The position numbers were made by a program, and so were the translations under genes. A model generated the notes under the pieces. The model was not told where the DNA came from and did not search any database. It saw only the letters and a list, made by a program, of their open reading frames with translations. A stretch of 56,732 bases of DNA from an uncultured Flavobacteriales bacterium (GTDB lineage Bacteria; Bacteroidota; Bacteroidia; Flavobacteriales; Flavobacteriaceae): contig CAJXYJ010000004.1 in the NCBI GenBank assembly GCA_913063255.1, positions 1 to 56,732 of the forward strand, read 5' to 3'. Shown here piece after piece: positions 1-56,732 of this stretch (the first letter of the stretch is position 1; the number at the start of each line of letters is the position of its first letter).

Positions 1-59
1 AAAAATCCTGTCCAAGTCATATCTTTATAATTTAACAGCAAAAATATAAATTTAGTAGT

Positions 60-983
60 ATGCTCACAAGCTTTTTTAGTAAATCTAAACCAGTTAATTT
101 TATTATAACGAGCATTTATATAATTTTAGGATGGTTTTATTGGTATACAGCAGTCAATGAACAGGTTACGGAAATTTCGTTTTTTAAAACACAGGCTGTT
201 TTCTTATTCATTATCTTATTTTCTGCATTTCTTTTAAATTTTATAATTAGAAAAAACAAACTAACAGAAACAAATACCTACTCAATTTTTTCCTTTGGAT
301 GTTTTATTTTACTTTTTCCAGAGGTTTTCTTTCAATCTAATATCATTATTTCTAACCTACTATTATTGTTTGCATACCGGCGAATCATGAGTTTAAACTC
401 AGGTCTTAATATAGAGAAAAAGATTTTTGACGCCTCTATTTGGATTACGATAGCCTCCCTTTTTTATTTTTGGTGTATTTTATTTTTCATCCTGTTATTT
501 GTAGCAGTTTTTCAGATAGGTTCAAAAAACTATAAATTAACACTTATTCCTTTTGTTGGATTTTTAGCTGTAATTATAATTCTAACAGCAATAAAAGCAA
601 TACTAACCAATTCCTTTTTGTGGTTTTTAGAAATAGATACAAGCCTGAATTTAGATTTTCAGAGCTATGATTCGTTAACCCTAATTATCCCAATTTCGTT
701 TCTAATATTACTTTTATTTTTGACTTTGATTCAGAAGTTTATTAATTATTCAGAAATTAGATTAAAAGACAAATCGAATTCATTTTTACTAATACTAATG
801 CTTTTAATAAGTGTTATAATTATATTATTTATTCCATATAAAAGCGGTGCGGAATTTTTCTATATAATGGCTCCATTAGCAATTTTCACCGCTAATTTTA
901 TAGAAAAAACATCCAAATACTGGGTGAAAGAAATGTTTTTGTGGATTCTTATAGTATTTCCTATTCTAGTTATATTTTTATGA
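60..983 (+). CDS. DUF6427 family polytopic membrane protein
   Basis: A 307-residue, very hydrophobic protein with many predicted membrane segments from residue 12 to the C-terminus and short basic loops between them. It resembles the flavobacterial family DUF6427, whose function is not known. The ATG at 60 opens directly on a membrane-type N-terminus. A TATCTTTA stretch at 20-27 could be its -7 box, and a CAAAAATA at 39-46 would be a -7 box for a leftward gene outside the window, so this may be a divergent promoter region. Its stop overlaps the next start by four bases (ATGA), suggesting translational coupling. Family assignment is from general resemblance. Confidence 0.7.
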   Translation: MLTSFFSKSKPVNFIITSIYIILGWFYWYTAVNEQVTEISFFKTQAVFLFIILFSAFLLNFIIRKNKLTETNTYSIFSFGCFILLFPEVFFQSNIIISNLLLLFAYRRIMSLNSGLNIEKKIFDASIWITIASLFYFWCILFFILLFVAVFQIGSKNYKLTLIPFVGFLAVIIILTAIKAILTNSFLWFLEIDTSLNLDFQSYDSLTLIIPISFLILLLFLTLIQKFINYSEIRLKDKSNSFLLILMLLISVIIILFIPYKSGAEFFYIMAPLAIFTANFIEKTSKYWVKEMFLWILIVFPILVIFL

Positions 984-1185
984 AAATTGTTACTAAGGAA
1001 ATAGAAAAGAAATTAAATAAAAAACACCATCTTAAAACAGATTTTTTATTATCGTTTTCAATGAAAAAAGTGAGCATTGGAAAATTAAAACTGAATTTAA
1101 AAACTATGTTTCAAATTTTAAACCATCACAATTACAAAAGTTTATTTTTACAGACCAAACCGAAAAGTATAGCGATATAATCTGA
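980..1185 (+). pseudogene. small gene apparently split by a frameshift
   Basis: A reading frame starts at the ATG at 980, overlapping the preceding stop, and runs to 1180 (66 codons). The part after about 1045 is low-complexity and not protein-like. In the -1 frame, 1036-1185 is open and reads as convincing protein (it contains FFIIVFNEK and IFTDQTEKYSDII) and ends just before the next gene. Joining the first 21 codons to this second frame at the six-T run 1042-1047 gives a coherent product of about 69 residues. I read this as one small gene disrupted by a single-base indel or a sequencing error. I do not recognise the family. The original product could have been a partner of the downstream methylase. 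Confidence 0.45.
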
Positions 1186-1193
1186 CTTACCCG

Positions 1194-2195
1194 ATGAACT
1201 ATATAGGCTCTAAAAACAAACTGTCCCCTTTTATTTCTAAAACCGTAACGGGTGTTGTTGGAGAAGATCTAAGCGGCAAAGTGTTTTGCGATTTATTCGC
1301 AGGAACAGGAATTGTTGGACGTGTTTTTAAACCCCTTGTAAAAGAGATTATTTCAAATGATATAGAATACTATAGTTTTGTTTTAAACCGAAATTATATT
1401 GGTAATTATAAAAACATCGAATTTGAAGAGTTAATAGAAAAACTAAATACTCTTAAAGGAATAAAAGGGTTTGTTTTTGAAGAATACTCTGAAAAAGGAA
1501 AAGCTGGAAGAAAATATTTTACTTCTGAAAACGGAAAAAAAATAGATGCAATAAGGAAGCAAATTGAGGATTGGAAAAACGCTTCAAAAATAGTAGAAGA
1601 TCAATACTTTTTTCTACTTACTTCATTATTAGAAAGCGCCGACAAAGTAGCAAATACTGCTTCAATTTATGGAGCTTATTTAAAACAGATTAAGACTACA
1701 GCTGCAAAAACAATGATATTAAAACCTGCTGTTTTTCATGAAACAAAGAATACCCACAAGGTTTTTCAGCAGGACAGCAACCAATTAATAAAAAAAATAA
1801 AAGGAGATATCTTATATTTAGACCCGCCTTATAACGGAAGGCAATATGGTGCGAATTATCATATACTGAATACTATTGCAAAATTTGATACCTTTGTACC
1901 TAAAGGAAAAACTGGTATAAGAGAGTACTATAGGAGTAACTATTGTAGAAAGGGAGAAGTCCTTAATTCGTTTACGGCATTGTTAAAAAACGCACAATTT
2001 AAATATATATTTTTAAGTTATAACAACGAAGGGTTAATGACATCAGAAACGGTTAAAGAAACAATGAAACGTTTTGGAAAATATGGTTTAGAAACTACAA
2101 AATACCAGCGATTTAAAGCAGATAAAACCGAAAATAGAAACCATAAAGCAGATAATACAACAGAATATTTACACTTTTTAGAAAAAGAATATTAA
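1194..2195 (+). CDS. DNA adenine methylase (D12 class, N6-adenine)
   Basis: A 333-residue S-adenosylmethionine-dependent DNA methyltransferase of the Dam/D12 class. The N-terminus MNYIGSKNKL is the family's opening motif. The AdoMet-binding motif I is DLFAGTG at about residues 33-39 and the catalytic motif IV is DPPY at about residue 210, the N6-adenine form. The order motif I, long variable target-recognition region, then DPPY near residue 210 fits the alpha class. No restriction endonuclease is recognisable on either side, so it looks solitary; it could be a regulatory or defence-decoy methylase, or the survivor of a decayed restriction-modification pair given the broken small gene just upstream. 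Target sequence cannot be read from the protein. Confidence 0.85.
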   Translation: MNYIGSKNKLSPFISKTVTGVVGEDLSGKVFCDLFAGTGIVGRVFKPLVKEIISNDIEYYSFVLNRNYIGNYKNIEFEELIEKLNTLKGIKGFVFEEYSEKGKAGRKYFTSENGKKIDAIRKQIEDWKNASKIVEDQYFFLLTSLLESADKVANTASIYGAYLKQIKTTAAKTMILKPAVFHETKNTHKVFQQDSNQLIKKIKGDILYLDPPYNGRQYGANYHILNTIAKFDTFVPKGKTGIREYYRSNYCRKGEVLNSFTALLKNAQFKYIFLSYNNEGLMTSETVKETMKRFGKYGLETTKYQRFKADKTENRNHKADNTTEYLHFLEKEY

Positions 2196-2275
2196 ACACA
2201 TCCCTTCGGTACAAATTCTAAAAAAGAAATCACTGAGGGAACACAGAATAAGCAATACCAATAAATAAAAAGATT

Positions 2276-2884
2276 ATGTTTTCAGAAAAAGCAAATACCA
2301 TTTTTAAAGAAGTTATTGATAAATACCATGAATTAGATAGCGTGGACCAATCTTTTAATAACCCTTATAGTGACGAAACCCATTTATTAGCACATTTGTT
2401 ATATAGAAAATGTTGGATAGATACTGTGCAATGGCATTATGAAGATATAATCCGTGATCCAAATATAGATCCGGTAAGCGCACTTTCTTTAAAGCGCCAA
2501 ATCGATGCTTCCAATCAGGATCGAACCGATATGGTAGAATATATCGACAGTTATTTTTTAGAGAAATATAAAGGTGCTTCTGTTGAAGTAAACGCAACGA
2601 TTAATACCGAAAGCCCAGCTTGGGGAGTAGATAGACTTTCCATATTGGCATTAAAAGTATATCACATGAATGAGGAAGCAACTAGAGAAAACGCTTCAGA
2701 AGAACATAGAAATGCTTGCCAAACAAAGTTAAATGTATTGTTAGAGCAAAGAGTAGACTTAAGTACTGCAATAGATCAGTTACTTGGTGATATTTCTAAA
2801 GGCACTAAGTATATGAAAGTGTATAAGCAAATGAAAATGTATAACGACGATGAGTTAAATCCTGTATTACGAGGAGAAAAATAA
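2276..2884 (+). CDS. DUF4254 domain-containing protein
   Basis: A 202-residue soluble, largely helical, acidic protein without signal peptide or membrane segment. It matches the Bacteroidota family DUF4254, which has no assigned biochemical function and is typically encoded next to a glycosyltransferase family 9 gene, as here (34-base gap to the next gene). Conserved-looking features are the HLLAHLLYRKCWIDTVQWHYED region (two stretches around residues 38-60) and the segment around SPAWGVDRLSILALK near residue 112. The association suggests a role in cell-surface glycan or LPS core assembly, but that is inference from neighbourhood. Confidence 0.8.
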   Translation: MFSEKANTIFKEVIDKYHELDSVDQSFNNPYSDETHLLAHLLYRKCWIDTVQWHYEDIIRDPNIDPVSALSLKRQIDASNQDRTDMVEYIDSYFLEKYKGASVEVNATINTESPAWGVDRLSILALKVYHMNEEATRENASEEHRNACQTKLNVLLEQRVDLSTAIDQLLGDISKGTKYMKVYKQMKMYNDDELNPVLRGEK

Positions 2885-2918
2885 GGGTTCTCAAAAAGGA
2901 TATAAGAACCTCATTTTT

Positions 2919-3950
2919 ATGAAACTGCCAACTCACATACTTGTAATTAGACTATCGGCCATGGGAGATGTTGCAATGGCGGTTCCTGTATTGAAAGCTT
3001 TTTCTAAAGCCTACCCCGAAGTTAAACTTACAATACTTTCTCGTGCTTTTTTTAAGCCTTTTTTTGAAGACATTCCGAATCTAAATTTTTTAGAAGCAGA
3101 TGTTTATGGAAAACACAAAGGAATTGGTTTAGTAAAATTAGCAAAAGAAGCAAAGGACTTAGGAATTGATGCAGTCGCTGATTTACATAATGTAATTCGG
3201 TCAAAAGTCATCACTAATTATCTTAGTATAAGCGGAATTAAAACAGCGACGATTAACAAAGGACGATCAGAAAAAAAAGCACTTACTCGAGAAACAAATA
3301 AAGATTTTAAGCAATTAAAAACTACGCACCAACGCTATGCAGATGTTTTTTATAAACTTGGATTTCCACTAGATATAAAAACAAGAAATGCGCTTCCAAG
3401 AAAAGCTTTTACTCAAGAATTTCAAAATCTAGTGGGGTCTTCTCCCAAAAAAATAATTGGTATTGCGCCTTTTGCCGCACACGACAGTAAAATGTATCCA
3501 TTGGAATTAATGCGGGAAGTCATTTTTGAATTAGATAAAACAGGTTTGTACAGTATATTACTTTTTGGAGGAGGAAATGAAGAAATTTTAAAACTTAAAA
3601 AGATAGCTGAAGAGTTTTCAGCAGTTACTAGTGTTGCAGGAACTTTAAGTTTTAAGGAAGAACTCGCTTTAATTTCAAATTTAGACCTTATGCTTTCTAT
3701 GGACAGTGGGAACGGACATTTAGCTGCAATGTATGGAGTCCCTGTAATTTCAATTTGGGGAGTTACACACCCTTATGCTGGATTTGCTCCATTTGGGCAA
3801 GTTTCTGAAAACAATTTGTTAGCAGATCGAAATAAATATCCATTTATTCCAACCTCAATTTATGGTAATAAATACCCTGATGGTTATGAAGATGCGATGA
3901 AAACTATTTTGCCTAAAACGGTGGCAACTAAAATTTTAGAAACACTTTAA
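2919..3950 (+). CDS. glycosyltransferase family 9 (heptosyltransferase-like)
   Basis: A 343-residue GT-B fold enzyme of the ADP-heptose:LPS heptosyltransferase family (GT9). The N-terminal strand ILVIRLSAMGDV is the family's hallmark, and the C-terminal donor-binding half has the region DLMLSMDSGNGHLAAMYGVP (about residues 255-275) followed by SIWGVTHP. It should act at the inner face of the cytoplasmic membrane, adding a sugar to a lipid-linked saccharide, probably LPS core. It follows DUF4254, a conserved pair in this group. The 3' end overlaps the convergent ferredoxin gene by four bases with no terminator between them. Confidence 0.88.
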   Translation: MKLPTHILVIRLSAMGDVAMAVPVLKAFSKAYPEVKLTILSRAFFKPFFEDIPNLNFLEADVYGKHKGIGLVKLAKEAKDLGIDAVADLHNVIRSKVITNYLSISGIKTATINKGRSEKKALTRETNKDFKQLKTTHQRYADVFYKLGFPLDIKTRNALPRKAFTQEFQNLVGSSPKKIIGIAPFAAHDSKMYPLELMREVIFELDKTGLYSILLFGGGNEEILKLKKIAEEFSAVTSVAGTLSFKEELALISNLDLMLSMDSGNGHLAAMYGVPVISIWGVTHPYAGFAPFGQVSENNLLADRNKYPFIPTSIYGNKYPDGYEDAMKTILPKTVATKILETL

Positions 3951-4249
3951 ACATCATCATAATCCACACTCAATACTGGAGTAGTAGGGTGTGCCTGACA
4001 AGTTAAAATAAGACCTTCAGCAATTTCGGAATCGGTAAGAATTTGATTTTGTCCCATTTCTGCTTTTCCTTCTACAATACGAGCAATACATGAAGAACAA
4101 ACACCTCCCTGACAAGAATAAGGAGCGTCCACATCATTTTTTAATGCAGCATCTAAAACAGTCTCTTTAGGAGACATATTTATTTGATGAATCTCATCAT
4201 CTACTTTGATTATTAAATCAATTTTTTCTATTTGATTTTTGATGCTCAT
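3947..4249 (-). CDS. plant-type [2Fe-2S] ferredoxin
   Basis: A 100-residue ferredoxin. Four cysteines, C46, C51, C54 and C84, give the Cx4Cx2C...C pattern of plant-type [2Fe-2S] proteins (motif SCQGGVCSSC). The whole protein corresponds to the C-terminal electron-transfer domain of PaaE/Hmp-type oxidoreductases, with no NAD or FAD domain attached, so it should shuttle electrons for an unidentified partner. I start it at the ATG at 4249 rather than at an upstream in-frame codon at 4276, because a TATTTTTG -7 box lies just upstream of 4249 on this strand and the added residues are not conserved-looking. It converges on the GT9 gene. Confidence 0.85.
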   Translation of the reverse strand: MSIKNQIEKIDLIIKVDDEIHQINMSPKETVLDAALKNDVDAPYSCQGGVCSSCIARIVEGKAEMGQNQILTDSEIAEGLILTCQAHPTTPVLSVDYDDV

Positions 4250-4484
4250 CAATTTAATTTTTTTGCAAAAATACAAAGGAATTGAGTATTAAAAAACCCC
4301 TTAGGTTTTAAATAAATAAAATTTAACTATTAATAACAACTACATTATATATCATTAGATTCGAACTTTTGTAAGAATTACAGGATAATTTTTAAAAAGA
4401 ACCGTATTTTTACGCTTACTTTTTAAGTAGACATACTAAACACGAAGCTTTTAAGTTTCAGTATTATATAAAACAATTCATATT

Positions 4485-7169
4485 TTGAAGGGGATCATAA
4501 AAACTACAATTTTATTAATGGCTGTCCTTTTTTTGGCTGCCTGTTCACGTAAAAAGAACACTTTTTTAAGCAGAAATAGCCACGCGGTATTTGCAGAGTT
4601 CAATGCACTATATAATGGTAATCTTGCCTTCGATGAGGGAAAGGAAGGAGTAGAGAGAAGGTATAGAGATAATTTTTGGGAGATCCTACCCATAGAAAGA
4701 ATTGAGCTAGATGATGGAATAGGTCTCCCTGGTGAAAAGAAAGACCCAAATTTTAATATAGCTGAAGAAAAAGCAACAAAAGCAATACAAAAACACTCCG
4801 TTTATGTGGACGGTAAAGAATACAACCCACAAATAGACGAAGCTTATATTTTATTAGGTAAGGCGCGTTATTACGATTCGAGATTTATACAAGCCCTAGA
4901 TGCATTTAATTTTATTTTAAACAAGTATCCTACTAGTAACAGTATTAACCATGCAAAAGTTTGGAAAGCAAAAACAAATATTCGCCTTAATAACGAAGAA
5001 ATTGCTATAGAGAACTTAAAAAAAATGTTTAAGCTAAAGGAAATAAGCAAAGAAGATTTTGCAGATGCTTCAGCGATTATATCACAGGCATTTATCAATC
5101 TAGATTCTTTAGATGCTGCATTGCCTTATTTAAAACAAGCTTCAGAAAATGTAAAAAGCAATGAGTTAAAAGGAAGATACTTGTATATTACCGGGCAACT
5201 ATATAATAGCCTTGGATTAAAAGATAGTGCGAACCTTGTCTTTGATGAGGTAATAGCTCTTAATAGAAAATCTCCAAGAGTGTATATGATTAACGCTTAT
5301 ATCGAAAAAGCTAAAAATTTCGATTTTACCAAAGAAGATCGAGTTGCTTTTTTAGAATTATTATACGATTTAGAACAAGATAGAGAAAACAGACCGTTTC
5401 TAGATAAAATTTACAATCAGATAGGGGAATATTATAGAAAAAATGACAGCATAGATTTTGCTATAGAATTCTATAACAAATCACTACAAGCCTATCGGGA
5501 AGATAGAAAAATGCAGTCTATAAATTATCAAACACTAGCTGAAATTTACTTTGATTATTCAGAATATAAATTAGCTGGAGCATACTATGATAGTACCTTA
5601 ACAAATCTTGATGAGGGCACTAGAATTTGGAGACGTATTGAAAAGAAGCGTGAAAATTTAGACGATGTAATATTATATGAAGATATTGCATACGAAAACG
5701 ACAGTATTTTAAGTATTGTTAATATGAGTGAATCTCAACAATTGGCTTATTTTACAGAATACACTTCAAATTTAAAGCAACAAGCGATACAAGATTCTAT
5801 TGCATTAGTAGAACAACAAGAAAGTGTCAAGAATCAGGAGTTTTTTGATACTAATGCAGCAGACAGTAGAGGAGGTCCAAGAAGTGGAGGTACTTTTTAT
5901 TTTTACAATCCATCAACATTATCTTTCGGTAGGCAAGAATTTGCAAAACGGTGGGGAAATAGAAAGTTAGAAGATAACTGGAGACTGTCTAATAAATTAT
6001 CCAAAATTGAAAATCTTCCAGAAGAAGATGTCTCAGTTCCAATAGCTGAAAGTATACAGTTCAAGCCAGAAACCTATATCGCCTTAATTCCTAAAGAGGA
6101 AAAAGCAATAGACAGTATAACTAAAGAAAGAAATTTTGCATATTACCAACTCGGATTAATTTACAAGGAAAAGTTTAAAGAATACGATTTGGCAATTAAT
6201 AGACTTGAAACACTACTTTCATATAACCCAGATGAAAGGTTAGTTTTACCAACCCTTTATTTTTTACATAAAATATATTTAATAGAAGGAGACGAAATTA
6301 CAGCAGCACAATATAAAAACGAAATTATTACTAGGTACCCTGACTCTCGTTATGCCGAAATATTAAGAAATCCCAATGCGATTTTAGCAACAGATGAATC
6401 TAGTCCGGAGTATAAATATGGAGAATTATTTAAAGACTTTGAAAATTCTAAATACCAACATGTCATCGAAAAATGTGACACCTATATAGCATTGTATTTT
6501 GGCAATCCAATAATTCCAAAATTCGAACTTTTAAAATCAGATGCAATAGGTCGTCAACAAGGATATGAAGCCTATAAAAAAGCCTTGAATTTTGTTGCGT
6601 TAAATTATCCAAATTCAAATGAAGGGAAAGAAGCACAAAATCTTTATGAAAATTTATTACCAAGAATTGCTACTAAAACATTTTTAGCTGATAAGGAGAG
6701 TGATAAATGGAAGATAGCATATAGCTTTAATAAAGAGAATAGAGAAGCTGCCGAAGAATTATTAAAAAAGCTTAACGAAGCAATAGAATTCTATAATTAT
6801 AATAATATGTCTACTTCAATAGATTATTACAATCCAGACACTTTATTTGTAATTATTCATGGCTTAAACTCTAGACTAGGAGGTCGTGGTTTTTCAGAAG
6901 TTTTAAAAGAAGAGAAAAAATATAAAATAAATAACTCTTACTTTGAAATATCATCTCCTAATTATACTATAGTACAGATTCATAAAAATCTTGAGGATTA
7001 TTTAAATACTGATTTTAAAAACCTAACTTCAGAAATAAAAGCTAAATCAACTCCAAAAATTCCAAAATCTGAAAGAGAAGTTGAAAAGGGGAATAAGAGC
7101 AATAGAACTAAAAACTCTAAAAGCACTAAATCAACAACCAAGTCAAAGAAAAAAGGAGAAAACCAATAA
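4485..7169 (+). CDS. sprE: gliding motility / T9SS lipoprotein SprE (PorW)
   Basis: An 894-residue lipoprotein matching SprE/PorW, required for type IX secretion and gliding in Bacteroidota. The signal peptide runs from a basic n-region through a hydrophobic stretch to the lipobox LAAC, making Cys20 the lipidated residue. TPR-like helical repeats occupy most of residues 100-400 and again 540-760; the C-terminus is a lysine-rich tail. The start is a TTG at 4485; an ATG 12 codons later would remove the basic n-region, so I prefer TTG. It is followed at 10 bases by the bactofilin gene and then by the ATP synthase genes, an order I recall from other flavobacteria. Confidence 0.9.
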   Translation: MKGIIKTTILLMAVLFLAACSRKKNTFLSRNSHAVFAEFNALYNGNLAFDEGKEGVERRYRDNFWEILPIERIELDDGIGLPGEKKDPNFNIAEEKATKAIQKHSVYVDGKEYNPQIDEAYILLGKARYYDSRFIQALDAFNFILNKYPTSNSINHAKVWKAKTNIRLNNEEIAIENLKKMFKLKEISKEDFADASAIISQAFINLDSLDAALPYLKQASENVKSNELKGRYLYITGQLYNSLGLKDSANLVFDEVIALNRKSPRVYMINAYIEKAKNFDFTKEDRVAFLELLYDLEQDRENRPFLDKIYNQIGEYYRKNDSIDFAIEFYNKSLQAYREDRKMQSINYQTLAEIYFDYSEYKLAGAYYDSTLTNLDEGTRIWRRIEKKRENLDDVILYEDIAYENDSILSIVNMSESQQLAYFTEYTSNLKQQAIQDSIALVEQQESVKNQEFFDTNAADSRGGPRSGGTFYFYNPSTLSFGRQEFAKRWGNRKLEDNWRLSNKLSKIENLPEEDVSVPIAESIQFKPETYIALIPKEEKAIDSITKERNFAYYQLGLIYKEKFKEYDLAINRLETLLSYNPDERLVLPTLYFLHKIYLIEGDEITAAQYKNEIITRYPDSRYAEILRNPNAILATDESSPEYKYGELFKDFENSKYQHVIEKCDTYIALYFGNPIIPKFELLKSDAIGRQQGYEAYKKALNFVALNYPNSNEGKEAQNLYENLLPRIATKTFLADKESDKWKIAYSFNKENREAAEELLKKLNEAIEFYNYNNMSTSIDYYNPDTLFVIIHGLNSRLGGRGFSEVLKEEKKYKINNSYFEISSPNYTIVQIHKNLEDYLNTDFKNLTSEIKAKSTPKIPKSEREVEKGNKSNRTKNSKSTKSTTKSKKKGENQ

Positions 7170-7179
7170 ATAAAATCTT

Positions 7180-7650
7180 ATGTTTTCAGACAAAAAAGAG
7201 AAAGATCAAGAAAATACAGGTACAGGTCAAAACAGAATAAATGACGGAACTATTATTAAAGGCGATATTAGTTCGAATGGATATTTTAGAATTGATGGAA
7301 GAATTGAAGGTAATGTAAAAACTCCTTCCAAGGTAGTTGTTGGTAAAACAGGTGTAATTATAGGTACACTAAGTTGTAAAAATGCGGATGTAGAAGGAAA
7401 TATAAAGGGAACGTTAAATATTTCAGGGACGCTATCCCTTAAATCTACTGCATATATAGAAGGAGAAGTTTCAGTAGGTAAACTAGCTGTTGAACCAGGA
7501 GCTACATTTAATGCAACCTGTTTAATGAAAGACTCAAAAAAAGAAACGACCTCTTTTACAAAAGAAATAAAAAAAGAAGAAACTTCCTCTAGCCCCTTCA
7601 ACCGTCAACAAAAGATGGAAACTAAAAGCACGCAACAGACAGAATCTTAA
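7180..7650 (+). CDS. bactofilin (polymer-forming cytoskeletal protein)
   Basis: A 156-residue bactofilin. The central domain (about residues 22-115) shows the short glycine-punctuated beta repeats of the right-handed beta-helix, for example GTIIKGDI, GYFRIDGRIEGNV, VVVGKTGVIIGTL and GTLNISGTLSLKS. The N- and C-terminal tails are polar, lysine/serine-rich and probably disordered. Bactofilins polymerise without nucleotide into filaments at the inner membrane and scaffold envelope machinery. It sits between sprE and atpZ and may be co-transcribed with them: gaps are 10 and 3 bases. Confidence 0.9.
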   Translation: MFSDKKEKDQENTGTGQNRINDGTIIKGDISSNGYFRIDGRIEGNVKTPSKVVVGKTGVIIGTLSCKNADVEGNIKGTLNISGTLSLKSTAYIEGEVSVGKLAVEPGATFNATCLMKDSKKETTSFTKEIKKEETSSSPFNRQQKMETKSTQQTES

Positions 7651-7653
7651 TAA

Positions 7654-7872
7654 ATGTCTAACAAGGGGAATAATGGAGTGAAACGATGGGCAATTCTTTC
7701 TGGTATCGGAATCCAAATGGGTGCTATTATCTATTTATTTGTTAAAGGAGGGAATTGGCTTGACCTTAATTACAATCCTGAAGGGAAAATATACACTATA
7801 ATACTTACACTTCTTGGTGTAGCAATTTCATTATTTTTAGTTCTTAAACAAACCAACCGATTAAACAAATAA
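7654..7872 (+). CDS. AtpZ/AtpI family membrane protein
   Basis: A 72-residue protein with two membrane segments (about residues 13-30 and 46-64) and a charged turn between them. It belongs to the AtpZ/AtpI accessory family found at the start of ATP synthase operons, thought to help c-ring assembly or Mg2+ handling. It starts 3 bases after the bactofilin stop and ends 3 bases before the next start, so translation is likely coupled. Confidence 0.8.
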   Translation: MSNKGNNGVKRWAILSGIGIQMGAIIYLFVKGGNWLDLNYNPEGKIYTIILTLLGVAISLFLVLKQTNRLNK

Positions 7873-7875
7873 TAA

Positions 7876-8265
7876 ATGAAACGCAAAAGTCTACTTTTTT
7901 TATTAGTATTAGGAGTATTGCTATCCATAAGTTTCGGGTTACATCTATTTGCACTTCATTTTACAGATAATGATCTTTTCGGAAATCAAATAATTCTTTC
8001 TTATTTAGTTAACTATGTACTAGCTGCAATCGTTTTAATTGTTGTAGAAAAGACGTTAAATAAAAATTCAGCACAAGCAGGCTTTGTTTTTATGGCTGGA
8101 AGCGGATTGAAATTTTTAGTTTTCTTTTTGGTATTCTATCCTATTTATAAAGCAGATGATAAAATGCAAGCCATAGAGTTTACAGCCTTTTTTGTGCCTT
8201 ATGCAATTAGTTTAATTACAGAAGTAATCTATCTTTCTAAACAGCTTAATAATCAGTCAACTTAA
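7876..8265 (+). CDS. DUF6168 family membrane protein in the ATP synthase operon
   Basis: A 129-residue protein with four predicted membrane helices (about residues 6-26, 40-60, 70-90, 102-122). It resembles DUF6168, a Bacteroidota family lying between atpZ and atpB, in the position of the AtpI subunit of other bacteria. The topology and place suggest an AtpI-like assembly role for the Fo sector; this is inference. Confidence 0.65.
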   Translation: MKRKSLLFLLVLGVLLSISFGLHLFALHFTDNDLFGNQIILSYLVNYVLAAIVLIVVEKTLNKNSAQAGFVFMAGSGLKFLVFFLVFYPIYKADDKMQAIEFTAFFVPYAISLITEVIYLSKQLNNQST

Positions 8266-8323
8266 CAAATTTTAGGGATTATAAAAAAGAGTATAAATAG
8301 TTTTTTCTTTCCATAAAGAACAG

Positions 8324-8331
8324 TATTTTTG
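8324..8331 (+). promoter_or_regulatory. promoter -7 box for atpB
   Basis: TATTTTTG matches the Bacteroidota -7 consensus TAnnTTTG, with a T-rich tract at 8301-8310 in the -33 region. Transcription would begin near 8336, giving a leader of about 30 bases before the ATG at 8366. It would let atpBEFHAG be transcribed separately from the sprE-bactofilin genes. Confidence 0.55.
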
Positions 8332-8365
8332 CACCGATTTTTAAAGCCAATACAATTTGTTTACT

Positions 8366-9442
8366 ATGCAAAGCAATTTTTTAGCAAAACTACTTACAAT
8401 CGTACTATTCGTTTTTAGCATGAATGTTCAAGCACAACATGAAGAACATGAAGGAACGCCAGAGGAAGTAAGTTTAAAAACAAAAATCAAAGAAAGTATC
8501 AATCATCACCTGTTAGATTCTCATGATTTTACATTCTTTAGTGATAGTGAAACAGGAAAGCATTACGGCTTTTCACTTCCAGTAATTTTATGGGACGAAG
8601 GGATTCAATTATTTTCTTCTTCTAAATTTCATCACGGGGAAACTGTAGCTGAAAATAACGGAAATTATTACAAGCTTTATCACAACAAAATTTATAGAAC
8701 AGATGCTGAAGGAACCATCACATTAGATGACCATCATCACCCAACCCAAGTAAAACCATTAGACTTTTCTATTACAAAAAGTGTTTTAATGATTATTGTA
8801 ACGGGTCTATTAATGTTTTTAGCTTTTGCAGGTATGGCAAAATCCTTTAAAAAAGGACCAATTGTAACTGGAGCTGGAAGATTCTTAGAGCCTATCATTA
8901 TTTATATAAGAGATGAAATTGCAATACCAAATATTGGTATTAATAAGTATAAAAAATACATGCCTTATTTATTAACCGTATTCTTTTTTGTATGGTTTTT
9001 AAATTTATTTGGCTTAACCCCTCTAGGAGTAAATGTAACAGGGAATATCGCTATCACTTTTGCATTAGCATTAATTACCTTTATAATTACTCAATTTTCA
9101 GGGAATAAAAATTATTGGAAACATATTTTCTGGATGCCAGGAGTACCGGTACCAATGAAAATTATTTTAGCTCCTATCGAATTGTTAGGGGTAATTATTA
9201 AGCCTTTTGCTTTAATGATTCGTTTGTATGCGAACATTATGGCAGGACATATTGTGTTAATGAGTTTGATAGGTTTAATATTTGTATTTCAAAATTGGGT
9301 TGGTAGTAGTTTAACCTTTGTGTTATCATTTGCCATTTCATTAATTGAATTATTAGTAGCTTTATTACAAGCATATATCTTCACTATGTTATCCGCCTTA
9401 TATTTTGGCTTTGCAGTGGAAGAGCATGATGAAGCACATTAG
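8366..9442 (+). CDS. atpB: F-type ATP synthase subunit a
   Basis: A 358-residue Fo subunit a. It begins with a cleavable signal peptide (hydrophobic residues 6-22, ending VQAQ), then a histidine-rich periplasmic extension of about 110 residues, as is usual in Bacteroidota. The membrane domain follows from about residue 130. The essential arginine of the proton half-channels is in FALMIRLYANIMAGH (about residues 285-299). I chose the ATG at 8366 over an in-frame TTG three codons upstream because it gives the typical signal peptide start. First gene after the -7 box at 8324. Confidence 0.95.
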   Translation: MQSNFLAKLLTIVLFVFSMNVQAQHEEHEGTPEEVSLKTKIKESINHHLLDSHDFTFFSDSETGKHYGFSLPVILWDEGIQLFSSSKFHHGETVAENNGNYYKLYHNKIYRTDAEGTITLDDHHHPTQVKPLDFSITKSVLMIIVTGLLMFLAFAGMAKSFKKGPIVTGAGRFLEPIIIYIRDEIAIPNIGINKYKKYMPYLLTVFFFVWFLNLFGLTPLGVNVTGNIAITFALALITFIITQFSGNKNYWKHIFWMPGVPVPMKIILAPIELLGVIIKPFALMIRLYANIMAGHIVLMSLIGLIFVFQNWVGSSLTFVLSFAISLIELLVALLQAYIFTMLSALYFGFAVEEHDEAH

Positions 9443-9498
9443 GTTACAAAGCGTAGCCAAAGTAAATTTGAATGTTTAATTTTAAATAAATATATATT

Positions 9499-9690
9499 AT
9501 GGAGATCCCAGCTATTGTAGGTGCAGGTTTAGTAGTAATTGGTGCCGGAATCGGTATTGGTAGAATTGGTGGTTCAGCAATGGACGCTATTGCTCGTCAG
9601 CCAGAAGCTTACGGAAAGATTCAAACAGCAATGCTAATTGCAGCTGCGCTTATTGAAGGTATTGGATTTGCTGCTTTATTTGCAGTATAA
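9499..9690 (+). CDS. atpE: F-type ATP synthase subunit c
   Basis: A 63-residue proteolipid that forms the rotating c-ring. Two hydrophobic helices flank the polar loop R33-Q34-P35, and the ion-carrying carboxylate is E53 in the second helix. The first helix has the glycine-rich GAGIGIGRIGG packing motif. The residue after E53 is Gly rather than Ser/Thr and there is no Gln partner in helix one, which argues for proton rather than sodium coupling (inference). A strong hairpin follows the stop codon. Confidence 0.96.
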   Translation: MEIPAIVGAGLVVIGAGIGIGRIGGSAMDAIARQPEAYGKIQTAMLIAAALIEGIGFAALFAV

Positions 9691-9698
9691 CAAAACCC

Positions 9699-9735
9699 AA
9701 ACAACAACTGTAACGATTGGTTGCAGTTGTTGTTT
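9699..9735 (+). promoter_or_regulatory. intercistronic stem-loop between atpE and atpF
   Basis: A perfect 12-base-pair inverted repeat, AAACAACAACTG (9699-9710) against CAGTTGTTGTTT (9724-9735). The loop can pair further (T-G wobble, then AAC with GTT), leaving five unpaired bases. It follows the atpE stop by 8 bases and is followed by AATTAAAATTAAAAATTT rather than a pure U-tract. It could act as a partial terminator or an mRNA stabiliser raising c-subunit output over the other subunits. Confidence 0.7.
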
Positions 9736-9768
9736 AATTAAAATTAAAAATTTATTTAAATTATAAGT

Positions 9769-10269
9769 ATGGATAAGTTAATTAACGATTTCTCTTTTGG
9801 ACTTTTTTTCTGGCAAATGACACTTTTCTTGTTATTGCTATTATTATTAAAAAAGTTTGCTTGGAAGCCAATATTGAATGCTCTTAATGAAAGAGAAGAA
9901 GGTATTAAAAATGCATTAGATGCTGCTGAAAACGCGAAGAAAGAAATGGAATCTCTTAATGCAGATAATGAGCGTATTTTAAAAGAAGCTCGTGCAGAAA
10001 GAGAAAACCTTATTAAAGAAGCTCGTGAAATTAAAACGAAGATGATAACTGACGCAAAAGATGAGGCAAAAGCAATAGCTGAAGATATGATTACTCAAGC
10101 GCAAGAAGCAATTGAGAATGAAAAGAAATCTGCTATGACCGATTTAAAAAATCAAGTTGCATCGTTATCTATCGAGATCGCTGAAAAAGTAGTTAAAGAA
10201 GAACTTTCTAACAAAGACAAGCAATTAAAATTGGTTGAAACGATGTTAGATGACGCTACCTTAAATTAG
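9769..10269 (+). CDS. atpF: F-type ATP synthase subunit b
   Basis: A 166-residue Fo stator subunit. One membrane helix near the N-terminus (about residues 8-27) precedes a long charged alpha-helical coiled coil rich in Ala, Glu and Lys that reaches F1. Length is typical. It lies after the atpE hairpin and 12 bases before atpH. Confidence 0.95.
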   Translation: MDKLINDFSFGLFFWQMTLFLLLLLLLKKFAWKPILNALNEREEGIKNALDAAENAKKEMESLNADNERILKEARAERENLIKEAREIKTKMITDAKDEAKAIAEDMITQAQEAIENEKKSAMTDLKNQVASLSIEIAEKVVKEELSNKDKQLKLVETMLDDATLN

Positions 10270-10281
10270 AGATAAATAATT

Positions 10282-10824
10282 ATGAGCGGAAGCAGAGCAG
10301 CCATACGATACGCAAAAGCAGTTTTACTGCAAGCTAACGAAACAAATATTGCAAACCTTGTGTTTGATGATATGCAGATTATTCAAGCTACCATTAAAGC
10401 AAGTAATGATTTACAAGCAGTACTTAATAGTCCTGTTGTTAATGTAAATGATAAAAAAAATGCCTTGCTTGCAATTTTCGAACATCAATCTGACATTACT
10501 AAATCATTAATTAATGTATTGGTAGAAAACAAACGAACCAATTTGTTGGAAGAAGTTTCTATTAAATATATCGAATTATACAACGAAGCTCAAGGAGTAA
10601 AAGTAGCTCAAGTAACAACAGCAGTTGCACTTACTGATGCGCTTACTGAAAAAATACTTTCCAAAGTAAAAGAACTTACAGGAAGTGATAAAGTTACTAT
10701 AGAAAGCACCATAGACGAATCAATAATTGGAGGGTTTATTCTTAGAATAGGCGACCTTCAATACAATGCAAGTATTTCAAATAATCTTGCAAGAATAAAA
10801 AGAGAATTTAGTAAAAGTATATAA
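10282..10824 (+). CDS. atpH: F-type ATP synthase subunit delta
   Basis: A 180-residue F1 subunit delta (OSCP type), the link between the b stator and the alpha/beta head. The N-terminal six-helix domain starts with RAAIRYAKAVL and the C-terminal part has the family signature IDESIIGGFILRIGD (about residues 143-157). Position between atpF and atpA is canonical. Confidence 0.95.
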   Translation: MSGSRAAIRYAKAVLLQANETNIANLVFDDMQIIQATIKASNDLQAVLNSPVVNVNDKKNALLAIFEHQSDITKSLINVLVENKRTNLLEEVSIKYIELYNEAQGVKVAQVTTAVALTDALTEKILSKVKELTGSDKVTIESTIDESIIGGFILRIGDLQYNASISNNLARIKREFSKSI

Positions 10825-10861
10825 ATAAATTTCAGATTCATATCTGAATAATATAATTAAT

Positions 10862-12439
10862 ATGGCAGAAGTTAATCCAGCTGAAGTATCAGCAATATTA
10901 AAACAACAATTATCTGGTTTTGAATCCACTGCTTCATTAGATGAAGTAGGAAGTGTTTTAACAGTAGGTGATGGTATTGCACGTGTATACGGGCTTTCTA
11001 ATGTACAGTACGGTGAATTAGTTGAATTCGATAATGGTTTAGAGGGTATTGTACTAAACCTAGAAGAAGATAATGTAGGGGTTGTATTATTAGGTCATTC
11101 TAGTAATATAGTGGAAGGTTCTACTGTAAAACGTACCCAACGTATTGCTTCTATTAATGTAGGAGAAGATATTGTTGGTCGTGTTGTAAACACATTAGGA
11201 GAACCTATAGATGGTAAAGGAGCAATTACGGGTGAAACTGTTGAAATGCCACTTGAACGTATTGCACCTGGTGTAATATATCGTGAACCAGTAACAGAAC
11301 CATTACAAACAGGAATAAAAGCAATTGATGCTATGATTCCAGTTGGTAGAGGTCAGCGTGAATTGGTTATTGGTGACCGTCAAACAGGAAAAACTACCGT
11401 TTGTATTGACACCATATTAAATCAAAAAGAATTTTACGATGCTGGAGAACCAGTATATTGTATCTATGTTGCCATTGGCCAAAAGGCTTCAACGGTAGCA
11501 AATATTGCAAAAGTTTTGGAAGATAAAGGTGCAATGGCGTATACTACTATCGTTGCTGCAAATGCATCAGATCCAGCTCCAATGCAAGTTTACGCTCCAT
11601 TTGCAGGTGCTGCAATTGGGGAATACTTTAGAGATACAGGTCGTCCTGCTTTAATTATTTATGATGATTTATCTAAGCAAGCAGTAGCATACCGTGAGGT
11701 ATCTTTATTATTACGTCGCCCACCGGGACGTGAAGCATATCCTGGAGATGTTTTTTACCTTCACTCAAGATTATTAGAGCGTTCGGCAAAAATTATTAAT
11801 AACGACGAAATCGCAAAAACAATGAATGACCTTCCTGCATCTTTAAAAGATAAAGTTAAAGGAGGTGGATCATTAACTGCATTGCCGATTATTGAAACAC
11901 AAGCGGGTGATGTATCTGCTTATATTCCAACCAATGTAATTTCTATTACAGATGGTCAAATATTCTTAGATGGGGATTTATTTAACTCTGGTGTTCGTCC
12001 AGCAATTAACGTAGGTATTTCAGTATCTCGTGTAGGTGGAAATGCACAGGTTAAATCGATGAAGAAAGTTTCTGGAACATTAAAATTAGATCAAGCTCAA
12101 TTCCGTGAATTAGAAGCTTTTGCTAAATTTGGTTCTGACCTTGATGCAGCGACACTTAATGTAATTGAAAAAGGAAAACGTAACGTTGAAATCCTTAAAC
12201 AAGCACAAAACGATCCTTTTACAGTAGAAGATCAAATTGCAATTATTTATGCAGGATCTAAGAACTTATTAAAAGCTGTTCCTGTAAATAAAATTAAAGA
12301 ATTTGAAAGAGATTTTATCGAATTCTTGAATGCAAAACATAGAGATACTTTAAATACATTAAAAGCTGGAAAATTAACCGATGAGGTGATTGAAGTTTTA
12401 ACTAATGTAGCTAAAGATCTTTCAGCGAAATATAATTAG
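10862..12439 (+). CDS. atpA: F-type ATP synthase subunit alpha
   Basis: A 525-residue F1 alpha subunit. The P-loop GDRQTGKT is at residues 171-178 and the DELSEED-equivalent catalytic-interface region with [20 protein letters not shown] stretches (two parts, about 283-302) carries the arginine finger area. Typical length. Its stop is followed not by atpG but by a 400-base insertion carrying a four-helix-bundle gene. Confidence 0.97.
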
Positions 12440-12440
12440 T

Positions 12441-12842
12441 AGTTAAGAGTTAATAGTGTTGAGTGCAGAGTTAAAATAAAATTATGGCTTTTGAAAACAG
12501 TCCAATAAGAATAAAGAGTTTTCAATTTGCGTGTAAAATAGTTTTATACTGTGATCAACTTAAAGTTAATAAGGACTATGAATTAGCTTCGCAACTTTTA
12601 AAAAGCGGAACGAGTATTGGAGCCAATACTAGAGAGGCACAAAGAGGAGTAAGTAAAAAGGATTTTAAAAATAAATTTGGTATTGCACTAAAGGAAGCAG
12701 ATGAAACCAAGTATTGGTTAGAATTATTAAAAGCAACTGGAAGAAAAGTACCTGAAGAATTGATAAATAAGTGCGAGGAGTTAATAAGAATATTAGTAGC
12801 AATCATTAAAAACTCATAATTCCGCACTCATAACTCATAACT
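12441..12842 (+). mobile_element. IVS-like insertion with terminal inverted repeats in the atp operon
   Basis: The segment between atpA and atpG is bounded by imperfect inverted repeats of about 32 bases: 12441-12472 on the left and 12811-12842 on the right (reverse complement). The outer part matches best, AGTTAAGAGTTA against AGTTATGAGTTA (11 of 12); overall about three quarters of positions agree. The repeats enclose a single gene of the 23S rRNA intervening-sequence protein family. In transcripts the ends could pair and put the gene in a large stem-loop, as IVS elements do in 23S rRNA where RNase III excises them. That this happens here is inference. Confidence 0.55.
12484..12819 (+). CDS. 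four-helix bundle protein (23S rRNA intervening sequence / S23 family)
   Basis: A 111-residue all-helical protein of the family first described from intervening sequences in 23S rRNA (often annotated four helix bundle protein or S23). Typical features are the SFQFACKIVLYCDQL first helix, the LLKSGTSIGANTREAQRG motif (about residues 39-56) and the C-terminal CEELIRILVAII helix. The fold is also that of the Avd accessory protein of diversity-generating retroelements, but no reverse transcriptase or template repeat is present. Its biochemical role is unknown. It is co-directional with atpA and atpG, sits between them, and is the only non-ATPase gene after atpB in the operon. Confidence 0.85.
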   Translation: MAFENSPIRIKSFQFACKIVLYCDQLKVNKDYELASQLLKSGTSIGANTREAQRGVSKKDFKNKFGIALKEADETKYWLELLKATGRKVPEELINKCEELIRILVAIIKNS

Positions 12843-12848
12843 TGAAAG

Positions 12849-13715
12849 ATGGCCAATTTAAAAGAAATACGTACTAGAATAGCGTCTGTATCTTCAACGA
12901 TGCAAATTACCAGTGCCATGAAAATGGTATCTGCAGCGAAGTTGAAAAAAGCGCAAGATGCAATTACTACCTTACGTCCTTATGCAGATAAACAAACCGA
13001 GTTACTTCAAAATCTAAGCGCAAGTTTGGATGGTGATATTGGTAGTGATTATACTACACAACGGGAAGTAAATAAAGTTTTATTAGTTGCTATTTCTTCT
13101 AATCGTGGATTAGCGGGAGCATTTAATTCTAATATTGTAAAAGCTTGTAACACTTTAATTGAAGAATCTTATAAAGGGAAACAAGTAGATTTTATTACTT
13201 TAGGTAAAAAAGCAAACGATATACTTATTAAGGACCATACGGTTATTGAAAATAATATTGAAATATTTGATACCCTAACATTTGAGAATAACGCGGTTAT
13301 CGCTCAGAATATGATGGACTTATTTACGGAAGGCACTTACGATAAGATCGTCTTAGTATATAATAAATTTAAAAATGCAGCGACTCAAATAATAATGACA
13401 GAGCCGTTTTTACCTATTGAATCGGTAAGTGATTCTGAAGCTACAACAACTACTGCAGATTATATTTTTGAGCCTTCTAAAGCTAAAATAGTGGAAGAGT
13501 TAATCCCTAAAAGTTTAAAAATGCAATTGTATAAAGCACTTAGAGATTCTTCTGCAAGTGAGCACGGTGCACGTATGACTGCGATGCATAAAGCAACAGA
13601 TAATGCAACCGAACTTAGAGATGAGCTTAACTTACAATACAACAAAGCAAGACAAGCATCTATTACTAATGAAATCTTAGAGATTGTTGGTGGAGCGGAA
13701 GCTTTAGCTGGATAG
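12849..13715 (+). CDS. atpG: F-type ATP synthase subunit gamma
   Basis: A 288-residue F1 central stalk subunit. The N-terminal helix starts NLKEIRTRIASVSSTMQIT and the C-terminal helix includes the signature ALRDSSASEHGARMTAMHKA (about residues 236-255), which together form the rotating coiled coil. It ends the operon: a strong terminator follows. Subunits beta and epsilon (atpD, atpC) are absent, as is usual in Bacteroidota, where they lie elsewhere. Confidence 0.96.
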   Translation: MANLKEIRTRIASVSSTMQITSAMKMVSAAKLKKAQDAITTLRPYADKQTELLQNLSASLDGDIGSDYTTQREVNKVLLVAISSNRGLAGAFNSNIVKACNTLIEESYKGKQVDFITLGKKANDILIKDHTVIENNIEIFDTLTFENNAVIAQNMMDLFTEGTYDKIVLVYNKFKNAATQIIMTEPFLPIESVSDSEATTTTADYIFEPSKAKIVEELIPKSLKMQLYKALRDSSASEHGARMTAMHKATDNATELRDELNLQYNKARQASITNEILEIVGGAEALAG

Positions 13716-13736
13716 ATATACAGATAAAATTATAGC

Positions 13737-13774
13737 AAAAGAGGCTTCTAAATTTTTAGAAGCCTCTTTTTTTT
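13737..13774 (+). terminator. rho-independent terminator of the ATP synthase operon
   Basis: A 16-base perfect inverted repeat (AAAAGAGGCTTCTAAA at 13737-13752 and its complement at 13755-13770) with a GAGGCTTC core, followed by a run of eight T to 13774. It lies 22 bases after the atpG stop. Confidence 0.92.
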
Positions 13775-13872
13775 GTCCTAATTTTCAAAAAAGAATTTAA
13801 TTCAGCTTTCTAAATAAAATTATTAAGCACTGAAATATATTTAGTACCTTTATACAACTCCCCCCATTTGTT

Positions 13873-15390
13873 ATGAAAAAAATCACAATACTATTCTTAT
13901 TATTTATTTCAAGCTATAGTTATAGCCAAGAACTAATGAATTTTTATATTGAGCCTAGTGGGGATAATGAGGTAACATTAGAAACATTAGTTTATAAAAA
14001 TATTTTTTTAGATTTTGAAGGTTCAACTATAAATTATTTAGATAATACCATTACAATATCTTTATGTTATTTTAACACTCCTTTTCAATCAATAACTGTA
14101 GATCCTAAAACTCATATTATTAACCTTCCAACTGGATACAATACTTATACTGTTAATATTGAAGTATTTGGAGAATTTACAGGGCCTTGTTTTACAAATC
14201 TTGTAGATACAGGAACAATTACTTTTGATTACCCTTACAACCCTATAGAAACCACCTATATTCCTGACAATGTATTTGAAGATTATTTAGAAGATTTAGG
14301 TTTTGGGGATGATATTCCCAATAATGACTTGGTTTTTACGCATCGAATTATTAATACTCAAAACCTTTTTTTAAACCATCAAGGTATTATTCCTATATCT
14401 GGAGAAATAGTAAATATGGAGGGGCTACAAGTTTTTACAAAATTAAAAGAATTAAGAGTTGATCATAACCTTATTACTAATTTAGATGTTTCCACTAATA
14501 TTTTGTTGGAAAAGTTTTCTTGCAACGATAACTCGTTAAACACAATAGATATCACAAATAATTTAGTATTAAAAGAATTACATACCAGTTTTACGAATAT
14601 AGCTAATATAGATGTTACAGCTAATACTCTATTAGAAATATTAGATACTAGGAATAGTTTAATGGAAGATATAGATATTAGTCAAAATATTTTATTGATC
14701 TTTTTAGATATGAGTTATAATCAAATAAGCGAGCTAGATGTATCAAATAACCATAATTTAGAGGTTATTTATTTTAATTATAATCAATTAGGTGAGTTAA
14801 ATGTATCAAATAACCATAATTTAAGTGGGCTTTATTGTAATGATAATCAATTATCTTCTCTTAATGCTAATGGTTTAGAAAACCTTCAATATGTAAAGTT
14901 AAACAATAATCAAATTACAACCCTTAATTTTAGTTCAAGCCCTGAATTAGAAAAGCTTTATGTTTATAATAATGACCTTACTTCCTTAAATTTAAAGAGT
15001 GGGAATAATGCAAATCTATTAGAGTTTATAGCTATAGGCAATGATAACTTATATTGTATAGACGTGGATAATCCAGAAGAGTCGCCTTATCCTGGTTGGT
15101 TTGTGGATGATTGGACTATATTTAGTGAAGATTGTAGTTTGGGCACAGAAGATGTTTTAGCAACACAAATTATACTATATCCCAATCCCGCACAAAATAT
15201 TTTAAACCTAGAAAACAGTAGCGGTTATCACATTAATAGTATTAAAACATATGACGTGATGGGGAGGATGGTGTTCAATCTAGATCCTCCAATCCATCTA
15301 ATAGATGTTTCCATTTTAGAGGCTGGATTGTTTTTTGTTTCTATAAAAACAGATCAAGGTGATTTAATTAAAAAGTTTGTAAAAGAATAA
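13873..15390 (+). CDS. secreted leucine-rich repeat protein with T9SS sorting domain
   Basis: A 505-residue secreted protein. It has a signal peptide (residues 1-18, ending SYSQ), a beta-rich N-terminal region, then about ten leucine-rich repeats with a period near 21 residues (residues about 170-400; units such as LDVSNNHNLEVIYFNYNQLG), and a C-terminal type IX sorting domain. That domain begins with the conserved IILYPNPAQNILNLE (about residue 431) and ends in a KKFVKE tail. It should cross the outer membrane by the T9SS that SprE serves. Function is probably adhesive or protein-binding; no catalytic motif is visible. A TACCTTTA near 13844 is a possible -7 box. Confidence 0.88.
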   Translation: MKKITILFLLFISSYSYSQELMNFYIEPSGDNEVTLETLVYKNIFLDFEGSTINYLDNTITISLCYFNTPFQSITVDPKTHIINLPTGYNTYTVNIEVFGEFTGPCFTNLVDTGTITFDYPYNPIETTYIPDNVFEDYLEDLGFGDDIPNNDLVFTHRIINTQNLFLNHQGIIPISGEIVNMEGLQVFTKLKELRVDHNLITNLDVSTNILLEKFSCNDNSLNTIDITNNLVLKELHTSFTNIANIDVTANTLLEILDTRNSLMEDIDISQNILLIFLDMSYNQISELDVSNNHNLEVIYFNYNQLGELNVSNNHNLSGLYCNDNQLSSLNANGLENLQYVKLNNNQITTLNFSSSPELEKLYVYNNDLTSLNLKSGNNANLLEFIAIGNDNLYCIDVDNPEESPYPGWFVDDWTIFSEDCSLGTEDVLATQIILYPNPAQNILNLENSSGYHINSIKTYDVMGRMVFNLDPPIHLIDVSILEAGLFFVSIKTDQGDLIKKFVKE

Positions 15391-15421
15391 CGACCATTTT
15401 ATAGTATATATACTTTTACCT

Positions 15422-15456
15422 AAAAAGCCTTCTGAAGTAGTTTCAGAAGGCTTTTT
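15422..15456. terminator. bidirectional rho-independent terminator
   Basis: Perfect 15-base-pair stem AAAAAGCCTTCTGAA (15422-15436) and its complement (15442-15456) with a five-base loop. Because it starts with A5 and ends with T5 it can terminate both the LRR gene from the left and the convergent CoA-transferase gene, which ends at 15481, from the right. Confidence 0.92.
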
Positions 15457-15480
15457 ATAATTGCTGATAATTATAGTATC

Positions 15481-16752
15481 CTACCTTATTTTTTTATCAA
15501 AATAATCTCTTGCGATATCCTCTCTAAAATTTGGATGCGCAATTTCTGTTAAAGCTTGTACCCGTTGCTTGATGGTTTTACCATATAAATTGGCAACACC
15601 ATATTCGGTAACCACATAATGAATATGTGCTCTAGTAGTTACTACACCTGCGCCAGGCTTTAAGAAAGGAACAATTCTATTTACTCCTTTATTTGTAATC
15701 GAAGGTAAAGCAATAATAGCCTTCCCTCCTTCACTTAAGGATGCGCCTCTAATAAAGTCCATCTGTCCACCTACACCACTATACATATTCATCCCAATAG
15801 AATCTGCACAAACTTGCCCAGTAACATCAATTTCTATAGCTGAATTTATAGCAACCATTCTTGGATTTTGTTTTATGATTCCCACATTATTTACAAAATC
15901 AGCCTCTCGCATTTCAATAAAAGGATTGTCATCTACATAGTCGAACAAGCGTTTGGAACCGATTAAAAATGTAGCCATGGCCCTTCCAGGATTTATTCCT
16001 TTATAATTACCATTAATGACATCTTTTAAAATTAAATCAATCACCCCATCCGAAAACATTTCGGTATGTAAGCCAAGATCTTTATGATTTCCTAAACGAG
16101 ATAAAACCGCATTTGGAATACTTCCTATTCCCATTTGCAAGGTGCTTTTATCCTCTATTAATTCCGCTATAAAATCACCAATTTTCTCTTCACTTTCACT
16201 AGGCGCTACAGGATCATGATAGTGTAAAGGCTCATTTACTTCAACCAAAGTATCAAATTCTGTATAGTGAACGATTCCATCGCCATGGGTTCTTGGCATA
16301 TTAGGATTAACCTGTGCTATTACATGTTTTGCATTAGCGATTGCTGCTAAGGTTGCTGCAACAGTAACACCTAAGGAACAATAGCCATGTTTATCTGGGG
16401 GTGATACTTGTATTAATGCAACATCTAGTGCAATTATATTTCGTTTAAATAATAATGGTAACTCACTTAAAAAAACAGGAGTATAAGACCCATTTCCAGC
16501 TTTTAAGGTATGCCTAACATTAGGACCTATAAAAAAAGAATTTACATGAAAGCTATCCCGATATTTTGGATCTGAATAAGGAGCATCTCCTTCAATATGA
16601 AGGTGACAAACTTCTACATTTCGCAATTCTTCATGTCGTGCAGACATTGCATTTATTAATGACTGCGGTGCCGCTGCTGCTGCCTGAATATAAACACGAT
16701 CATTAGATTTAATGACTTTTACCGCTTCTTCAGGGCTTTTAGAATTATACAT
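15481..16752 (-). CDS. acetyl-CoA hydrolase / 4-hydroxybutyrate CoA-transferase family protein
   Basis: A 423-residue class I CoA-transferase family enzyme. It carries the family motif GIGSIPNAVLSRLGNHKDLG (residues about 217-236) followed by HTEMFSDG, whose Glu is the expected catalytic residue that forms the glutamyl-CoA thioester, and the C-terminal VVTEYGVANLYGKT signature. It would move CoA between acetate or another short acid and an acyl-CoA, in acetate or overflow metabolism; hydrolase and transferase activity cannot be told apart from sequence. A TATCTTTG -7 box is at 16774-16781 with a degenerate TGAC-type palindrome upstream. Confidence 0.85.
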   Translation of the reverse strand: MYNSKSPEEAVKVIKSNDRVYIQAAAAAPQSLINAMSARHEELRNVEVCHLHIEGDAPYSDPKYRDSFHVNSFFIGPNVRHTLKAGNGSYTPVFLSELPLLFKRNIIALDVALIQVSPPDKHGYCSLGVTVAATLAAIANAKHVIAQVNPNMPRTHGDGIVHYTEFDTLVEVNEPLHYHDPVAPSESEEKIGDFIAELIEDKSTLQMGIGSIPNAVLSRLGNHKDLGLHTEMFSDGVIDLILKDVINGNYKGINPGRAMATFLIGSKRLFDYVDDNPFIEMREADFVNNVGIIKQNPRMVAINSAIEIDVTGQVCADSIGMNMYSGVGGQMDFIRGASLSEGGKAIIALPSITNKGVNRIVPFLKPGAGVVTTRAHIHYVVTEYGVANLYGKTIKQRVQALTEIAHPNFREDIARDYFDKKIR

Positions 16753-16773
16753 AATACGATTATTAATTTACCG

Positions 16774-16816
16774 CAAAGATACTATAGCGATAGTTTCTAA
16801 AAACTAGCAATTGTCA
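16774..16816 (-). promoter_or_regulatory. promoter with degenerate TGAC-N4-GTCA site
   Basis: On the minus strand the -7 box TATCTTTG (16774-16781) is preceded, with the palindrome centre 29.5 bp upstream of its first T, by TGACAATTGCTA (16805-16816). One half-site (TGAC) is intact and the other has two mismatches. The spacing equals that of the three better TGAC-type sites in the window, so I list it as a weak candidate. Confidence 0.4.
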
Positions 16817-16875
16817 TATTAACGATATTATTAAGTCAAGGTTTTGTATTTTTATAGGGTATTTAAACCTATTCA

Positions 16876-17391
16876 ATGAAAAGATTAAAATTTATTACCA
16901 GTGTTTTGGGATTGTTTTTTATAATGATTTTATTTTTAAATTGTAATAGTTCAAAAACTAGCAATTCTTCGACTTCATTTACTCAAAACCCTCCATTTAC
17001 AATGGCAGAAGCCTATAGCCAGAAATGGATGGCAGGTGTACAAGGAGGAGGCTCGGGAACAAATATTTATTTAAATATTGAAAATTTGGAACCTGGAACA
17101 TTGATAAATGAAATTTATTTCAGAAAAAAAATAACAAAGGCAAACCCTACTTCGGAAAATCAATATATTGGGTATTTTAAAACCAATGAAAATAATGATG
17201 TCATCATGGATAGCGATCCAAAGAAGGAGGCAAAAGATACGCCACCAAAACCTTTTCCATTTAAATTAGAAGAAAACGAAGCTGTGATAAGTTATATATT
17301 TAAGGGGAAAGAGTATTATTTTAAGGTTTCTAATATCAAGGAAAAAGAAATTTTAGCATATCCACAGAGCAATCCTAATAATGGCAATTAA
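16876..17391 (+). CDS. hypothetical lipoprotein
   Basis: A 171-residue protein with a lipoprotein signal peptide: basic start, hydrophobic residues 7-21, and a cysteine at residue 23 in FLNC. The mature part starts with a Ser/Asn-rich linker, then MAEAYSQKWMAGVQGGGSGTN and a beta-rich domain. I recognise it only as the kind of conserved hypothetical lipoprotein seen in flavobacteria. A TATTTTTA -7-like box lies at 16847-16854. Monocistronic: the flippase gene starts 53 bases later. Confidence 0.7.
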   Translation: MKRLKFITSVLGLFFIMILFLNCNSSKTSNSSTSFTQNPPFTMAEAYSQKWMAGVQGGGSGTNIYLNIENLEPGTLINEIYFRKKITKANPTSENQYIGYFKTNENNDVIMDSDPKKEAKDTPPKPFPFKLEENEAVISYIFKGKEYYFKVSNIKEKEILAYPQSNPNNGN

Positions 17392-17444
17392 TATTGTATC
17401 AGAAATAGAAATACAATACTTTTAAAAAATAAAATTTTAAGGGA

Positions 17445-18905
17445 TTGAGCATCTTCAAAAAACTCTTTAAACAAACATTTATTTATGGCTTAGCGACTGT
17501 GTTACCACGGGCATTAGCTATATTTTTAGTTCCACTTTATGTATTGGTTTTAGGGAAGGAGCAATTTGGAATTTATGCATCCTTAATGGCTTTTTTAATT
17601 CTGGGGAACGTTATGCTTTCTTATGGAATGGAAACTGCCTTTTTTAGATTTATTAATCGAGAGGAGTTTCAAAAGGAAAAAGTACAATCCACAGCCCTTA
17701 CTTCGCTTTTAATTTCAACACTTCTTTTTTTATCTATTGCTTTATTTGCAAGAGAAAAACTGGCTTCTTTTTTAGAGTTTAAAACAGAATATGTTTCCTA
17801 TGGTATCTTAATTCTTGCTTTAGACGCATTGGCGGTAATTCCATTTGTTTGGTATCGAGCTCATGAGAAACCCATGCGATATGCTTTTATTAAAATATTT
17901 AATGTCTGTATCAACTTAGGGTTCAATTTATTTTTCTTTTTGGTTTTACCAATTTGGGCAGAAAAAGAAACCAATTCTATTTGGAATTCTATCTATCTAG
18001 AAGAAGGAAAAGTAGCCTATGTGTTTATAGCAAACTTAATAGCAAGTGGGATTACATTTTTAATCCTATTACCAATTTATTTTAAAGTTAGAATTTCTTT
18101 TGATAAAATTATTTGGAAAAAAATGATACGCTATGCCTTTCCTGTGTTAATAGCTGGTATTGCATTTTCAATAAACGAAGCCTTCGATAAAATTTTATTA
18201 AAATACCTTTTACCCTCAGATATTGCAGATGCTGAAGTTGGAGTTTATGCAGCTTGTTATAAACTAGGAGTTTTTATGACCCTATTTGCAACAGCTTTTA
18301 GATTGGGGATAGAACCTTTTTTCTTTAACCATTCCAAACATGAAAACGCAAAACAAACCTATGCTACCATCACCAAATACTTTACAGTTATAGGAAGCTT
18401 AATACTTTTATTTGTGGTGGTTTATTTAGATATTTTTAAACGAATTTTAATTCCAGACCCTTCCTTTTGGGACGCTATAGTTATTGTTCCAATTATTTTG
18501 TTAGCCAATTTATGTTTAGGAATTTATCACAATCTCTCGGTATGGTATAAAGTAACCGATCGCACAAAATATGGAGCTTATATTTCAGTAATAGGGGCTT
18601 TAATAACTTTAATTCTTAATTTTGCATTAATACCAATCATAAGTTATAAAGGGTCAGCAATTGCAACTTTAGCGGCTTATGGAAGTATGATGGTAATATC
18701 TTACTTCATTGGAAAAAAATACTATGCGGTCCCATACGACTTAAAAAAAATAGGATTTTACTTATTGCTATCCGTAGTATTTTCGGTATTTTCATTCTAT
18801 ATTTTTGAAGGTAATTTGTGGTTAGGAACGGCACTATTATTGGTGTTTATCGCAATGATATATTTTTCTGAAAAGAAGGAAATAAAACAGATTTTGAAAA
18901 GATAG
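17445..18905 (+). CDS. polysaccharide flippase (Wzx / MOP superfamily)
   Basis: A 486-residue membrane protein with 12-14 predicted helices, of the oligosaccharide flippase (Wzx-like) branch of the MOP superfamily. The N-terminus FKQTFIYGLATVLPRALAI and the region AKQTYATITKYFTVIG are typical. It should flip a lipid-linked glycan across the inner membrane. The start is a TTG at 17445, fixed by the conserved N-terminal amphipathic segment; no ATG is available before the first helix. A polymerase or other glycan genes are not adjacent; the next genes are dut and a nucleotidyltransferase. Confidence 0.88.
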   Translation: MSIFKKLFKQTFIYGLATVLPRALAIFLVPLYVLVLGKEQFGIYASLMAFLILGNVMLSYGMETAFFRFINREEFQKEKVQSTALTSLLISTLLFLSIALFAREKLASFLEFKTEYVSYGILILALDALAVIPFVWYRAHEKPMRYAFIKIFNVCINLGFNLFFFLVLPIWAEKETNSIWNSIYLEEGKVAYVFIANLIASGITFLILLPIYFKVRISFDKIIWKKMIRYAFPVLIAGIAFSINEAFDKILLKYLLPSDIADAEVGVYAACYKLGVFMTLFATAFRLGIEPFFFNHSKHENAKQTYATITKYFTVIGSLILLFVVVYLDIFKRILIPDPSFWDAIVIVPIILLANLCLGIYHNLSVWYKVTDRTKYGAYISVIGALITLILNFALIPIISYKGSAIATLAAYGSMMVISYFIGKKYYAVPYDLKKIGFYLLLSVVFSVFSFYIFEGNLWLGTALLLVFIAMIYFSEKKEIKQILKR

Positions 18906-19030
18906 AAATGCCCCCTCGAGCATTACTAAGAACAAAATATATTTTGTTTCGAAGGTATGAAGCGTAGATTCTCGAGAGGTTGTTATAATTAAAAACCAAA
19001 AGTTCTCGACTGCGCTCGAACGGACATAAA
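18906..19030. repeat. dispersed intergenic repeat (TCGA-rich)
   Basis: The gap between the flippase and dut holds CCCCTCGAG and TTCTCGAGAGG words and the 18-mer-like unit TCTCGACTGCGCTCGA at 19010-19025. The same unit recurs at 20680-20695, and a fragment, AAGCGCAGTCGA in inverted sense, lies at about 48379-48390. These are imperfect palindromes of a dispersed family common in flavobacterial intergenic DNA, with no coding potential. Confidence 0.6.
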
Positions 19031-19042
19031 TTTAAAATAGAA

Positions 19043-19477
19043 GTGAATATAAAAATAATAAACAAATCCAGTCATACTTTGCCTAATTATGAAACTCTTG
19101 CTTCAGCAGGAATGGATTTGAGAGCAAACCTAGAAGAATCGGTAAGCATAAAACCATTAGAAAGAACTATTATTAAAACAGGTCTTTTTATAGAACTACC
19201 CATAGGTATTGAAGCACAAGTCCGCCCTCGAAGTGGACTTGCAGCAAAAAATGGGGTCACTGTTTTAAATGCCCCTGGAACTATCGATGCGGATTATCGT
19301 GGGGAAATTGGAGTGATATTAATAAATCTATCTAACGAAGAATTTGTCGTAGAAAACGGAGAGCGTATCGCACAATTAATTATCGCTAAACATGAAAGAG
19401 CAGTATGGGAAGAGGTAGAAGTTTTGGGAGAAACAAAACGGGGTGAAGGTGGATTTGGTAGTACTGGAGTAAAATAA
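19043..19477 (+). CDS. dut: dUTP diphosphatase
   Basis: A 144-residue trimeric dUTPase that hydrolyses dUTP to dUMP and keeps uracil out of DNA. All five motifs are present: [36 protein letters not shown] and the C-terminal [11 protein letters not shown]-loop-like arm. The start is a GTG at 19043, which gives the standard N-terminus. It precedes a nucleotidyltransferase and envelope genes. Confidence 0.96.
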
Positions 19478-19480
19478 TAA

Positions 19481-19595
19481 ATTCCTGCAAAAGCAGGAAT
19501 CTCCTGAAAAAAGAAATAAGGACTCTTTATTCATGGAGAAATATTAAGAATTAAAATTAGAAGTTAAATTAAAAAGATCCCTGCCTTCGCAGGGA
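19481..19595. repeat. pair of GCAGG hairpin repeats between dut and the nucleotidyltransferase
   Basis: Two short hairpins of one family: ATTCCTGC-AAAA-GCAGGAAT (19481-19500) and TCCCTGC-CTTC-GCAGGGA (19578-19595). The second ends six bases before the ATG at 19602 and would fold in the 5' leader of that gene. They look like halves of one dispersed element, with AT-rich non-coding DNA between. Confidence 0.65.
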
Positions 19596-19601
19596 ATAAA
19601 T

Positions 19602-20618
19602 ATGAAAATAATAGTTCCAATGGCAGGTCGTGGTTCACGATTACGCCCACACTCGTTAACAGTTCCAAAACCATTAATACCGGTTGCAGGAAAGCCTATT
19701 GTTCATCGTTTGGTGGCAGATATTGCCAATTTATTAAATGAACCTATTGAAGAAATTGCCTTTATTTTAGGCGATCCGGCATTTTTTGGTGATGAAGTTG
19801 TAGAAAGTTTAAAAGTTTTAGCTTCTCAACTTGGAGCCAAAGCTAGTATATACAGGCAGTTGGATCCATTAGGAACTGGACATGCTATTATGTGTGCTGA
19901 GGAGTCTCTTTCAGGCCCAGCGGTTATTGCTTATGCAGATACTTTAATTAAAGCTAATTTCGATTTAGACAAAGATGCAGATAGTGTTATTTGGACTAAA
20001 AAAGTTGCCAACCCTGAAGCATATGGAGTGGTAAAATTAAATGATAATGATGAAATTGTAGAGTTAGTTGAAAAGCCCGAAAACTTTGTAAGTGATCAAG
20101 CTGTAATTGGAATATACTATTTTAAAGAAGTAGGAGTTCTTAAAAATGAATTGCAATATGTAATTGAGAATAACATTATTAATGGGGGTGAATATCAAAT
20201 TAATGATGGGATTAAACGAATGATGCAAGATGGAAAGATATTTAAAACAGGTACTGTAGAAGAATGGATGGATTGTGGAAATAAAGAAATAACGATTGAA
20301 ACCAACCGTAGAATGTTAGGCTTTTTAGCGGAAAGTAAAGAAGATTTAATTTCTGACGATACCGAATTAACTAATTCAAAAATTATAGAACCTTGTTTTA
20401 TTGGTAAAGGAGTAAAACTTACAAATAGTACAGTGGGTCCTTTTGCTTCTATAGGGGATAACACAATAATTGAGGATAGTAACGTTAAAAATAGTATAAT
20501 CCAAACGCACACAGTGATTAAAAATGCTACTTTAGACAACGCAATGATTGGAAATCATGCAATGTTTGATGGAAAGTTTACCAACGTGAGTATTGGGGAT
20601 TATTCGGCATTAAAATAA
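19602..20618 (+). CDS. sugar-phosphate nucleotidyltransferase with left-handed beta-helix tail
   Basis: A 338-residue enzyme with an N-terminal GT-A nucleotidyltransferase domain (signature PMAGRGSRLRPHSLTVPKPL, residues 5-24) and a C-terminal hexapeptide beta-helix from about residue 245 (units such as NSKIIEPCFIGKGV). It resembles glucose-1-phosphate thymidylyl- or mannose-1-phosphate guanylyltransferases; the substrate cannot be fixed by eye. The product would be an activated sugar for surface glycans, in keeping with the flippase upstream. Confidence 0.88.
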   Translation: MKIIVPMAGRGSRLRPHSLTVPKPLIPVAGKPIVHRLVADIANLLNEPIEEIAFILGDPAFFGDEVVESLKVLASQLGAKASIYRQLDPLGTGHAIMCAEESLSGPAVIAYADTLIKANFDLDKDADSVIWTKKVANPEAYGVVKLNDNDEIVELVEKPENFVSDQAVIGIYYFKEVGVLKNELQYVIENNIINGGEYQINDGIKRMMQDGKIFKTGTVEEWMDCGNKEITIETNRRMLGFLAESKEDLISDDTELTNSKIIEPCFIGKGVKLTNSTVGPFASIGDNTIIEDSNVKNSIIQTHTVIKNATLDNAMIGNHAMFDGKFTNVSIGDYSALK

Positions 20619-20631
20619 TGTAATATGTACT

Positions 20632-20698
20632 CTCGAGCGCTGTCGAGGGGTTTTTTCAAAATCAGAAATCATAAATAGGTCTCGACTGCGCTCGACCA
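20632..20698. repeat. dispersed TCGA-rich repeat with terminator-like hairpin
   Basis: CTCGAGCGCTGTCGAG (from about 20634) forms a small stem followed by GGGGTTTTTT, which may terminate the nucleotidyltransferase transcript. About 45 bases on, GTCTCGACTGCGCTCGA with AGAC after it repeats the unit seen near 19010. The element ends just before the TTG start of the TPR gene at 20708. Confidence 0.55.
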
Positions 20699-20707
20699 GA
20701 CAAAAAT

Positions 20708-22081
20708 TTGAATATAAAAGCTAAATATCTTTTACTGTTTCTTTTTGGAATATTTCAATTTCATACATCTTCCTACGCACAAGAAATTGAAAGCCCACCC
20801 ACAGATGATTTGGGAAATGTAAGTGATGCCTTTCAGGAAAACTTTTTTGAAGCCTTAAAACAAAAGGGAATTGAGAATTATGAATTGGCATTAAAGGCTT
20901 TGGAAAAGGCCAAAATAGCTGCTAAAGGAGATAAAGAAGCAGTAGCGGTAGTACATTTTGAAATGGGGAAGAATCTAGCAAAACTTAAACGTAATGCAGA
21001 AGCCGAAACTAATTTCAATAAAGTTTTAGAATGGGATCCAAACAAGGTTGAAGTGATAGAAGCACTCTACGATTTATATTTCGATGAAAAAGATTATCAA
21101 GCTGCTATTGTTGTGGTAAAGAAGTTAATTGTATTTGATACCGACTATAAGGAAGATTTGGCAAACCTTTATAATCGAACCAAACAATACGATAAAGCCT
21201 TAAAGCTTTTAGATGAATTAGACATAGAGTGGGGAGAAAGTAGTTATAGAAATACCTTACGTTCACAAATTTATAGAGTTACAGGTAATACGTCTAAAGA
21301 GATTAATAATCTCGAATCTCGAATTGAGAATAATCCAAAAAGTGAAAAGGAATATTTAAAATTGATTTATCTATATAGTGATGAAGGAGATGTACAAAAA
21401 GCCTTTATCACCGCTAAAGAACTTTTAAAACAAAAGCCAAACTCACAGTTAGTTCATTTGGCATTATATAAATTTTACTTAGAAGAAGGAAATTTCCAAG
21501 AAGCAATAAAATCTATAAAAATTGTGTTTAATTCTCAAGAAATTGAAAGCAAAAGCAAGAACAGTGTATTAGAAGATTTTTTAAATTTTACTGACAAGAA
21601 TTCAGAATTAGAATTTGATTTAAAAGAGATTGTATCCTCTTTTAAAGAACAAAGCAATAGTCAAACATATATGTTATTAGGAGATTATTTTCTTTCTAAA
21701 GATGAAAAAGAAGAAGCATTAAATTATTATCTAATTGGAATAGAAAAGAATTCTCAGAATTTTGGATTGTTGAAAAACACATTATTATTGCAAATTGAAA
21801 CTAAGAAGTATAAGGAGGCTTCAGAATTGAGTTTAGAAGGGTTAGATATTTTTCCAGCACAACCTTTATTGTACCTAATAAACGGAGTATCAAATAATAG
21901 TTTAGATCAACCAGAACAAGCTATTGAAAGTTTAGAAACAGGACTGGATTATTTATTAGATGACCTTAAAATGGAATACGATTTTTATCAGCAATTAACC
22001 CTATCCTATACTTTAAAAGGGGATTCAAAAAAGGCAAATATGTATACTAAAAGAGCTTCAGATTTAAACCTAAGCAATTAA
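20708..22081 (+). CDS. exported tetratricopeptide-repeat protein
   Basis: A 457-residue protein with a signal peptide (residues 1-24, ending SYAQ) and about nine TPR-like helical hairpins from residue 50 to the end (for example AVVHFEMGKNLAKLKRNAEA). The start is a TTG at 20708, needed for a complete signal peptide. It is followed within 13 bases by a DUF4292 lipoprotein and then an EnvC-like protein, a group that looks like an envelope assembly operon. TPR domains bind proteins; the partner is not known. Confidence 0.82.
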   Translation: MNIKAKYLLLFLFGIFQFHTSSYAQEIESPPTDDLGNVSDAFQENFFEALKQKGIENYELALKALEKAKIAAKGDKEAVAVVHFEMGKNLAKLKRNAEAETNFNKVLEWDPNKVEVIEALYDLYFDEKDYQAAIVVVKKLIVFDTDYKEDLANLYNRTKQYDKALKLLDELDIEWGESSYRNTLRSQIYRVTGNTSKEINNLESRIENNPKSEKEYLKLIYLYSDEGDVQKAFITAKELLKQKPNSQLVHLALYKFYLEEGNFQEAIKSIKIVFNSQEIESKSKNSVLEDFLNFTDKNSELEFDLKEIVSSFKEQSNSQTYMLLGDYFLSKDEKEEALNYYLIGIEKNSQNFGLLKNTLLLQIETKKYKEASELSLEGLDIFPAQPLLYLINGVSNNSLDQPEQAIESLETGLDYLLDDLKMEYDFYQQLTLSYTLKGDSKKANMYTKRASDLNLSN

Positions 22082-22094
22082 TTAAAACAATAAA

Positions 22095-22871
22095 ATGAAT
22101 TTTAAAATAGTCTACTTTATAATAATTTCATTTTCATTGATTTCTTGTGGAGGAAGCAAAGTAATGAATGAATCTAACCAAGCCAATAGTAGTCTATCCC
22201 CAAAAAACATAATAAAAACACATCAAGCAGCTTCACCAGATTTTTCTACATTGGCTGCACGGATGCATGTGACTTATGAAGAAGGAGATAAGATGCAAAG
22301 TATTGCGGTTAGTTTACGAATGGAAAAAGACAATAAGATCTGGGTAAAGGCTTCTTTATTAGGAATTACTTTGGCTAAAGCATTGATTACACCCGAAAAG
22401 GTAAGTTATTACGAATCGATTTCAAACACCTATTTTGATGGCGATTTTTCATTATTAAGCGAATGGTTAGGAACCGATATAGATTTTCAAAAAGCGCAAG
22501 CAATATTACTGGGACAATCTATTTTTGATTTAGAGACTAAGTATCAATCTACAGTAATTGTAAATAAATATAAGTTACAACCCAAAATACAATTAAATAA
22601 TTTTATTTTTTCACTATTGCTAAATCCTGAAAACTTTAAAATTTCTTCCGAAACACTTTCCCAACCAAAAGACGAAAGAATGTTTACCGTAAATTATGGG
22701 AAATATCAAAAAATTGAAGGAGGATATTATCCCTCACAAATTAATATTATCGCTACGCAAAAGGGTTCTAAAACTAAAATTGCCGTAAATTATAAAAAAA
22801 TCGATCATAATGCTGCAATAAGATTTCCGTTTACAATACCTAAAGGTTATGAAGAAATTCAATTAAATTAG
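22095..22871 (+). CDS. DUF4292 lipoprotein
   Basis: A 258-residue lipoprotein; signal peptide with lipobox ISC at residue 18 followed by GGSK. The mature domain (DUF4292) is beta-rich, from the segment FSTLAARMHVTYEEGDK near residue 50, and resembles outer-membrane lipoprotein-handling folds of the LolA/LolB type. That functional link is inference. It ends directly at the start of the EnvC-like gene (no gap). Confidence 0.8.
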   Translation: MNFKIVYFIIISFSLISCGGSKVMNESNQANSSLSPKNIIKTHQAASPDFSTLAARMHVTYEEGDKMQSIAVSLRMEKDNKIWVKASLLGITLAKALITPEKVSYYESISNTYFDGDFSLLSEWLGTDIDFQKAQAILLGQSIFDLETKYQSTVIVNKYKLQPKIQLNNFIFSLLLNPENFKISSETLSQPKDERMFTVNYGKYQKIEGGYYPSQINIIATQKGSKTKIAVNYKKIDHNAAIRFPFTIPKGYEEIQLN

Positions 22872-24110
22872 ATGATTAACCTACGAACATTTTTCTTTCT
22901 AATATTTTCTCTATTTCTGCTAACTTCAGCTGTAGCACAAGTAGATAAACAAAAACAATTAGAAGAAAAAAGGCAATCTCTATTAAGCGAAATTAAACAA
23001 ATAAACACCCTTTTATTTAATACAAAACGGGAAGGAAAATCGGTTCTAACTCAAGTGGAAAATTTAGACAGTAAAATCAATACGCGTCAAAATTTAATAA
23101 GAGTTACGAATCAACAAGCAAATTTATTGTCAAGAGAAATTAACGACAACCTTAGTAAAATTGATCATTTACGAAGTGAGTTAAAAGAACTGAAAGAGGA
23201 CTATGCTTCCATGATTTTAAAATCCTATAAAAGTAAATCCACACAGAGTAGGATTATGTTTATTATGTCTTCAGAAAACTTCTTACAAGCCTATAAGCGG
23301 TTTCAGTATATGAAGCAATATGCAAAACATCGCAAATTGCAAGGGGAAAGTATAAAAGAAAAAACCACCACACTTCAAGAATTAAATGCGGGATTAATAG
23401 CACAAAAAAAACAAAAACAAGTTTTAATTGACGAAAATAAAGTGGCGAAAACGAAACTTTCCAAAGAAAAGAAGGATCAGGAAGAGCTTATTGCAACTTT
23501 AAAGAAAGATGAAGGGAAATATGCTAACAAGATAAATAAAAAGCAAAAAGAAGCTGATAAAATAGATAAAGAAATAGAAAAATTAATTAGAGATGCTATA
23601 GCAGCCTCTAATGTAAAAAACGCTAATAAAGGTGGATCTGCTACACCAAAATCTTCTAAAACTTTTGCATTAACTGCAGAGGCAAAAGCCTTGGCTGCAG
23701 ACTTTACAAACAACAAAGGTAAATTACCCTGGCCTGTAAAAAATGGAGTTGTGGTTAAACGTTTTGGGAATACAAGACATCCCCAGTTACCCAATGTAAC
23801 CACTTACTGTAGTGGCGTAGAAATTGCTACAGAAATCAAATCGAAAGCAAGAGCAGTATTTAATGGCGAGGTGATGGAAATTCAGAAAATAAAAGGTGCA
23901 AATAATGCCATTTACATACAACATGGTAATTATATCACGGTGTATCAGAATATGATAGACGTCCTTGTAAAAAAAGGAGATAAAATTACTACCAAACAAA
24001 ATTTAGGAACTGTTTACACAAAGTCTAGCACTGGGAAAACTGTTCTTAAATTTTTGGTTTATAAAAATGCTACCAAAATGAATCCAGCGAGTTGGGTTTA
24101 TAAGATGTAA
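22872..24110 (+). CDS. EnvC-like murein hydrolase activator (degenerate LytM domain)
   Basis: A 412-residue periplasmic protein with signal peptide (1-23, ending AVAQ), a long coiled coil (about 24-255), and a C-terminal M23/LytM domain (about 290-412). The metal ligands of active M23 peptidases are missing: where HxGxD would be there is CSGVEI, and the HxH strand reads LKFLVYK. So it is more likely an activator of amidases than an enzyme, like E. coli EnvC. Its place after the TPR and DUF4292 genes fits division or envelope work. Confidence 0.87.
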   Translation: MINLRTFFFLIFSLFLLTSAVAQVDKQKQLEEKRQSLLSEIKQINTLLFNTKREGKSVLTQVENLDSKINTRQNLIRVTNQQANLLSREINDNLSKIDHLRSELKELKEDYASMILKSYKSKSTQSRIMFIMSSENFLQAYKRFQYMKQYAKHRKLQGESIKEKTTTLQELNAGLIAQKKQKQVLIDENKVAKTKLSKEKKDQEELIATLKKDEGKYANKINKKQKEADKIDKEIEKLIRDAIAASNVKNANKGGSATPKSSKTFALTAEAKALAADFTNNKGKLPWPVKNGVVVKRFGNTRHPQLPNVTTYCSGVEIATEIKSKARAVFNGEVMEIQKIKGANNAIYIQHGNYITVYQNMIDVLVKKGDKITTKQNLGTVYTKSSTGKTVLKFLVYKNATKMNPASWVYKM

Positions 24111-24115
24111 ATAAA

Positions 24116-24730
24116 TTGTTAAGATTATTTAAATACATAGAGAGAGGGTTACTATTAATTATTCTTACAATAAGTATTATTTCTTGTTCAATTTTTGAAA
24201 AAGGATATTATGATAAGAATAATCAATATGTTCCAAAAAACCCGAAGTTTAAATTAAAAGATAAATCGAATAACATAATTCCTGCAAATCTTGATACGAT
24301 AAATACTTATAGACTTCATTATGTATATTACGATGGATTAGAAACCTATCCTAATGATTCATACAGTTCACCATCAAGTACACCAAATGAATTAACTAAA
24401 TATAATGAATATTTAAAATTTTATATCAAGGGAAGATGTTCATCTTTTCTGAAGCCATTAAGAGATAGTTTGGGAAGCCCTTACTTAATTAACAACTTGG
24501 ATATGAAGCCAAATTCATCCTATAGTAAGAATTATTATTATAGCGAAGATGGTAATAGTATAGATATAGAAACCTTTGTTTATGGTCTAGGTTATGGAAG
24601 GTATCTAAAGTTTAAATATATTCTTAAGGAAACTGGAGATACAATAACTCAAGTTTACAATAATACTGTCTCAATTTATGTAAAAGAAATTCTGCCCCCT
24701 GAATGGAAACAATACCCTACAGATTGGTAA
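24116..24730 (+). CDS. hypothetical lipoprotein
   Basis: A 204-residue protein with a lipobox at SIISC (residue about 23) after a hydrophobic segment. The start is a TTG at 24116, five bases after the EnvC-like stop. The mature part is polar and tyrosine-rich with beta-strand character (YKLKD-, YRLHYVYYDG-type segments). I do not recognise a family. It may be a later addition to the operon. Confidence 0.6.
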   Translation: MLRLFKYIERGLLLIILTISIISCSIFEKGYYDKNNQYVPKNPKFKLKDKSNNIIPANLDTINTYRLHYVYYDGLETYPNDSYSSPSSTPNELTKYNEYLKFYIKGRCSSFLKPLRDSLGSPYLINNLDMKPNSSYSKNYYYSEDGNSIDIETFVYGLGYGRYLKFKYILKETGDTITQVYNNTVSIYVKEILPPEWKQYPTDW

Positions 24731-24761
24731 CCTATACTACATATAAATTGATAGGAGCTTG

Positions 24762-24968
24762 TTAACAACACTCCTTATCTCCAGTATCCTTTACCCCTAA
24801 TTTTTTAAGAATTCCTTCCATCAGGCACCATTTGGTAAATGAGGATTGTAATAAATTGGCCCCTACAAATAGGGTAAACCACAACCAGTTTTGGTTAACG
24901 TAAATAGCGAGTAGGACACTAATTATAATAAATGTTCCTGCAATTGCTTTAATAAATCTGTTAATCAT
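24762..24968 (-). CDS. DUF2892 (YgaP-like) small membrane protein
   Basis: A 68-residue protein with two membrane helices (about 8-25 and 28-45) and a C-terminal tail ending DKECC. It belongs to DUF2892, the membrane part of the rhodanese YgaP of E. coli. It is the last gene of the leftward RND efflux operon, 11 bases after the PII-like gene. A second DUF2892 protein occurs at 36401-36607 in the sulfur region. Confidence 0.82.
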   Translation of the reverse strand: MINRFIKAIAGTFIIISVLLAIYVNQNWLWFTLFVGANLLQSSFTKWCLMEGILKKLGVKDTGDKECC

Positions 24969-24979
24969 AATTCTTTTTT

Positions 24980-25285
24980 TTAAAGGGATCTTTCAATAGG
25001 TATAACCACAGCCTTTACAGGGTTCTTGGTTTCCATGTTGTTATTAAACTCTTCTAGTAAATTAAAAAGCGAATCAATTTTATCTTCTTCTGTAAAAGAA
25101 AATAGCATAATAGAATTTGTTCCACTTTTTTCTGACGCAAACCAATTTGTTGAAACCAATACAGAAGAATTTTTTTTATGTCCTCCAATTTCAGATTCAC
25201 TAAAACTTTCAATTTTTGATTCCTTAAACATTTGAATAATATCATTGTGAAATTCTTCAACCGAGGTTACTAATAATAATTTCAT
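24980..25285 (-). CDS. PII-like small protein linked to the RND efflux operon
   Basis: A 101-residue soluble protein with the alternating beta-alpha-beta pattern of PII-like/DUF3240 proteins (MKLLLVTSVEEFHNDIIQMF, then NSIMLFSFTEEDKIDSLFNLL, then KAVVIPIERSL). Such proteins are found beside heavy-metal RND pumps and may sense metal or gate the pump. The assignment is by pattern and neighbourhood, not strong sequence identity. It follows the pump gene after a 100-base gap that holds a dispersed repeat. Confidence 0.6.
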   Translation of the reverse strand: MKLLLVTSVEEFHNDIIQMFKESKIESFSESEIGGHKKNSSVLVSTNWFASEKSGTNSIMLFSFTEEDKIDSLFNLLEEFNNNMETKNPVKAVVIPIERSL

Positions 25286-25306
25286 TTCTTTTTTAAATTA
25301 AAGGTT

Positions 25307-25377
25307 TTTGTCATTCAGAGCGAAGCGAAGAATCTCGTAGAAAGATTCTTCAGTCGTGCCTCCTTCTGAATGACAAA
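25307..25377. repeat. dispersed inverted repeat in the RND operon
   Basis: Ends are a perfect 13-base inverted repeat, TTTGTCATTCAGA (25307-25319) and its complement (25365-25377). The interior has AGCGAAGCGAAGAATCT and a second small inverted repeat GAATCT/AGATTC. This is a dispersed intergenic element known in many Bacteroidota genomes. It lies between the pump gene and the PII-like gene, where the hairpin might lower downstream expression. Confidence 0.75.
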
Positions 25378-25385
25378 TAAATTGT

Positions 25386-28300
25386 TTACTCTTTATGATT
25401 TTTACGTTCTATTAAATAATATACCAGCGGCACTACCAACAATGTTAATACCGTAGATACTATCGTTCCTCCCATTAATGAGATGGCCAATCCTTGAAAT
25501 ATAGGGTCAAATAGTATTACAAAGGCTCCAATTACCACCGTTCCTGCTGTTAATAAAATTGGTGTAGTCCTTACCGCTCCTGCTTCAATTACCGCCTTTT
25601 TAAGTGGTACACCTTCTGTCAATCTTAGGTTAACAAAATCGATAAGTAAAACTGAGTTTCGGACCATAATTCCAGCTAGTGCAATCATACCAATAAATGA
25701 TGTAGCTGTAAAAAATGCATCTAAAATCCAATGTCCTAAGATAATTCCTATTAATGAAAGTGGAATTGCTACCATCATTACCATAGGCGCTTTAAAGCTT
25801 TGGAACCAACCTACAATTAGGATATAAATAAAGATAATTGCGCCTCCAAAGGCCATTCCTAAATCTCTAAACACTTCTAGGGTAATTTGCCATTCTCCAT
25901 CCCATTTTACAGTGTAATTATCTTCGTATTCGGGTTGAGATAAATATAATTCATCTAGCTTATAGCCTTCGGGAAGGTTTATGTCTTTCAATTTATCTGT
26001 CATTCCTAAAATAGCATACACAGGGCTTTCTAATTTTCCAGCCATATCTGCCATTACATAAACAACTCGTTTTTGGTTTTTTCTGAAAATGCTTTTGGCT
26101 TTAGTACTTTCTTTTATATCTACTAAATCTCCTATAGTAATCATGGCGCCTTGATTAGATTTTATTTTCAACTGAGAGATGTCATTGATATTAGATTTTT
26201 CTTGCTCGTCCAATGCTAAAATTATCCCTACTTGTTTGGAGGAATTTTCGTCGTAGAGATTGGTGATTACTCTTTCAGACAAGGCCATATTCATAGTGTA
26301 AACAATCTGTTGTGGTGAAATACCATACAGAATAGCTTTCTCTTTATCGATTACAAACTCATATTCGGTTTGGTCTGCTTCTACCATCCAATCTACATCC
26401 ACAACATCGTCTGTGTTTTTAAGAATGTTTTGAAGTTGATTAGCAACATCTATTTGCCCGTTATAATCTGGGCCATATATTTCAGCAACTATAGTAGATA
26501 ACACAGGGGGTCCTGGGGGCACTTCTACAATTTTCACATTAGCTTTGTATTTAGCTGCTATTTTTTGAATATCTGGACGCATCATACTCGCAAGCTCATG
26601 ACTTTGTAATTTACGATCATGTTTGTCGGTAAGGTTAACTTGAATATCTGCCATATTAGACCCTCCCCGAAGATCGTAATGTCTCACCAATCCATTAAAA
26701 GTAATAGGAGCAGAAGCACCTACATAACTTTGATAATTCCTTACTTCTGGTTGAAAGCTCAAATATTGCGAAATCTCTTTAGCTACTACAGCTGTTCTTT
26801 CTAGAGTAGTGCCTTCTGGCATATCGATGACCACTTGAAATTCGTTTTTATTATCGAAAGGAAGCATTTTTACGGCTACCGAATTGGTAAAAAACAATCC
26901 CATAGTAGCAAATAACACAAAGAATGTTCCTCCTAAAAAGGCCCATCTAATTTTAGAATTTTCAATTAATGGCGATTCAATTCGGTTATATAGTTTATAG
27001 ATAAAAGAATCTTCTAATTGTTTTACAGGCTTTTTCTTTTTTCCTTTTTTGTCTTTTTCACGAAGAAAAATAAACCCTAAATAAGGAGTAATTGTTAAGG
27101 CAACAAATAATGACAGAATCATTGCAATAGAAGCTCCAATAGGCATTGGTGCCATATAAGGCCCCATCATTCCTGAAACAAAAGCCATAGGCAATACCGA
27201 AGCAATTACAGTGAAAGTAGCCAAAATTGTTGGATTCCCCACCTCATTAATCGCATAGAGAGCAGCTTGTTTAAATGGCAAACGTTTCATTTTAAAATGC
27301 CGGTGCATGTTTTCGGCAATAATTATAGAATCATCAACGACGATACCTGTTACAAAGACTAAAGCAAAAAGAGTAATTCTGTTAAGGGTATAATCCAGCA
27401 TATAATAACTAAGAAGAGTTAGTGCAAATGTGATGGGCACAGATAAAAATACTACCAGCCCTCCTCGCCAGCCCATAGCTAACATTACAACAAGAGTAAC
27501 TGCAAGGATGGCTCCTATTAGATGCATTAATAATTCAGAAACTTTTTGTGATGCGGTTTCTCCGTAATTTCTGCTTACCTCAACATGAACATCATCTGGA
27601 ATTAAGTTTAATTTTAAATGCTCCACTTTATCCAAAACAACCTTAGATAACTTCATCGCATCTGCCCCTTTTCTTTTTGCCACAGAAATAGTTACTGCTG
27701 GATATTCAGAATTATATAATTCAGATTTTTTACTTGCTTGACCAAATCCTAAAGCCACATATTCTTTTGAAATTTCTGGTCCATCAAGAATGGTTGCTAT
27801 TTGTTTTAAATATATAGGTCGGTTTTGCTGAACCCCTACAACTAGGTTTTCTATATCCTTTACAGTTTTCAGAAATTCTCCTGTGTTTACATAAAACTCA
27901 GAATCTCCCTTGTTAAAACTACCAGAACTTAATTGTTGATTGTTAGATTGGATCATTTGTGAAATAGAAAGGAAATCTAAACCGGTTTCGGCCATTTTAT
28001 CTTTATCTAAAACAACTCGTAATTGTCTGTTTCTACCACCAATATTTTTGGTAACTGAAACATCATTTACTTTTTCAATCTCATCAGATAATTCTTGAGC
28101 GATCTGTTTAAGTTGATAATCATCATAAGTTTCACTCCAAAGTGTTAAGCCTAAAACTGGGACATCATCTATAGCTCGTGTTTTCACCAAAGGCATCGTA
28201 ACACCTTCTGGCATTATGTCCATATGCTTATTGATTTCGTTATAAAGTTTTACGAATGAGCGCTCAATATCTTCGCCCACATAAAACTGAACAATGACCA

Positions 28301-28583
28301 TCCCTTGTTCTTTCATGGAAGTAGAATACACATATTCAACTCCTTTGATGTTTGAAATTAATTTTTCTAAAGGCATTACCACTCTAGATTCTACCTCGGT
28401 TGGACTTGCTCCAGGATATCCCACAAAGATATCTGCCATAGGAACATCTATCTGTGGTTCTTCCTCCCTCGGAATTAAAAACGAACTATACACTCCAATA
28501 ACCATAAACACGATCATTAGAAGCACTGTAAGCTTTGAGCCAATAAAGCCCTTTGCTATTTTACCTGCTAATCCTTCTTTCAT
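25386..28583 (-). CDS. efflux RND transporter permease
   Basis: A 1065-residue inner-membrane proton/drug or metal antiporter of the AcrB/CusA superfamily. It has one N-terminal helix, a large periplasmic loop, a helix bundle with GIVVDDSIIIAENMHRHF (about residue 405; the paired aspartates are the proton relay of helix 4), a second large loop, and a second bundle. DVPMADIFVGYPGASPTEVE is the usual start of the first pore domain. Unlike CusA there is no clear methionine pair seen by eye, so metal specificity is open. It is seven bases after the adaptor gene and works with it and the TolC-type channel. Confidence 0.93.
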   Translation of the reverse strand: MKEGLAGKIAKGFIGSKLTVLLMIVFMVIGVYSSFLIPREEEPQIDVPMADIFVGYPGASPTEVESRVVMPLEKLISNIKGVEYVYSTSMKEQGMVIVQFYVGEDIERSFVKLYNEINKHMDIMPEGVTMPLVKTRAIDDVPVLGLTLWSETYDDYQLKQIAQELSDEIEKVNDVSVTKNIGGRNRQLRVVLDKDKMAETGLDFLSISQMIQSNNQQLSSGSFNKGDSEFYVNTGEFLKTVKDIENLVVGVQQNRPIYLKQIATILDGPEISKEYVALGFGQASKKSELYNSEYPAVTISVAKRKGADAMKLSKVVLDKVEHLKLNLIPDDVHVEVSRNYGETASQKVSELLMHLIGAILAVTLVVMLAMGWRGGLVVFLSVPITFALTLLSYYMLDYTLNRITLFALVFVTGIVVDDSIIIAENMHRHFKMKRLPFKQAALYAINEVGNPTILATFTVIASVLPMAFVSGMMGPYMAPMPIGASIAMILSLFVALTITPYLGFIFLREKDKKGKKKKPVKQLEDSFIYKLYNRIESPLIENSKIRWAFLGGTFFVLFATMGLFFTNSVAVKMLPFDNKNEFQVVIDMPEGTTLERTAVVAKEISQYLSFQPEVRNYQSYVGASAPITFNGLVRHYDLRGGSNMADIQVNLTDKHDRKLQSHELASMMRPDIQKIAAKYKANVKIVEVPPGPPVLSTIVAEIYGPDYNGQIDVANQLQNILKNTDDVVDVDWMVEADQTEYEFVIDKEKAILYGISPQQIVYTMNMALSERVITNLYDENSSKQVGIILALDEQEKSNINDISQLKIKSNQGAMITIGDLVDIKESTKAKSIFRKNQKRVVYVMADMAGKLESPVYAILGMTDKLKDINLPEGYKLDELYLSQPEYEDNYTVKWDGEWQITLEVFRDLGMAFGGAIIFIYILIVGWFQSFKAPMVMMVAIPLSLIGIILGHWILDAFFTATSFIGMIALAGIMVRNSVLLIDFVNLRLTEGVPLKKAVIEAGAVRTTPILLTAGTVVIGAFVILFDPIFQGLAISLMGGTIVSTVLTLLVVPLVYYLIERKNHKE

Positions 28584-28590
28584 AGTATTA

Positions 28591-29661
28591 TTATTGTATA
28601 GTTACTCTTACTCCGTTGTATAATTTTCCTTCTGCGGAAACAATGAATTGCTCTTCAGAATTTAAACCCGACAAAACCTCTACTTTATCTCCGTAGGTTT
28701 TTCCTAATCGCAACCAACGTAATAAAGCTGTTTGATTTTGGCTTATTGTATAAATACCTGATAGTTGACCTCTACGGACTATCACTTCTTCGGGTACTAA
28801 AACTATGTTAGTCTTTGTTACTTTCATTGTTGGGATCATAACACTCGTGTACATTCCAGATAATATTGGAACTTTAGTTTTATCGAGAGTTATTTTTACA
28901 AAATATTGCCCTCCTGAGTTATTTGCTGAGGTACTTACTTCGGTTACTTCTCCTATAAGTGTTTCTGAAATAGATTTCACTAATACATTTACTTTCATCC
29001 CGTTTTTAATTTGTGAAATTTCATTTTCAGGAATGGATAAGTTAATTTCAAAATTCTCAGGATCCTCTACAGTTATTAAAGGCATTCCGGGATTTGCTAA
29101 ATCACCAGTATCAATAAATTTATGGGTAACTATACCGCTAAAAGGTGCTTTAATATTTACATATTTAAATTGTGCATTGATTTCATTCTTCATTTGATTG
29201 GCAGCTTCTAGGCGAGCTTTAGCAATTTCAAAATTGGCCGCCATATCGTCCACTTCTTTTTGAGAAGCAGAGTTTTCTGAAAATAAGTTTTTATAACGAT
29301 TGTAATCTTTTTCGGAAATGTTATAAGCTGCTCTTGCTTCGGTTATACTCGCGTTTACTTGAGCTCTTTTAGCCTGTAAATCTGTATTATTAATAGATAA
29401 AAGCAATTCCCCTTTGGTTATTTTATCTCCAACCTTTACATAAATTTGATCTACATAACCGCTAGTTCTAGTGCTTAATGTTACCGCATTTGCCGCTTCT
29501 ATTTTCCCACTTGCAGTAAAAAACGGACTGTTATTATCTAAATTCACAGAACTTATCGTTACAGCAATGGCGGGTGTTTTGTTTGTTGAAGTTTCTTTAA
29601 TGTCACTTCCACAGCTAATAAACAAAAGAGATAGAGTAACGAGAGTGATATATTTTTTCAT
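28591..29661 (-). CDS. RND periplasmic adaptor (membrane fusion protein)
   Basis: A 356-residue lipoprotein adaptor (lipobox FISC, cysteine 17). Order of domains: barrel-sandwich/lipoyl halves (VDQIYVKVGDKITKGELL near residue 70 and FKYVNIKAPFSGIV near 168), an alpha-helical hairpin between them, then beta-barrel and membrane-proximal domains. It bridges the permease and TolC. Gaps of seven bases on both sides indicate one operon. Confidence 0.92.
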   Translation of the reverse strand: MKKYITLVTLSLLFISCGSDIKETSTNKTPAIAVTISSVNLDNNSPFFTASGKIEAANAVTLSTRTSGYVDQIYVKVGDKITKGELLLSINNTDLQAKRAQVNASITEARAAYNISEKDYNRYKNLFSENSASQKEVDDMAANFEIAKARLEAANQMKNEINAQFKYVNIKAPFSGIVTHKFIDTGDLANPGMPLITVEDPENFEINLSIPENEISQIKNGMKVNVLVKSISETLIGEVTEVSTSANNSGGQYFVKITLDKTKVPILSGMYTSVMIPTMKVTKTNIVLVPEEVIVRRGQLSGIYTISQNQTALLRWLRLGKTYGDKVEVLSGLNSEEQFIVSAEGKLYNGVRVTIQ

Positions 29662-29668
29662 ATTGATT

Positions 29669-30982
29669 TTATTCTTTGGTTAAAAATTGTAGGTATAAGT
29701 ATGCGTAATTATACTCAAAAATGGTTTGATAATATTGTAGTTGTTTTTGAGCGTATTGTGTTTCCGCCAACAATAAATCTGTTGTTTTTTCTAATCCCTC
29801 TTTATATCTATTGGTTCTTATCCGTAAAGATTCTTTAGATTGTTCTAAAGCTAAATGGGTTAGTTTTAATTTGCTATCAGCATCTAAAACCATTCGGTTT
29901 GCCTTATTAAGATCTAATGTGCTTTGCGAGATATACTGTTCGTATTCAAGTATAGATTGATCATATTGCGCTTTACTTTTTTGAGTTTTCCCAACATTTT
30001 TATAACCTTCAAAAAGACTCCAGTTTAATTGTGCTCCCACAATATATCCTGTGGAGCTTCCTTGAAAAGCATTTTGATCGTAGAGCTCATAACTACCAAA
30101 AGCATTAAGCCTTGGTATAAAAACCATCTTATTTGCTTTATACAAAGACGCATAAGCTTCGGTTGTTAATTGCATTGCTTTGATATCTGTTCTTTCTTCT
30201 GAAACAACTTTTCTATTAGCTAAAGGAAGTGATGAAATAAGCAAACTGTCTGAAGGTATTAATACTGCAGTGTCATTTTCATTCATTAAATAAGACAAAT
30301 AATCTGAAGAGTTTTTTATATTACTCTTTGCAGACCGAAGCTGATTCTGTACTTCGCTAACACGAACTTCTACCGATAAAAGATCGGCTCTTTGCAGGTA
30401 GCCTTGTTTAAAACTAATGTCAGCTACTTTCTTATTTTCTTTTGCAGTTTCTAAAGATTTTTCTAGTACCTCTACCGCTTTATAAGCTAATTGCAATTGC
30501 ATATAAGCTTTTTCAACTTCAAAAGTTAGGTAACCTTTGTTTCGTATAGTTTGAAGAGCTATTGCATCCATTTTATTTTTGGCTGATTTACGCTGGTAGA
30601 AACCATCAAGATTGATAAGAGGTTGTTGTATTTCGAACTTTGTTGCAAATCCGGTTACTTCATCAGGATTATTTAAAAGTTCTGGATTAAAGTCTTCGGG
30701 GGTTAATATCCCTTGATTTAATTTTGTTCCAAAAGCCATTAAAGGATTGGTAGTTACTAGACCCGAATGGGAGGCCGAAATATTTGGCAAGAACACAGAG
30801 TTGGTTTGTCTGTATTCCGCTCTTGCTTTTAAAAATTCTTGATCAGAAATTTTTAAAGATATGTTTTGTTCAAGAACCTTAGATAAGACTTCAGATTTGG
30901 TAATAGATTTTAATTCCTGAGAGAATAAGGAAACCGAAAATAATAAAATTCCAAGGGTTATAATATATAAGTGTTTCTTCAT
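29669..30982 (-). CDS. TolC family outer-membrane efflux protein
   Basis: A 437-residue outer-membrane factor with signal peptide (residues 1-21, ending LFSQ) and two repeated halves of long helices typical of TolC (for example ISDQEFLKARAEYRQTNSVF and KSKAQYDQSILEYEQYISQ). It is the first gene of the leftward operon TolC-adaptor-permease-PII-like-DUF2892. A -7 box TATTTTTG at 31004-31011 and a GTAAC-type palindrome lie upstream. Confidence 0.92.
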   Translation of the reverse strand: MKKHLYIITLGILLFSVSLFSQELKSITKSEVLSKVLEQNISLKISDQEFLKARAEYRQTNSVFLPNISASHSGLVTTNPLMAFGTKLNQGILTPEDFNPELLNNPDEVTGFATKFEIQQPLINLDGFYQRKSAKNKMDAIALQTIRNKGYLTFEVEKAYMQLQLAYKAVEVLEKSLETAKENKKVADISFKQGYLQRADLLSVEVRVSEVQNQLRSAKSNIKNSSDYLSYLMNENDTAVLIPSDSLLISSLPLANRKVVSEERTDIKAMQLTTEAYASLYKANKMVFIPRLNAFGSYELYDQNAFQGSSTGYIVGAQLNWSLFEGYKNVGKTQKSKAQYDQSILEYEQYISQSTLDLNKANRMVLDADSKLKLTHLALEQSKESLRIRTNRYKEGLEKTTDLLLAETQYAQKQLQYYQTIFEYNYAYLYLQFLTKE

Positions 30983-31003
30983 TTTAGTTTTTTAATTATA
31001 GGG

Positions 31004-31070
31004 CAAAAATATAAAAGCAAGCAAGAGTTATAAGTAACATTAGATACACGGTTGTGTAACTTTTGTTACA
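31004..31070 (-). promoter_or_regulatory. RND operon promoter with distal WGTAAC-N4-GTTACW operator
   Basis: On the minus strand the -7 box TATTTTTG is at 31004-31011. A perfect palindrome TGTAACTTTTGTTACA is at 31055-31070, its centre 51.5 bp upstream of the first T of the -7 box, so about -63 from the transcription start. That is a class I Crp/Fnr position, unlike the about -41.5 of the other copies. Confidence 0.6.
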
Positions 31071-31130
31071 TACAAACCAACAATACTAAAGGTTTCCACA
31101 TTATACTTGAGTTTGTTTATTTTGAAAAAA

Positions 31131-31173
31131 TGACAATTGTCAGTAATATATATTAAAGGGTTTTCTAATTTTG
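31131..31173 (+). promoter_or_regulatory. promoter with TGAC-N4-GTCA operator (copper operon)
   Basis: The perfect palindrome TGACAATTGTCA (31131-31142) is centred 29.5 bp upstream of the -7 box TAATTTTG (31166-31173). The predicted start site is at about 31177-31178, so the operator would be near -41.5, a class II activator position, and the transcript would be almost leaderless for the ATG at 31179. Confidence 0.65.
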
Positions 31174-31178
31174 CAGAG

Positions 31179-31553
31179 ATGAATCGACATAGAATTATAT
31201 TCTCTTTCATACTTGTTACGGCTTTGCTTTGGAACATGTTTCATGTTGCAATTACCTATGGGTATTATTATTTAGATGAATCGGGATTTATAGAACAATT
31301 TTGTGTCAATAAAGAAAAACCAGAATTAAAATGTAATGGTAAATGTCATTTAAAAGAGGTCGCAGAAAAGGATTCTACAAACGATGAAGCTCCTTCTAAA
31401 ATGATTGCATCTAAAGACATTACATTATTCATTCAAGAAAAAGAAAAAATAAAATTCGGTCAAAGCACGAATTACAAAAAACAGGTTTATAATTATAATA
31501 ATCTGTATAATTATTTGAGCGAATACTCATTTTATCACCCTCCACAAGTATAA
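31179..31553 (+). CDS. small exported cysteine-rich protein of the copper operon
   Basis: A 124-residue protein with one N-terminal membrane or signal segment (residues 6-25) and an exposed part containing QFCVNKEKPELKCNGKCHL (about residues 43-61), a Cys/His cluster suited to metal binding. I chose the ATG at 31179; the TAATTTTG -7 box ends only six bases before it, which excludes longer versions. The family is a conserved flavobacterial hypothetical in my judgement. Followed by a methionine-rich lipoprotein and a copper-type TonB receptor, so a copper role is inferred. Confidence 0.65.
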   Translation: MNRHRIIFSFILVTALLWNMFHVAITYGYYYLDESGFIEQFCVNKEKPELKCNGKCHLKEVAEKDSTNDEAPSKMIASKDITLFIQEKEKIKFGQSTNYKKQVYNYNNLYNYLSEYSFYHPPQV

Positions 31554-31741
31554 TCTACATTATATACACTCCCATTCTCATAATGAATTAATCAATGTGA
31601 GCAAGTAAATTACATTTCAAAAAGATAAAATTGTAAGGCTTTTGGGTGTGTATAAAGCTTAAAAATTCAATTTAAAAAATTATCAAAATTCAATGCCGTC
31701 ATTAAGCATATTAACTGACGCAACTTATAAAATACTATAAA

Positions 31742-32593
31742 ATGAAACTATTAAAATATATATTCCCAGTACTATTCGCTATTACTATTATTTCTTGTTC
31801 AAGTGACGATGATGACAATACTATAGACCCAATAAATGAAGTTGAAGATTTATTATTGGTTCAAGAAATTACTAACGAAACACATGCTATTGAAATATTT
31901 ACAAAGTCTGGAGAAATTGCACAAGGGTATAATGAGTTTACCATTAGAATAAAAGACAAAACCTCTCAAGAGTTTGTTGAAAATGCGTCTTTTATGTGGA
32001 TGCCTATGATGCATATGACAGAAATGAGTCATTCTTGTCCAAAATCTAATCTTGTGAAAACCGAAGGAAAAGAAACTATCTATACAGGTAATATGGTTTT
32101 TCAAATGCCAAATAATGCAGATGAAGGATGGGACATAACTTTTGATTATACTATCAATAGTGAAGAATTTACAGCAGTAGGAGGCATAAATGTAACTGCT
32201 TCAGAAAAACAGGTTGTAACGACATTTATGGGGACCGACGGTGTAAAATATATAATAGCTTACATGGAACCTAAAACTCCAGAAGTAATGGTAAACGATA
32301 TGACTGTTGGGCTTTACAAGATGGAAAGTATGATGTCTTTTCCAATAGTTGAAAACTATACTATTATGTTAGATCCTCGTATGCCAAGTATGGGAAATCA
32401 TGCCTCACCTAATAATGAAGATTTAGTTTATAATCCTACTACGAATCTGTATGATGGTAAACTATCATTAACCATGACGGGGTATTGGAAACTAAACTTG
32501 ATGTTGCATAATCAAGAGGGCGATATGTTAAAAGGAGAAATGGTTACGGATGAAAATGAAAGCAGCAGCCTTTATTTAGAAATAGAATTTTAG
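31742..32593 (+). CDS. Met/His-rich lipoprotein, probable copper binding
   Basis: A 283-residue lipoprotein (lipobox IISC, cysteine 19, followed by SSDDDD). The segment MWMPMMHMTEMSHSCP near residue 81 is packed with Met and His, and PRMPSMGNHASP near 216 repeats the theme. The two halves look like FixH/YtkA-type beta-sandwich domains. Such methionine motifs bind Cu(I) in the periplasm. It sits just upstream of a TonB receptor with an OprC-like motif, so delivery or sensing of copper at the outer membrane is likely. Confidence 0.72.
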   Translation: MKLLKYIFPVLFAITIISCSSDDDDNTIDPINEVEDLLLVQEITNETHAIEIFTKSGEIAQGYNEFTIRIKDKTSQEFVENASFMWMPMMHMTEMSHSCPKSNLVKTEGKETIYTGNMVFQMPNNADEGWDITFDYTINSEEFTAVGGINVTASEKQVVTTFMGTDGVKYIIAYMEPKTPEVMVNDMTVGLYKMESMMSFPIVENYTIMLDPRMPSMGNHASPNNEDLVYNPTTNLYDGKLSLTMTGYWKLNLMLHNQEGDMLKGEMVTDENESSSLYLEIEF

Positions 32594-32610
32594 TAAAACC
32601 TATGGTATCA

Positions 32611-32648
32611 AGGCGGATTTAATGAAATCATTTTTACTAAATCAGCCT
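32611..32648 (+). terminator. imperfect hairpin between lipoprotein and TonB receptor genes
   Basis: AGGCGGATTTA (32611-32621) pairs with TAAATCAGCCT (32638-32648) apart from one G/A mismatch, loop 16 bases. There is only a short T-tract, so it may be a partial terminator or a processing site rather than an operon end. Confidence 0.4.
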
Positions 32649-32664
32649 CTTTAAACAATTGAAA

Positions 32665-34665
32665 ATGAAAAATATATTTTTTTGTTTCGTTATTGGAATT
32701 CTATTATCGTCTAATTTACTCGCACAAAATCAAGAAATAGATTCCACAAATGTAGTTGGATTGTCTGAAGTAATTGTGATAGGTAAAACGAATTTAAAAA
32801 ACCGAAAACAAGTAAAACCTCTTTCTACTATTGATGATTATTTAGAAGAATCTAGCAAGGTTACCATGATAAAAAGAGGGAATTATGCTTGGGAGGCTGC
32901 TATGAATAATATGCTTTCTGAAAGATTGTCTGTTACTATTGACGGGATGCAAATTTTTGGAGCATGTACAGATAAAATGGATCCGATTACCTCCTATGTG
33001 GATGTTTCAAATTTATCTGAAGTAAAAATAACTTCTGGACAACAAGGGTCTGAAAATGGAGCCACTATTGGAGGAAGTATCGATTTAAAAATTCAGAAAA
33101 ACGACTTTAAAAAAGAAGAATTTAATGCAGGGGTAGACTTGGGATATGAAACCAATAGCAATGCTAGGATTATAAGCTCCGAGATTAATTATTCCAATGC
33201 GAAATTCTTTACCAATGTGGATGGTATCTATAGAAAATCTGATAATTATAGTGCAGGAAATGATGAAGAAATTTTGTTTTCTCAATTTGAGAAATATAAT
33301 ATATCTGGAGTAGCAGGTGTAAAAACTGGGAAAAATGGAGCTCTTATAGGATCTGTAATTTATGATAAAGCAACAGATGTGGGCTACCCAGCATTACCTA
33401 TGGATGTTTCCTTGGCTGAGGCTTTAATTGCATCTTTAAGCTATGAGATAGACAGTGTTAATGCCTTTATTAATAAATGGGAAACCAAAGTATATGCCAA
33501 TACAATATCGCATGTTATGGATGATACAAAAAGGCCAGATGTACCTATCCATATGGATATGCCGGGTTGGAGTGATACCTATGGTTTTTATTCAAAGATT
33601 TATGCAAAAAAGTCGAATCATAACTTGTTATTTAATTTTAACGGATACTATAATAAGTCTTTGGCAGAGATGACGATGTATTCAAACGATCCTAATGAAA
33701 ACTCTATGTTTATGCTTACCTGGCCAGATGTTAGAACAGTATATTCTGGAATTTATGGGGAAGATGCAATCACTTTAGCAAACAATAAAGCTTTGAAATT
33801 TTCAGGAAGATTTGGATTTCAACATGCTACCGTTGCAGATGAATTTGGATTAAATAGTTTGCGAATATTTTACCCAGATTTAGAAGATACAGATTCCCGA
33901 TTTATCTTTAATTTATCTTCTGAATTTAAACTTAATATTAAAAAAACAAGCTTATTATTTAATGTAGGTTATGGGGAAAGAGCACCTTCTGTTACAGAAG
34001 CTTATGGTTTTTATTTATATAATAGTTTTGATAATTACGATTATATAGGAAATCCATATTTAAAAAATGAAAAATCTTTAGAGTTTAATACTTCAATTAA
34101 TCATTCCACTTCAAAATTAAAGATTGGTGCTGAAGCTTCTTTCTTTTATATTTCAGATTATATTATTGGAAAAACAGACCCCAACCTTACACAGATGACT
34201 ATTGGTGCAGATGGAGTTAGAGTTTATACAGCCTTAGATTATGCTACAATATTTAATACAGGTTTGAGTGCTAGATATAAATTGATTCCAGGCTGGACCT
34301 TAAATGGTTTTATGGGATATTCTATTGGAAAGGATAACAATAGTAATAATCTACCATTAATTAGCCCATTTAGCTATAAAGCGGCAGTACAGTTTAAAAA
34401 GAACTTATTTGACGCTGAAATAAACATGAATGGGGCAGGAGAACAAAAAAATTATAGCAATTATTTTGGAGAAAATAAAACAGACGCCTATGCTATTTTA
34501 AACATTAATGCTTCTTATAACTTTTATCTGAATAGTCAGAAGGTTTACCTAAAAACAGGAATAGAAAATCTTTTAGACGAATACTATTCAACCTTTGCAG
34601 ATTGGAATAATATACCAAGAATGGGAAGGAATTTCTTTATAAATGTATCATATACGATTCGATAG
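32665..34665 (+). CDS. TonB-dependent receptor, OprC/NosA-like copper receptor
   Basis: A 666-residue outer-membrane receptor: signal peptide (ending LLAQ), plug domain and a beta-barrel that ends in a C-terminal aromatic-type strand (FFINVSYTIR). The plug has FGACTDKMDPITSYV near residue 99; C101-x3-M105 matches the CxxxM copper site described for OprC, and the MDPxTSY run is typical of the OprC/NosA group. HMDM near residue 291 may give further ligands. A TTG two codons upstream (32659) is an alternative start. It would import copper, probably for a cuproenzyme such as an oxidase or a denitrification enzyme encoded elsewhere. Confidence 0.8.
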   Translation: MKNIFFCFVIGILLSSNLLAQNQEIDSTNVVGLSEVIVIGKTNLKNRKQVKPLSTIDDYLEESSKVTMIKRGNYAWEAAMNNMLSERLSVTIDGMQIFGACTDKMDPITSYVDVSNLSEVKITSGQQGSENGATIGGSIDLKIQKNDFKKEEFNAGVDLGYETNSNARIISSEINYSNAKFFTNVDGIYRKSDNYSAGNDEEILFSQFEKYNISGVAGVKTGKNGALIGSVIYDKATDVGYPALPMDVSLAEALIASLSYEIDSVNAFINKWETKVYANTISHVMDDTKRPDVPIHMDMPGWSDTYGFYSKIYAKKSNHNLLFNFNGYYNKSLAEMTMYSNDPNENSMFMLTWPDVRTVYSGIYGEDAITLANNKALKFSGRFGFQHATVADEFGLNSLRIFYPDLEDTDSRFIFNLSSEFKLNIKKTSLLFNVGYGERAPSVTEAYGFYLYNSFDNYDYIGNPYLKNEKSLEFNTSINHSTSKLKIGAEASFFYISDYIIGKTDPNLTQMTIGADGVRVYTALDYATIFNTGLSARYKLIPGWTLNGFMGYSIGKDNNSNNLPLISPFSYKAAVQFKKNLFDAEINMNGAGEQKNYSNYFGENKTDAYAILNINASYNFYLNSQKVYLKTGIENLLDEYYSTFADWNNIPRMGRNFFINVSYTIR

Positions 34666-34669
34666 AAGT

Positions 34670-34798
34670 TTATTTCTTTTTACCGCCATTCATAAAAGAA
34701 ATTAATAGAATAACGAGGACAACACAAACTAATGCAAAAACCCCGATCATAACTACACCATTTGTATAGTTGTAAAGTGCTGTGTTTTGATTAATCAT
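34670..34798 (-). CDS. 42-residue membrane microprotein
   Basis: An ATG-initiated frame of 42 codons: a polar N-terminus (MINQNTALYNYTNG), one strong membrane helix (about residues 15-36) and the basic tail MNGGKKK. Topology is N-out/C-in by the positive-inside rule. It converges on the TonB receptor gene, five bases apart. A TGAC-type operator and -7-like box lie upstream at 34816-34857. Small one-helix proteins of this kind are often subunits of respiratory oxidases; that is only a suggestion. Confidence 0.6.
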   Translation of the reverse strand: MINQNTALYNYTNGVVMIGVFALVCVVLVILLISFMNGGKKK

Positions 34799-34815
34799 AA
34801 AATTAATTTAAGTTA

Positions 34816-34857
34816 TAAAAATACAATTGTTATTTTAAGTAAAACTGACAAATATCA
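34816..34857 (-). promoter_or_regulatory. promoter with TGAC-type operator (microprotein)
   Basis: On the minus strand the -7-like box TATTTTTA (34816-34823) follows the near-palindrome TGATATTTGTCA (34846-34857; one mismatch from TGAC-N4-GTCA), centre 28.5 bp upstream of the first T. The start site would be near 34811, giving a 13-base leader for the 42-residue microprotein. Confidence 0.5.
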
Positions 34858-34870
34858 GAAGAGAATTATT

Positions 34871-34908
34871 AAAAAAAGAGATGAAATCTTTAGATTCATC
34901 TCTTTTTT
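34871..34908. terminator. rho-independent terminator, probably bidirectional
   Basis: AAAAAAAGAGATGAA at 34871-34885 pairs with TTCATCTCTTTTTT ending at 34908, around a short AT-rich loop. It lies 28 bases beyond the sulfide:quinone oxidoreductase stop (34936) and insulates that gene from the microprotein promoter. Confidence 0.88.
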
Positions 34909-34935
34909 ACTTTAATCAAACGAAGGAGCTTTTAA

Positions 34936-36276
34936 TTAAAAATCATATCCTTTTAGCATCAGATTCCAATACATAAAAGGCAAGCCATATTTTTTTAAGA
35001 TCCACATTGGGTAACTTGCTTTTCCGGTATTAAAAAATTTACTTAATATAGGGTCAGACATTCTTACACCATCGTACCCAAATTCAGCCAATAACATTTT
35101 ATTATGGGAGACCACTAAAGGGCAAGAGGAATATCCATTGTATTTTTTACAATCTGCTACTTGACCGTCCATTAATTTAACTATATTTTTAACTACAACA
35201 GGTGCTTGTTTTCTAATCGCTGCTCCAGTTCGTGCCGTTGGTAGATCGGTAACATCTCCAACACCAAAAACATTAGGGAACTTTGTAGATTGCATAGAAT
35301 GTTTATCAACAGCCATCCAACCTTTGTTAGGGCCATCTTGATTTGCTAATTTGGTATTTTGAAACCAAGTTGGAGCAGATTGTGGTGGAGCCAAATGAAG
35401 CATATCGTATTTTATGACATATTGCGTTCCTCTTTCTTCCATTTGAAACGGAGAATTAACTTCTTGAACTTCACGCTTCACACCATTTTCCCATACATAA
35501 CCCATACAGCCTGCTGCATTTCTTTCATCATTTACAACATAATTATCACTTCCGTTTGGCAACTCTAAACGCTCATAAATTGCTTCTTTTTCTTCTCCAT
35601 TTATTTCAACAAGTTTATATCCATAGCGTTGCTTAATTTTATACTTTTTTAAGTAGTTTTCTAATTCGTCTTTAAAGGGCTGAACACCAAAAATCATAGT
35701 TCCAGGAGTAGCAAATATTATATTTGTGTGGTCTTTAAAGTTCTTATCTGCTATATAATCTCCCATTAAATACATGATTTTTTGAGGAGCACCAGGACAC
35801 TTTATAGGAGTAGTTGGTTGGGTAAACAAAGCATTTCCTCCTTTAAATTCTTGCATTAATTTCCAGGTATATCTAGGGTCGATATAATTAGAGCAAACTC
35901 CATTTTTTCCATAGGCTTCTTTAAGCCCTTTTATGCCATCCAAATTAATTTGGATACCTGTAGCATTTACTAGATATTCATAAGTAATTTTATCTCCACT
36001 CTTTAATACTACTTCATTTTGCTCTGGCTGAATATCGGCAACAAATTCTTTTATCCAAGATACCCCTGATGGAATCAACTTTTTTTCTTCCCTCCTAGTA
36101 GCTTCATAATCCATTAACCCTCCAGCTACTAATGTATTTGCAGGTTGGTAGGTATGTGTTTCAGTAGGGTCAATAATGGCAATATCTAATCCTTTTTTTG
36201 CTCGCTTAAGTTGCGCAGCAACCATAACGCCACCAGTTCCTCCTCCTATAATAACTATTTGATGATGCTTTTTCAT
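34936..36276 (-). CDS. sqr: type II sulfide:quinone oxidoreductase
   Basis: A 446-residue FAD enzyme that oxidises sulfide to a persulfide and reduces quinone at the membrane. The FAD-binding GGGTGG motif is at residues 11-16. The two redox cysteines of the type II (mitochondrial SQOR-like) group are visible: C160 in IKCPGAPQKI and C385 in YSSCPLVVSHNKMLLAEF. The C-terminal amphipathic part (WILKKYGLPFMYWNLMLKG) fits monotopic membrane association. Single gene between a terminator and a GTAAC-type operator 58 bases upstream of the start, so it is likely induced with the sulfur oxidation genes at 42.8-54 kb. Confidence 0.9.
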   Translation of the reverse strand: MKKHHQIVIIGGGTGGVMVAAQLKRAKKGLDIAIIDPTETHTYQPANTLVAGGLMDYEATRREEKKLIPSGVSWIKEFVADIQPEQNEVVLKSGDKITYEYLVNATGIQINLDGIKGLKEAYGKNGVCSNYIDPRYTWKLMQEFKGGNALFTQPTTPIKCPGAPQKIMYLMGDYIADKNFKDHTNIIFATPGTMIFGVQPFKDELENYLKKYKIKQRYGYKLVEINGEEKEAIYERLELPNGSDNYVVNDERNAAGCMGYVWENGVKREVQEVNSPFQMEERGTQYVIKYDMLHLAPPQSAPTWFQNTKLANQDGPNKGWMAVDKHSMQSTKFPNVFGVGDVTDLPTARTGAAIRKQAPVVVKNIVKLMDGQVADCKKYNGYSSCPLVVSHNKMLLAEFGYDGVRMSDPILSKFFNTGKASYPMWILKKYGLPFMYWNLMLKGYDF

Positions 36277-36304
36277 AATGTTTAATTTAAACTGTTTTAC
36301 CTAA

Positions 36305-36349
36305 CAAAATTATACCTTTTCAAGCTTTTATTAAGTAACTAATGTTACA
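36305..36349 (-). promoter_or_regulatory. sqr promoter with WGTAAC-N4-GTTACW operator
   Basis: Palindrome AGTAACTAATGTTACA at 36334-36349; on the minus strand the -7 box TAATTTTG lies at 36305-36312. Centre to first T is 29.5 bp, which puts the operator near -41.5. Leader about 24 bases. Confidence 0.75.
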
Positions 36350-36400
36350 TTTCAGACCCTAATAATAGGTTAGAAAATAGAAGCTTATAAGTTTTAAAAA

Positions 36401-36607
36401 TTAATTATCTTTTTTCTTTGTATTAATTCCTAAAACTGTGTAAAGAGGGCAAAAGTTTAAAAAACTAGTTAATAAAAATACTCCTGCGACAACTAATAAA
36501 ATGATGCCTAAAGTCCCTGGAACTGTTCCTGTGAAATAAAGTATTGCAGCAATAATTGTAATTACTATTCGAATCATGCAATCTGTACCGCCCATGTTTT
36601 TTTTCAT
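36401..36607 (-). CDS. DUF2892 (YgaP-like) small membrane protein
   Basis: A 68-residue protein starting MKKNMGGTDCMIR, the common start of DUF2892 members, with two membrane helices (about 11-29 and 32-50). It is homologous to the membrane part of YgaP. It follows a 28-codon microprotein gene by 19 bases and probably shares its promoter. Role unknown; association with rhodanese-type sulfur genes is known for the family. Confidence 0.82.
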   Translation of the reverse strand: MKKNMGGTDCMIRIVITIIAAILYFTGTVPGTLGIILLVVAGVFLLTSFLNFCPLYTVLGINTKKKDN

Positions 36608-36626
36608 AATTAGTTTATTTTATTCA

Positions 36627-36713
36627 TTAATTAAATAGAAATACAATTCCTGAAATTATTGAAATGCAAATTAGACAAGACAAAATAATCTTAAATATTT
36701 TTTCTAATTTCAT
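36627..36713 (-). CDS. 28-residue membrane microprotein
   Basis: An ATG-started frame of 28 codons: basic MKLEKIFK followed by one hydrophobic helix with two cysteines (SCLIC) and ending FLFN. It begins almost exactly at the predicted start site of the promoter at 36719-36761 and precedes the DUF2892 gene. Promoter, position and composition favour a real peptide over chance; no homologue is known to me. Confidence 0.45.
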   Translation of the reverse strand: MKLEKIFKIILSCLICISIISGIVFLFN

Positions 36714-36718
36714 ACATT

Positions 36719-36761
36719 CAAAGTTATTAATTGTTAGTTAATATAAATGTGACAAATGTCA
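36719..36761 (-). promoter_or_regulatory. promoter with perfect TGAC-N4-GTCA operator
   Basis: Palindrome TGACAAATGTCA (36750-36761). On the minus strand the -7 box TAACTTTG is at 36719-36726, centre to first T 29.5 bp, identical to the copper operon site. Start site about 36714, one base before the microprotein ATG. The palindrome is also 19 bases upstream of the divergent methyltransferase start, where it could act as a repressor site. Confidence 0.65.
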
Positions 36762-36780
36762 TTACGCTAAAATAGTGAAA

Positions 36781-37374
36781 ATGAAAGACATAAATCAAAT
36801 TTTAGGTAAAACAGATATCTATTTAATAGACCAAATTGTTAAAGGAAGGTATCAAAATTCTGATGTAATTTTAGATGCAGGTTGCGGTCAAGGAAGAAAC
36901 TTACATTGGTTTTATAATAATGAATTTACCATATATGGTATTGATGCTAATGAAGACAATATTGAAAAGTTAAAAAAGATATATCCTAAGGGAGTAAATA
37001 ATTTTTCAGTTTCAAAGATTGAAGAGTTAAATTTCAAAGATGATTTTTTCAATCATATAATCTGTAATGCTGTAATGCATTTTGCTAATAATGAAACTCA
37101 TTTTATAAAAATGTTTGACGAATTAATGAGAGTATTAAAATCAAAAGGAACCTTGTTTATTAGAGTTGCATCAGATATTGGAATAAGGGATAAAATAAAA
37201 CATATTTCTAATGGAGTTTATAAATTACCAGATGGTACAAATCGTTATTTAGTTTCAAAAACATTATTAAAAAAGTTAAACGAAACCAATACTTTTAAAC
37301 TATTAGAGCCTCTAAAAACAGTAAATGTAAATGACTTACGCTGTATGACAACCTTAGTAATTCAAAAAAAATAA
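36781..37374 (+). CDS. class I SAM-dependent methyltransferase
   Basis: A 197-residue soluble methyltransferase. Motif I is LDAGCGQG (about residues 30-37), the acidic end of strand 2 is IYGIDAN, and the post-I region HIICNAVMHFANNE matches the Methyltransf_11/25 type. Substrate unknown. I start at the ATG at 36781; a GTG two codons upstream is possible. Four bases separate it from the sterol desaturase gene, so the two probably form one operon. Confidence 0.82.
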   Translation: MKDINQILGKTDIYLIDQIVKGRYQNSDVILDAGCGQGRNLHWFYNNEFTIYGIDANEDNIEKLKKIYPKGVNNFSVSKIEELNFKDDFFNHIICNAVMHFANNETHFIKMFDELMRVLKSKGTLFIRVASDIGIRDKIKHISNGVYKLPDGTNRYLVSKTLLKKLNETNTFKLLEPLKTVNVNDLRCMTTLVIQKK

Positions 37375-37378
37375 TTCT

Positions 37379-38284
37379 ATGGAAAAATATATAAACAGTT
37401 TTATAGACGCTTTTATTGGAACACTATCTTGGACTTGGGATTCTATACTATTTAAAGTGCCTTGGTATAACAATTATTTTTGGGGATTAATCGTTATTTC
37501 ATTGGTGGTTTGGGGATTAGAAATGGTGTTCCCTTGGAGAAAAAATCAATCCATTATCCGAAAGGACTTTTGGTTAGATGGTTTTTATATGTTTTTTAAT
37601 TTTTTTATTTTCTCTATTGTCATTAGTGGATTTTATAATGTATTTGGACTTCTATTTTCTGAAGTTGGAATCAACCATAAGAGTTTGGCAATTATTGATA
37701 TTTCTCAATGGGAACAATGGCAGCAACTTTTAATCTTTTTTATAGTTTTAGATTTTGTGCAATGGCTTACTCATGTTTTGCTTCATAAATTTGAAATTTT
37801 ATGGCGATTTCATAAAGTACATCATTCTGTTAAAGAAATGGGTTTTGCAGCACATTTACGCTACCATTGGATGGAGAATATATTTTATAAACCTCTTAAA
37901 ACATTTGGAGTCATGATACTTGGAGGCTTTGAACCAGAACAAGCTTATATCGTTCACTTTATAGCAATAAGTATAGGACATTTAAATCATGCAAACATTA
38001 GAATAACTTGGGGACCATTGAAGTATCTATTTAATAATTCTGTAATGCATTTATACCATCATATTAAAGCATTACCTGAAGATAGGCCACAAGGCATTAA
38101 TTTTGGAATTAGTTTAAGCGTCTGGGATTATATTTTTAAAACCAATTATGTGCCAGATGATAATGGAGAAATTGAGTTAGGGTTTCCAGGCGAGGAATCA
38201 TTTCCAAAAGAATTTGTAGGTCAATTGTTTACTGGGTTTGGAAAGAAGAAAAATGATAATTTAGATAAGGAAGATAATATGTAG
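37379..38284 (+). CDS. sterol desaturase / fatty acid hydroxylase family protein
   Basis: A 301-residue membrane di-iron enzyme. Histidine clusters for the di-iron site are HVLLH (about residue 133), HKVHH (about 145), HLNHAN (about 201) and HLYHH (about 220), lying between membrane helices. It should hydroxylate or desaturate a lipid with O2. Substrate is not apparent. No clear connection with the sulfur genes. Confidence 0.88.
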   Translation: MEKYINSFIDAFIGTLSWTWDSILFKVPWYNNYFWGLIVISLVVWGLEMVFPWRKNQSIIRKDFWLDGFYMFFNFFIFSIVISGFYNVFGLLFSEVGINHKSLAIIDISQWEQWQQLLIFFIVLDFVQWLTHVLLHKFEILWRFHKVHHSVKEMGFAAHLRYHWMENIFYKPLKTFGVMILGGFEPEQAYIVHFIAISIGHLNHANIRITWGPLKYLFNNSVMHLYHHIKALPEDRPQGINFGISLSVWDYIFKTNYVPDDNGEIELGFPGEESFPKEFVGQLFTGFGKKKNDNLDKEDNM

Positions 38285-38321
38285 TAATCAACCTTAAACA
38301 ACAGATTGGCAGGCTTGTATT

Positions 38322-38951
38322 TTAATCTCTTACATTAAGTACAATCCATTGGTATCCATCATATACCATTTCAATAGCTCCTTGACCACTTAATGTTTCA
38401 GCAGGACCAGGTCCATAAGAAAGTATCCTATTTTCTTCATCTGAGTCCCTATCGTTGTCTAAAAGTTTCATATTGGATGTGGTTGGGTTAATCAATATGA
38501 TATGCTTTCCAGCAAATCCTCCTACAATTCCAGAAATTTGAAAAGAACTAGTTGGCCCTGTAAACCTAATCACAGTTTTATATGAATAATCACCAGCGAG
38601 TCCTACATCTAAATTATCAAATTGAGTATTCGGAGAATTGGCAACAAGAGCGTGATTTATTAAAGAATAATAACCCGAGCCAGAAGACATGAAAGTGTTG
38701 TTAGCCATCACTAAACCGTTGTCAACGGCAAGCTTATTCAAAGTCCCTTCGTCATCTATACCAATAACTGAAACCATCGTTCTATCAACATCGAGATCAG
38801 TATCAGTTACTCGAATTTTTCCAATAACATGGAGTGTTTCCTGTGGATCTGTGGTGTTAATCCCAACTCCCTTTGTTTGAGGAGGGTCACCAAATTGAGC
38901 ATAACCGTACTGAAACAATAATAAACATAATATGAGACTAATTTTTTTCAT
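38322..38951 (-). CDS. exported protein, tandem paralogue A
   Basis: A 209-residue protein with signal peptide (ending YGYAQ), then GVGINTTDPQETLHVIGKIRVTD (two adjoining parts, about residues 29-50), a motif common in flavobacterial surface and fibre-like proteins, and a beta-rich domain ending in a conserved GQGAIEMVYDGYQWIVLNVR stretch. The start is the ATG followed by AAA AAA at 38951. It is 21 bases downstream of a close paralogue with the same length and ends. No known function. Confidence 0.75.
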   Translation of the reverse strand: MKKISLILCLLLFQYGYAQFGDPPQTKGVGINTTDPQETLHVIGKIRVTDTDLDVDRTMVSVIGIDDEGTLNKLAVDNGLVMANNTFMSSGSGYYSLINHALVANSPNTQFDNLDVGLAGDYSYKTVIRFTGPTSSFQISGIVGGFAGKHIILINPTTSNMKLLDNDRDSDEENRILSYGPGPAETLSGQGAIEMVYDGYQWIVLNVRD

Positions 38952-38972
38952 ATGGATCATTTACAAACAGTA

Positions 38973-39602
38973 TTAATTTCTTATATTAAGTATAACCCAA
39001 CGGGTTCCATCATATACCATTTCAATAGCCCCTTGACCTTGTGTCTGATCTGTTGTACCAGCACCATAAGTAAGTATCATATTCTCATTATCTGATGAAT
39101 TAGGGGAATAATCTTCATCTCTAACACCCATATGTTCTGTGGATGAGTTAAGCAATAGGACATGTCTTCCTGGAACTCCTCCTTGAATTCCGGAAATAAA
39201 AAAGGCTTGAGGTGCGTTTAAAAACCTAATTACAGTTTCATGTGCATTTATGTTATTGACACCTAAATCTAAATTTGCCATATCAACACCCGGTGTATAC
39301 TCTACGTAATCAGGAAGATTATCAAAATCCATATCTAACACAGAATAACTAGTGGTGCCAGAAACAGTGATGGTGTTGTTGGTAATCACAAAATCGGGGC
39401 TAAGGTTAATCTTGCTCAAAGTCTCATTGTCATCTATACCAATAATTGAAACCATCGTTCTACCAAAACCGATATCAGTATCAGTTACTCGAATTTTTCC
39501 ATTTACATCGAGTGCTTCCTGTGGATTGGTGGTGTTAACACCAACTTGAGCGAAACTACTTTCAATTAGAAATAAAAATAATATAATACCAATTTTTTTC
39601 AT
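38973..39602 (-). CDS. exported protein, tandem paralogue B
   Basis: A 209-residue protein with signal peptide (ending SSFAQ), the VGVNTTNPQEALDVNGKIRV motif right after it, and the same C-terminal GQGAIEMVYDGTRWVILNIR as its neighbour. The two are conserved at both ends and diverge in the middle (about residues 75-150), a pattern of tandem duplication and divergence. Start ATG at 39602. Upstream is a 298-base AT-rich gap. Confidence 0.75.
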   Translation of the reverse strand: MKKIGIILFLFLIESSFAQVGVNTTNPQEALDVNGKIRVTDTDIGFGRTMVSIIGIDDNETLSKINLSPDFVITNNTITVSGTTSYSVLDMDFDNLPDYVEYTPGVDMANLDLGVNNINAHETVIRFLNAPQAFFISGIQGGVPGRHVLLLNSSTEHMGVRDEDYSPNSSDNENMILTYGAGTTDQTQGQGAIEMVYDGTRWVILNIRN

Positions 39603-39900
39603 AATCACCATTTTGAACAGTTTATTGATAACTGTTAATTAACAATATTGGGGTATCAATGGGGATATAATCTGTAAATTAATAGTGCTAAATTAATTGG
39701 AGAAAGTTATATATAATGTAAAAACAACAACTTTTAGCCTAAATGTAATAAATACTCGTCAAACTACTTAAAAAATTAAAATTCCACCATGAAAACATGT
39801 AGGAAGATTGTTAAGAAATCAGGTTTAATGTCTTAAAAAACAAAAGATATAGAATAAAAAAGTGTAGGAAGGGTAATTGAGGAAATGTTAAATTAAGCGA
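39603..39900. other. gene-free AT-rich stretch
   Basis: About 298 bases between the paralogue pair and the methyltransferase operon end. I see no convincing frame, operator palindrome or terminator. The only pattern noted is the 9-mer TGTAGGAAG, twice in direct orientation (39798-39806 and 39863-39871). It should hold the promoter for the paralogue pair, but I find no exact TAnnTTTG on that strand. Confidence 0.5.
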
Positions 39901-40485
39901 TTATTTTTTTATGAATTTTATAAATAATTCGTGGTTTTTTCTACTTAGAATCGAATTATATGAGAGTTCTATTATTTCAATTTTAAAATATGGTTTGAAG
40001 CAAAAACAGTATTCATCTTTATTACCTCCAAAAGGAGGTCGATCATCATATAAAGGAACATTAAAAAGTAACCCTACCAATTTTCCTTTTGACTTTAATA
40101 ATTCACTAGTTTTTAATGCATAGTTAGACCTTTGCTTAGGAGGTATTGCACAAAAAAAAGTTTGTTCTATGATGAGGTCAAAAGAATCGTTTAATTCAAA
40201 AAAATTGGAATGAATTAATTGATTTTTAGGAAATTTTGGAATTCTTTTTTGAAGATTAGACAGTGCAGTTAAAGAAATATCTATTACAAAAACGTTTTTA
40301 AAGCCTTGGTTAAAAAGATATTCTGCTTCGTATGAATTTCCACCACCAGGAATTAGAATTTTAAGACTTTTATCTGTTAATTGATCAAAATATGTTTTCA
40401 AAGGAGTAGAAATTTTACCAATATCCCATCCTGTATTTTGAGATTTATATCGATTATCCCAAAAATCTTCGTCGATTTCAGTCAT
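39901..40485 (-). CDS. TPMT-family methyltransferase
   Basis: A 194-residue methyltransferase of the thiopurine S-methyltransferase (TPMT) family: N-terminal DFWDNRYKSQNTGWDIG (residues 7-23), glycine-rich ILIPGGGNSYEAEYLF (about 44-59), and the typical EQTFFCAIPPKQRSNY (about 108-123). TPMT-family members methylate thiols, selenols or halides, so a thiol or sulfide substrate would suit the region; this is inference. Last gene of a six-gene leftward operon, five bases after thioredoxin. Confidence 0.82.
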   Translation of the reverse strand: MTEIDEDFWDNRYKSQNTGWDIGKISTPLKTYFDQLTDKSLKILIPGGGNSYEAEYLFNQGFKNVFVIDISLTALSNLQKRIPKFPKNQLIHSNFFELNDSFDLIIEQTFFCAIPPKQRSNYALKTSELLKSKGKLVGLLFNVPLYDDRPPFGGNKDEYCFCFKPYFKIEIIELSYNSILSRKNHELFIKFIKK

Positions 40486-40490
40486 TAATA

Positions 40491-40787
40491 TTAAAGAAAT
40501 TTATTAATCTTAGATATAATGTCATTTTTGGGGATTACTCCAGATTGTCTCCACATGACTTTACTTTTCTTATATAATATCAATGTAGGAACCCCTTGTA
40601 CACTTAAAGAAGTTGCTAATCTGTTGTTTTTATCCACATCTATTTTTAATATTTTAACCTTATCTCCAAGACTACTTTTTACTTCTTTTAAAATGGGAGA
40701 CATAGTTTTGCAAGGCCCACACCAATCTGCGAAAAAATCTACAAGTACTGGTTGGTCACTAGCGATAATATTAAAAAAACTACTCAT
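40491..40787 (-). CDS. thioredoxin
   Basis: A 98-residue cytoplasmic thioredoxin with active site WCGPC (C23, C26) and the cis-proline region GVPTLILY. No signal peptide. It sits in an operon with rhodanese, heavy-metal-associated and heme proteins, so it may serve sulfur transfer or reduce persulfides rather than being the housekeeping thioredoxin (inference). Confidence 0.9.
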   Translation of the reverse strand: MSSFFNIIASDQPVLVDFFADWCGPCKTMSPILKEVKSSLGDKVKILKIDVDKNNRLATSLSVQGVPTLILYKKSKVMWRQSGVIPKNDIISKINKFL

Positions 40788-40800
40788 AATATTTTAGGAT

Positions 40801-41418
40801 TTATTCTTTTTTAAACTGAATACTCCAAACCCCTCTAACTTGATTTTCTGAATACCCTACTGCCATATCGTTTGGATATAATCTCTTAATAGTGGAGAAG
40901 GTTTTTGTGTCTATCTCTTTATTGGGAGTGCCATGACATTTTAGGCACATTACATTTGTTATTATCGGGTAATAAAAAAGTATGCTATCGTTATTGATTT
41001 CGACAATAGGAGCAATATCTTCTTTGTTAGAAAGCATTCTTTTAAAAAGTTCTATTTTTTTTAATTCCGTATTATTAGCTTTATTATTGGGGTTTCTTGT
41101 TTTATCTGAAACCCTTTTAATTCTAGCTTTATGAAAAGTAGCCATGCTATCGGTTAAGGATATGGCTTTAATATCACAAAATTCTAAAGCTGCTACAGCT
41201 CCCTTTTCTTTCATGGTTCCCATCAAATTTTTTCCTAATTGAGATTTGGTGGTAAATGCCATGTCTAATCCAATTTGTTGATAGGAAGGATCAATTTTTG
41301 AAATTGCTTCTTTATTTTCTTTCTCTTTTAAAGAAGGACTAAGCTCTTTCTTATCGTTTTTACAGGAAGAAAAAAGAACGATCATTAAAACAAATACAAT
41401 AGAATATAGTCTTTTCAT
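40801..41418 (-). CDS. DUF3365 (Tll0287-like) c-type heme lipoprotein
   Basis: A 205-residue lipoprotein (lipobox FSSC, cysteine 19) with a DUF3365 domain. The heme-attachment motif CLKCH is at residues 158-162. The fold is related to haem-PAS sensors; other members bind one c-type heme. Here, without a kinase or cyclase attached, it could be a free periplasmic heme sensor or electron carrier. It is three bases after the methyltransferase gene in the operon. Confidence 0.83.
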   Translation of the reverse strand: MKRLYSIVFVLMIVLFSSCKNDKKELSPSLKEKENKEAISKIDPSYQQIGLDMAFTTKSQLGKNLMGTMKEKGAVAALEFCDIKAISLTDSMATFHKARIKRVSDKTRNPNNKANNTELKKIELFKRMLSNKEDIAPIVEINNDSILFYYPIITNVMCLKCHGTPNKEIDTKTFSTIKRLYPNDMAVGYSENQVRGVWSIQFKKE

Positions 41419-41421
41419 TTT

Positions 41422-42048
41422 TTAAACTCTTTTAAATAGTGTGTAAATATATGGTCTTGTATCACCAGATGGCATGGTATAGGTATAATTAAAGAACTCT
41501 AAGAGTTTAAAATCGGCACCTAATTTATCTATAAGCATATCCTTGTCATATCGTTGAACATTTAAACCACTGCATTTGGTAGCACTTTCTGAATTAAATG
41601 TAGAAATAAGAACATAGCCCTTGGGTTTTATTATCTTCTTTAATAAAGAAAAATATATGTTTTGTTCTTCTTCATTTGTGAAAAAATGCAAAACTGCCCT
41701 ATCATGCCATAAATCTACAGGATCAATTTCTGAAAGTAATTTTGGATTAGTTAGATCGTCTACTACCCAAAGGACCTTATTTTTTTTTGAACCCAATCTT
41801 GTTTGTAATATTTTTAAAGCTGTACTACTTATATCACTCGCAATAATATTTTGATATCCAAAATTTAATAATTCATCTATTAATGTTGAAGTTCCCACTC
41901 CCACATTAAGAATTCTGGCATCGTTAGACAACCCACATTTTTGGATAAGTTGCAAAGAGGGAATAGGATCTTCCTCATACCATCCTAATTCGGTAATGTT
42001 ATTATTCTCATAAGCAGAATCCCAATGTTTTTTTAAATCAGATTTCAT
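41422..42048 (-). CDS. class I SAM-dependent methyltransferase
   Basis: A 208-residue methyltransferase. It starts KKHWDSAYENNNITELGWYEE, the type found in small-molecule (including thiol/selenol) methylases, with motif I ILNVGVGTSTLIDELL (about residues 46-61), IIASDIS at strand 2 and VDLWHDRAVLHFF as post-I. Substrate unknown. It is nine bases after the HMA gene. The operon has two methyltransferases, this and the TPMT-like one. Confidence 0.8.
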   Translation of the reverse strand: MKSDLKKHWDSAYENNNITELGWYEEDPIPSLQLIQKCGLSNDARILNVGVGTSTLIDELLNFGYQNIIASDISSTALKILQTRLGSKKNKVLWVVDDLTNPKLLSEIDPVDLWHDRAVLHFFTNEEEQNIYFSLLKKIIKPKGYVLISTFNSESATKCSGLNVQRYDKDMLIDKLGADFKLLEFFNYTYTMPSGDTRPYIYTLFKRV

Positions 42049-42057
42049 TTTTATGAA

Positions 42058-42327
42058 TTAATTAGACATTTTACCAGTTGCACAACTTACAAATGACTTG
42101 GCTTTAGAGATCATAGAATTGTTTTCACCTGCTGCAGGATATCCAATTGCAGCTAATTTATCCTGAACAGATAGTAAGTCTTCCTTAGAAATTACTGAAA
42201 ATGATACTGTAGAGGATTCAAGATCTACCGATACTTGACTTATATTTTTTAACGCAGAAATTTTTGTTATAATGGTATTAGCACAGCCACCGCATTTTAG
42301 ATTTTGTATGGTAATAGTAGAATTCAT
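42058..42327 (-). CDS. heavy-metal-associated (HMA) domain protein
   Basis: An 89-residue soluble HMA/CopZ-like protein with CGGC (C12, C15) in the metal loop rather than the usual MxCxxC, and a ferredoxin-like beta-alpha-beta pattern. It could carry Cu(I) or another soft metal, or a persulfide. Start at the ATG at 42327, which gives a canonical HMA N-terminus. Cotranscribed with the exported rhodanese upstream. Confidence 0.82.
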   Translation of the reverse strand: MNSTITIQNLKCGGCANTIITKISALKNISQVSVDLESSTVSFSVISKEDLLSVQDKLAAIGYPAAGENNSMISKAKSFVSCATGKMSN

Positions 42328-42337
42328 GTTTTTTAGT

Positions 42338-42706
42338 TTAATGATTATTCCAAGCGATATATCCACCCTTAAGATCATAAATTTCAGTAAAGCCTAAATC
42401 GAGTAATAATTTGGCAGATTTCTGACTTCGATTTCCTGAACGGCAATAAATATATAAGGGTTTGTTTTTGTCTAGTTTTTCAAAAGCGGTGTTAAATGTT
42501 ACTTGATTCAGATAGTCTATATTAATTGCGTCATCTATAAACCCCTCTTGATATTCTTTAGGTGTTCGGACATCTACTAATTGTACAGCCTCGCCTACAA
42601 CAACCTCTTTGTAATCTGCAACATCAAGAATGATGTTTTTAGTATTTTGGGCGTAACTAGTAAATGCAATGATGATAACTAATAAAAGGAATACTTTTTT
42701 TTTCAT
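42338..42706 (-). CDS. exported rhodanese-like protein
   Basis: A 122-residue single-domain rhodanese with a signal peptide (residues 1-19, ending SYAQ). The active site is YCRSGNRS with C88, so it should carry persulfide in the periplasm. First gene of the tight leftward operon rhodanese-HMA-methyltransferase-DUF3365-thioredoxin-TPMT (gaps 3-13 bases). A TATTTTTA -7-like box is at 42746-42753; no GTAAC palindrome is at the expected distance. Confidence 0.88.
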   Translation of the reverse strand: MKKKVFLLLVIIIAFTSYAQNTKNIILDVADYKEVVVGEAVQLVDVRTPKEYQEGFIDDAINIDYLNQVTFNTAFEKLDKNKPLYIYCRSGNRSQKSAKLLLDLGFTEIYDLKGGYIAWNNH

Positions 42707-42754
42707 AATTAAAAAGATGTAACCTTAAAAAGGTGTAATTATATTTAAAAATAG

Positions 42755-42791
42755 AAAGGAAGCAGTTGTATTATAACAGTCTGCTTCCTTT
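42755..42791 (-). terminator. rho-independent terminator downstream of the rhodanese gene
   Basis: AAAGGAAGCAG (42755-42765) pairs perfectly with CTGCTTCCTTT (42781-42791), 11 bp with a 15-base loop. On the minus strand it is followed by CTATTTTTAA. It is 81 bases beyond the stop of the rhodanese at 42873 and would insulate the next operon. Confidence 0.75.
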
Positions 42792-42872
42792 ACTAACTAA
42801 CCAACCAATAAAACTGTTTAATATTTTTCTTTTTCAATAGATAATATATTTTTAAAATAGTTTGATTTAGTT

Positions 42873-43187
42873 TTAAGGCATCACGACTTTTCCATCCCAG
42901 CTCAAAATCCCTCCTAATAGATTATAGGTTTTTTCAATACCCAAAGATTCTAAAATTTGACAAGCAGTAATGCTTCTAACACCACTTCTGCAATAGACAT
43001 AATAACTTTTTTCTTTATTTAGTTTTTCTGCAGTATGCATAAATCCTTGAGGGCTCATTAAGTCTATTAATTTTGCTCCCTCTAAAACACCTTCTTCCCA
43101 TTCAAAAGGGCCTCTACAATCTATGATTACAGCTTCTTTGTCTTTTTCTAGAAGGGCTTTCCACTCTATTTGATTAATATTCTTCAT
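42873..43187 (-). CDS. cytoplasmic single-domain rhodanese
   Basis: A 104-residue rhodanese without signal peptide. The active loop is YCRSGVRS (C66). It would transfer sulfane sulfur, for example from persulfide to sulfite to make thiosulfate, next to the CstB-like protein. It has its own promoter with a degenerate GTAAC operator upstream and a terminator downstream, so it seems to be a single-gene member of the regulon. Confidence 0.9.
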   Translation of the reverse strand: MKNINQIEWKALLEKDKEAVIIDCRGPFEWEEGVLEGAKLIDLMSPQGFMHTAEKLNKEKSYYVYCRSGVRSITACQILESLGIEKTYNLLGGILSWDGKVVMP

Positions 43188-43209
43188 CTAACGATTTTCA
43201 ATTATAGTA

Positions 43210-43253
43210 CAAATATATAATTAGGTTTTTAGAACGATGTAACAAACGAAACA
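43210..43253 (-). promoter_or_regulatory. rhodanese promoter with degenerate GTAAC operator
   Basis: TGTAACAAACGAAACA at 43238-43253 fits WGTAAC-N4-GTTACW with one core mismatch (GAAAC). The minus-strand -7 box TATATTTG is at 43210-43217; centre to first T is 28.5 bp, one less than the others. A further GTTAC half-site follows at 43256-43260. Confidence 0.55.
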
Positions 43254-43275
43254 TTGTTACTAATTTTATAATTTA

Positions 43276-44697
43276 CTATAACATTGTTGTTGGGCAAACA
43301 AATTCAGATAGAGGAGCTTTTGTTTCAATAATATCTTCAAAACCACCCCTTACATCTGTTACTTTTTCAACACCATTGGCCATAAATATAGATGCAGCAA
43401 TTAAAGAACGATAACCCGTTTTACAATGTAAAAAATATTCTTTGCTGGTATCAATTTCAGCAAAGTTAGTATGGATAAAATCTAAAGGAAAATTTTCTAC
43501 ACCTATCACATGTTCCGATAAATATTCAGATTCTTTACGAACATCCACAGGTTTTTCAATAGCTCCTGCTGCTAGTAAATCTACAAATTTAGTCGCCGAA
43601 ACAGAACCTATTTTATCTACAATATAGCCATGTGCGAGCCAGTCTTTAATGCCGCCATTTAAATAGCCAAGTGTGTTATCATATCCAACTCTAGAAAAAC
43701 GAGTTACAATTTCATTTACTCGTAATTCATCATCCGAAATAAATATAATTTTTTGATTAATATCGGGAACAATAGCTCCAACCCAAGGGGCAAAATTACC
43801 ATCTACTCCAATATACCATGCTCCAGGGACAGTGCCTTCTTCAGCGTAAGCTTCTTTAGAACGGGTGTCGATTACTAAAATATCTTTTTTCTCACTTAAT
43901 TCTTTAAAAGTTACAGGATCTAAGGGTGTAGTCCCTTTATGTAAAATAACATCTATACTTGTATTGATAGATTTATTCATTCTCACATTATTTGGAAAAT
44001 ATTGTGGAGGAGGCTTTAATCCCGAAGTTACTTCTTCTATAAATTCCTCTTTAGTCATATCTGCTCTTAACGCATAGTTGGTTTTCTTTTGATTTCCTAA
44101 AGTATCAAAAGTTTCAGAACTCATATTTTTACCACAAGCAGAACCAGCACCATGATTTGGATATACAATAATATCATCTGGCAAAGTCATTATTTTATTT
44201 CGAAGAGATTCGAATAGAAAACCCGCTAGATCTTTTTCTGTTATTGTTCCAGACTTAACAGCTAAATCCGGACGGCCTACATCTCCTATAAATAAGCAAT
44301 CTCCAGTTAAAACACAAGGAGACATACCTTCTTCATTCGTAATTAAATATGAAGACGATTCCATAGTATGACCTGGAGTATGTAATAAAGTGATTTTACC
44401 ATCACCTAAAGGGAATTCTTCCCCATCTGTACCATTATAAATATCATATTCGGCTGCAGCACTTGGTCCAAATACTATTTTTGCGCCGGTCTTTTGAGCT
44501 AAATCATATTGTCCTGAAACAAAATCTGCATGAAAATGAGTTAGAAATATATATTTTATTTTAGCGCCATCAGCTTCAGCCATTCTAAGATAAGGTTCGG
44601 TTTCTCTTAAAGGATCAACAATTGCAGCCTCTCCATTAGATTCAATATAATATGCCATTTCAGCAAGGCATCCTGTAAATAATTGTTCTACTTTCAT
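43276..44697 (-). CDS. CstB-like persulfide dioxygenase / rhodanese fusion
   Basis: A 473-residue, three-part protein. Residues 1-235 are an ETHE1/Blh-like metallo-beta-lactamase fold with THFHADF (H54, H56, D58), TPGH (H110) and GDCLF (D133), giving the mononuclear iron site of persulfide dioxygenases. Residues about 258-360 are a rhodanese domain whose catalytic cysteine is replaced (around S321, IFISDDE), a pseudo-rhodanese. Residues about 365-465 are an active rhodanese with C425 in HCKTGYRS. This order is that of Staphylococcus CstB, which turns persulfides into sulfite and thiosulfate. It is under its own GTAAC operator, between it and the SulP gene. Confidence 0.88.
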   Translation of the reverse strand: MKVEQLFTGCLAEMAYYIESNGEAAIVDPLRETEPYLRMAEADGAKIKYIFLTHFHADFVSGQYDLAQKTGAKIVFGPSAAAEYDIYNGTDGEEFPLGDGKITLLHTPGHTMESSSYLITNEEGMSPCVLTGDCLFIGDVGRPDLAVKSGTITEKDLAGFLFESLRNKIMTLPDDIIVYPNHGAGSACGKNMSSETFDTLGNQKKTNYALRADMTKEEFIEEVTSGLKPPPQYFPNNVRMNKSINTSIDVILHKGTTPLDPVTFKELSEKKDILVIDTRSKEAYAEEGTVPGAWYIGVDGNFAPWVGAIVPDINQKIIFISDDELRVNEIVTRFSRVGYDNTLGYLNGGIKDWLAHGYIVDKIGSVSATKFVDLLAAGAIEKPVDVRKESEYLSEHVIGVENFPLDFIHTNFAEIDTSKEYFLHCKTGYRSLIAASIFMANGVEKVTDVRGGFEDIIETKAPLSEFVCPTTML

Positions 44698-44730
44698 CTT
44701 TAAATCTTTCTAAATTGTTAATATATCCTA

Positions 44731-44775
44731 CAAAATTAGCCCTAATTTACAATTGATAAAGTAACTTATGTTACA
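44731..44775 (-). promoter_or_regulatory. cstB-like gene promoter with WGTAAC-N4-GTTACW operator
   Basis: Palindrome AGTAACTTATGTTACA (44760-44775), immediately after the stop of the upstream SulP gene. The minus-strand -7 box TAATTTTG is at 44731-44738; centre to first T 29.5 bp. Leader about 29 bases. Confidence 0.78.
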
Positions 44776-46518
44776 TTATCGTTTTAATATAGGTTTTGTT
44801 TTGTTTTTTTGTTTTAAATATTTATGAAACTTATCTTTCTTTAAACCAGTATTATACCAATCTACAGCCTCTTGAATACTCATAAAAAACAGGTCTTCAT
44901 TAGCTTTTTCCATAAATCCAGATTTAATCATTTTATCTCTAACCGGCCCCTTTAATCCTGTAAATGCGATGGTAATTTTCTTACTGTTAAAGTAATCTAA
45001 AATTTCAATTAAAGCATAAATTGCACTGCTATCTAAACTATTAATGCTTTCACCGTCAATTATTAAAAGCTGTAATTGTTTACCTTTTTGAGTAGAAAAT
45101 TCTTGAAGTTTATCTTTAAAATAAGTAGTATTTGCAAAATGTAATTGGGCATCAAAACGAATAATTAAAATTTCATCATCAATTTCAACATCTTTAAAAC
45201 GATTTTGATTACGATAAAAATGAGTGTTTGGCACATTTCCTAAAACTGCAATATGTGGCTTGGTGCTTTTATAGATTAGCATTACAAGAGAAAGAACTAC
45301 ACCTATAAAAATTCCTTCCTTAATTCCTACAGTAGCGGTTATTATTAAGGTTACATTTAGTATAATTAGATCTCTTTTTGAAAACCTTAATATTTGCTTA
45401 GGAATCTTAAAATCTAATAATCCAAAAACAGCTACCATAATAATTGCTGCTAAAACGGTTTTCGGGAGATAATAAAATAATGGAGTTAAAAACAAAAGTG
45501 TTAGTGCAATAATTAAAGCTGAAACTAAAGCTGCAAGTGGAGTTTTTGCTTCAGATTGTTCATTCACGGCCGTTCTAGAAAACCCTCCAGTTGCAGGATA
45601 GGTTTGAAAAAAGGAACCTATAAAATTTCCCATCCCTAAGGCAATTAATTCCTGATTAGGCTTTACTTTATATTCAGGATGTTTAGCTTCAATTGCTTTT
45701 GCAACAGAAATTGCTTCTAAAAAAGCAATAAACGAAAGGGTTAAAGCAATTGGAAATAAATCGGTTATTGTTTTTTTATCGAATATAGGCATTCTAAATT
45801 CTGGCAAGCCCTTTGGGATTTCTCCAATTATAGAAACTCCTAATTGATCTAATTGAAATATTTTTGCAATTAAAATAGAAAGAACTACTACAAATATAGC
45901 AGCAGGGATTTTCTGAAAATATTTTTTAATTAAAACGATACAAATAATAGATAGCGCGCCTATTGTAAAAGTTAGCCAATGAATTTCATGAAGGTGATGA
46001 TAAGCTTCAAATAATAAATCTTGAAGCCTATTGTTTCTCTCTAAATGTACACCTAGTAAATTATTTAATTGACTAAACCCTATTATTAATGCTGCTGCAG
46101 ATGTAAAACCACTTATTACTGGTTTTGATAAGAAGTTAACAATAAACCCTAACCTAAAAACTCCAAAAAGAATTTGTAAAATTCCCATAATAAAAGCCAA
46201 TAAAATGGCAAATTCTATAAAACGATCCGTGCCAACTTCGGCTAATGTAGCAACCCCAGCAGCAACGATTAAGGAATCCATAGCCACAGGACCAACAGCT
46301 AATTGTCTAGAAGTTCCAAAAACTGCATACACTATTTGTGGAACCAAAGCAGTATACAACCCATAAATAGGAGGCAACCCTGCAATTAGTGCATATGCTA
46401 TTCCCTGAGGAATTAGCATTACTCCAACAGTTAATCCAGCGACAACATCCCCTTTAAGCCATTCTTTTTTATAATTAGGAAGCCATTCTAAAATAGGAAG
46501 TATGTTTTTAAAATTCAT
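44776..46518 (-). CDS. SulP family anion transporter with STAS domain
   Basis: A 580-residue inner-membrane transporter of the SLC26/SulP family: about 14 helices (residues 1-420) with IPQGIAYALIAGLPPIYGLY (about 37-56) and the NFIGSFFQTYPATGGFSRTA region (about 297-316), then a cytoplasmic STAS domain (about 445-560). SulP proteins carry sulfate, bicarbonate or other anions. Given the pathway it could export sulfate or sulfite made inside the cell; import is equally possible on sequence. It has its own operator and promoter at 46553-46597. Confidence 0.85.
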   Translation of the reverse strand: MNFKNILPILEWLPNYKKEWLKGDVVAGLTVGVMLIPQGIAYALIAGLPPIYGLYTALVPQIVYAVFGTSRQLAVGPVAMDSLIVAAGVATLAEVGTDRFIEFAILLAFIMGILQILFGVFRLGFIVNFLSKPVISGFTSAAALIIGFSQLNNLLGVHLERNNRLQDLLFEAYHHLHEIHWLTFTIGALSIICIVLIKKYFQKIPAAIFVVVLSILIAKIFQLDQLGVSIIGEIPKGLPEFRMPIFDKKTITDLFPIALTLSFIAFLEAISVAKAIEAKHPEYKVKPNQELIALGMGNFIGSFFQTYPATGGFSRTAVNEQSEAKTPLAALVSALIIALTLLFLTPLFYYLPKTVLAAIIMVAVFGLLDFKIPKQILRFSKRDLIILNVTLIITATVGIKEGIFIGVVLSLVMLIYKSTKPHIAVLGNVPNTHFYRNQNRFKDVEIDDEILIIRFDAQLHFANTTYFKDKLQEFSTQKGKQLQLLIIDGESINSLDSSAIYALIEILDYFNSKKITIAFTGLKGPVRDKMIKSGFMEKANEDLFFMSIQEAVDWYNTGLKKDKFHKYLKQKNKTKPILKR

Positions 46519-46552
46519 GTAATCGCTTTAATTATAATTTTCTTAAGGTTTG

Positions 46553-46597
46553 CAAAAATACTAATGCTAGATAATATTCTTTGTAACATGAGTTACT
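46553..46597 (-). promoter_or_regulatory. SulP promoter with WGTAAC-N4-GTTACW operator
   Basis: Palindrome TGTAACATGAGTTACT (46582-46597). The minus-strand -7 box TATTTTTG lies at 46553-46560; centre to first T 29.5 bp. Leader about 30 bases to the ATG at 46518. Confidence 0.78.
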
Positions 46598-46639
46598 AAT
46601 TATAATTGCGTTAATATCTTAGTAAATATCAGCTTAAGC

Positions 46640-48352
46640 TTATTTACATTCTTTAAATGCTTTTACCTTACAAGGATTATTTATTTTTTTATGAATTTCA
46701 ATAATGGCAGATTTTTTATCTTTAAAGAATATATCATTCCCCATTTTATTATCAAACCCCCCTTTTATTATTACTCCTTGACTCACTAGTTTTAAACTGG
46801 AAATATAAATCCCTCCCCTGTTTTTTTGCCACTTAATAATTTCATGGGTAAGCCATTCGGCAGCTGCTAAATCTATAAAATTGATGCCGTCTGCAGCAAT
46901 TAACACATGTTGTATTTTATTTTGATTGTATAAATTAGATAAGTAATCAGAAATTTTATCAATAGATCCAAAATATAAGGAACCGTCAATTCTAAGAATT
47001 TTCATATTAGAACATTCCATTGCATTACTGTCTCGTATGGAATTAATAAGTCGCCTTTGATCATTTACAGCTAAGGTTGCTATATTTGGTTTTGAGGTTC
47101 TCTCCAGATAAAAGAAAAAAGAACTGAAAATTCCTGCTAATAATGCAAATTCTAAATCAAAAAACAAAGTTCCAATTAAGGTAATTGACAATACAATAAG
47201 TTCTCGGCCACTGCTTTTAATCACTTGTCTTATGTGATTAAAGTCGATTAAATTATAGCCCACTAATACTATTATACCTCCCATTGCTGCTTTTGGTAAA
47301 TAGGAAGCATAACCCGCTAAAAGCAATAAAATTACCATTAAAAATACTGAAGAAAATATTGCTGCCATTGGAGTTTTCGCCCCTGATTGATGATTAACTC
47401 CAGATCTGGTAAAGGATCCAGACCCTGCATAGCTTGAGAAAAAACTTGCAATTAAATTAGATAAACCTTGACCGATAAACTCTTGATTTCCGTTAATTTT
47501 TTGATGGGTATGCAAAGCTATAGAACGACCTATGGCTACAGCTTCGATTAATCCTAATAGTGCTAATACCATAGCTCCAGAACTTAATGCAGCAACATTA
47601 GAATATGTAAAATCGGGAACTCGAAACGGAGGAAGATTGGACGGAATGTCTCCAACGGTTTCGATACCATATTCACTTCCACCTATCCAAACTGCAAATA
47701 AACACCCCAATACCATTGCGATTAGCATATAATACCTAGACAGTGGCTTTATTAAGGTTTTAATGACAATGGCTACCCCTAAAGTTCCAAAGGCAACAGT
47801 AAAAACATACCAATTTGTTTCTGAAATGTGATGGTATAAATAAATGCTAATTTCAGGAATAGAACTACCTTGTGGAACATCAATTCCAAAAACATGCTGT
47901 AATTGTTTAAAAGCAATTAAAATTCCTGCTCCTGCTGTAAAACCTATGATTACAGAATGAGAGACAAAATTCACCAATTTACCCATTTTTAATAATCCCA
48001 TGGTAAACTGAAATAATCCTGCCAAAAAAGTTAATACTAATGCCAATGAAATAAAGGCTTCTAAATCTGTTTCAGGATTCACAAATTTTATTAAGGTAGA
48101 ATAAACCACAATGGATATTGCTGTCGTAGGTCCTGATATTAAATGATATGAAGAACCAAATAATGCAGCAATAATAGGAGTGATCATAGCCGTATAAAAC
48201 CCATAAATAGGCGGAAGACCTGCTATCATTGCAAAAGCCACAGCTTGTGGAATAACAATAAATGTCCCTGTTATACCAGCAATGATATCATCTTTCCAAG
48301 AATTTTTAACTAATGGAAGCCAAGCTAGAAATGGAAATATCTTTTGAAGCAT
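46640..48352 (-). CDS. SulP family anion transporter with STAS domain (second copy)
   Basis: A 570-residue SulP protein with the same layout: membrane part (IPQAVAFAMIAGLPPIYGFY, about 33-52; SFFSSYAGSGSFTRSGVNHQ, about 304-323) and a STAS domain from about residue 445. It diverges from its neighbour throughout and ends with a cysteine pair (NPCKVKAFKECK). It follows the SoeA-like gene after a 116-base gap without a recognisable operator and may be read from the YeeE promoter. The presence of two different SulP proteins suggests two anions or opposite directions. Confidence 0.84.
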   Translation of the reverse strand: MLQKIFPFLAWLPLVKNSWKDDIIAGITGTFIVIPQAVAFAMIAGLPPIYGFYTAMITPIIAALFGSSYHLISGPTTAISIVVYSTLIKFVNPETDLEAFISLALVLTFLAGLFQFTMGLLKMGKLVNFVSHSVIIGFTAGAGILIAFKQLQHVFGIDVPQGSSIPEISIYLYHHISETNWYVFTVAFGTLGVAIVIKTLIKPLSRYYMLIAMVLGCLFAVWIGGSEYGIETVGDIPSNLPPFRVPDFTYSNVAALSSGAMVLALLGLIEAVAIGRSIALHTHQKINGNQEFIGQGLSNLIASFFSSYAGSGSFTRSGVNHQSGAKTPMAAIFSSVFLMVILLLLAGYASYLPKAAMGGIIVLVGYNLIDFNHIRQVIKSSGRELIVLSITLIGTLFFDLEFALLAGIFSSFFFYLERTSKPNIATLAVNDQRRLINSIRDSNAMECSNMKILRIDGSLYFGSIDKISDYLSNLYNQNKIQHVLIAADGINFIDLAAAEWLTHEIIKWQKNRGGIYISSLKLVSQGVIIKGGFDNKMGNDIFFKDKKSAIIEIHKKINNPCKVKAFKECK

Positions 48353-48468
48353 TTACAAATTTATAAATTATGTCTGGTTAAGCGCAGTCGAAAGCCTAAT
48401 ATTTTAGAATACAGATTGTTATCGGCTTTACTCGATTAATAAAAACTACCTTAATAAAATAACAATCT

Positions 48469-51360
48469 TTAATCCTCTTTTGGATCTATATAATATGTGG
48501 ATTTATCTGGTGTAAAAGCTCTTTTAAACCACAAAGGTCTTCGTTCGCCGTTTGGCCCTGGAGCAGGTCTTGTCATTGACATCCACTCTTTATATATTTC
48601 ATGAGATCTGTTAGTATCCACAAAAATATCTCCATACTTTTCATCTTCTTTTGGTTTTTCAATACGAACACGTTGATGCCAGCAATGCATACCACTAATT
48701 GGATCTGGATGTACAGCATGAGTGATATTTTGATGCACACCTCCATCTTTCCAGAAAATACGTTTGGAATCTTTATCATCAGATTCAAAAGGTTTAATAC
48801 CCGAAATCGTATTCATTTTCCAACCTCCATTTCCATCTCCTTCAATATTTACCGTATTGGTTGCCCAACGGTTTCCTGTTTTATCTTGTGGTCTTCTCCA
48901 TCTTCCAATATGATGGGAACAAGCAACAACACCAGGTTTCATTCCTTGGGTTACCCAAACCTTATCGATAAAATATCCAATATCGGTATTCATTTTCACC
49001 AAATCTCCTGTTTTGAAGCCCCATTTTGCAGCATCATCTGGATGCATCCAAATTGGATTTCGGTTAGAGATTTCCACCAGCCATTTTGCATTCCCAGAAC
49101 GGGAATGAATTAAAGTTGGCAACCTAAACGTTGGAACCAATACATATTCTCCTTTTGATTTATCTAAATTATCATTGTGAATATGACTCTTTAAATATTG
49201 GGGAACTGCATATTCAGGCCATTTCCAATCGACCATCGTTTGTGAATAAAATTCATTTTTACGAGATGGAGTAGGAAATCCTAACATTGCTTTTCCATTA
49301 ATCATGACCCCGATGTCTTTTCCGTTTTTTCGGATTACATCATTAATAGGATCAATTACAGAACCTTCTAATTCCTCTTCAGTAAGTAGCGTTTCATTCT
49401 TTTTATAGGACTCTCCTTTTTCGATTTCGAAGGTGCCATATTTCTGCATGTATTCTAACTCTGTAATTCCTTCCTTTTTAGCAACTTTAGACAAGCCAGG
49501 TACACGCTCAAAAATATATTGATAGTATTCTCCAATTTTTATTTTCTCACCAGGGCGGTAAGGCGATTCAAAATGCTTTCGAATTCCCATACTTCCATCT
49601 GGATCGATTCGCCAAGATAATTCAATCCAAAACTCATCCTCTTCCCAAACTTCTCCTGGGTTTGTTTCGTAGGTAAACTCAACATCTTTGCCATTTCTAC
49701 GAGCTGCCTCTCTTAAAACTGGTTGTCTAAACGCTACCCAAGTTCCCCCATGGGTTGCATAGGAATTGATATCGTGACGTTCAGAGGCTAATCCCATAGG
49801 TAACACAAAATCTGCATAAAAAGCAGTTTCATTCCAGGTTGGAGTTAAGGCAGCATGCATACCAAATTTTGATTCGTCTTGAAACATTTCCATCCAAGTA
49901 AAACCATCAGGATACGTCCAAACAGGGTTAAATACTCTTGAGAAATAGACATCCATTTTCCCTCTACCTTCTTTTAAGAAATGGGGTAATAATTGGCTCA
50001 TTTCAAAAAATGCTAAAGGGTATTCTTTAGGAAAATGAAGTTCGTTCCATTTCTTTTGTGGTTTTGGTGGATTTGGTTGCGTAGGACTAAATTTATTCCA
50101 GGAATTTGGTGAGGTTCCTCCCTTGGCACCAACTGCTCCTGTAAGAACAGATAAGAAATGCAAACAACGTGCGACTCCCCAACCACCAAGGTTGGAAGCT
50201 CCTGCTGCTCTCCAGTTATGGGAAGCAAAACGTTCGCCAGCATCTCCAATTAATCGAGCAATTTCAATTATAGTTTCTGCTTTTACTCCAGATTCTTTTT
50301 CAGCATATTCAGGAGTAAATTCTTTATATTCTTCAATCATTGCAGCGATGTAGTTTACGAATGTAACTTCCTTATCGCTATGCAAAGCCTTTAAATATTC
50401 TTGCCAGTTGGTCCAGTTTTCTAAATAGTCTTTGTTGTATAAACCTTCTTCTAAAATAATTAATGCCATTGCTAATAAAACAGCAGCTTCAGTCCCTGGA
50501 TAGGTTGGCATCCAATAGTCAGACATAGATGCTGTATTCGATAAACGAGGATCCATGGTAGCTAACTTAGCTCCTTTCATTTTTCCTTCGATAATACGTT
50601 GTGCATGAGGATTAAAATAATGTCCAGATTCCAAATGTGCAGAAATTAATAAAATAAATTTAGCATTAGAATGATCTGGAGATGGCCTATCGTAACCATA
50701 CCATAAATTATATCCAAACCGTGCCCCCGAGGAACAGATGTTTGTATGTGAATTATGACCATCAATACCCCAACCCTGAAGGATCCAATTCATAAATTTT
50801 TCATGGCCTGGGCGGCCAACATGATATGCAATTTCGTTATGTCTATCTTCCTCTATCGCTTTTCTAATTCGTGCTGCGAGTGTGTCTAAAACCTCATCCC
50901 AAGTAACTCGTTCCCATTCTCCCTCACCACGTTTTCCTTTACGTTTCAATGGAAATAAAATTCGATCGGGGTCTGTTATTTGATTTATAGTTGCTGGGCC
51001 TTTGGCACAATTTCTACCTCTACTTCCTGGGTGCTGTGGGTTTCCTTCAAATTTTTTAACCTCTTGTGTTTCTTTATCTATAAAGGCTGTTAAACCACAA
51101 GCACTTTCACAATTGAAGCAGGTTGTTGGAACTATTTGATAGGTTTTTTTCACCTTTTTTGGCCAAGCTTTTGGGTCGTATTCAACCCAATTGTCCCATT
51201 TTTCTGGTGGTGGAAAGTTCTCGTACATTTGAGCTACTTCGGCATCGGTAAATTGACGCATATCACCATCAAACTCATGGTATTTTTCTTTGTGCAGATT
51301 AGGGATCAATCCAATTTTCTCTGCCAATCCTTCAATAAATGATGCTTTTTTATATCCCAT
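48469..51360 (-). CDS. soeA: molybdopterin oxidoreductase, SoeA-like sulfite dehydrogenase subunit
   Basis: A 963-residue member of the DMSO reductase family. An N-terminal [4Fe-4S] site is formed by C81, C84, C88 and C118 (CFNCESACG...NCAKG). C209 in HTNICSSGARFGY is the likely molybdenum ligand. The C-terminal dinucleotide-binding domain has VYLVPTFRLP-like and HHIGRWRRP segments. There is no twin-arginine signal, so the enzyme should face the cytoplasm, as in SoeABC, which oxidises sulfite to sulfate and feeds quinone. Polysulfide or tetrathionate reductase catalytic subunits are related but normally exported, so I favour Soe. Its partner is the fused protein 15 bases upstream. Confidence 0.82.
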   Translation of the reverse strand: MGYKKASFIEGLAEKIGLIPNLHKEKYHEFDGDMRQFTDAEVAQMYENFPPPEKWDNWVEYDPKAWPKKVKKTYQIVPTTCFNCESACGLTAFIDKETQEVKKFEGNPQHPGSRGRNCAKGPATINQITDPDRILFPLKRKGKRGEGEWERVTWDEVLDTLAARIRKAIEEDRHNEIAYHVGRPGHEKFMNWILQGWGIDGHNSHTNICSSGARFGYNLWYGYDRPSPDHSNAKFILLISAHLESGHYFNPHAQRIIEGKMKGAKLATMDPRLSNTASMSDYWMPTYPGTEAAVLLAMALIILEEGLYNKDYLENWTNWQEYLKALHSDKEVTFVNYIAAMIEEYKEFTPEYAEKESGVKAETIIEIARLIGDAGERFASHNWRAAGASNLGGWGVARCLHFLSVLTGAVGAKGGTSPNSWNKFSPTQPNPPKPQKKWNELHFPKEYPLAFFEMSQLLPHFLKEGRGKMDVYFSRVFNPVWTYPDGFTWMEMFQDESKFGMHAALTPTWNETAFYADFVLPMGLASERHDINSYATHGGTWVAFRQPVLREAARRNGKDVEFTYETNPGEVWEEDEFWIELSWRIDPDGSMGIRKHFESPYRPGEKIKIGEYYQYIFERVPGLSKVAKKEGITELEYMQKYGTFEIEKGESYKKNETLLTEEELEGSVIDPINDVIRKNGKDIGVMINGKAMLGFPTPSRKNEFYSQTMVDWKWPEYAVPQYLKSHIHNDNLDKSKGEYVLVPTFRLPTLIHSRSGNAKWLVEISNRNPIWMHPDDAAKWGFKTGDLVKMNTDIGYFIDKVWVTQGMKPGVVACSHHIGRWRRPQDKTGNRWATNTVNIEGDGNGGWKMNTISGIKPFESDDKDSKRIFWKDGGVHQNITHAVHPDPISGMHCWHQRVRIEKPKEDEKYGDIFVDTNRSHEIYKEWMSMTRPAPGPNGERRPLWFKRAFTPDKSTYYIDPKED

Positions 51361-51375
51361 TTTTTTGATTCATTA

Positions 51376-53007
51376 TTAGGCTAGAGGAACTCTTTGCGGA
51401 GCTTCTATCCAAATTTTTTCAGTGGTATAAATTCCTATTAAAATTAAAACTGCAGCAATTGTTAATATGCTACCATCTAGAGATTCCTCGATACCTCGGA
51501 ATGACAACAATACTAGTGGGAGAACATTACCAATTAAAACTACTCCAAACCAGAATAGGTTTTTATATCTTCCTTTGGTAATCATTTTTACAACAGTTTG
51601 TGCTGATGAACTTGGATGTGTCATTGTTAGTTCAGTAATCATTGTAAATAAATTAACGGAAAGAGCAATAATCATTACCATTCCTAAAATTGACATCCAG
51701 ATTTCAGTTCCTGAAACCAATAATACCAAAGCGAAAATTGCTGCTCCAGCCATGATACTATGCACTAACATATGCAAAGCTAAAGATGGACTTTGCCAAA
51801 AGTCACGACCTTTTGCTTGTGCAAATAAGAAAGCAGTATAAATCGCTAACATCACTGCGAAAAATGCGATTATCCATATCAAAATGGTTTCCCCTGTTTG
51901 AATTTCAAAATATATCATGCCCCCCCAAACGGTAACTAACAATCCGAAAATAGTGATAGTATAGCCCCCTTTTACGAGCCAAGAATTCCATTGTGGTCGT
52001 AATAACACATTTAAAAATCGATCGGGTCTATCTAAATCCATCACTAAGAAAAGTCCTGTTAATGAAAGGAAAAATAATGAAATCCCTACAGACCAGAGTT
52101 TCGTAGTACTGGAAAGATCATATCCCATTAACATAGCTAAAAAAGGTATTAAAAATGCACCGGCAGCAACAGCTTTTGAAGTAACATAAGCCGAAACTTC
52201 CCAACCCCAAAGAATACCTTTGTCTGGCGTATCATAAACTCTTCTTGCTTTTCCTGAAAGTACATCTATATAATTAGGATTCTTATTGTTTTTTTTCTGA
52301 TAAGCGGCTTCGACTTCATTATTGATTGTCATTTGTAACAAATCGATATCGTCATTTGTATTTATCATTTTTTCTGCTGCTTTAGCAAAATGACCAACTC
52401 CTCTAGCTTGTGAATTCCATAGTCCCGCATTTACTTTTTCGGTGGCTTCTGGATTTAGGGACGCTTCGTCTCCATCTATATAAAAAAGATTTGGGTTGGT
52501 TCCCTTTTCAGGCTTTCGGACTTTAACTTGCTGTCTGGCTAGTAAGTGTGAAATCTCCGTTGTTGGGTTTTCCATATCTCCAGCAATTATTGCATGTTCT
52601 GGACAAACAGATACACAAGCAGGCTCTCTCCCTACGTCCACTCTATGTGCACAATAATTACATTTTGCGGCAGTATTGGTGTCTGGATCAATATAAAGAG
52701 CATCATATGGACAAGCTTGCATACAAGATTTACATCCTATACAACGATTATTATCAAAATCTACAATACCATCTTCACGAGTATATAATGCTTCCACAGG
52801 GCAGATAGTTACACAAGGTGCATCTGTACAATGATTACAACGCATTACCGAAAATATTCTTCGGGTATCTGGAAACTCTCCTTTTTCTACTTGCTTTACA
52901 TAGGTCCTGTTTACTCCAACAGGGACATCGTGCTCCGATTTACAAGCGGTTGTACATGCGTGACAACCAATGCATTTTCGGTTATCGATAATAAAGCCGT
53001 ATTTCAT
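51376..53007 (-). CDS. fused SoeB-SoeC: 4Fe-4S ferredoxin plus NrfD/DmsC-type membrane anchor
   Basis: A 543-residue fusion. Residues 1-180 are a DmsB/SoeB-like subunit with four cysteine groups (CIGCHACTTAC at 12-22, CNHCTDAPCVTIC near 57, CIGCKSCMQAC near 88, CNYCAHR...CVSVC near 115), enough for four [4Fe-4S] clusters. After a linker (about 180-275), residues 280-543 hold eight membrane helices of the NrfD/DmsC family that exchange electrons with quinone. In most bacteria these are separate proteins. No signal peptide precedes the iron-sulfur part, so it is cytoplasmic, matching the SoeA-like partner. Confidence 0.85.
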   Translation of the reverse strand: MKYGFIIDNRKCIGCHACTTACKSEHDVPVGVNRTYVKQVEKGEFPDTRRIFSVMRCNHCTDAPCVTICPVEALYTREDGIVDFDNNRCIGCKSCMQACPYDALYIDPDTNTAAKCNYCAHRVDVGREPACVSVCPEHAIIAGDMENPTTEISHLLARQQVKVRKPEKGTNPNLFYIDGDEASLNPEATEKVNAGLWNSQARGVGHFAKAAEKMINTNDDIDLLQMTINNEVEAAYQKKNNKNPNYIDVLSGKARRVYDTPDKGILWGWEVSAYVTSKAVAAGAFLIPFLAMLMGYDLSSTTKLWSVGISLFFLSLTGLFLVMDLDRPDRFLNVLLRPQWNSWLVKGGYTITIFGLLVTVWGGMIYFEIQTGETILIWIIAFFAVMLAIYTAFLFAQAKGRDFWQSPSLALHMLVHSIMAGAAIFALVLLVSGTEIWMSILGMVMIIALSVNLFTMITELTMTHPSSSAQTVVKMITKGRYKNLFWFGVVLIGNVLPLVLLSFRGIEESLDGSILTIAAVLILIGIYTTEKIWIEAPQRVPLA

Positions 53008-53038
53008 TTGTTTTGTGTTATTAAAATAGTTTTATCCT

Positions 53039-53458
53039 TCAATGGGGGATTTTATTTTTAATTCCATGATAAAAGAAAGTTCCGATAAGTGCACCTATTA
53101 TAACAATTACTATTGCCAATGCTCCTTTTCCCAATAAGATGAACATAGGACCTGGGCAAGCTCCTGCTAATGCCCATCCTAAACCAAAAATAATTCCACC
53201 AATAATATTTCTTGAGAAGCCTTTCTTTTTAGGTTCAATTTCTATTTTATTTCCTAAATAATTTTTAATACTTCCTTTTCTGAAAAAGTAAAATAAAATC
53301 ATTCCGGTTATAACTGCAGATCCAATAACCCCATACATATGAAACGATTGAAATTTAAACATTTCATAAATACGATACCATGAAATAATTTCTGCTTTGC
53401 TTAGTACAATTCCGAAGAGAATACCAAATATTATAAATTTTAAGTTTTTCATATACAA
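53039..53458 (-). CDS. YeeE/YedE half-transporter (DUF6691)
   Basis: A 139-residue membrane protein with four helices, the C-terminal half of the YeeE/YedE fold. The conserved cysteine motif ALAGACPGPMFILLGKG (about residues 100-116) would bind thiosulfate or sulfane sulfur by analogy with TsuA. It pairs with the preceding 185-residue half, three bases apart. Confidence 0.85.
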   Translation of the reverse strand: MYMKNLKFIIFGILFGIVLSKAEIISWYRIYEMFKFQSFHMYGVIGSAVITGMILFYFFRKGSIKNYLGNKIEIEPKKKGFSRNIIGGIIFGLGWALAGACPGPMFILLGKGALAIVIVIIGALIGTFFYHGIKNKIPH

Positions 53459-53461
53459 GAG

Positions 53462-54019
53462 TTAAAAAATTAATGGAAGTAAAAGCCATGTCATTATAAG
53501 ACCGCCAATAAAAAATCCAATTACTGAAATTAATGATGGAATTTCTAAATTACTCAATCCTGTAATGGCATGGCCAGAGGTACAGCCTCCAGCATATCGA
53601 GATCCGAATCCAACAAAGATTCCCGCTATTAATAAAATTAAAAACCCTTTTAAAGAAAACATGGTTTCTATACTAAAAATCTCATCGGGCAAATATTGAG
53701 CTCCTGCATTTTGAAATCCTAAATTAGATAAGTCTTGAATGGTTTGTTGACTTATCGCCACAGTTTCATTAGGAGTTAACCATTGACTACTAATAAAACC
53801 CCCAAGAATTAAACCTACTAAAAAAAGAAGATTCCAAGTGTCTTTTTTCCAATTGGTTTTAAAAAAATCATTAAAATTTCCTGCACCTCCTAGGGTACAA
53901 ATTGTTTCTAAATTGGAAGAAACTCCAAATTTTTTACCAAAATAAAAAAGGAGAAACATTACAAATGTAATTAACGGCCCAGCAACATACCATGGCCATG
54001 GGTTGAGTATAAAATCCAT
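53462..54019 (-). CDS. YeeE/YedE half-transporter
   Basis: A 185-residue membrane protein with about five helices, the N-terminal half of the YeeE/YedE family. SRYAGGCTSGHAITGLS (about residues 141-157) contains the conserved cysteine of sulfur transporters of this type. With the next gene it should make a sulfur-species (thiosulfate or polysulfide) permease. First gene of the leftward unit YeeE-DUF6691-SoeBC-SoeA, and possibly SulP, driven by the operator promoter at 54040-54084. Confidence 0.86.
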   Translation of the reverse strand: MDFILNPWPWYVAGPLITFVMFLLFYFGKKFGVSSNLETICTLGGAGNFNDFFKTNWKKDTWNLLFLVGLILGGFISSQWLTPNETVAISQQTIQDLSNLGFQNAGAQYLPDEIFSIETMFSLKGFLILLIAGIFVGFGSRYAGGCTSGHAITGLSNLEIPSLISVIGFFIGGLIMTWLLLPLIF

Positions 54020-54039
54020 AAATACTTATTAAGTAGTTT

Positions 54040-54084
54040 TAAATATAGGGATGAAGTTATAGCTATTTAGTAACAATTGTTACA
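54040..54084 (-). promoter_or_regulatory. yeeE-soe promoter with WGTAAC-N4-GTTACW operator
   Basis: Palindrome AGTAACAATTGTTACA (54069-54084). The minus-strand -7-like box TATATTTA (54040-54047) matches TAnnTTTG except for the last base; centre to first T 29.5 bp. Leader about 16 bases. It is 114 bases beyond the end of the regulator gene. Confidence 0.72.
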
Positions 54085-54197
54085 TAAGTAAATCAAATAA
54101 ATAAAAAGAGAATTTGGTGTTATTTTAATTCTGCAGTTCTATTGTACTGTAAACAAGGAGGTTGTTTGTAAAAACACGAAATGATAAATATTATAAA

Positions 54198-54830
54198 CTA
54201 GAGAGAAATAATTTTAATATTATTTCTGTTCAATTCAATTTTTCCTTGATTTTCCAATTTTTTTAGTAATCGGGAGATAACTACTCTAGAAGTATGAAGC
54301 TCGTAAGCAATTTCTTGATGTGTACTGTAGATAACTTGATCTTTTGTAATATTCGATTTGTCTCCTAGGTATTTTAATAAGCGTTCGTCCATTTTTAGAA
54401 AAGCGATACTATCTAAGGTTTCTAGCATTTCCATTAAACGATTATGATAACTTTCTAAGACAAAATTTCGCCAAGATTTATATTTTCCTGTCCATTCTTC
54501 CATCTTTTCAATTGGAACCATGATTAGTTTAGTATCTAATTCGGCAACTGCTCGTATTTCACTTTTTGTATTTCCTAAACAACAAGTTAAGGTCATGGCA
54601 CAAGTATCTCCACTCTCTAAAAAGTAAAGTAACAATTCGTCACCATCGTTATCGTCACGCATTATTTTTATAGCACCACTAATCAATAAAGGCATGGACT
54701 TGATGAACTGTCCTGTTTCAATTAATTTATGTCCTTCAGGAATTTCTTTAAGTAAACCTACTTGACTTATTTCATCTAGTAAAGCGTCTTCAAAAAGGTG
54801 ACCGTAATTATTCTTTAAACCTTGAATCAT
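54198..54830 (-). CDS. Crp/Fnr family transcriptional regulator with CX5CC cluster
   Basis: A 210-residue regulator: cNMP-binding-like beta-roll (about residues 20-115), long dimer helix (about 117-140) and winged helix-turn-helix (about 150-205). The recognition helix reads SRVVISRLLKKLE (181-193); relative to E. coli FNR (VETISR) the DNA-contacting Glu is replaced by Val while Ser and Arg are kept. No cNMP pocket Arg/Ser pair is obvious. Cysteines C77, C83 and C84 (CAMTLTCC) sit at the place of the nucleotide-binding helix and could sense persulfide or redox state. It is nine bases after DUF983 and has no GTAAC operator of its own, so it is probably constitutive. Confidence 0.88.
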   Translation of the reverse strand: MIQGLKNNYGHLFEDALLDEISQVGLLKEIPEGHKLIETGQFIKSMPLLISGAIKIMRDDNDGDELLLYFLESGDTCAMTLTCCLGNTKSEIRAVAELDTKLIMVPIEKMEEWTGKYKSWRNFVLESYHNRLMEMLETLDSIAFLKMDERLLKYLGDKSNITKDQVIYSTHQEIAYELHTSRVVISRLLKKLENQGKIELNRNNIKIISL

Positions 54831-54839
54831 AGCGTAAAT

Positions 54840-55229
54840 TTACAACCTTTTTTTAATAATGTTTTTATTGTATTTTACAAAAACATTAATCCAAATAATT
54901 TTTGAAAGGGCATAAAGTAAAGGTGATAAAAGAATTAAAGAGATTATAATCGAAATTAACAAATCCGAAGGCCCAGCTTCTGGGAAGAAAATTAATTTAA
55001 GAACAGAAACTGTAATTAATAGTGCAACTCCTAATGCATAAGCGACATAATAAGAGCCCTGAAAAAAGCTTGGCTCAATATTAAATTTTAAATCACATTT
55101 AGAGCAATTTTCATGAACTCTTCCCATGGTAGAATATTTGTAAGGATGCCCTTTATAAAAATCACCTTCATGGCACCTTGGGCATTTCATTCTAAATATG
55201 CTATAAACTTTTGTTCCTTTTCCTAACAT
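54840..55229 (-). CDS. DUF983 domain protein
   Basis: A 129-residue protein with an N-terminal zinc-ribbon (CPRCHEGDFY and CSKCDLKF, residues 15-50) followed by two membrane helices (about 62-82 and 90-110). DUF983 proteins are common in Bacteroidota and Alphaproteobacteria, often near cytochrome oxidase genes; function unknown. It precedes the Crp/Fnr gene and probably shares a transcript with it and the thioesterase. Confidence 0.85.
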   Translation of the reverse strand: MLGKGTKVYSIFRMKCPRCHEGDFYKGHPYKYSTMGRVHENCSKCDLKFNIEPSFFQGSYYVAYALGVALLITVSVLKLIFFPEAGPSDLLISIIISLILLSPLLYALSKIIWINVFVKYNKNIIKKRL

Positions 55230-55253
55230 TATTTGATTTCACTTTTGAATAAA

Positions 55254-55772
55254 TTACTCTTTAATAAATAATGCTTTTAACTCTGTAGCCAAAAGAGGAT
55301 CCATTTTGTCAGCTATTACTAAACTTAGTTGTTTTCTTCGTAATGCAGCATTAAAACGTTGTTTTTCTAGTTTTGATTCTGGAACAATAGGTGGCACAGA
55401 AACTGGTTGCCCCATTTCATCTACCGCAACAAAAGTGTAAATTCCTTCATTAGACTTATACCTTTTACCGCTTTCACGATCTTCAATCCATACATCCATA
55501 AATACTTCCATAGAACTAGTAAAAGCTCTAGAGACTTTTGCTTCAATGGTTACAACACTACCAAGTGGGATCATTTTAGTAAAAGCAACATTATTTACAG
55601 AAACCGTAACCACTATTCTTCTGCTGTGTCTTCGGGCAGCAATACTAGCAGCACGATCCATTCTTGCTAATAATTCGCCACCAAACATATTGCCAATTGG
55701 ATTGGTTTCACTTGGTAATACCATATCGGTCAGAATGGTAAGTGAATCGGTTGGAGTTTTAGGAGTCATCAT
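55254..55772 (-). CDS. acyl-CoA thioesterase (hotdog, YciA/ACOT type)
   Basis: A 172-residue single hotdog-domain thioesterase. Typical points are SETNPIGNMFGGELLARMD (about residues 20-38), with the Asn/Gly-rich active loop, and RHSRRIVVTVSVNNVAF. It hydrolyses acyl-CoA to free acid in the cytoplasm. Two consecutive ATG codons (55772 and 55769) can start it. First gene of the leftward group thioesterase-DUF983-Crp (gaps 24 and 9). Confidence 0.88.
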   Translation of the reverse strand: MMTPKTPTDSLTILTDMVLPSETNPIGNMFGGELLARMDRAASIAARRHSRRIVVTVSVNNVAFTKMIPLGSVVTIEAKVSRAFTSSMEVFMDVWIEDRESGKRYKSNEGIYTFVAVDEMGQPVSVPPIVPESKLEKQRFNAALRRKQLSLVIADKMDPLLATELKALFIKE

Positions 55773-55856
55773 AAAATATTTTTTACAAAGGTATAAAGTA
55801 ATCTCACGTTTGTGAAAATCTTTTTAACTCAAAATAAAAAAGGAAATGAATCTTTA

Positions 55857-56732
55857 TTAATCAATTTTTTGCACCAATAACCAAGCATCTTGGTTTTGAG
55901 AATTTTTAATAGTACGTAGATTTTTAAGAGCATCTATTCTATTTTCATAACTACTATAGGCAACTTGATGTAAGCCATATTTGTTAACACCAATCATTCT
56001 AGCAGAAAATCCTTTATCTTGAAGTTGATTTATTTTCTTTTGAGCATTTTCCTCAATCCTAAAAGCACCAGCGATTATATGGTATTTCCCAGTATGTTTA
56101 GAAAATGTTAGGTTTAGTGTAGGTAATGGGTTTTCAATTACAAAAGTTGCTTCTTGAATTTGATTTTCTACTATAGTATTGGCCTTTTGTTTTTCAGCAA
56201 AATTATGTTTTTGGATAGAACCTTCATATAATTTCATGCCACTAAATCCAGCAATGGATAATGCAACAATTGCAATGGCAGCATATTTTAAATAAGGTCT
56301 AGAAGCTCTTCTTTCAGGACTTATAAAAACAGGAATTTTTTCTTCTAAAGTACGAACTTCTTCTTTATAAACATCCCGATTAACTTTAGGAGAAACAAAG
56401 GACGACATTCCAAAAGATGCAGTGTTAAAGTTTTGATTTGAAGATGGAATAAATTGTACAGAGTTTTCTTCATTAAGATGAAATTCTCCAATATTTTTTA
56501 AGGAAACTACTTCTTTTTCAGAAAGCTGAAAAGATAGCTTTCCAGTAAATTTTCTAATTTTCTGAAGGGAAGTTTCATAACTACACTTTTCTATTGAAGC
56601 TACATAATTAGCCAATAATCCATCATTGGTTTGCAATTGTCTATTAAACGAAAGAGTTTTTCCTGGAGGGGAAAAAGTTTGTGTTTCAGAATCTATCTGA
56701 GCAGATTGATATTGAGTTAACAAGGCGCCAAA
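55857..56732 (-). CDS. SPOR-domain protein, 5' end cut by the window
   Basis: The frame is open to the last base; the segment FGALLTQYQ at the edge continues upstream, so the start lies outside and the visible 291 codons are partial. The N-terminal part is an HU/CCDC81-like region (LSFNRQLQTNDGLLANYVAS), then one membrane helix (KYAAIAIVALSIAGFSGMKLY, two parts near residue 160), then a C-terminal SPOR domain (about 215-288) that binds peptidoglycan. This is a cell-envelope/division protein widespread in Flavobacteriia; the cytoplasmic part may bind DNA or proteins. Confidence 0.85.
   Translation of the reverse strand, partial: FGALLTQYQSAQIDSETQTFSPPGKTLSFNRQLQTNDGLLANYVASIEKCSYETSLQKIRKFTGKLSFQLSEKEVVSLKNIGEFHLNEENSVQFIPSSNQNFNTASFGMSSFVSPKVNRDVYKEEVRTLEEKIPVFISPERRASRPYLKYAAIAIVALSIAGFSGMKLYEGSIQKHNFAEKQKANTIVENQIQEATFVIENPLPTLNLTFSKHTGKYHIIAGAFRIEENAQKKINQLQDKGFSARMIGVNKYGLHQVAYSSYENRIDALKNLRTIKNSQNQDAWLLVQKID

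Follow-up and report, generated by a model that had tools for sequence, protein, structure and literature searches.

A palindrome at one exact promoter distance marks a shared switch of sulfide and persulfide genes in Flavobacteriaceae, most likely worked by a neighbouring Crp/Fnr-family regulator

Flavobacteriaceae form a major part of life in marine, soil and freshwater habitats (PMC9723704, excerpt), and no description of how they control their sulfide and persulfide genes was found in the literature searched. The window analysed here, a stretch of 56,732 nt from a member of this family, raises the question of whether such genes share a switch and what would work it. An earlier note on this DNA had claimed that a palindromic operator recurs at a constant distance from the promoter box in front of sqr, cstB, sulP, yeeE-soe and a rhodanese gene. 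Our analysis of the DNA indicates that the palindrome at one exact promoter distance is the signature of a common switch; the Crp/Fnr-family regulator encoded nearby most likely works it (Table 1). The same switch is widespread in Flavobacteriaceae and larger than had been noticed; binding, activation and sensing by the regulator are what we infer.

Table 1. Genes and predicted operators of the window; distances run from the palindrome centre to the first T of the minus-strand box
Feature	Position	Strand	Detail
OEP-HlyD-RND efflux operon	25386..30982	-	preceded by the 31033 site
RND efflux operon operator, predicted, one mismatch	31033..31048	-	box TATTTTTG at 29.5 bp
Second exact operator, predicted, tandem	31055..31070	-	22 bp upstream of 31033; centre near -63.5
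Sulfide:quinone reductase (SQR)-like gene	34936..36276	-	best NCBIfam model type III SQR, under its cut-off
sqr operator, predicted	36334..36349	-	box TAATTTTG (36312-36305) at 29.5 bp
Doubtful two-mismatch copy before rhodanese gene	43238..43253	-	box TATATTTG at 28.5 bp
MBL plus two rhodanese stretches	43276..44697	-	profile models
MBL-rhodanese (CstB-like) operator, predicted	44760..44775	-	box TAATTTTG at 29.5 bp
Two SulP-STAS transporters	44776..48352	-	profile models
sulP (44776-46518) operator, predicted	46582..46597	-	box TATTTTTG at 29.5 bp
FeS/NrfD fusion protein and molybdopterin oxidoreductase	48469..53007	-	profile models
Two half-length YeeE-type sulfur transporter genes	53039..54019	-	profile models
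Operator of yeeE-yeeE-FeS/NrfD-molybdoenzyme run, predicted	54069..54084	-	box TATATTTA at 29.5 bp
Crp/Fnr-family regulator, proposed reader	54198..54830	-	C77, C83, C84; recognition helix HTSRVVISR
DUF983 gene	54840..55229	-	directly upstream of regulator

Scanning the whole window for WGTAACN4GTTACW returned five exact palindromes where 0.01 are expected. The four reported before, at 36334, 44760, 46582 and 54069, lie where they had been placed, and a fifth, at 31055, had been overlooked. The copy at 43238 had been described as carrying one mismatch; the mismatch scan gives two, and taken alone it is weak, because the window holds 24 palindromes with up to two mismatches against 9 expected. 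The genome of origin (2.93 Mb scanned, 81% complete) contains nine exact palindromes, five of them on this contig, and two matches to the reversed control. Four of the nine are off phase; two of these precede napA and a multihaem cytochrome gene, one is in a coding sequence and one near a contig end. When palindrome and box are combined as GTAACN4GTTAC-N22-TAnnTTTG, five composites with 0-1 mismatch are found, and they precede sqr, the MBL-rhodanese gene, sulP, the yeeE-molybdoenzyme run and the RND efflux operon. All five lie on this contig, so the genome scan that had been named as a refuting test favours a regulon. At up to three mismatches the composite gives 42 matches in this genome versus 57 for the reversed control.

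At 36334, 44760, 46582 and 54069, 29.5 bp separate the palindrome centre from the first T of the box, as had been reported; at the 43238 copy the distance is 28.5 bp. The box itself follows TAnnTTTG at 36334 and 44760 (TAATTTTG) and at 46582 (TATTTTTG), while the last base of TATATTTA at 54069 departs from that consensus. For the seven sites taken into the phase statistic (31033, 31055, 36334, 43238, 44760, 46582 and 54069), TAnnTTTR at one common offset in five has a chance probability of 5e-11, or 7e-9 allowing for 130 offsets, which bears out the view that constant phase is hard to explain by chance. In Flavobacterium psychrophilum, where starts have been mapped, TAnnTTTG spans positions -12 to -5 (PMC9723704, excerpt). 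With the first T at -12, the palindrome centre therefore falls at -41.5, the class II position, as given by the spacing counts together with the -12 position from that excerpt. The same arithmetic puts the predicted start of sqr at about 36300, 24 nt upstream of its ATG. The 31055 copy is centred 51.5 bp from the box of the RND operon, whose own site at 31033 had also escaped the first reading; similar tandem pairs are visible among the matches of other genera. Class I positions were considered and fit few sites only: 31055, taken as the second member of its tandem pair, and C9:32666, at 49.5.

Conservation in relatives was used to judge the individual sites. Of 64 MBL-rhodanese genes, 53 have a composite with at most two mismatches in the 200 bp before them. 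SulP1 relatives carry it at one mismatch or fewer in four of eight cases, and YeeE relatives with one or two mismatches in 32 of 41 and perfectly in none. OEP genes have a perfect composite in 6/6, two of these with a 23-bp spacer. As background, 21 of 300 unannotated genes, a set that may include proposed targets such as TauE and peroxiredoxin, have an upstream composite with up to two mismatches. No counterpart of the 43238 copy was found before nine rhodanese genes of relatives, where the best candidates have five to seven mismatches. We therefore reject this copy as a supported operator on its two mismatches, its 28.5-bp distance and the 0/9 relatives; the rhodanese gene of relatives may simply use the promoter of the preceding gene. 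From its domain order, we take the 43276..44697 product to be a CstB-like persulfide dioxygenase, and by context the FeS/NrfD and molybdopterin oxidoreductase proteins are candidate SoeABC-like proteins.

Across the family, the exact composite with spacers of 21-23 is present in 214 of 299 genomes, against 11 of 299 with a reversed-control match (our count). At the 31 spacers from 24 to 54 it occurs in 77/299 genomes, and reversed-control matches there appear by eye to be about equally common. We also collected 80 named loci around regulator orthologs, the best 80 of the matches listed. These best 80 contain 194 palindromes, compared with at most seven for any rearranged half-site. TAnnTTTG stands at exactly 29.5 bp from 100 of the 194 (0.31 expected), at 30.5 from five and in each remaining bin up to 130 bp from two or fewer; with one mismatch allowed in the box, 174 of the 194 are at 29.5 (3.8 expected). 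Of these 174 phased sites, 87% have T as the distal base; on the proximal side T (68%) is followed by G (64%). The symmetrical outer W, which holds in the exact copies of the window, is rejected on these frequencies for the wider set, where the oriented motif is TGTAAC-N4-GTTACTG. A listed sulfur gene is present in 74 of the best 80 loci listed, and MBL-rhodanese, TauE or YeeE in 69; this co-location is by construction, because the loci were picked by their regulator. Target genes include persulfide dioxygenase, TauE, YeeE, SQR, peroxiredoxin and efflux genes, with the TauE, peroxiredoxin, second SQR-like and cytochrome c groups each named on the strength of a single Pfam-tested member. Also among the targets are a cluster of two small ORFs and a lone ORF.

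Which protein reads the palindrome is suggested by co-occurrence and by position. Among genomes that encode a homolog of the regulator the composite is present in 210 of 255, and among the others in 4 of 44 (Fisher p 2e-21, uncorrected for genome size); those four genomes are 73-87% complete. A homolog without an exact composite is found in 45/255 genomes, part of which is explained by drift of the operators: of ten loci whose CC-bearing regulator has about 50% identity, nine contain an operator with up to two mismatches, a perfect box and the same spacer. Within two mismatches, such a drifted operator was not found at L257, nor at two loci without CC (L249 and L250). In 45 genomes picked from among the matches listed, the distance between the regulator and the nearest composite is at most 200 bp in 24, up to 20 kb in another 16 and greater in five. 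In the window, the regulator gene is closely followed by the 54069 operator, and no operator with a 22-bp spacer and at most two mismatches in total precedes the DUF983-regulator pair; a near-phase operator is found before DUF983 in 12 and before the regulator in nine of the best 80 loci listed.

The regulator matches cNMP_binding and HTH_Crp_2 above the Pfam cut-offs, and its model has a predicted CRP fold (pLDDT 82, pTM 0.58), with Crp/Fnr-family structures making up all 50 matches listed. C77 and C83, usually with C84, occupy the place of the cAMP-binding residues. All three cysteines are found in 78 orthologs of the best 80 loci listed and C77 with C83 in the other two, so that the C77/C83 pair is conserved in 80/80. 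The CC pair is absent from 9/9 same-locus paralogs (34-37% identity, SREV or SREG helix). Among 20 homologs of 44-60% identity, three lack C83 (L197, L203 and L218).

That the palindrome is the operator of the 54198-54830 protein, which would activate from it in class II fashion, we hold very probable: the earlier proposal of such a regulon fits the phasing in the 80 loci, the co-occurrence in 299 genomes, the operators beside the regulator in other genera and the NtcA-like helix. An origin by chance or composition could account for the degenerate 43238 copy, which is within chance expectation, and is vanishingly improbable in view of the exact-copy and 299-genome counts given above. That the palindrome is read by another Crp/Fnr paralog, such as an anaerobic or nitrate regulator, is unlikely. 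There are five Crp/Fnr helix domains in the genome and any of the other four proteins could bind the site, in which case the sulfur genes would belong to a redox regulon; there are also exact palindromes before a small ORF with napA (tested by model) and before the multihaem cytochrome gene, where the centre is 49.5 bp from the box and an FNR-like TGATATTTATCA stands at 29.5. Against this, the composite tracks the presence of the 54198-54830 regulator and often adjoins it, and the recognition helices of the paralogs differ, as compared by eye. Crp/Fnr proteins can also repress. Repression by NtcA is on record (PMC3898017, excerpt), but the single strict phase with its centre at -41.5 is the position of a class II activator, and since a repressor site needs no strict phase, we regard repression here as very unlikely.

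The nature of the signal is less clear-cut. The regulator may activate sulfur genes in response to a small ligand, the general redox state or nothing, with structural or metal-binding cysteines, and we give this reading a substantial, somewhat less than even, chance. C77 is kept in 39/39 aligned sequences, including homologs without sulfur genes nearby, and is therefore not by itself a sulfur signature; C84 is dispensable; both C83-lacking homologs whose neighbourhood was inspected lie beside YeeE, one with a palindrome; and the cysteine loop is modelled at pLDDT <50. At 16 more distant loci, by contrast, the CC pair goes with sulfur genes, being present in 10/12 with YeeE, 9/9 with TauE and MBL-rhodanese and 0/4 without sulfur genes. 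Sensing of reactive sulfur by the regulator cysteines has, in our judgement, roughly an even chance. We consider equally balanced the full proposal that C-x5-C(C) in the former cyclic-nucleotide site is a thiol switch for reactive sulfur in a -41.5 activator of a Flavobacteriaceae sulfide/persulfide regulon, which in places would take in the RND pump and the regulator's own gene.

In the mechanism that we propose, a dimer of the 54198-54830 protein would bind TGTAAC-N4-GTTACTG as its operator, centred at about -41.5, and would activate RNA polymerase with the group's primary sigma factor (box TAnnTTTG, -12 to -5) through a class II contact. This would switch on SQR for sulfide oxidation and the MBL-rhodanese protein for persulfide oxidation, as well as transport of sulfur compounds (SulP and YeeE; TauE in relatives), the molybdoenzyme complex and the RND efflux pump. 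The inducing signal would most likely be reactive sulfur species, sensed by C77 and C83 and usually also C84. Motif and exact spacing offer a ready genome-scale predictor of the sulfide/persulfide regulon and suggest sulfur roles for genes of unclear function, namely DUF983, the RND pump and the 1-Cys peroxiredoxin. The system also lends itself to asking specifically whether reactive sulfur can be sensed by a Crp/Fnr protein by way of its cysteines.

The sulfide and persulfide regulators CstR, SqrR/BigR and FisR have overlapping kinds of target genes and belong to unrelated families, and three of them, CstR, SqrR and BigR, act as repressors. HcpR of Porphyromonas gingivalis, which serves in nitric-oxide defence, shares the Crp/Fnr fold within Bacteroidota (9day) at 15% identity. 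FNR shares the fold as well, but its N-terminal cysteine cluster has no ligands here, because the window regulator has no cysteine before residue 77. Escherichia coli CRP and Pseudomonas Vfr are alike in fold, and CRP also in the class II geometry proposed here; Vfr differs in its helix (SREMVGR versus SRVVISR), and in the alignment to Vfr the GEL and RSA residues of the cAMP cassette are absent from the window regulator. The best PDB sequence match, 3dv8 of Eubacterium rectale, is a Crp/Fnr protein that also has C-x5-C in the same loop, with an unlike helix, SHREVITR. No Crp/Fnr sensor of reactive sulfur was found in the literature searched, and the excerpt of PMC12531629, on Crp/Fnr helices, yielded nothing on NtcA or Bacteroidota. 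For NtcA of cyanobacteria, a CRP-family protein, the curated model scores the window regulator at 35.6 bits against a cut-off of 244.95, and identity in structure matches is 20-23%. The window combines an operator of the NtcA type with a matching recognition helix: TRVTVTR aligns with SRVVISR (R-V...R), and the NtcA site is GTAN8TAC with its centre at about -41.5 (PMC3898017, excerpt). NtcA responds to 2-oxoglutarate and controls nitrogen genes (same excerpt), whereas here the palindrome precedes sulfur genes and the regulator carries a cysteine loop.

By every in-silico control run, the proposed sulfur regulon is real; it is of class II by geometry and wider than the earlier note stated. The four exact copies of WGTAAC-N4-GTTACW listed there are all present in the window, together with a fifth, at 31055, absent from that list; shuffled sequence would yield 0.01. 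The site at 43238, described as a one-mismatch copy, carries two. The claimed constant distance between the palindrome centre and the first T of a TAnnTTTG-type box on the minus strand was recovered at all four listed exact copies, and the same distance applies to the 31033 site, with the exact 31055 copy lying 22 bp upstream of it. The chance of one common offset in five of the seven sites considered is 5e-11, or 7e-9 over 130 offsets. Because the box sits at -12 to -5 of mapped starts in Flavobacterium psychrophilum, according to PMC9723704, the operator centre would fall at -41.5; by arithmetic, that placement predicts leaders of 16 to 30 nt for the five operons.

Features of the window and of other contigs (C6, C9) of the source genome
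Feature	Position	Gene or setting	Box distance (bp)
Palindrome, one mismatch	31033	OEP-HlyD-RND efflux operon	29.5
Palindrome, exact	31055	same operon	
Palindrome, exact	36334	sqr	29.5
Palindrome, two mismatches	43238	rhodanese	28.5
Palindrome, exact	44760	MBL-rhodanese	29.5
Palindrome, exact	46582	sulP	29.5
Palindrome, exact	54069	yeeE-molybdoenzyme	29.5
TGAC-N4-GTCA	31131-31142	intergenic, facing a sulfur operon	
TGAC-N4-GTCA	36750-36761	intergenic, facing a sulfur operon	
FeS-NrfD fusion gene	51376-53007	543 aa	
Regulator gene	54198-54830 (-)	Crp/Fnr protein	
Palindrome, exact	C6:25598 (L015)	directly before small ORF and napA	
GTAAC palindrome with FNR-like site	C9:32617-32681 (L016, L037)	multihaem cytochrome gene downstream	

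The source genome, 2.93 Mb in 236 contigs and 81% complete, contains nine exact palindromes, five of them on this contig, and two matches to the reversed pattern. A genome-wide scan with palindrome, 22-bp spacer and box bore out the earlier expectation at high stringency, where the five matches with no or one mismatch all lie on this contig; at up to three mismatches there are 42 matches against 57 for the reversed control. The palindrome on C6 has no box at the usual phase; the napA gene behind it scores above the NCBIfam NapA cut-off. On C9, TAACTTTG lies 49.5 bp from the centre of the palindrome, and the interval includes an FNR-like TGATATTTATCA placed at exactly 29.5 bp. Comparable pairs can be seen in other genera, and the 29.5-bp phase may hold in general for class II promoters of Crp/Fnr proteins in this group.

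The exact composite of palindrome, spacer of 21 to 23 bp and box occurs in 214 of 299 Flavobacteriaceae genomes, and its reversed control in 11 (table counted by hand). The 31 other spacers (24 to 54) gave matches in 77 of the 299, with control matches about equally common by eye. Sampling across the phylum gave, by hand count, 30 genomes with the composite among 296: 17/30 in the family, 1/6 in the rest of the order, 10/37 in the rest of the class and 2/223 outside it. We also scanned named genomes with an alignment of regulator orthologs and kept the best 80 loci among the matches listed (70-97% identical; 1.41 Mb), which hold 194 palindromes; any rearrangement of the half-sites yields at most seven. 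TAnnTTTG lies at exactly 29.5 bp in 100 of these (0.31 expected) and at 30.5 in five, other bins holding at most two; allowing one box mismatch raises the count at 29.5 to 174, against 3.8 expected. The profile of these 174 phased sites reads T-GTAAC-N4-GTTAC-T-G.

In the same loci, ATGAC-N4-GTCAT, akin to the second palindrome of the window, has seven copies, three at the same phase. TGAC-N4-GTCA, noted also at 6043 of L018, may be bound by another Crp/Fnr paralog. Nine of the 80 loci (L117, L118, L132, L134, L145, L157, L161, L170 and L172) have a second Crp/Fnr paralog in the neighbourhood, which shows 34 to 37% identity, has an SREV or SREG helix and lacks the CC pair. Separately, the sulfur cluster and its operators in L264, L265 and L266 are 85 to 92% identical over ~13 kb in two genomes of different families, a likeness that suggests that the regulon was transferred laterally as a whole.

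Predicted targets were counted for the 178 palindromes of the best 80 loci with a box of at most one mismatch at 28.5 to 30.5 bp. Downstream lie genes for MBL-rhodanese (52), TauE (35), YeeE (20), DUF983 (12), the regulator itself (9), SQR (6), a second SQR-like type (3), RND-pump OEP (6), 1-Cys peroxiredoxin (6), rhodanese (5), a Tll0287-like protein (5), SulP (2), FeS-NrfD (2), cytochrome c (2) and a fatty-acid hydroxylase-like protein (1); three are unassigned and nine have no gene found. At least one listed sulfur gene occurs in 74 of the 80 loci, and three of the six others are on full-length stretches. Scanning upstream of the genes themselves, we found a perfect composite at 6/6 OEP genes, one within two mismatches at 53/64 MBL-rhodanese and 32/41 YeeE genes (21/300 background genes reach two), within three at 7/10 SQR genes and within one at 4/8 SulP1 genes; all nine rhodanese genes of the 43238 type lacked an upstream composite. 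In the window, the FeS electron-transfer and NrfD membrane proteins are fused in a single gene, and the adjacent YeeE is split in two.

A homolog of the regulator is present in 255 of the 299 family genomes (E <= 1e-20, distant homologs included). The composite occurs in 210 of these 255 versus 4 of the 44 without one, in raw counts irrespective of genome size, and those four genomes are 73-87% complete. The composite nearest to the regulator is no more than 200 bp away in 24 of 45 genomes chosen among the matches listed; in another 16 it lies within 20 kb, and in five it is farther off or on another contig.

Our best guess, evenly poised between belief and doubt, is that the regulator senses reactive sulfur through its cysteines C77 and C83. 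The stretch C-A-M-T-x-x-C-C is present throughout the first ortholog set, in 30/30 distinct sequences including the window protein, and by alignment occupies the place of the cyclic-nucleotide cassette of CRP proteins. C77, C83 and C84 are kept in 78 of the 80 orthologs, the other two retaining C77 and C83 only. Of 27 more distant homologs examined, 17/20 at 44-60% identity keep all three (exceptions L197, L203 and L218), and 7/7 at 31-35% lack the pair, six with a REV-type helix; no sulfur neighbours occur at the four loci examined of the latter. Around CC-bearing regulators at ~50% identity, YeeE adjoins the regulator in 10/10 loci, with TauE and MBL-rhodanese in nine, and a drifted operator keeps the phase in 9/10. 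Against reactive-sulfur sensing, YeeE still neighbours two regulators without the cysteine pair, and C77 is kept in 39/39 aligned sequences. The modelled regulator adopts the CRP fold at a mean pLDDT of 82; its loop 81-86 scores below 50.

New here, all in silico, are the predicted regulon, the strict geometry that it keeps throughout the family and a possible sensing mode; a literature search, with most subscription journals outside its coverage, found no description of the regulon. The recognition helix HTSRVVISR aligns with STRVTVTR of NtcA, the Vfr counterpart being SREMVGR, and by eye the source genome's other four Crp/Fnr proteins have different helices. By the features tested, the regulator is a member of the Crp/Fnr superfamily, but is not CRP, FNR or NtcA. 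TGTAAC-N4-GTTACA fits the NtcA site GTAN8TAC, placed at about -41.5 in PMC3898017, and the predicted regulon would work like the class II activator systems of NtcA and CRP.
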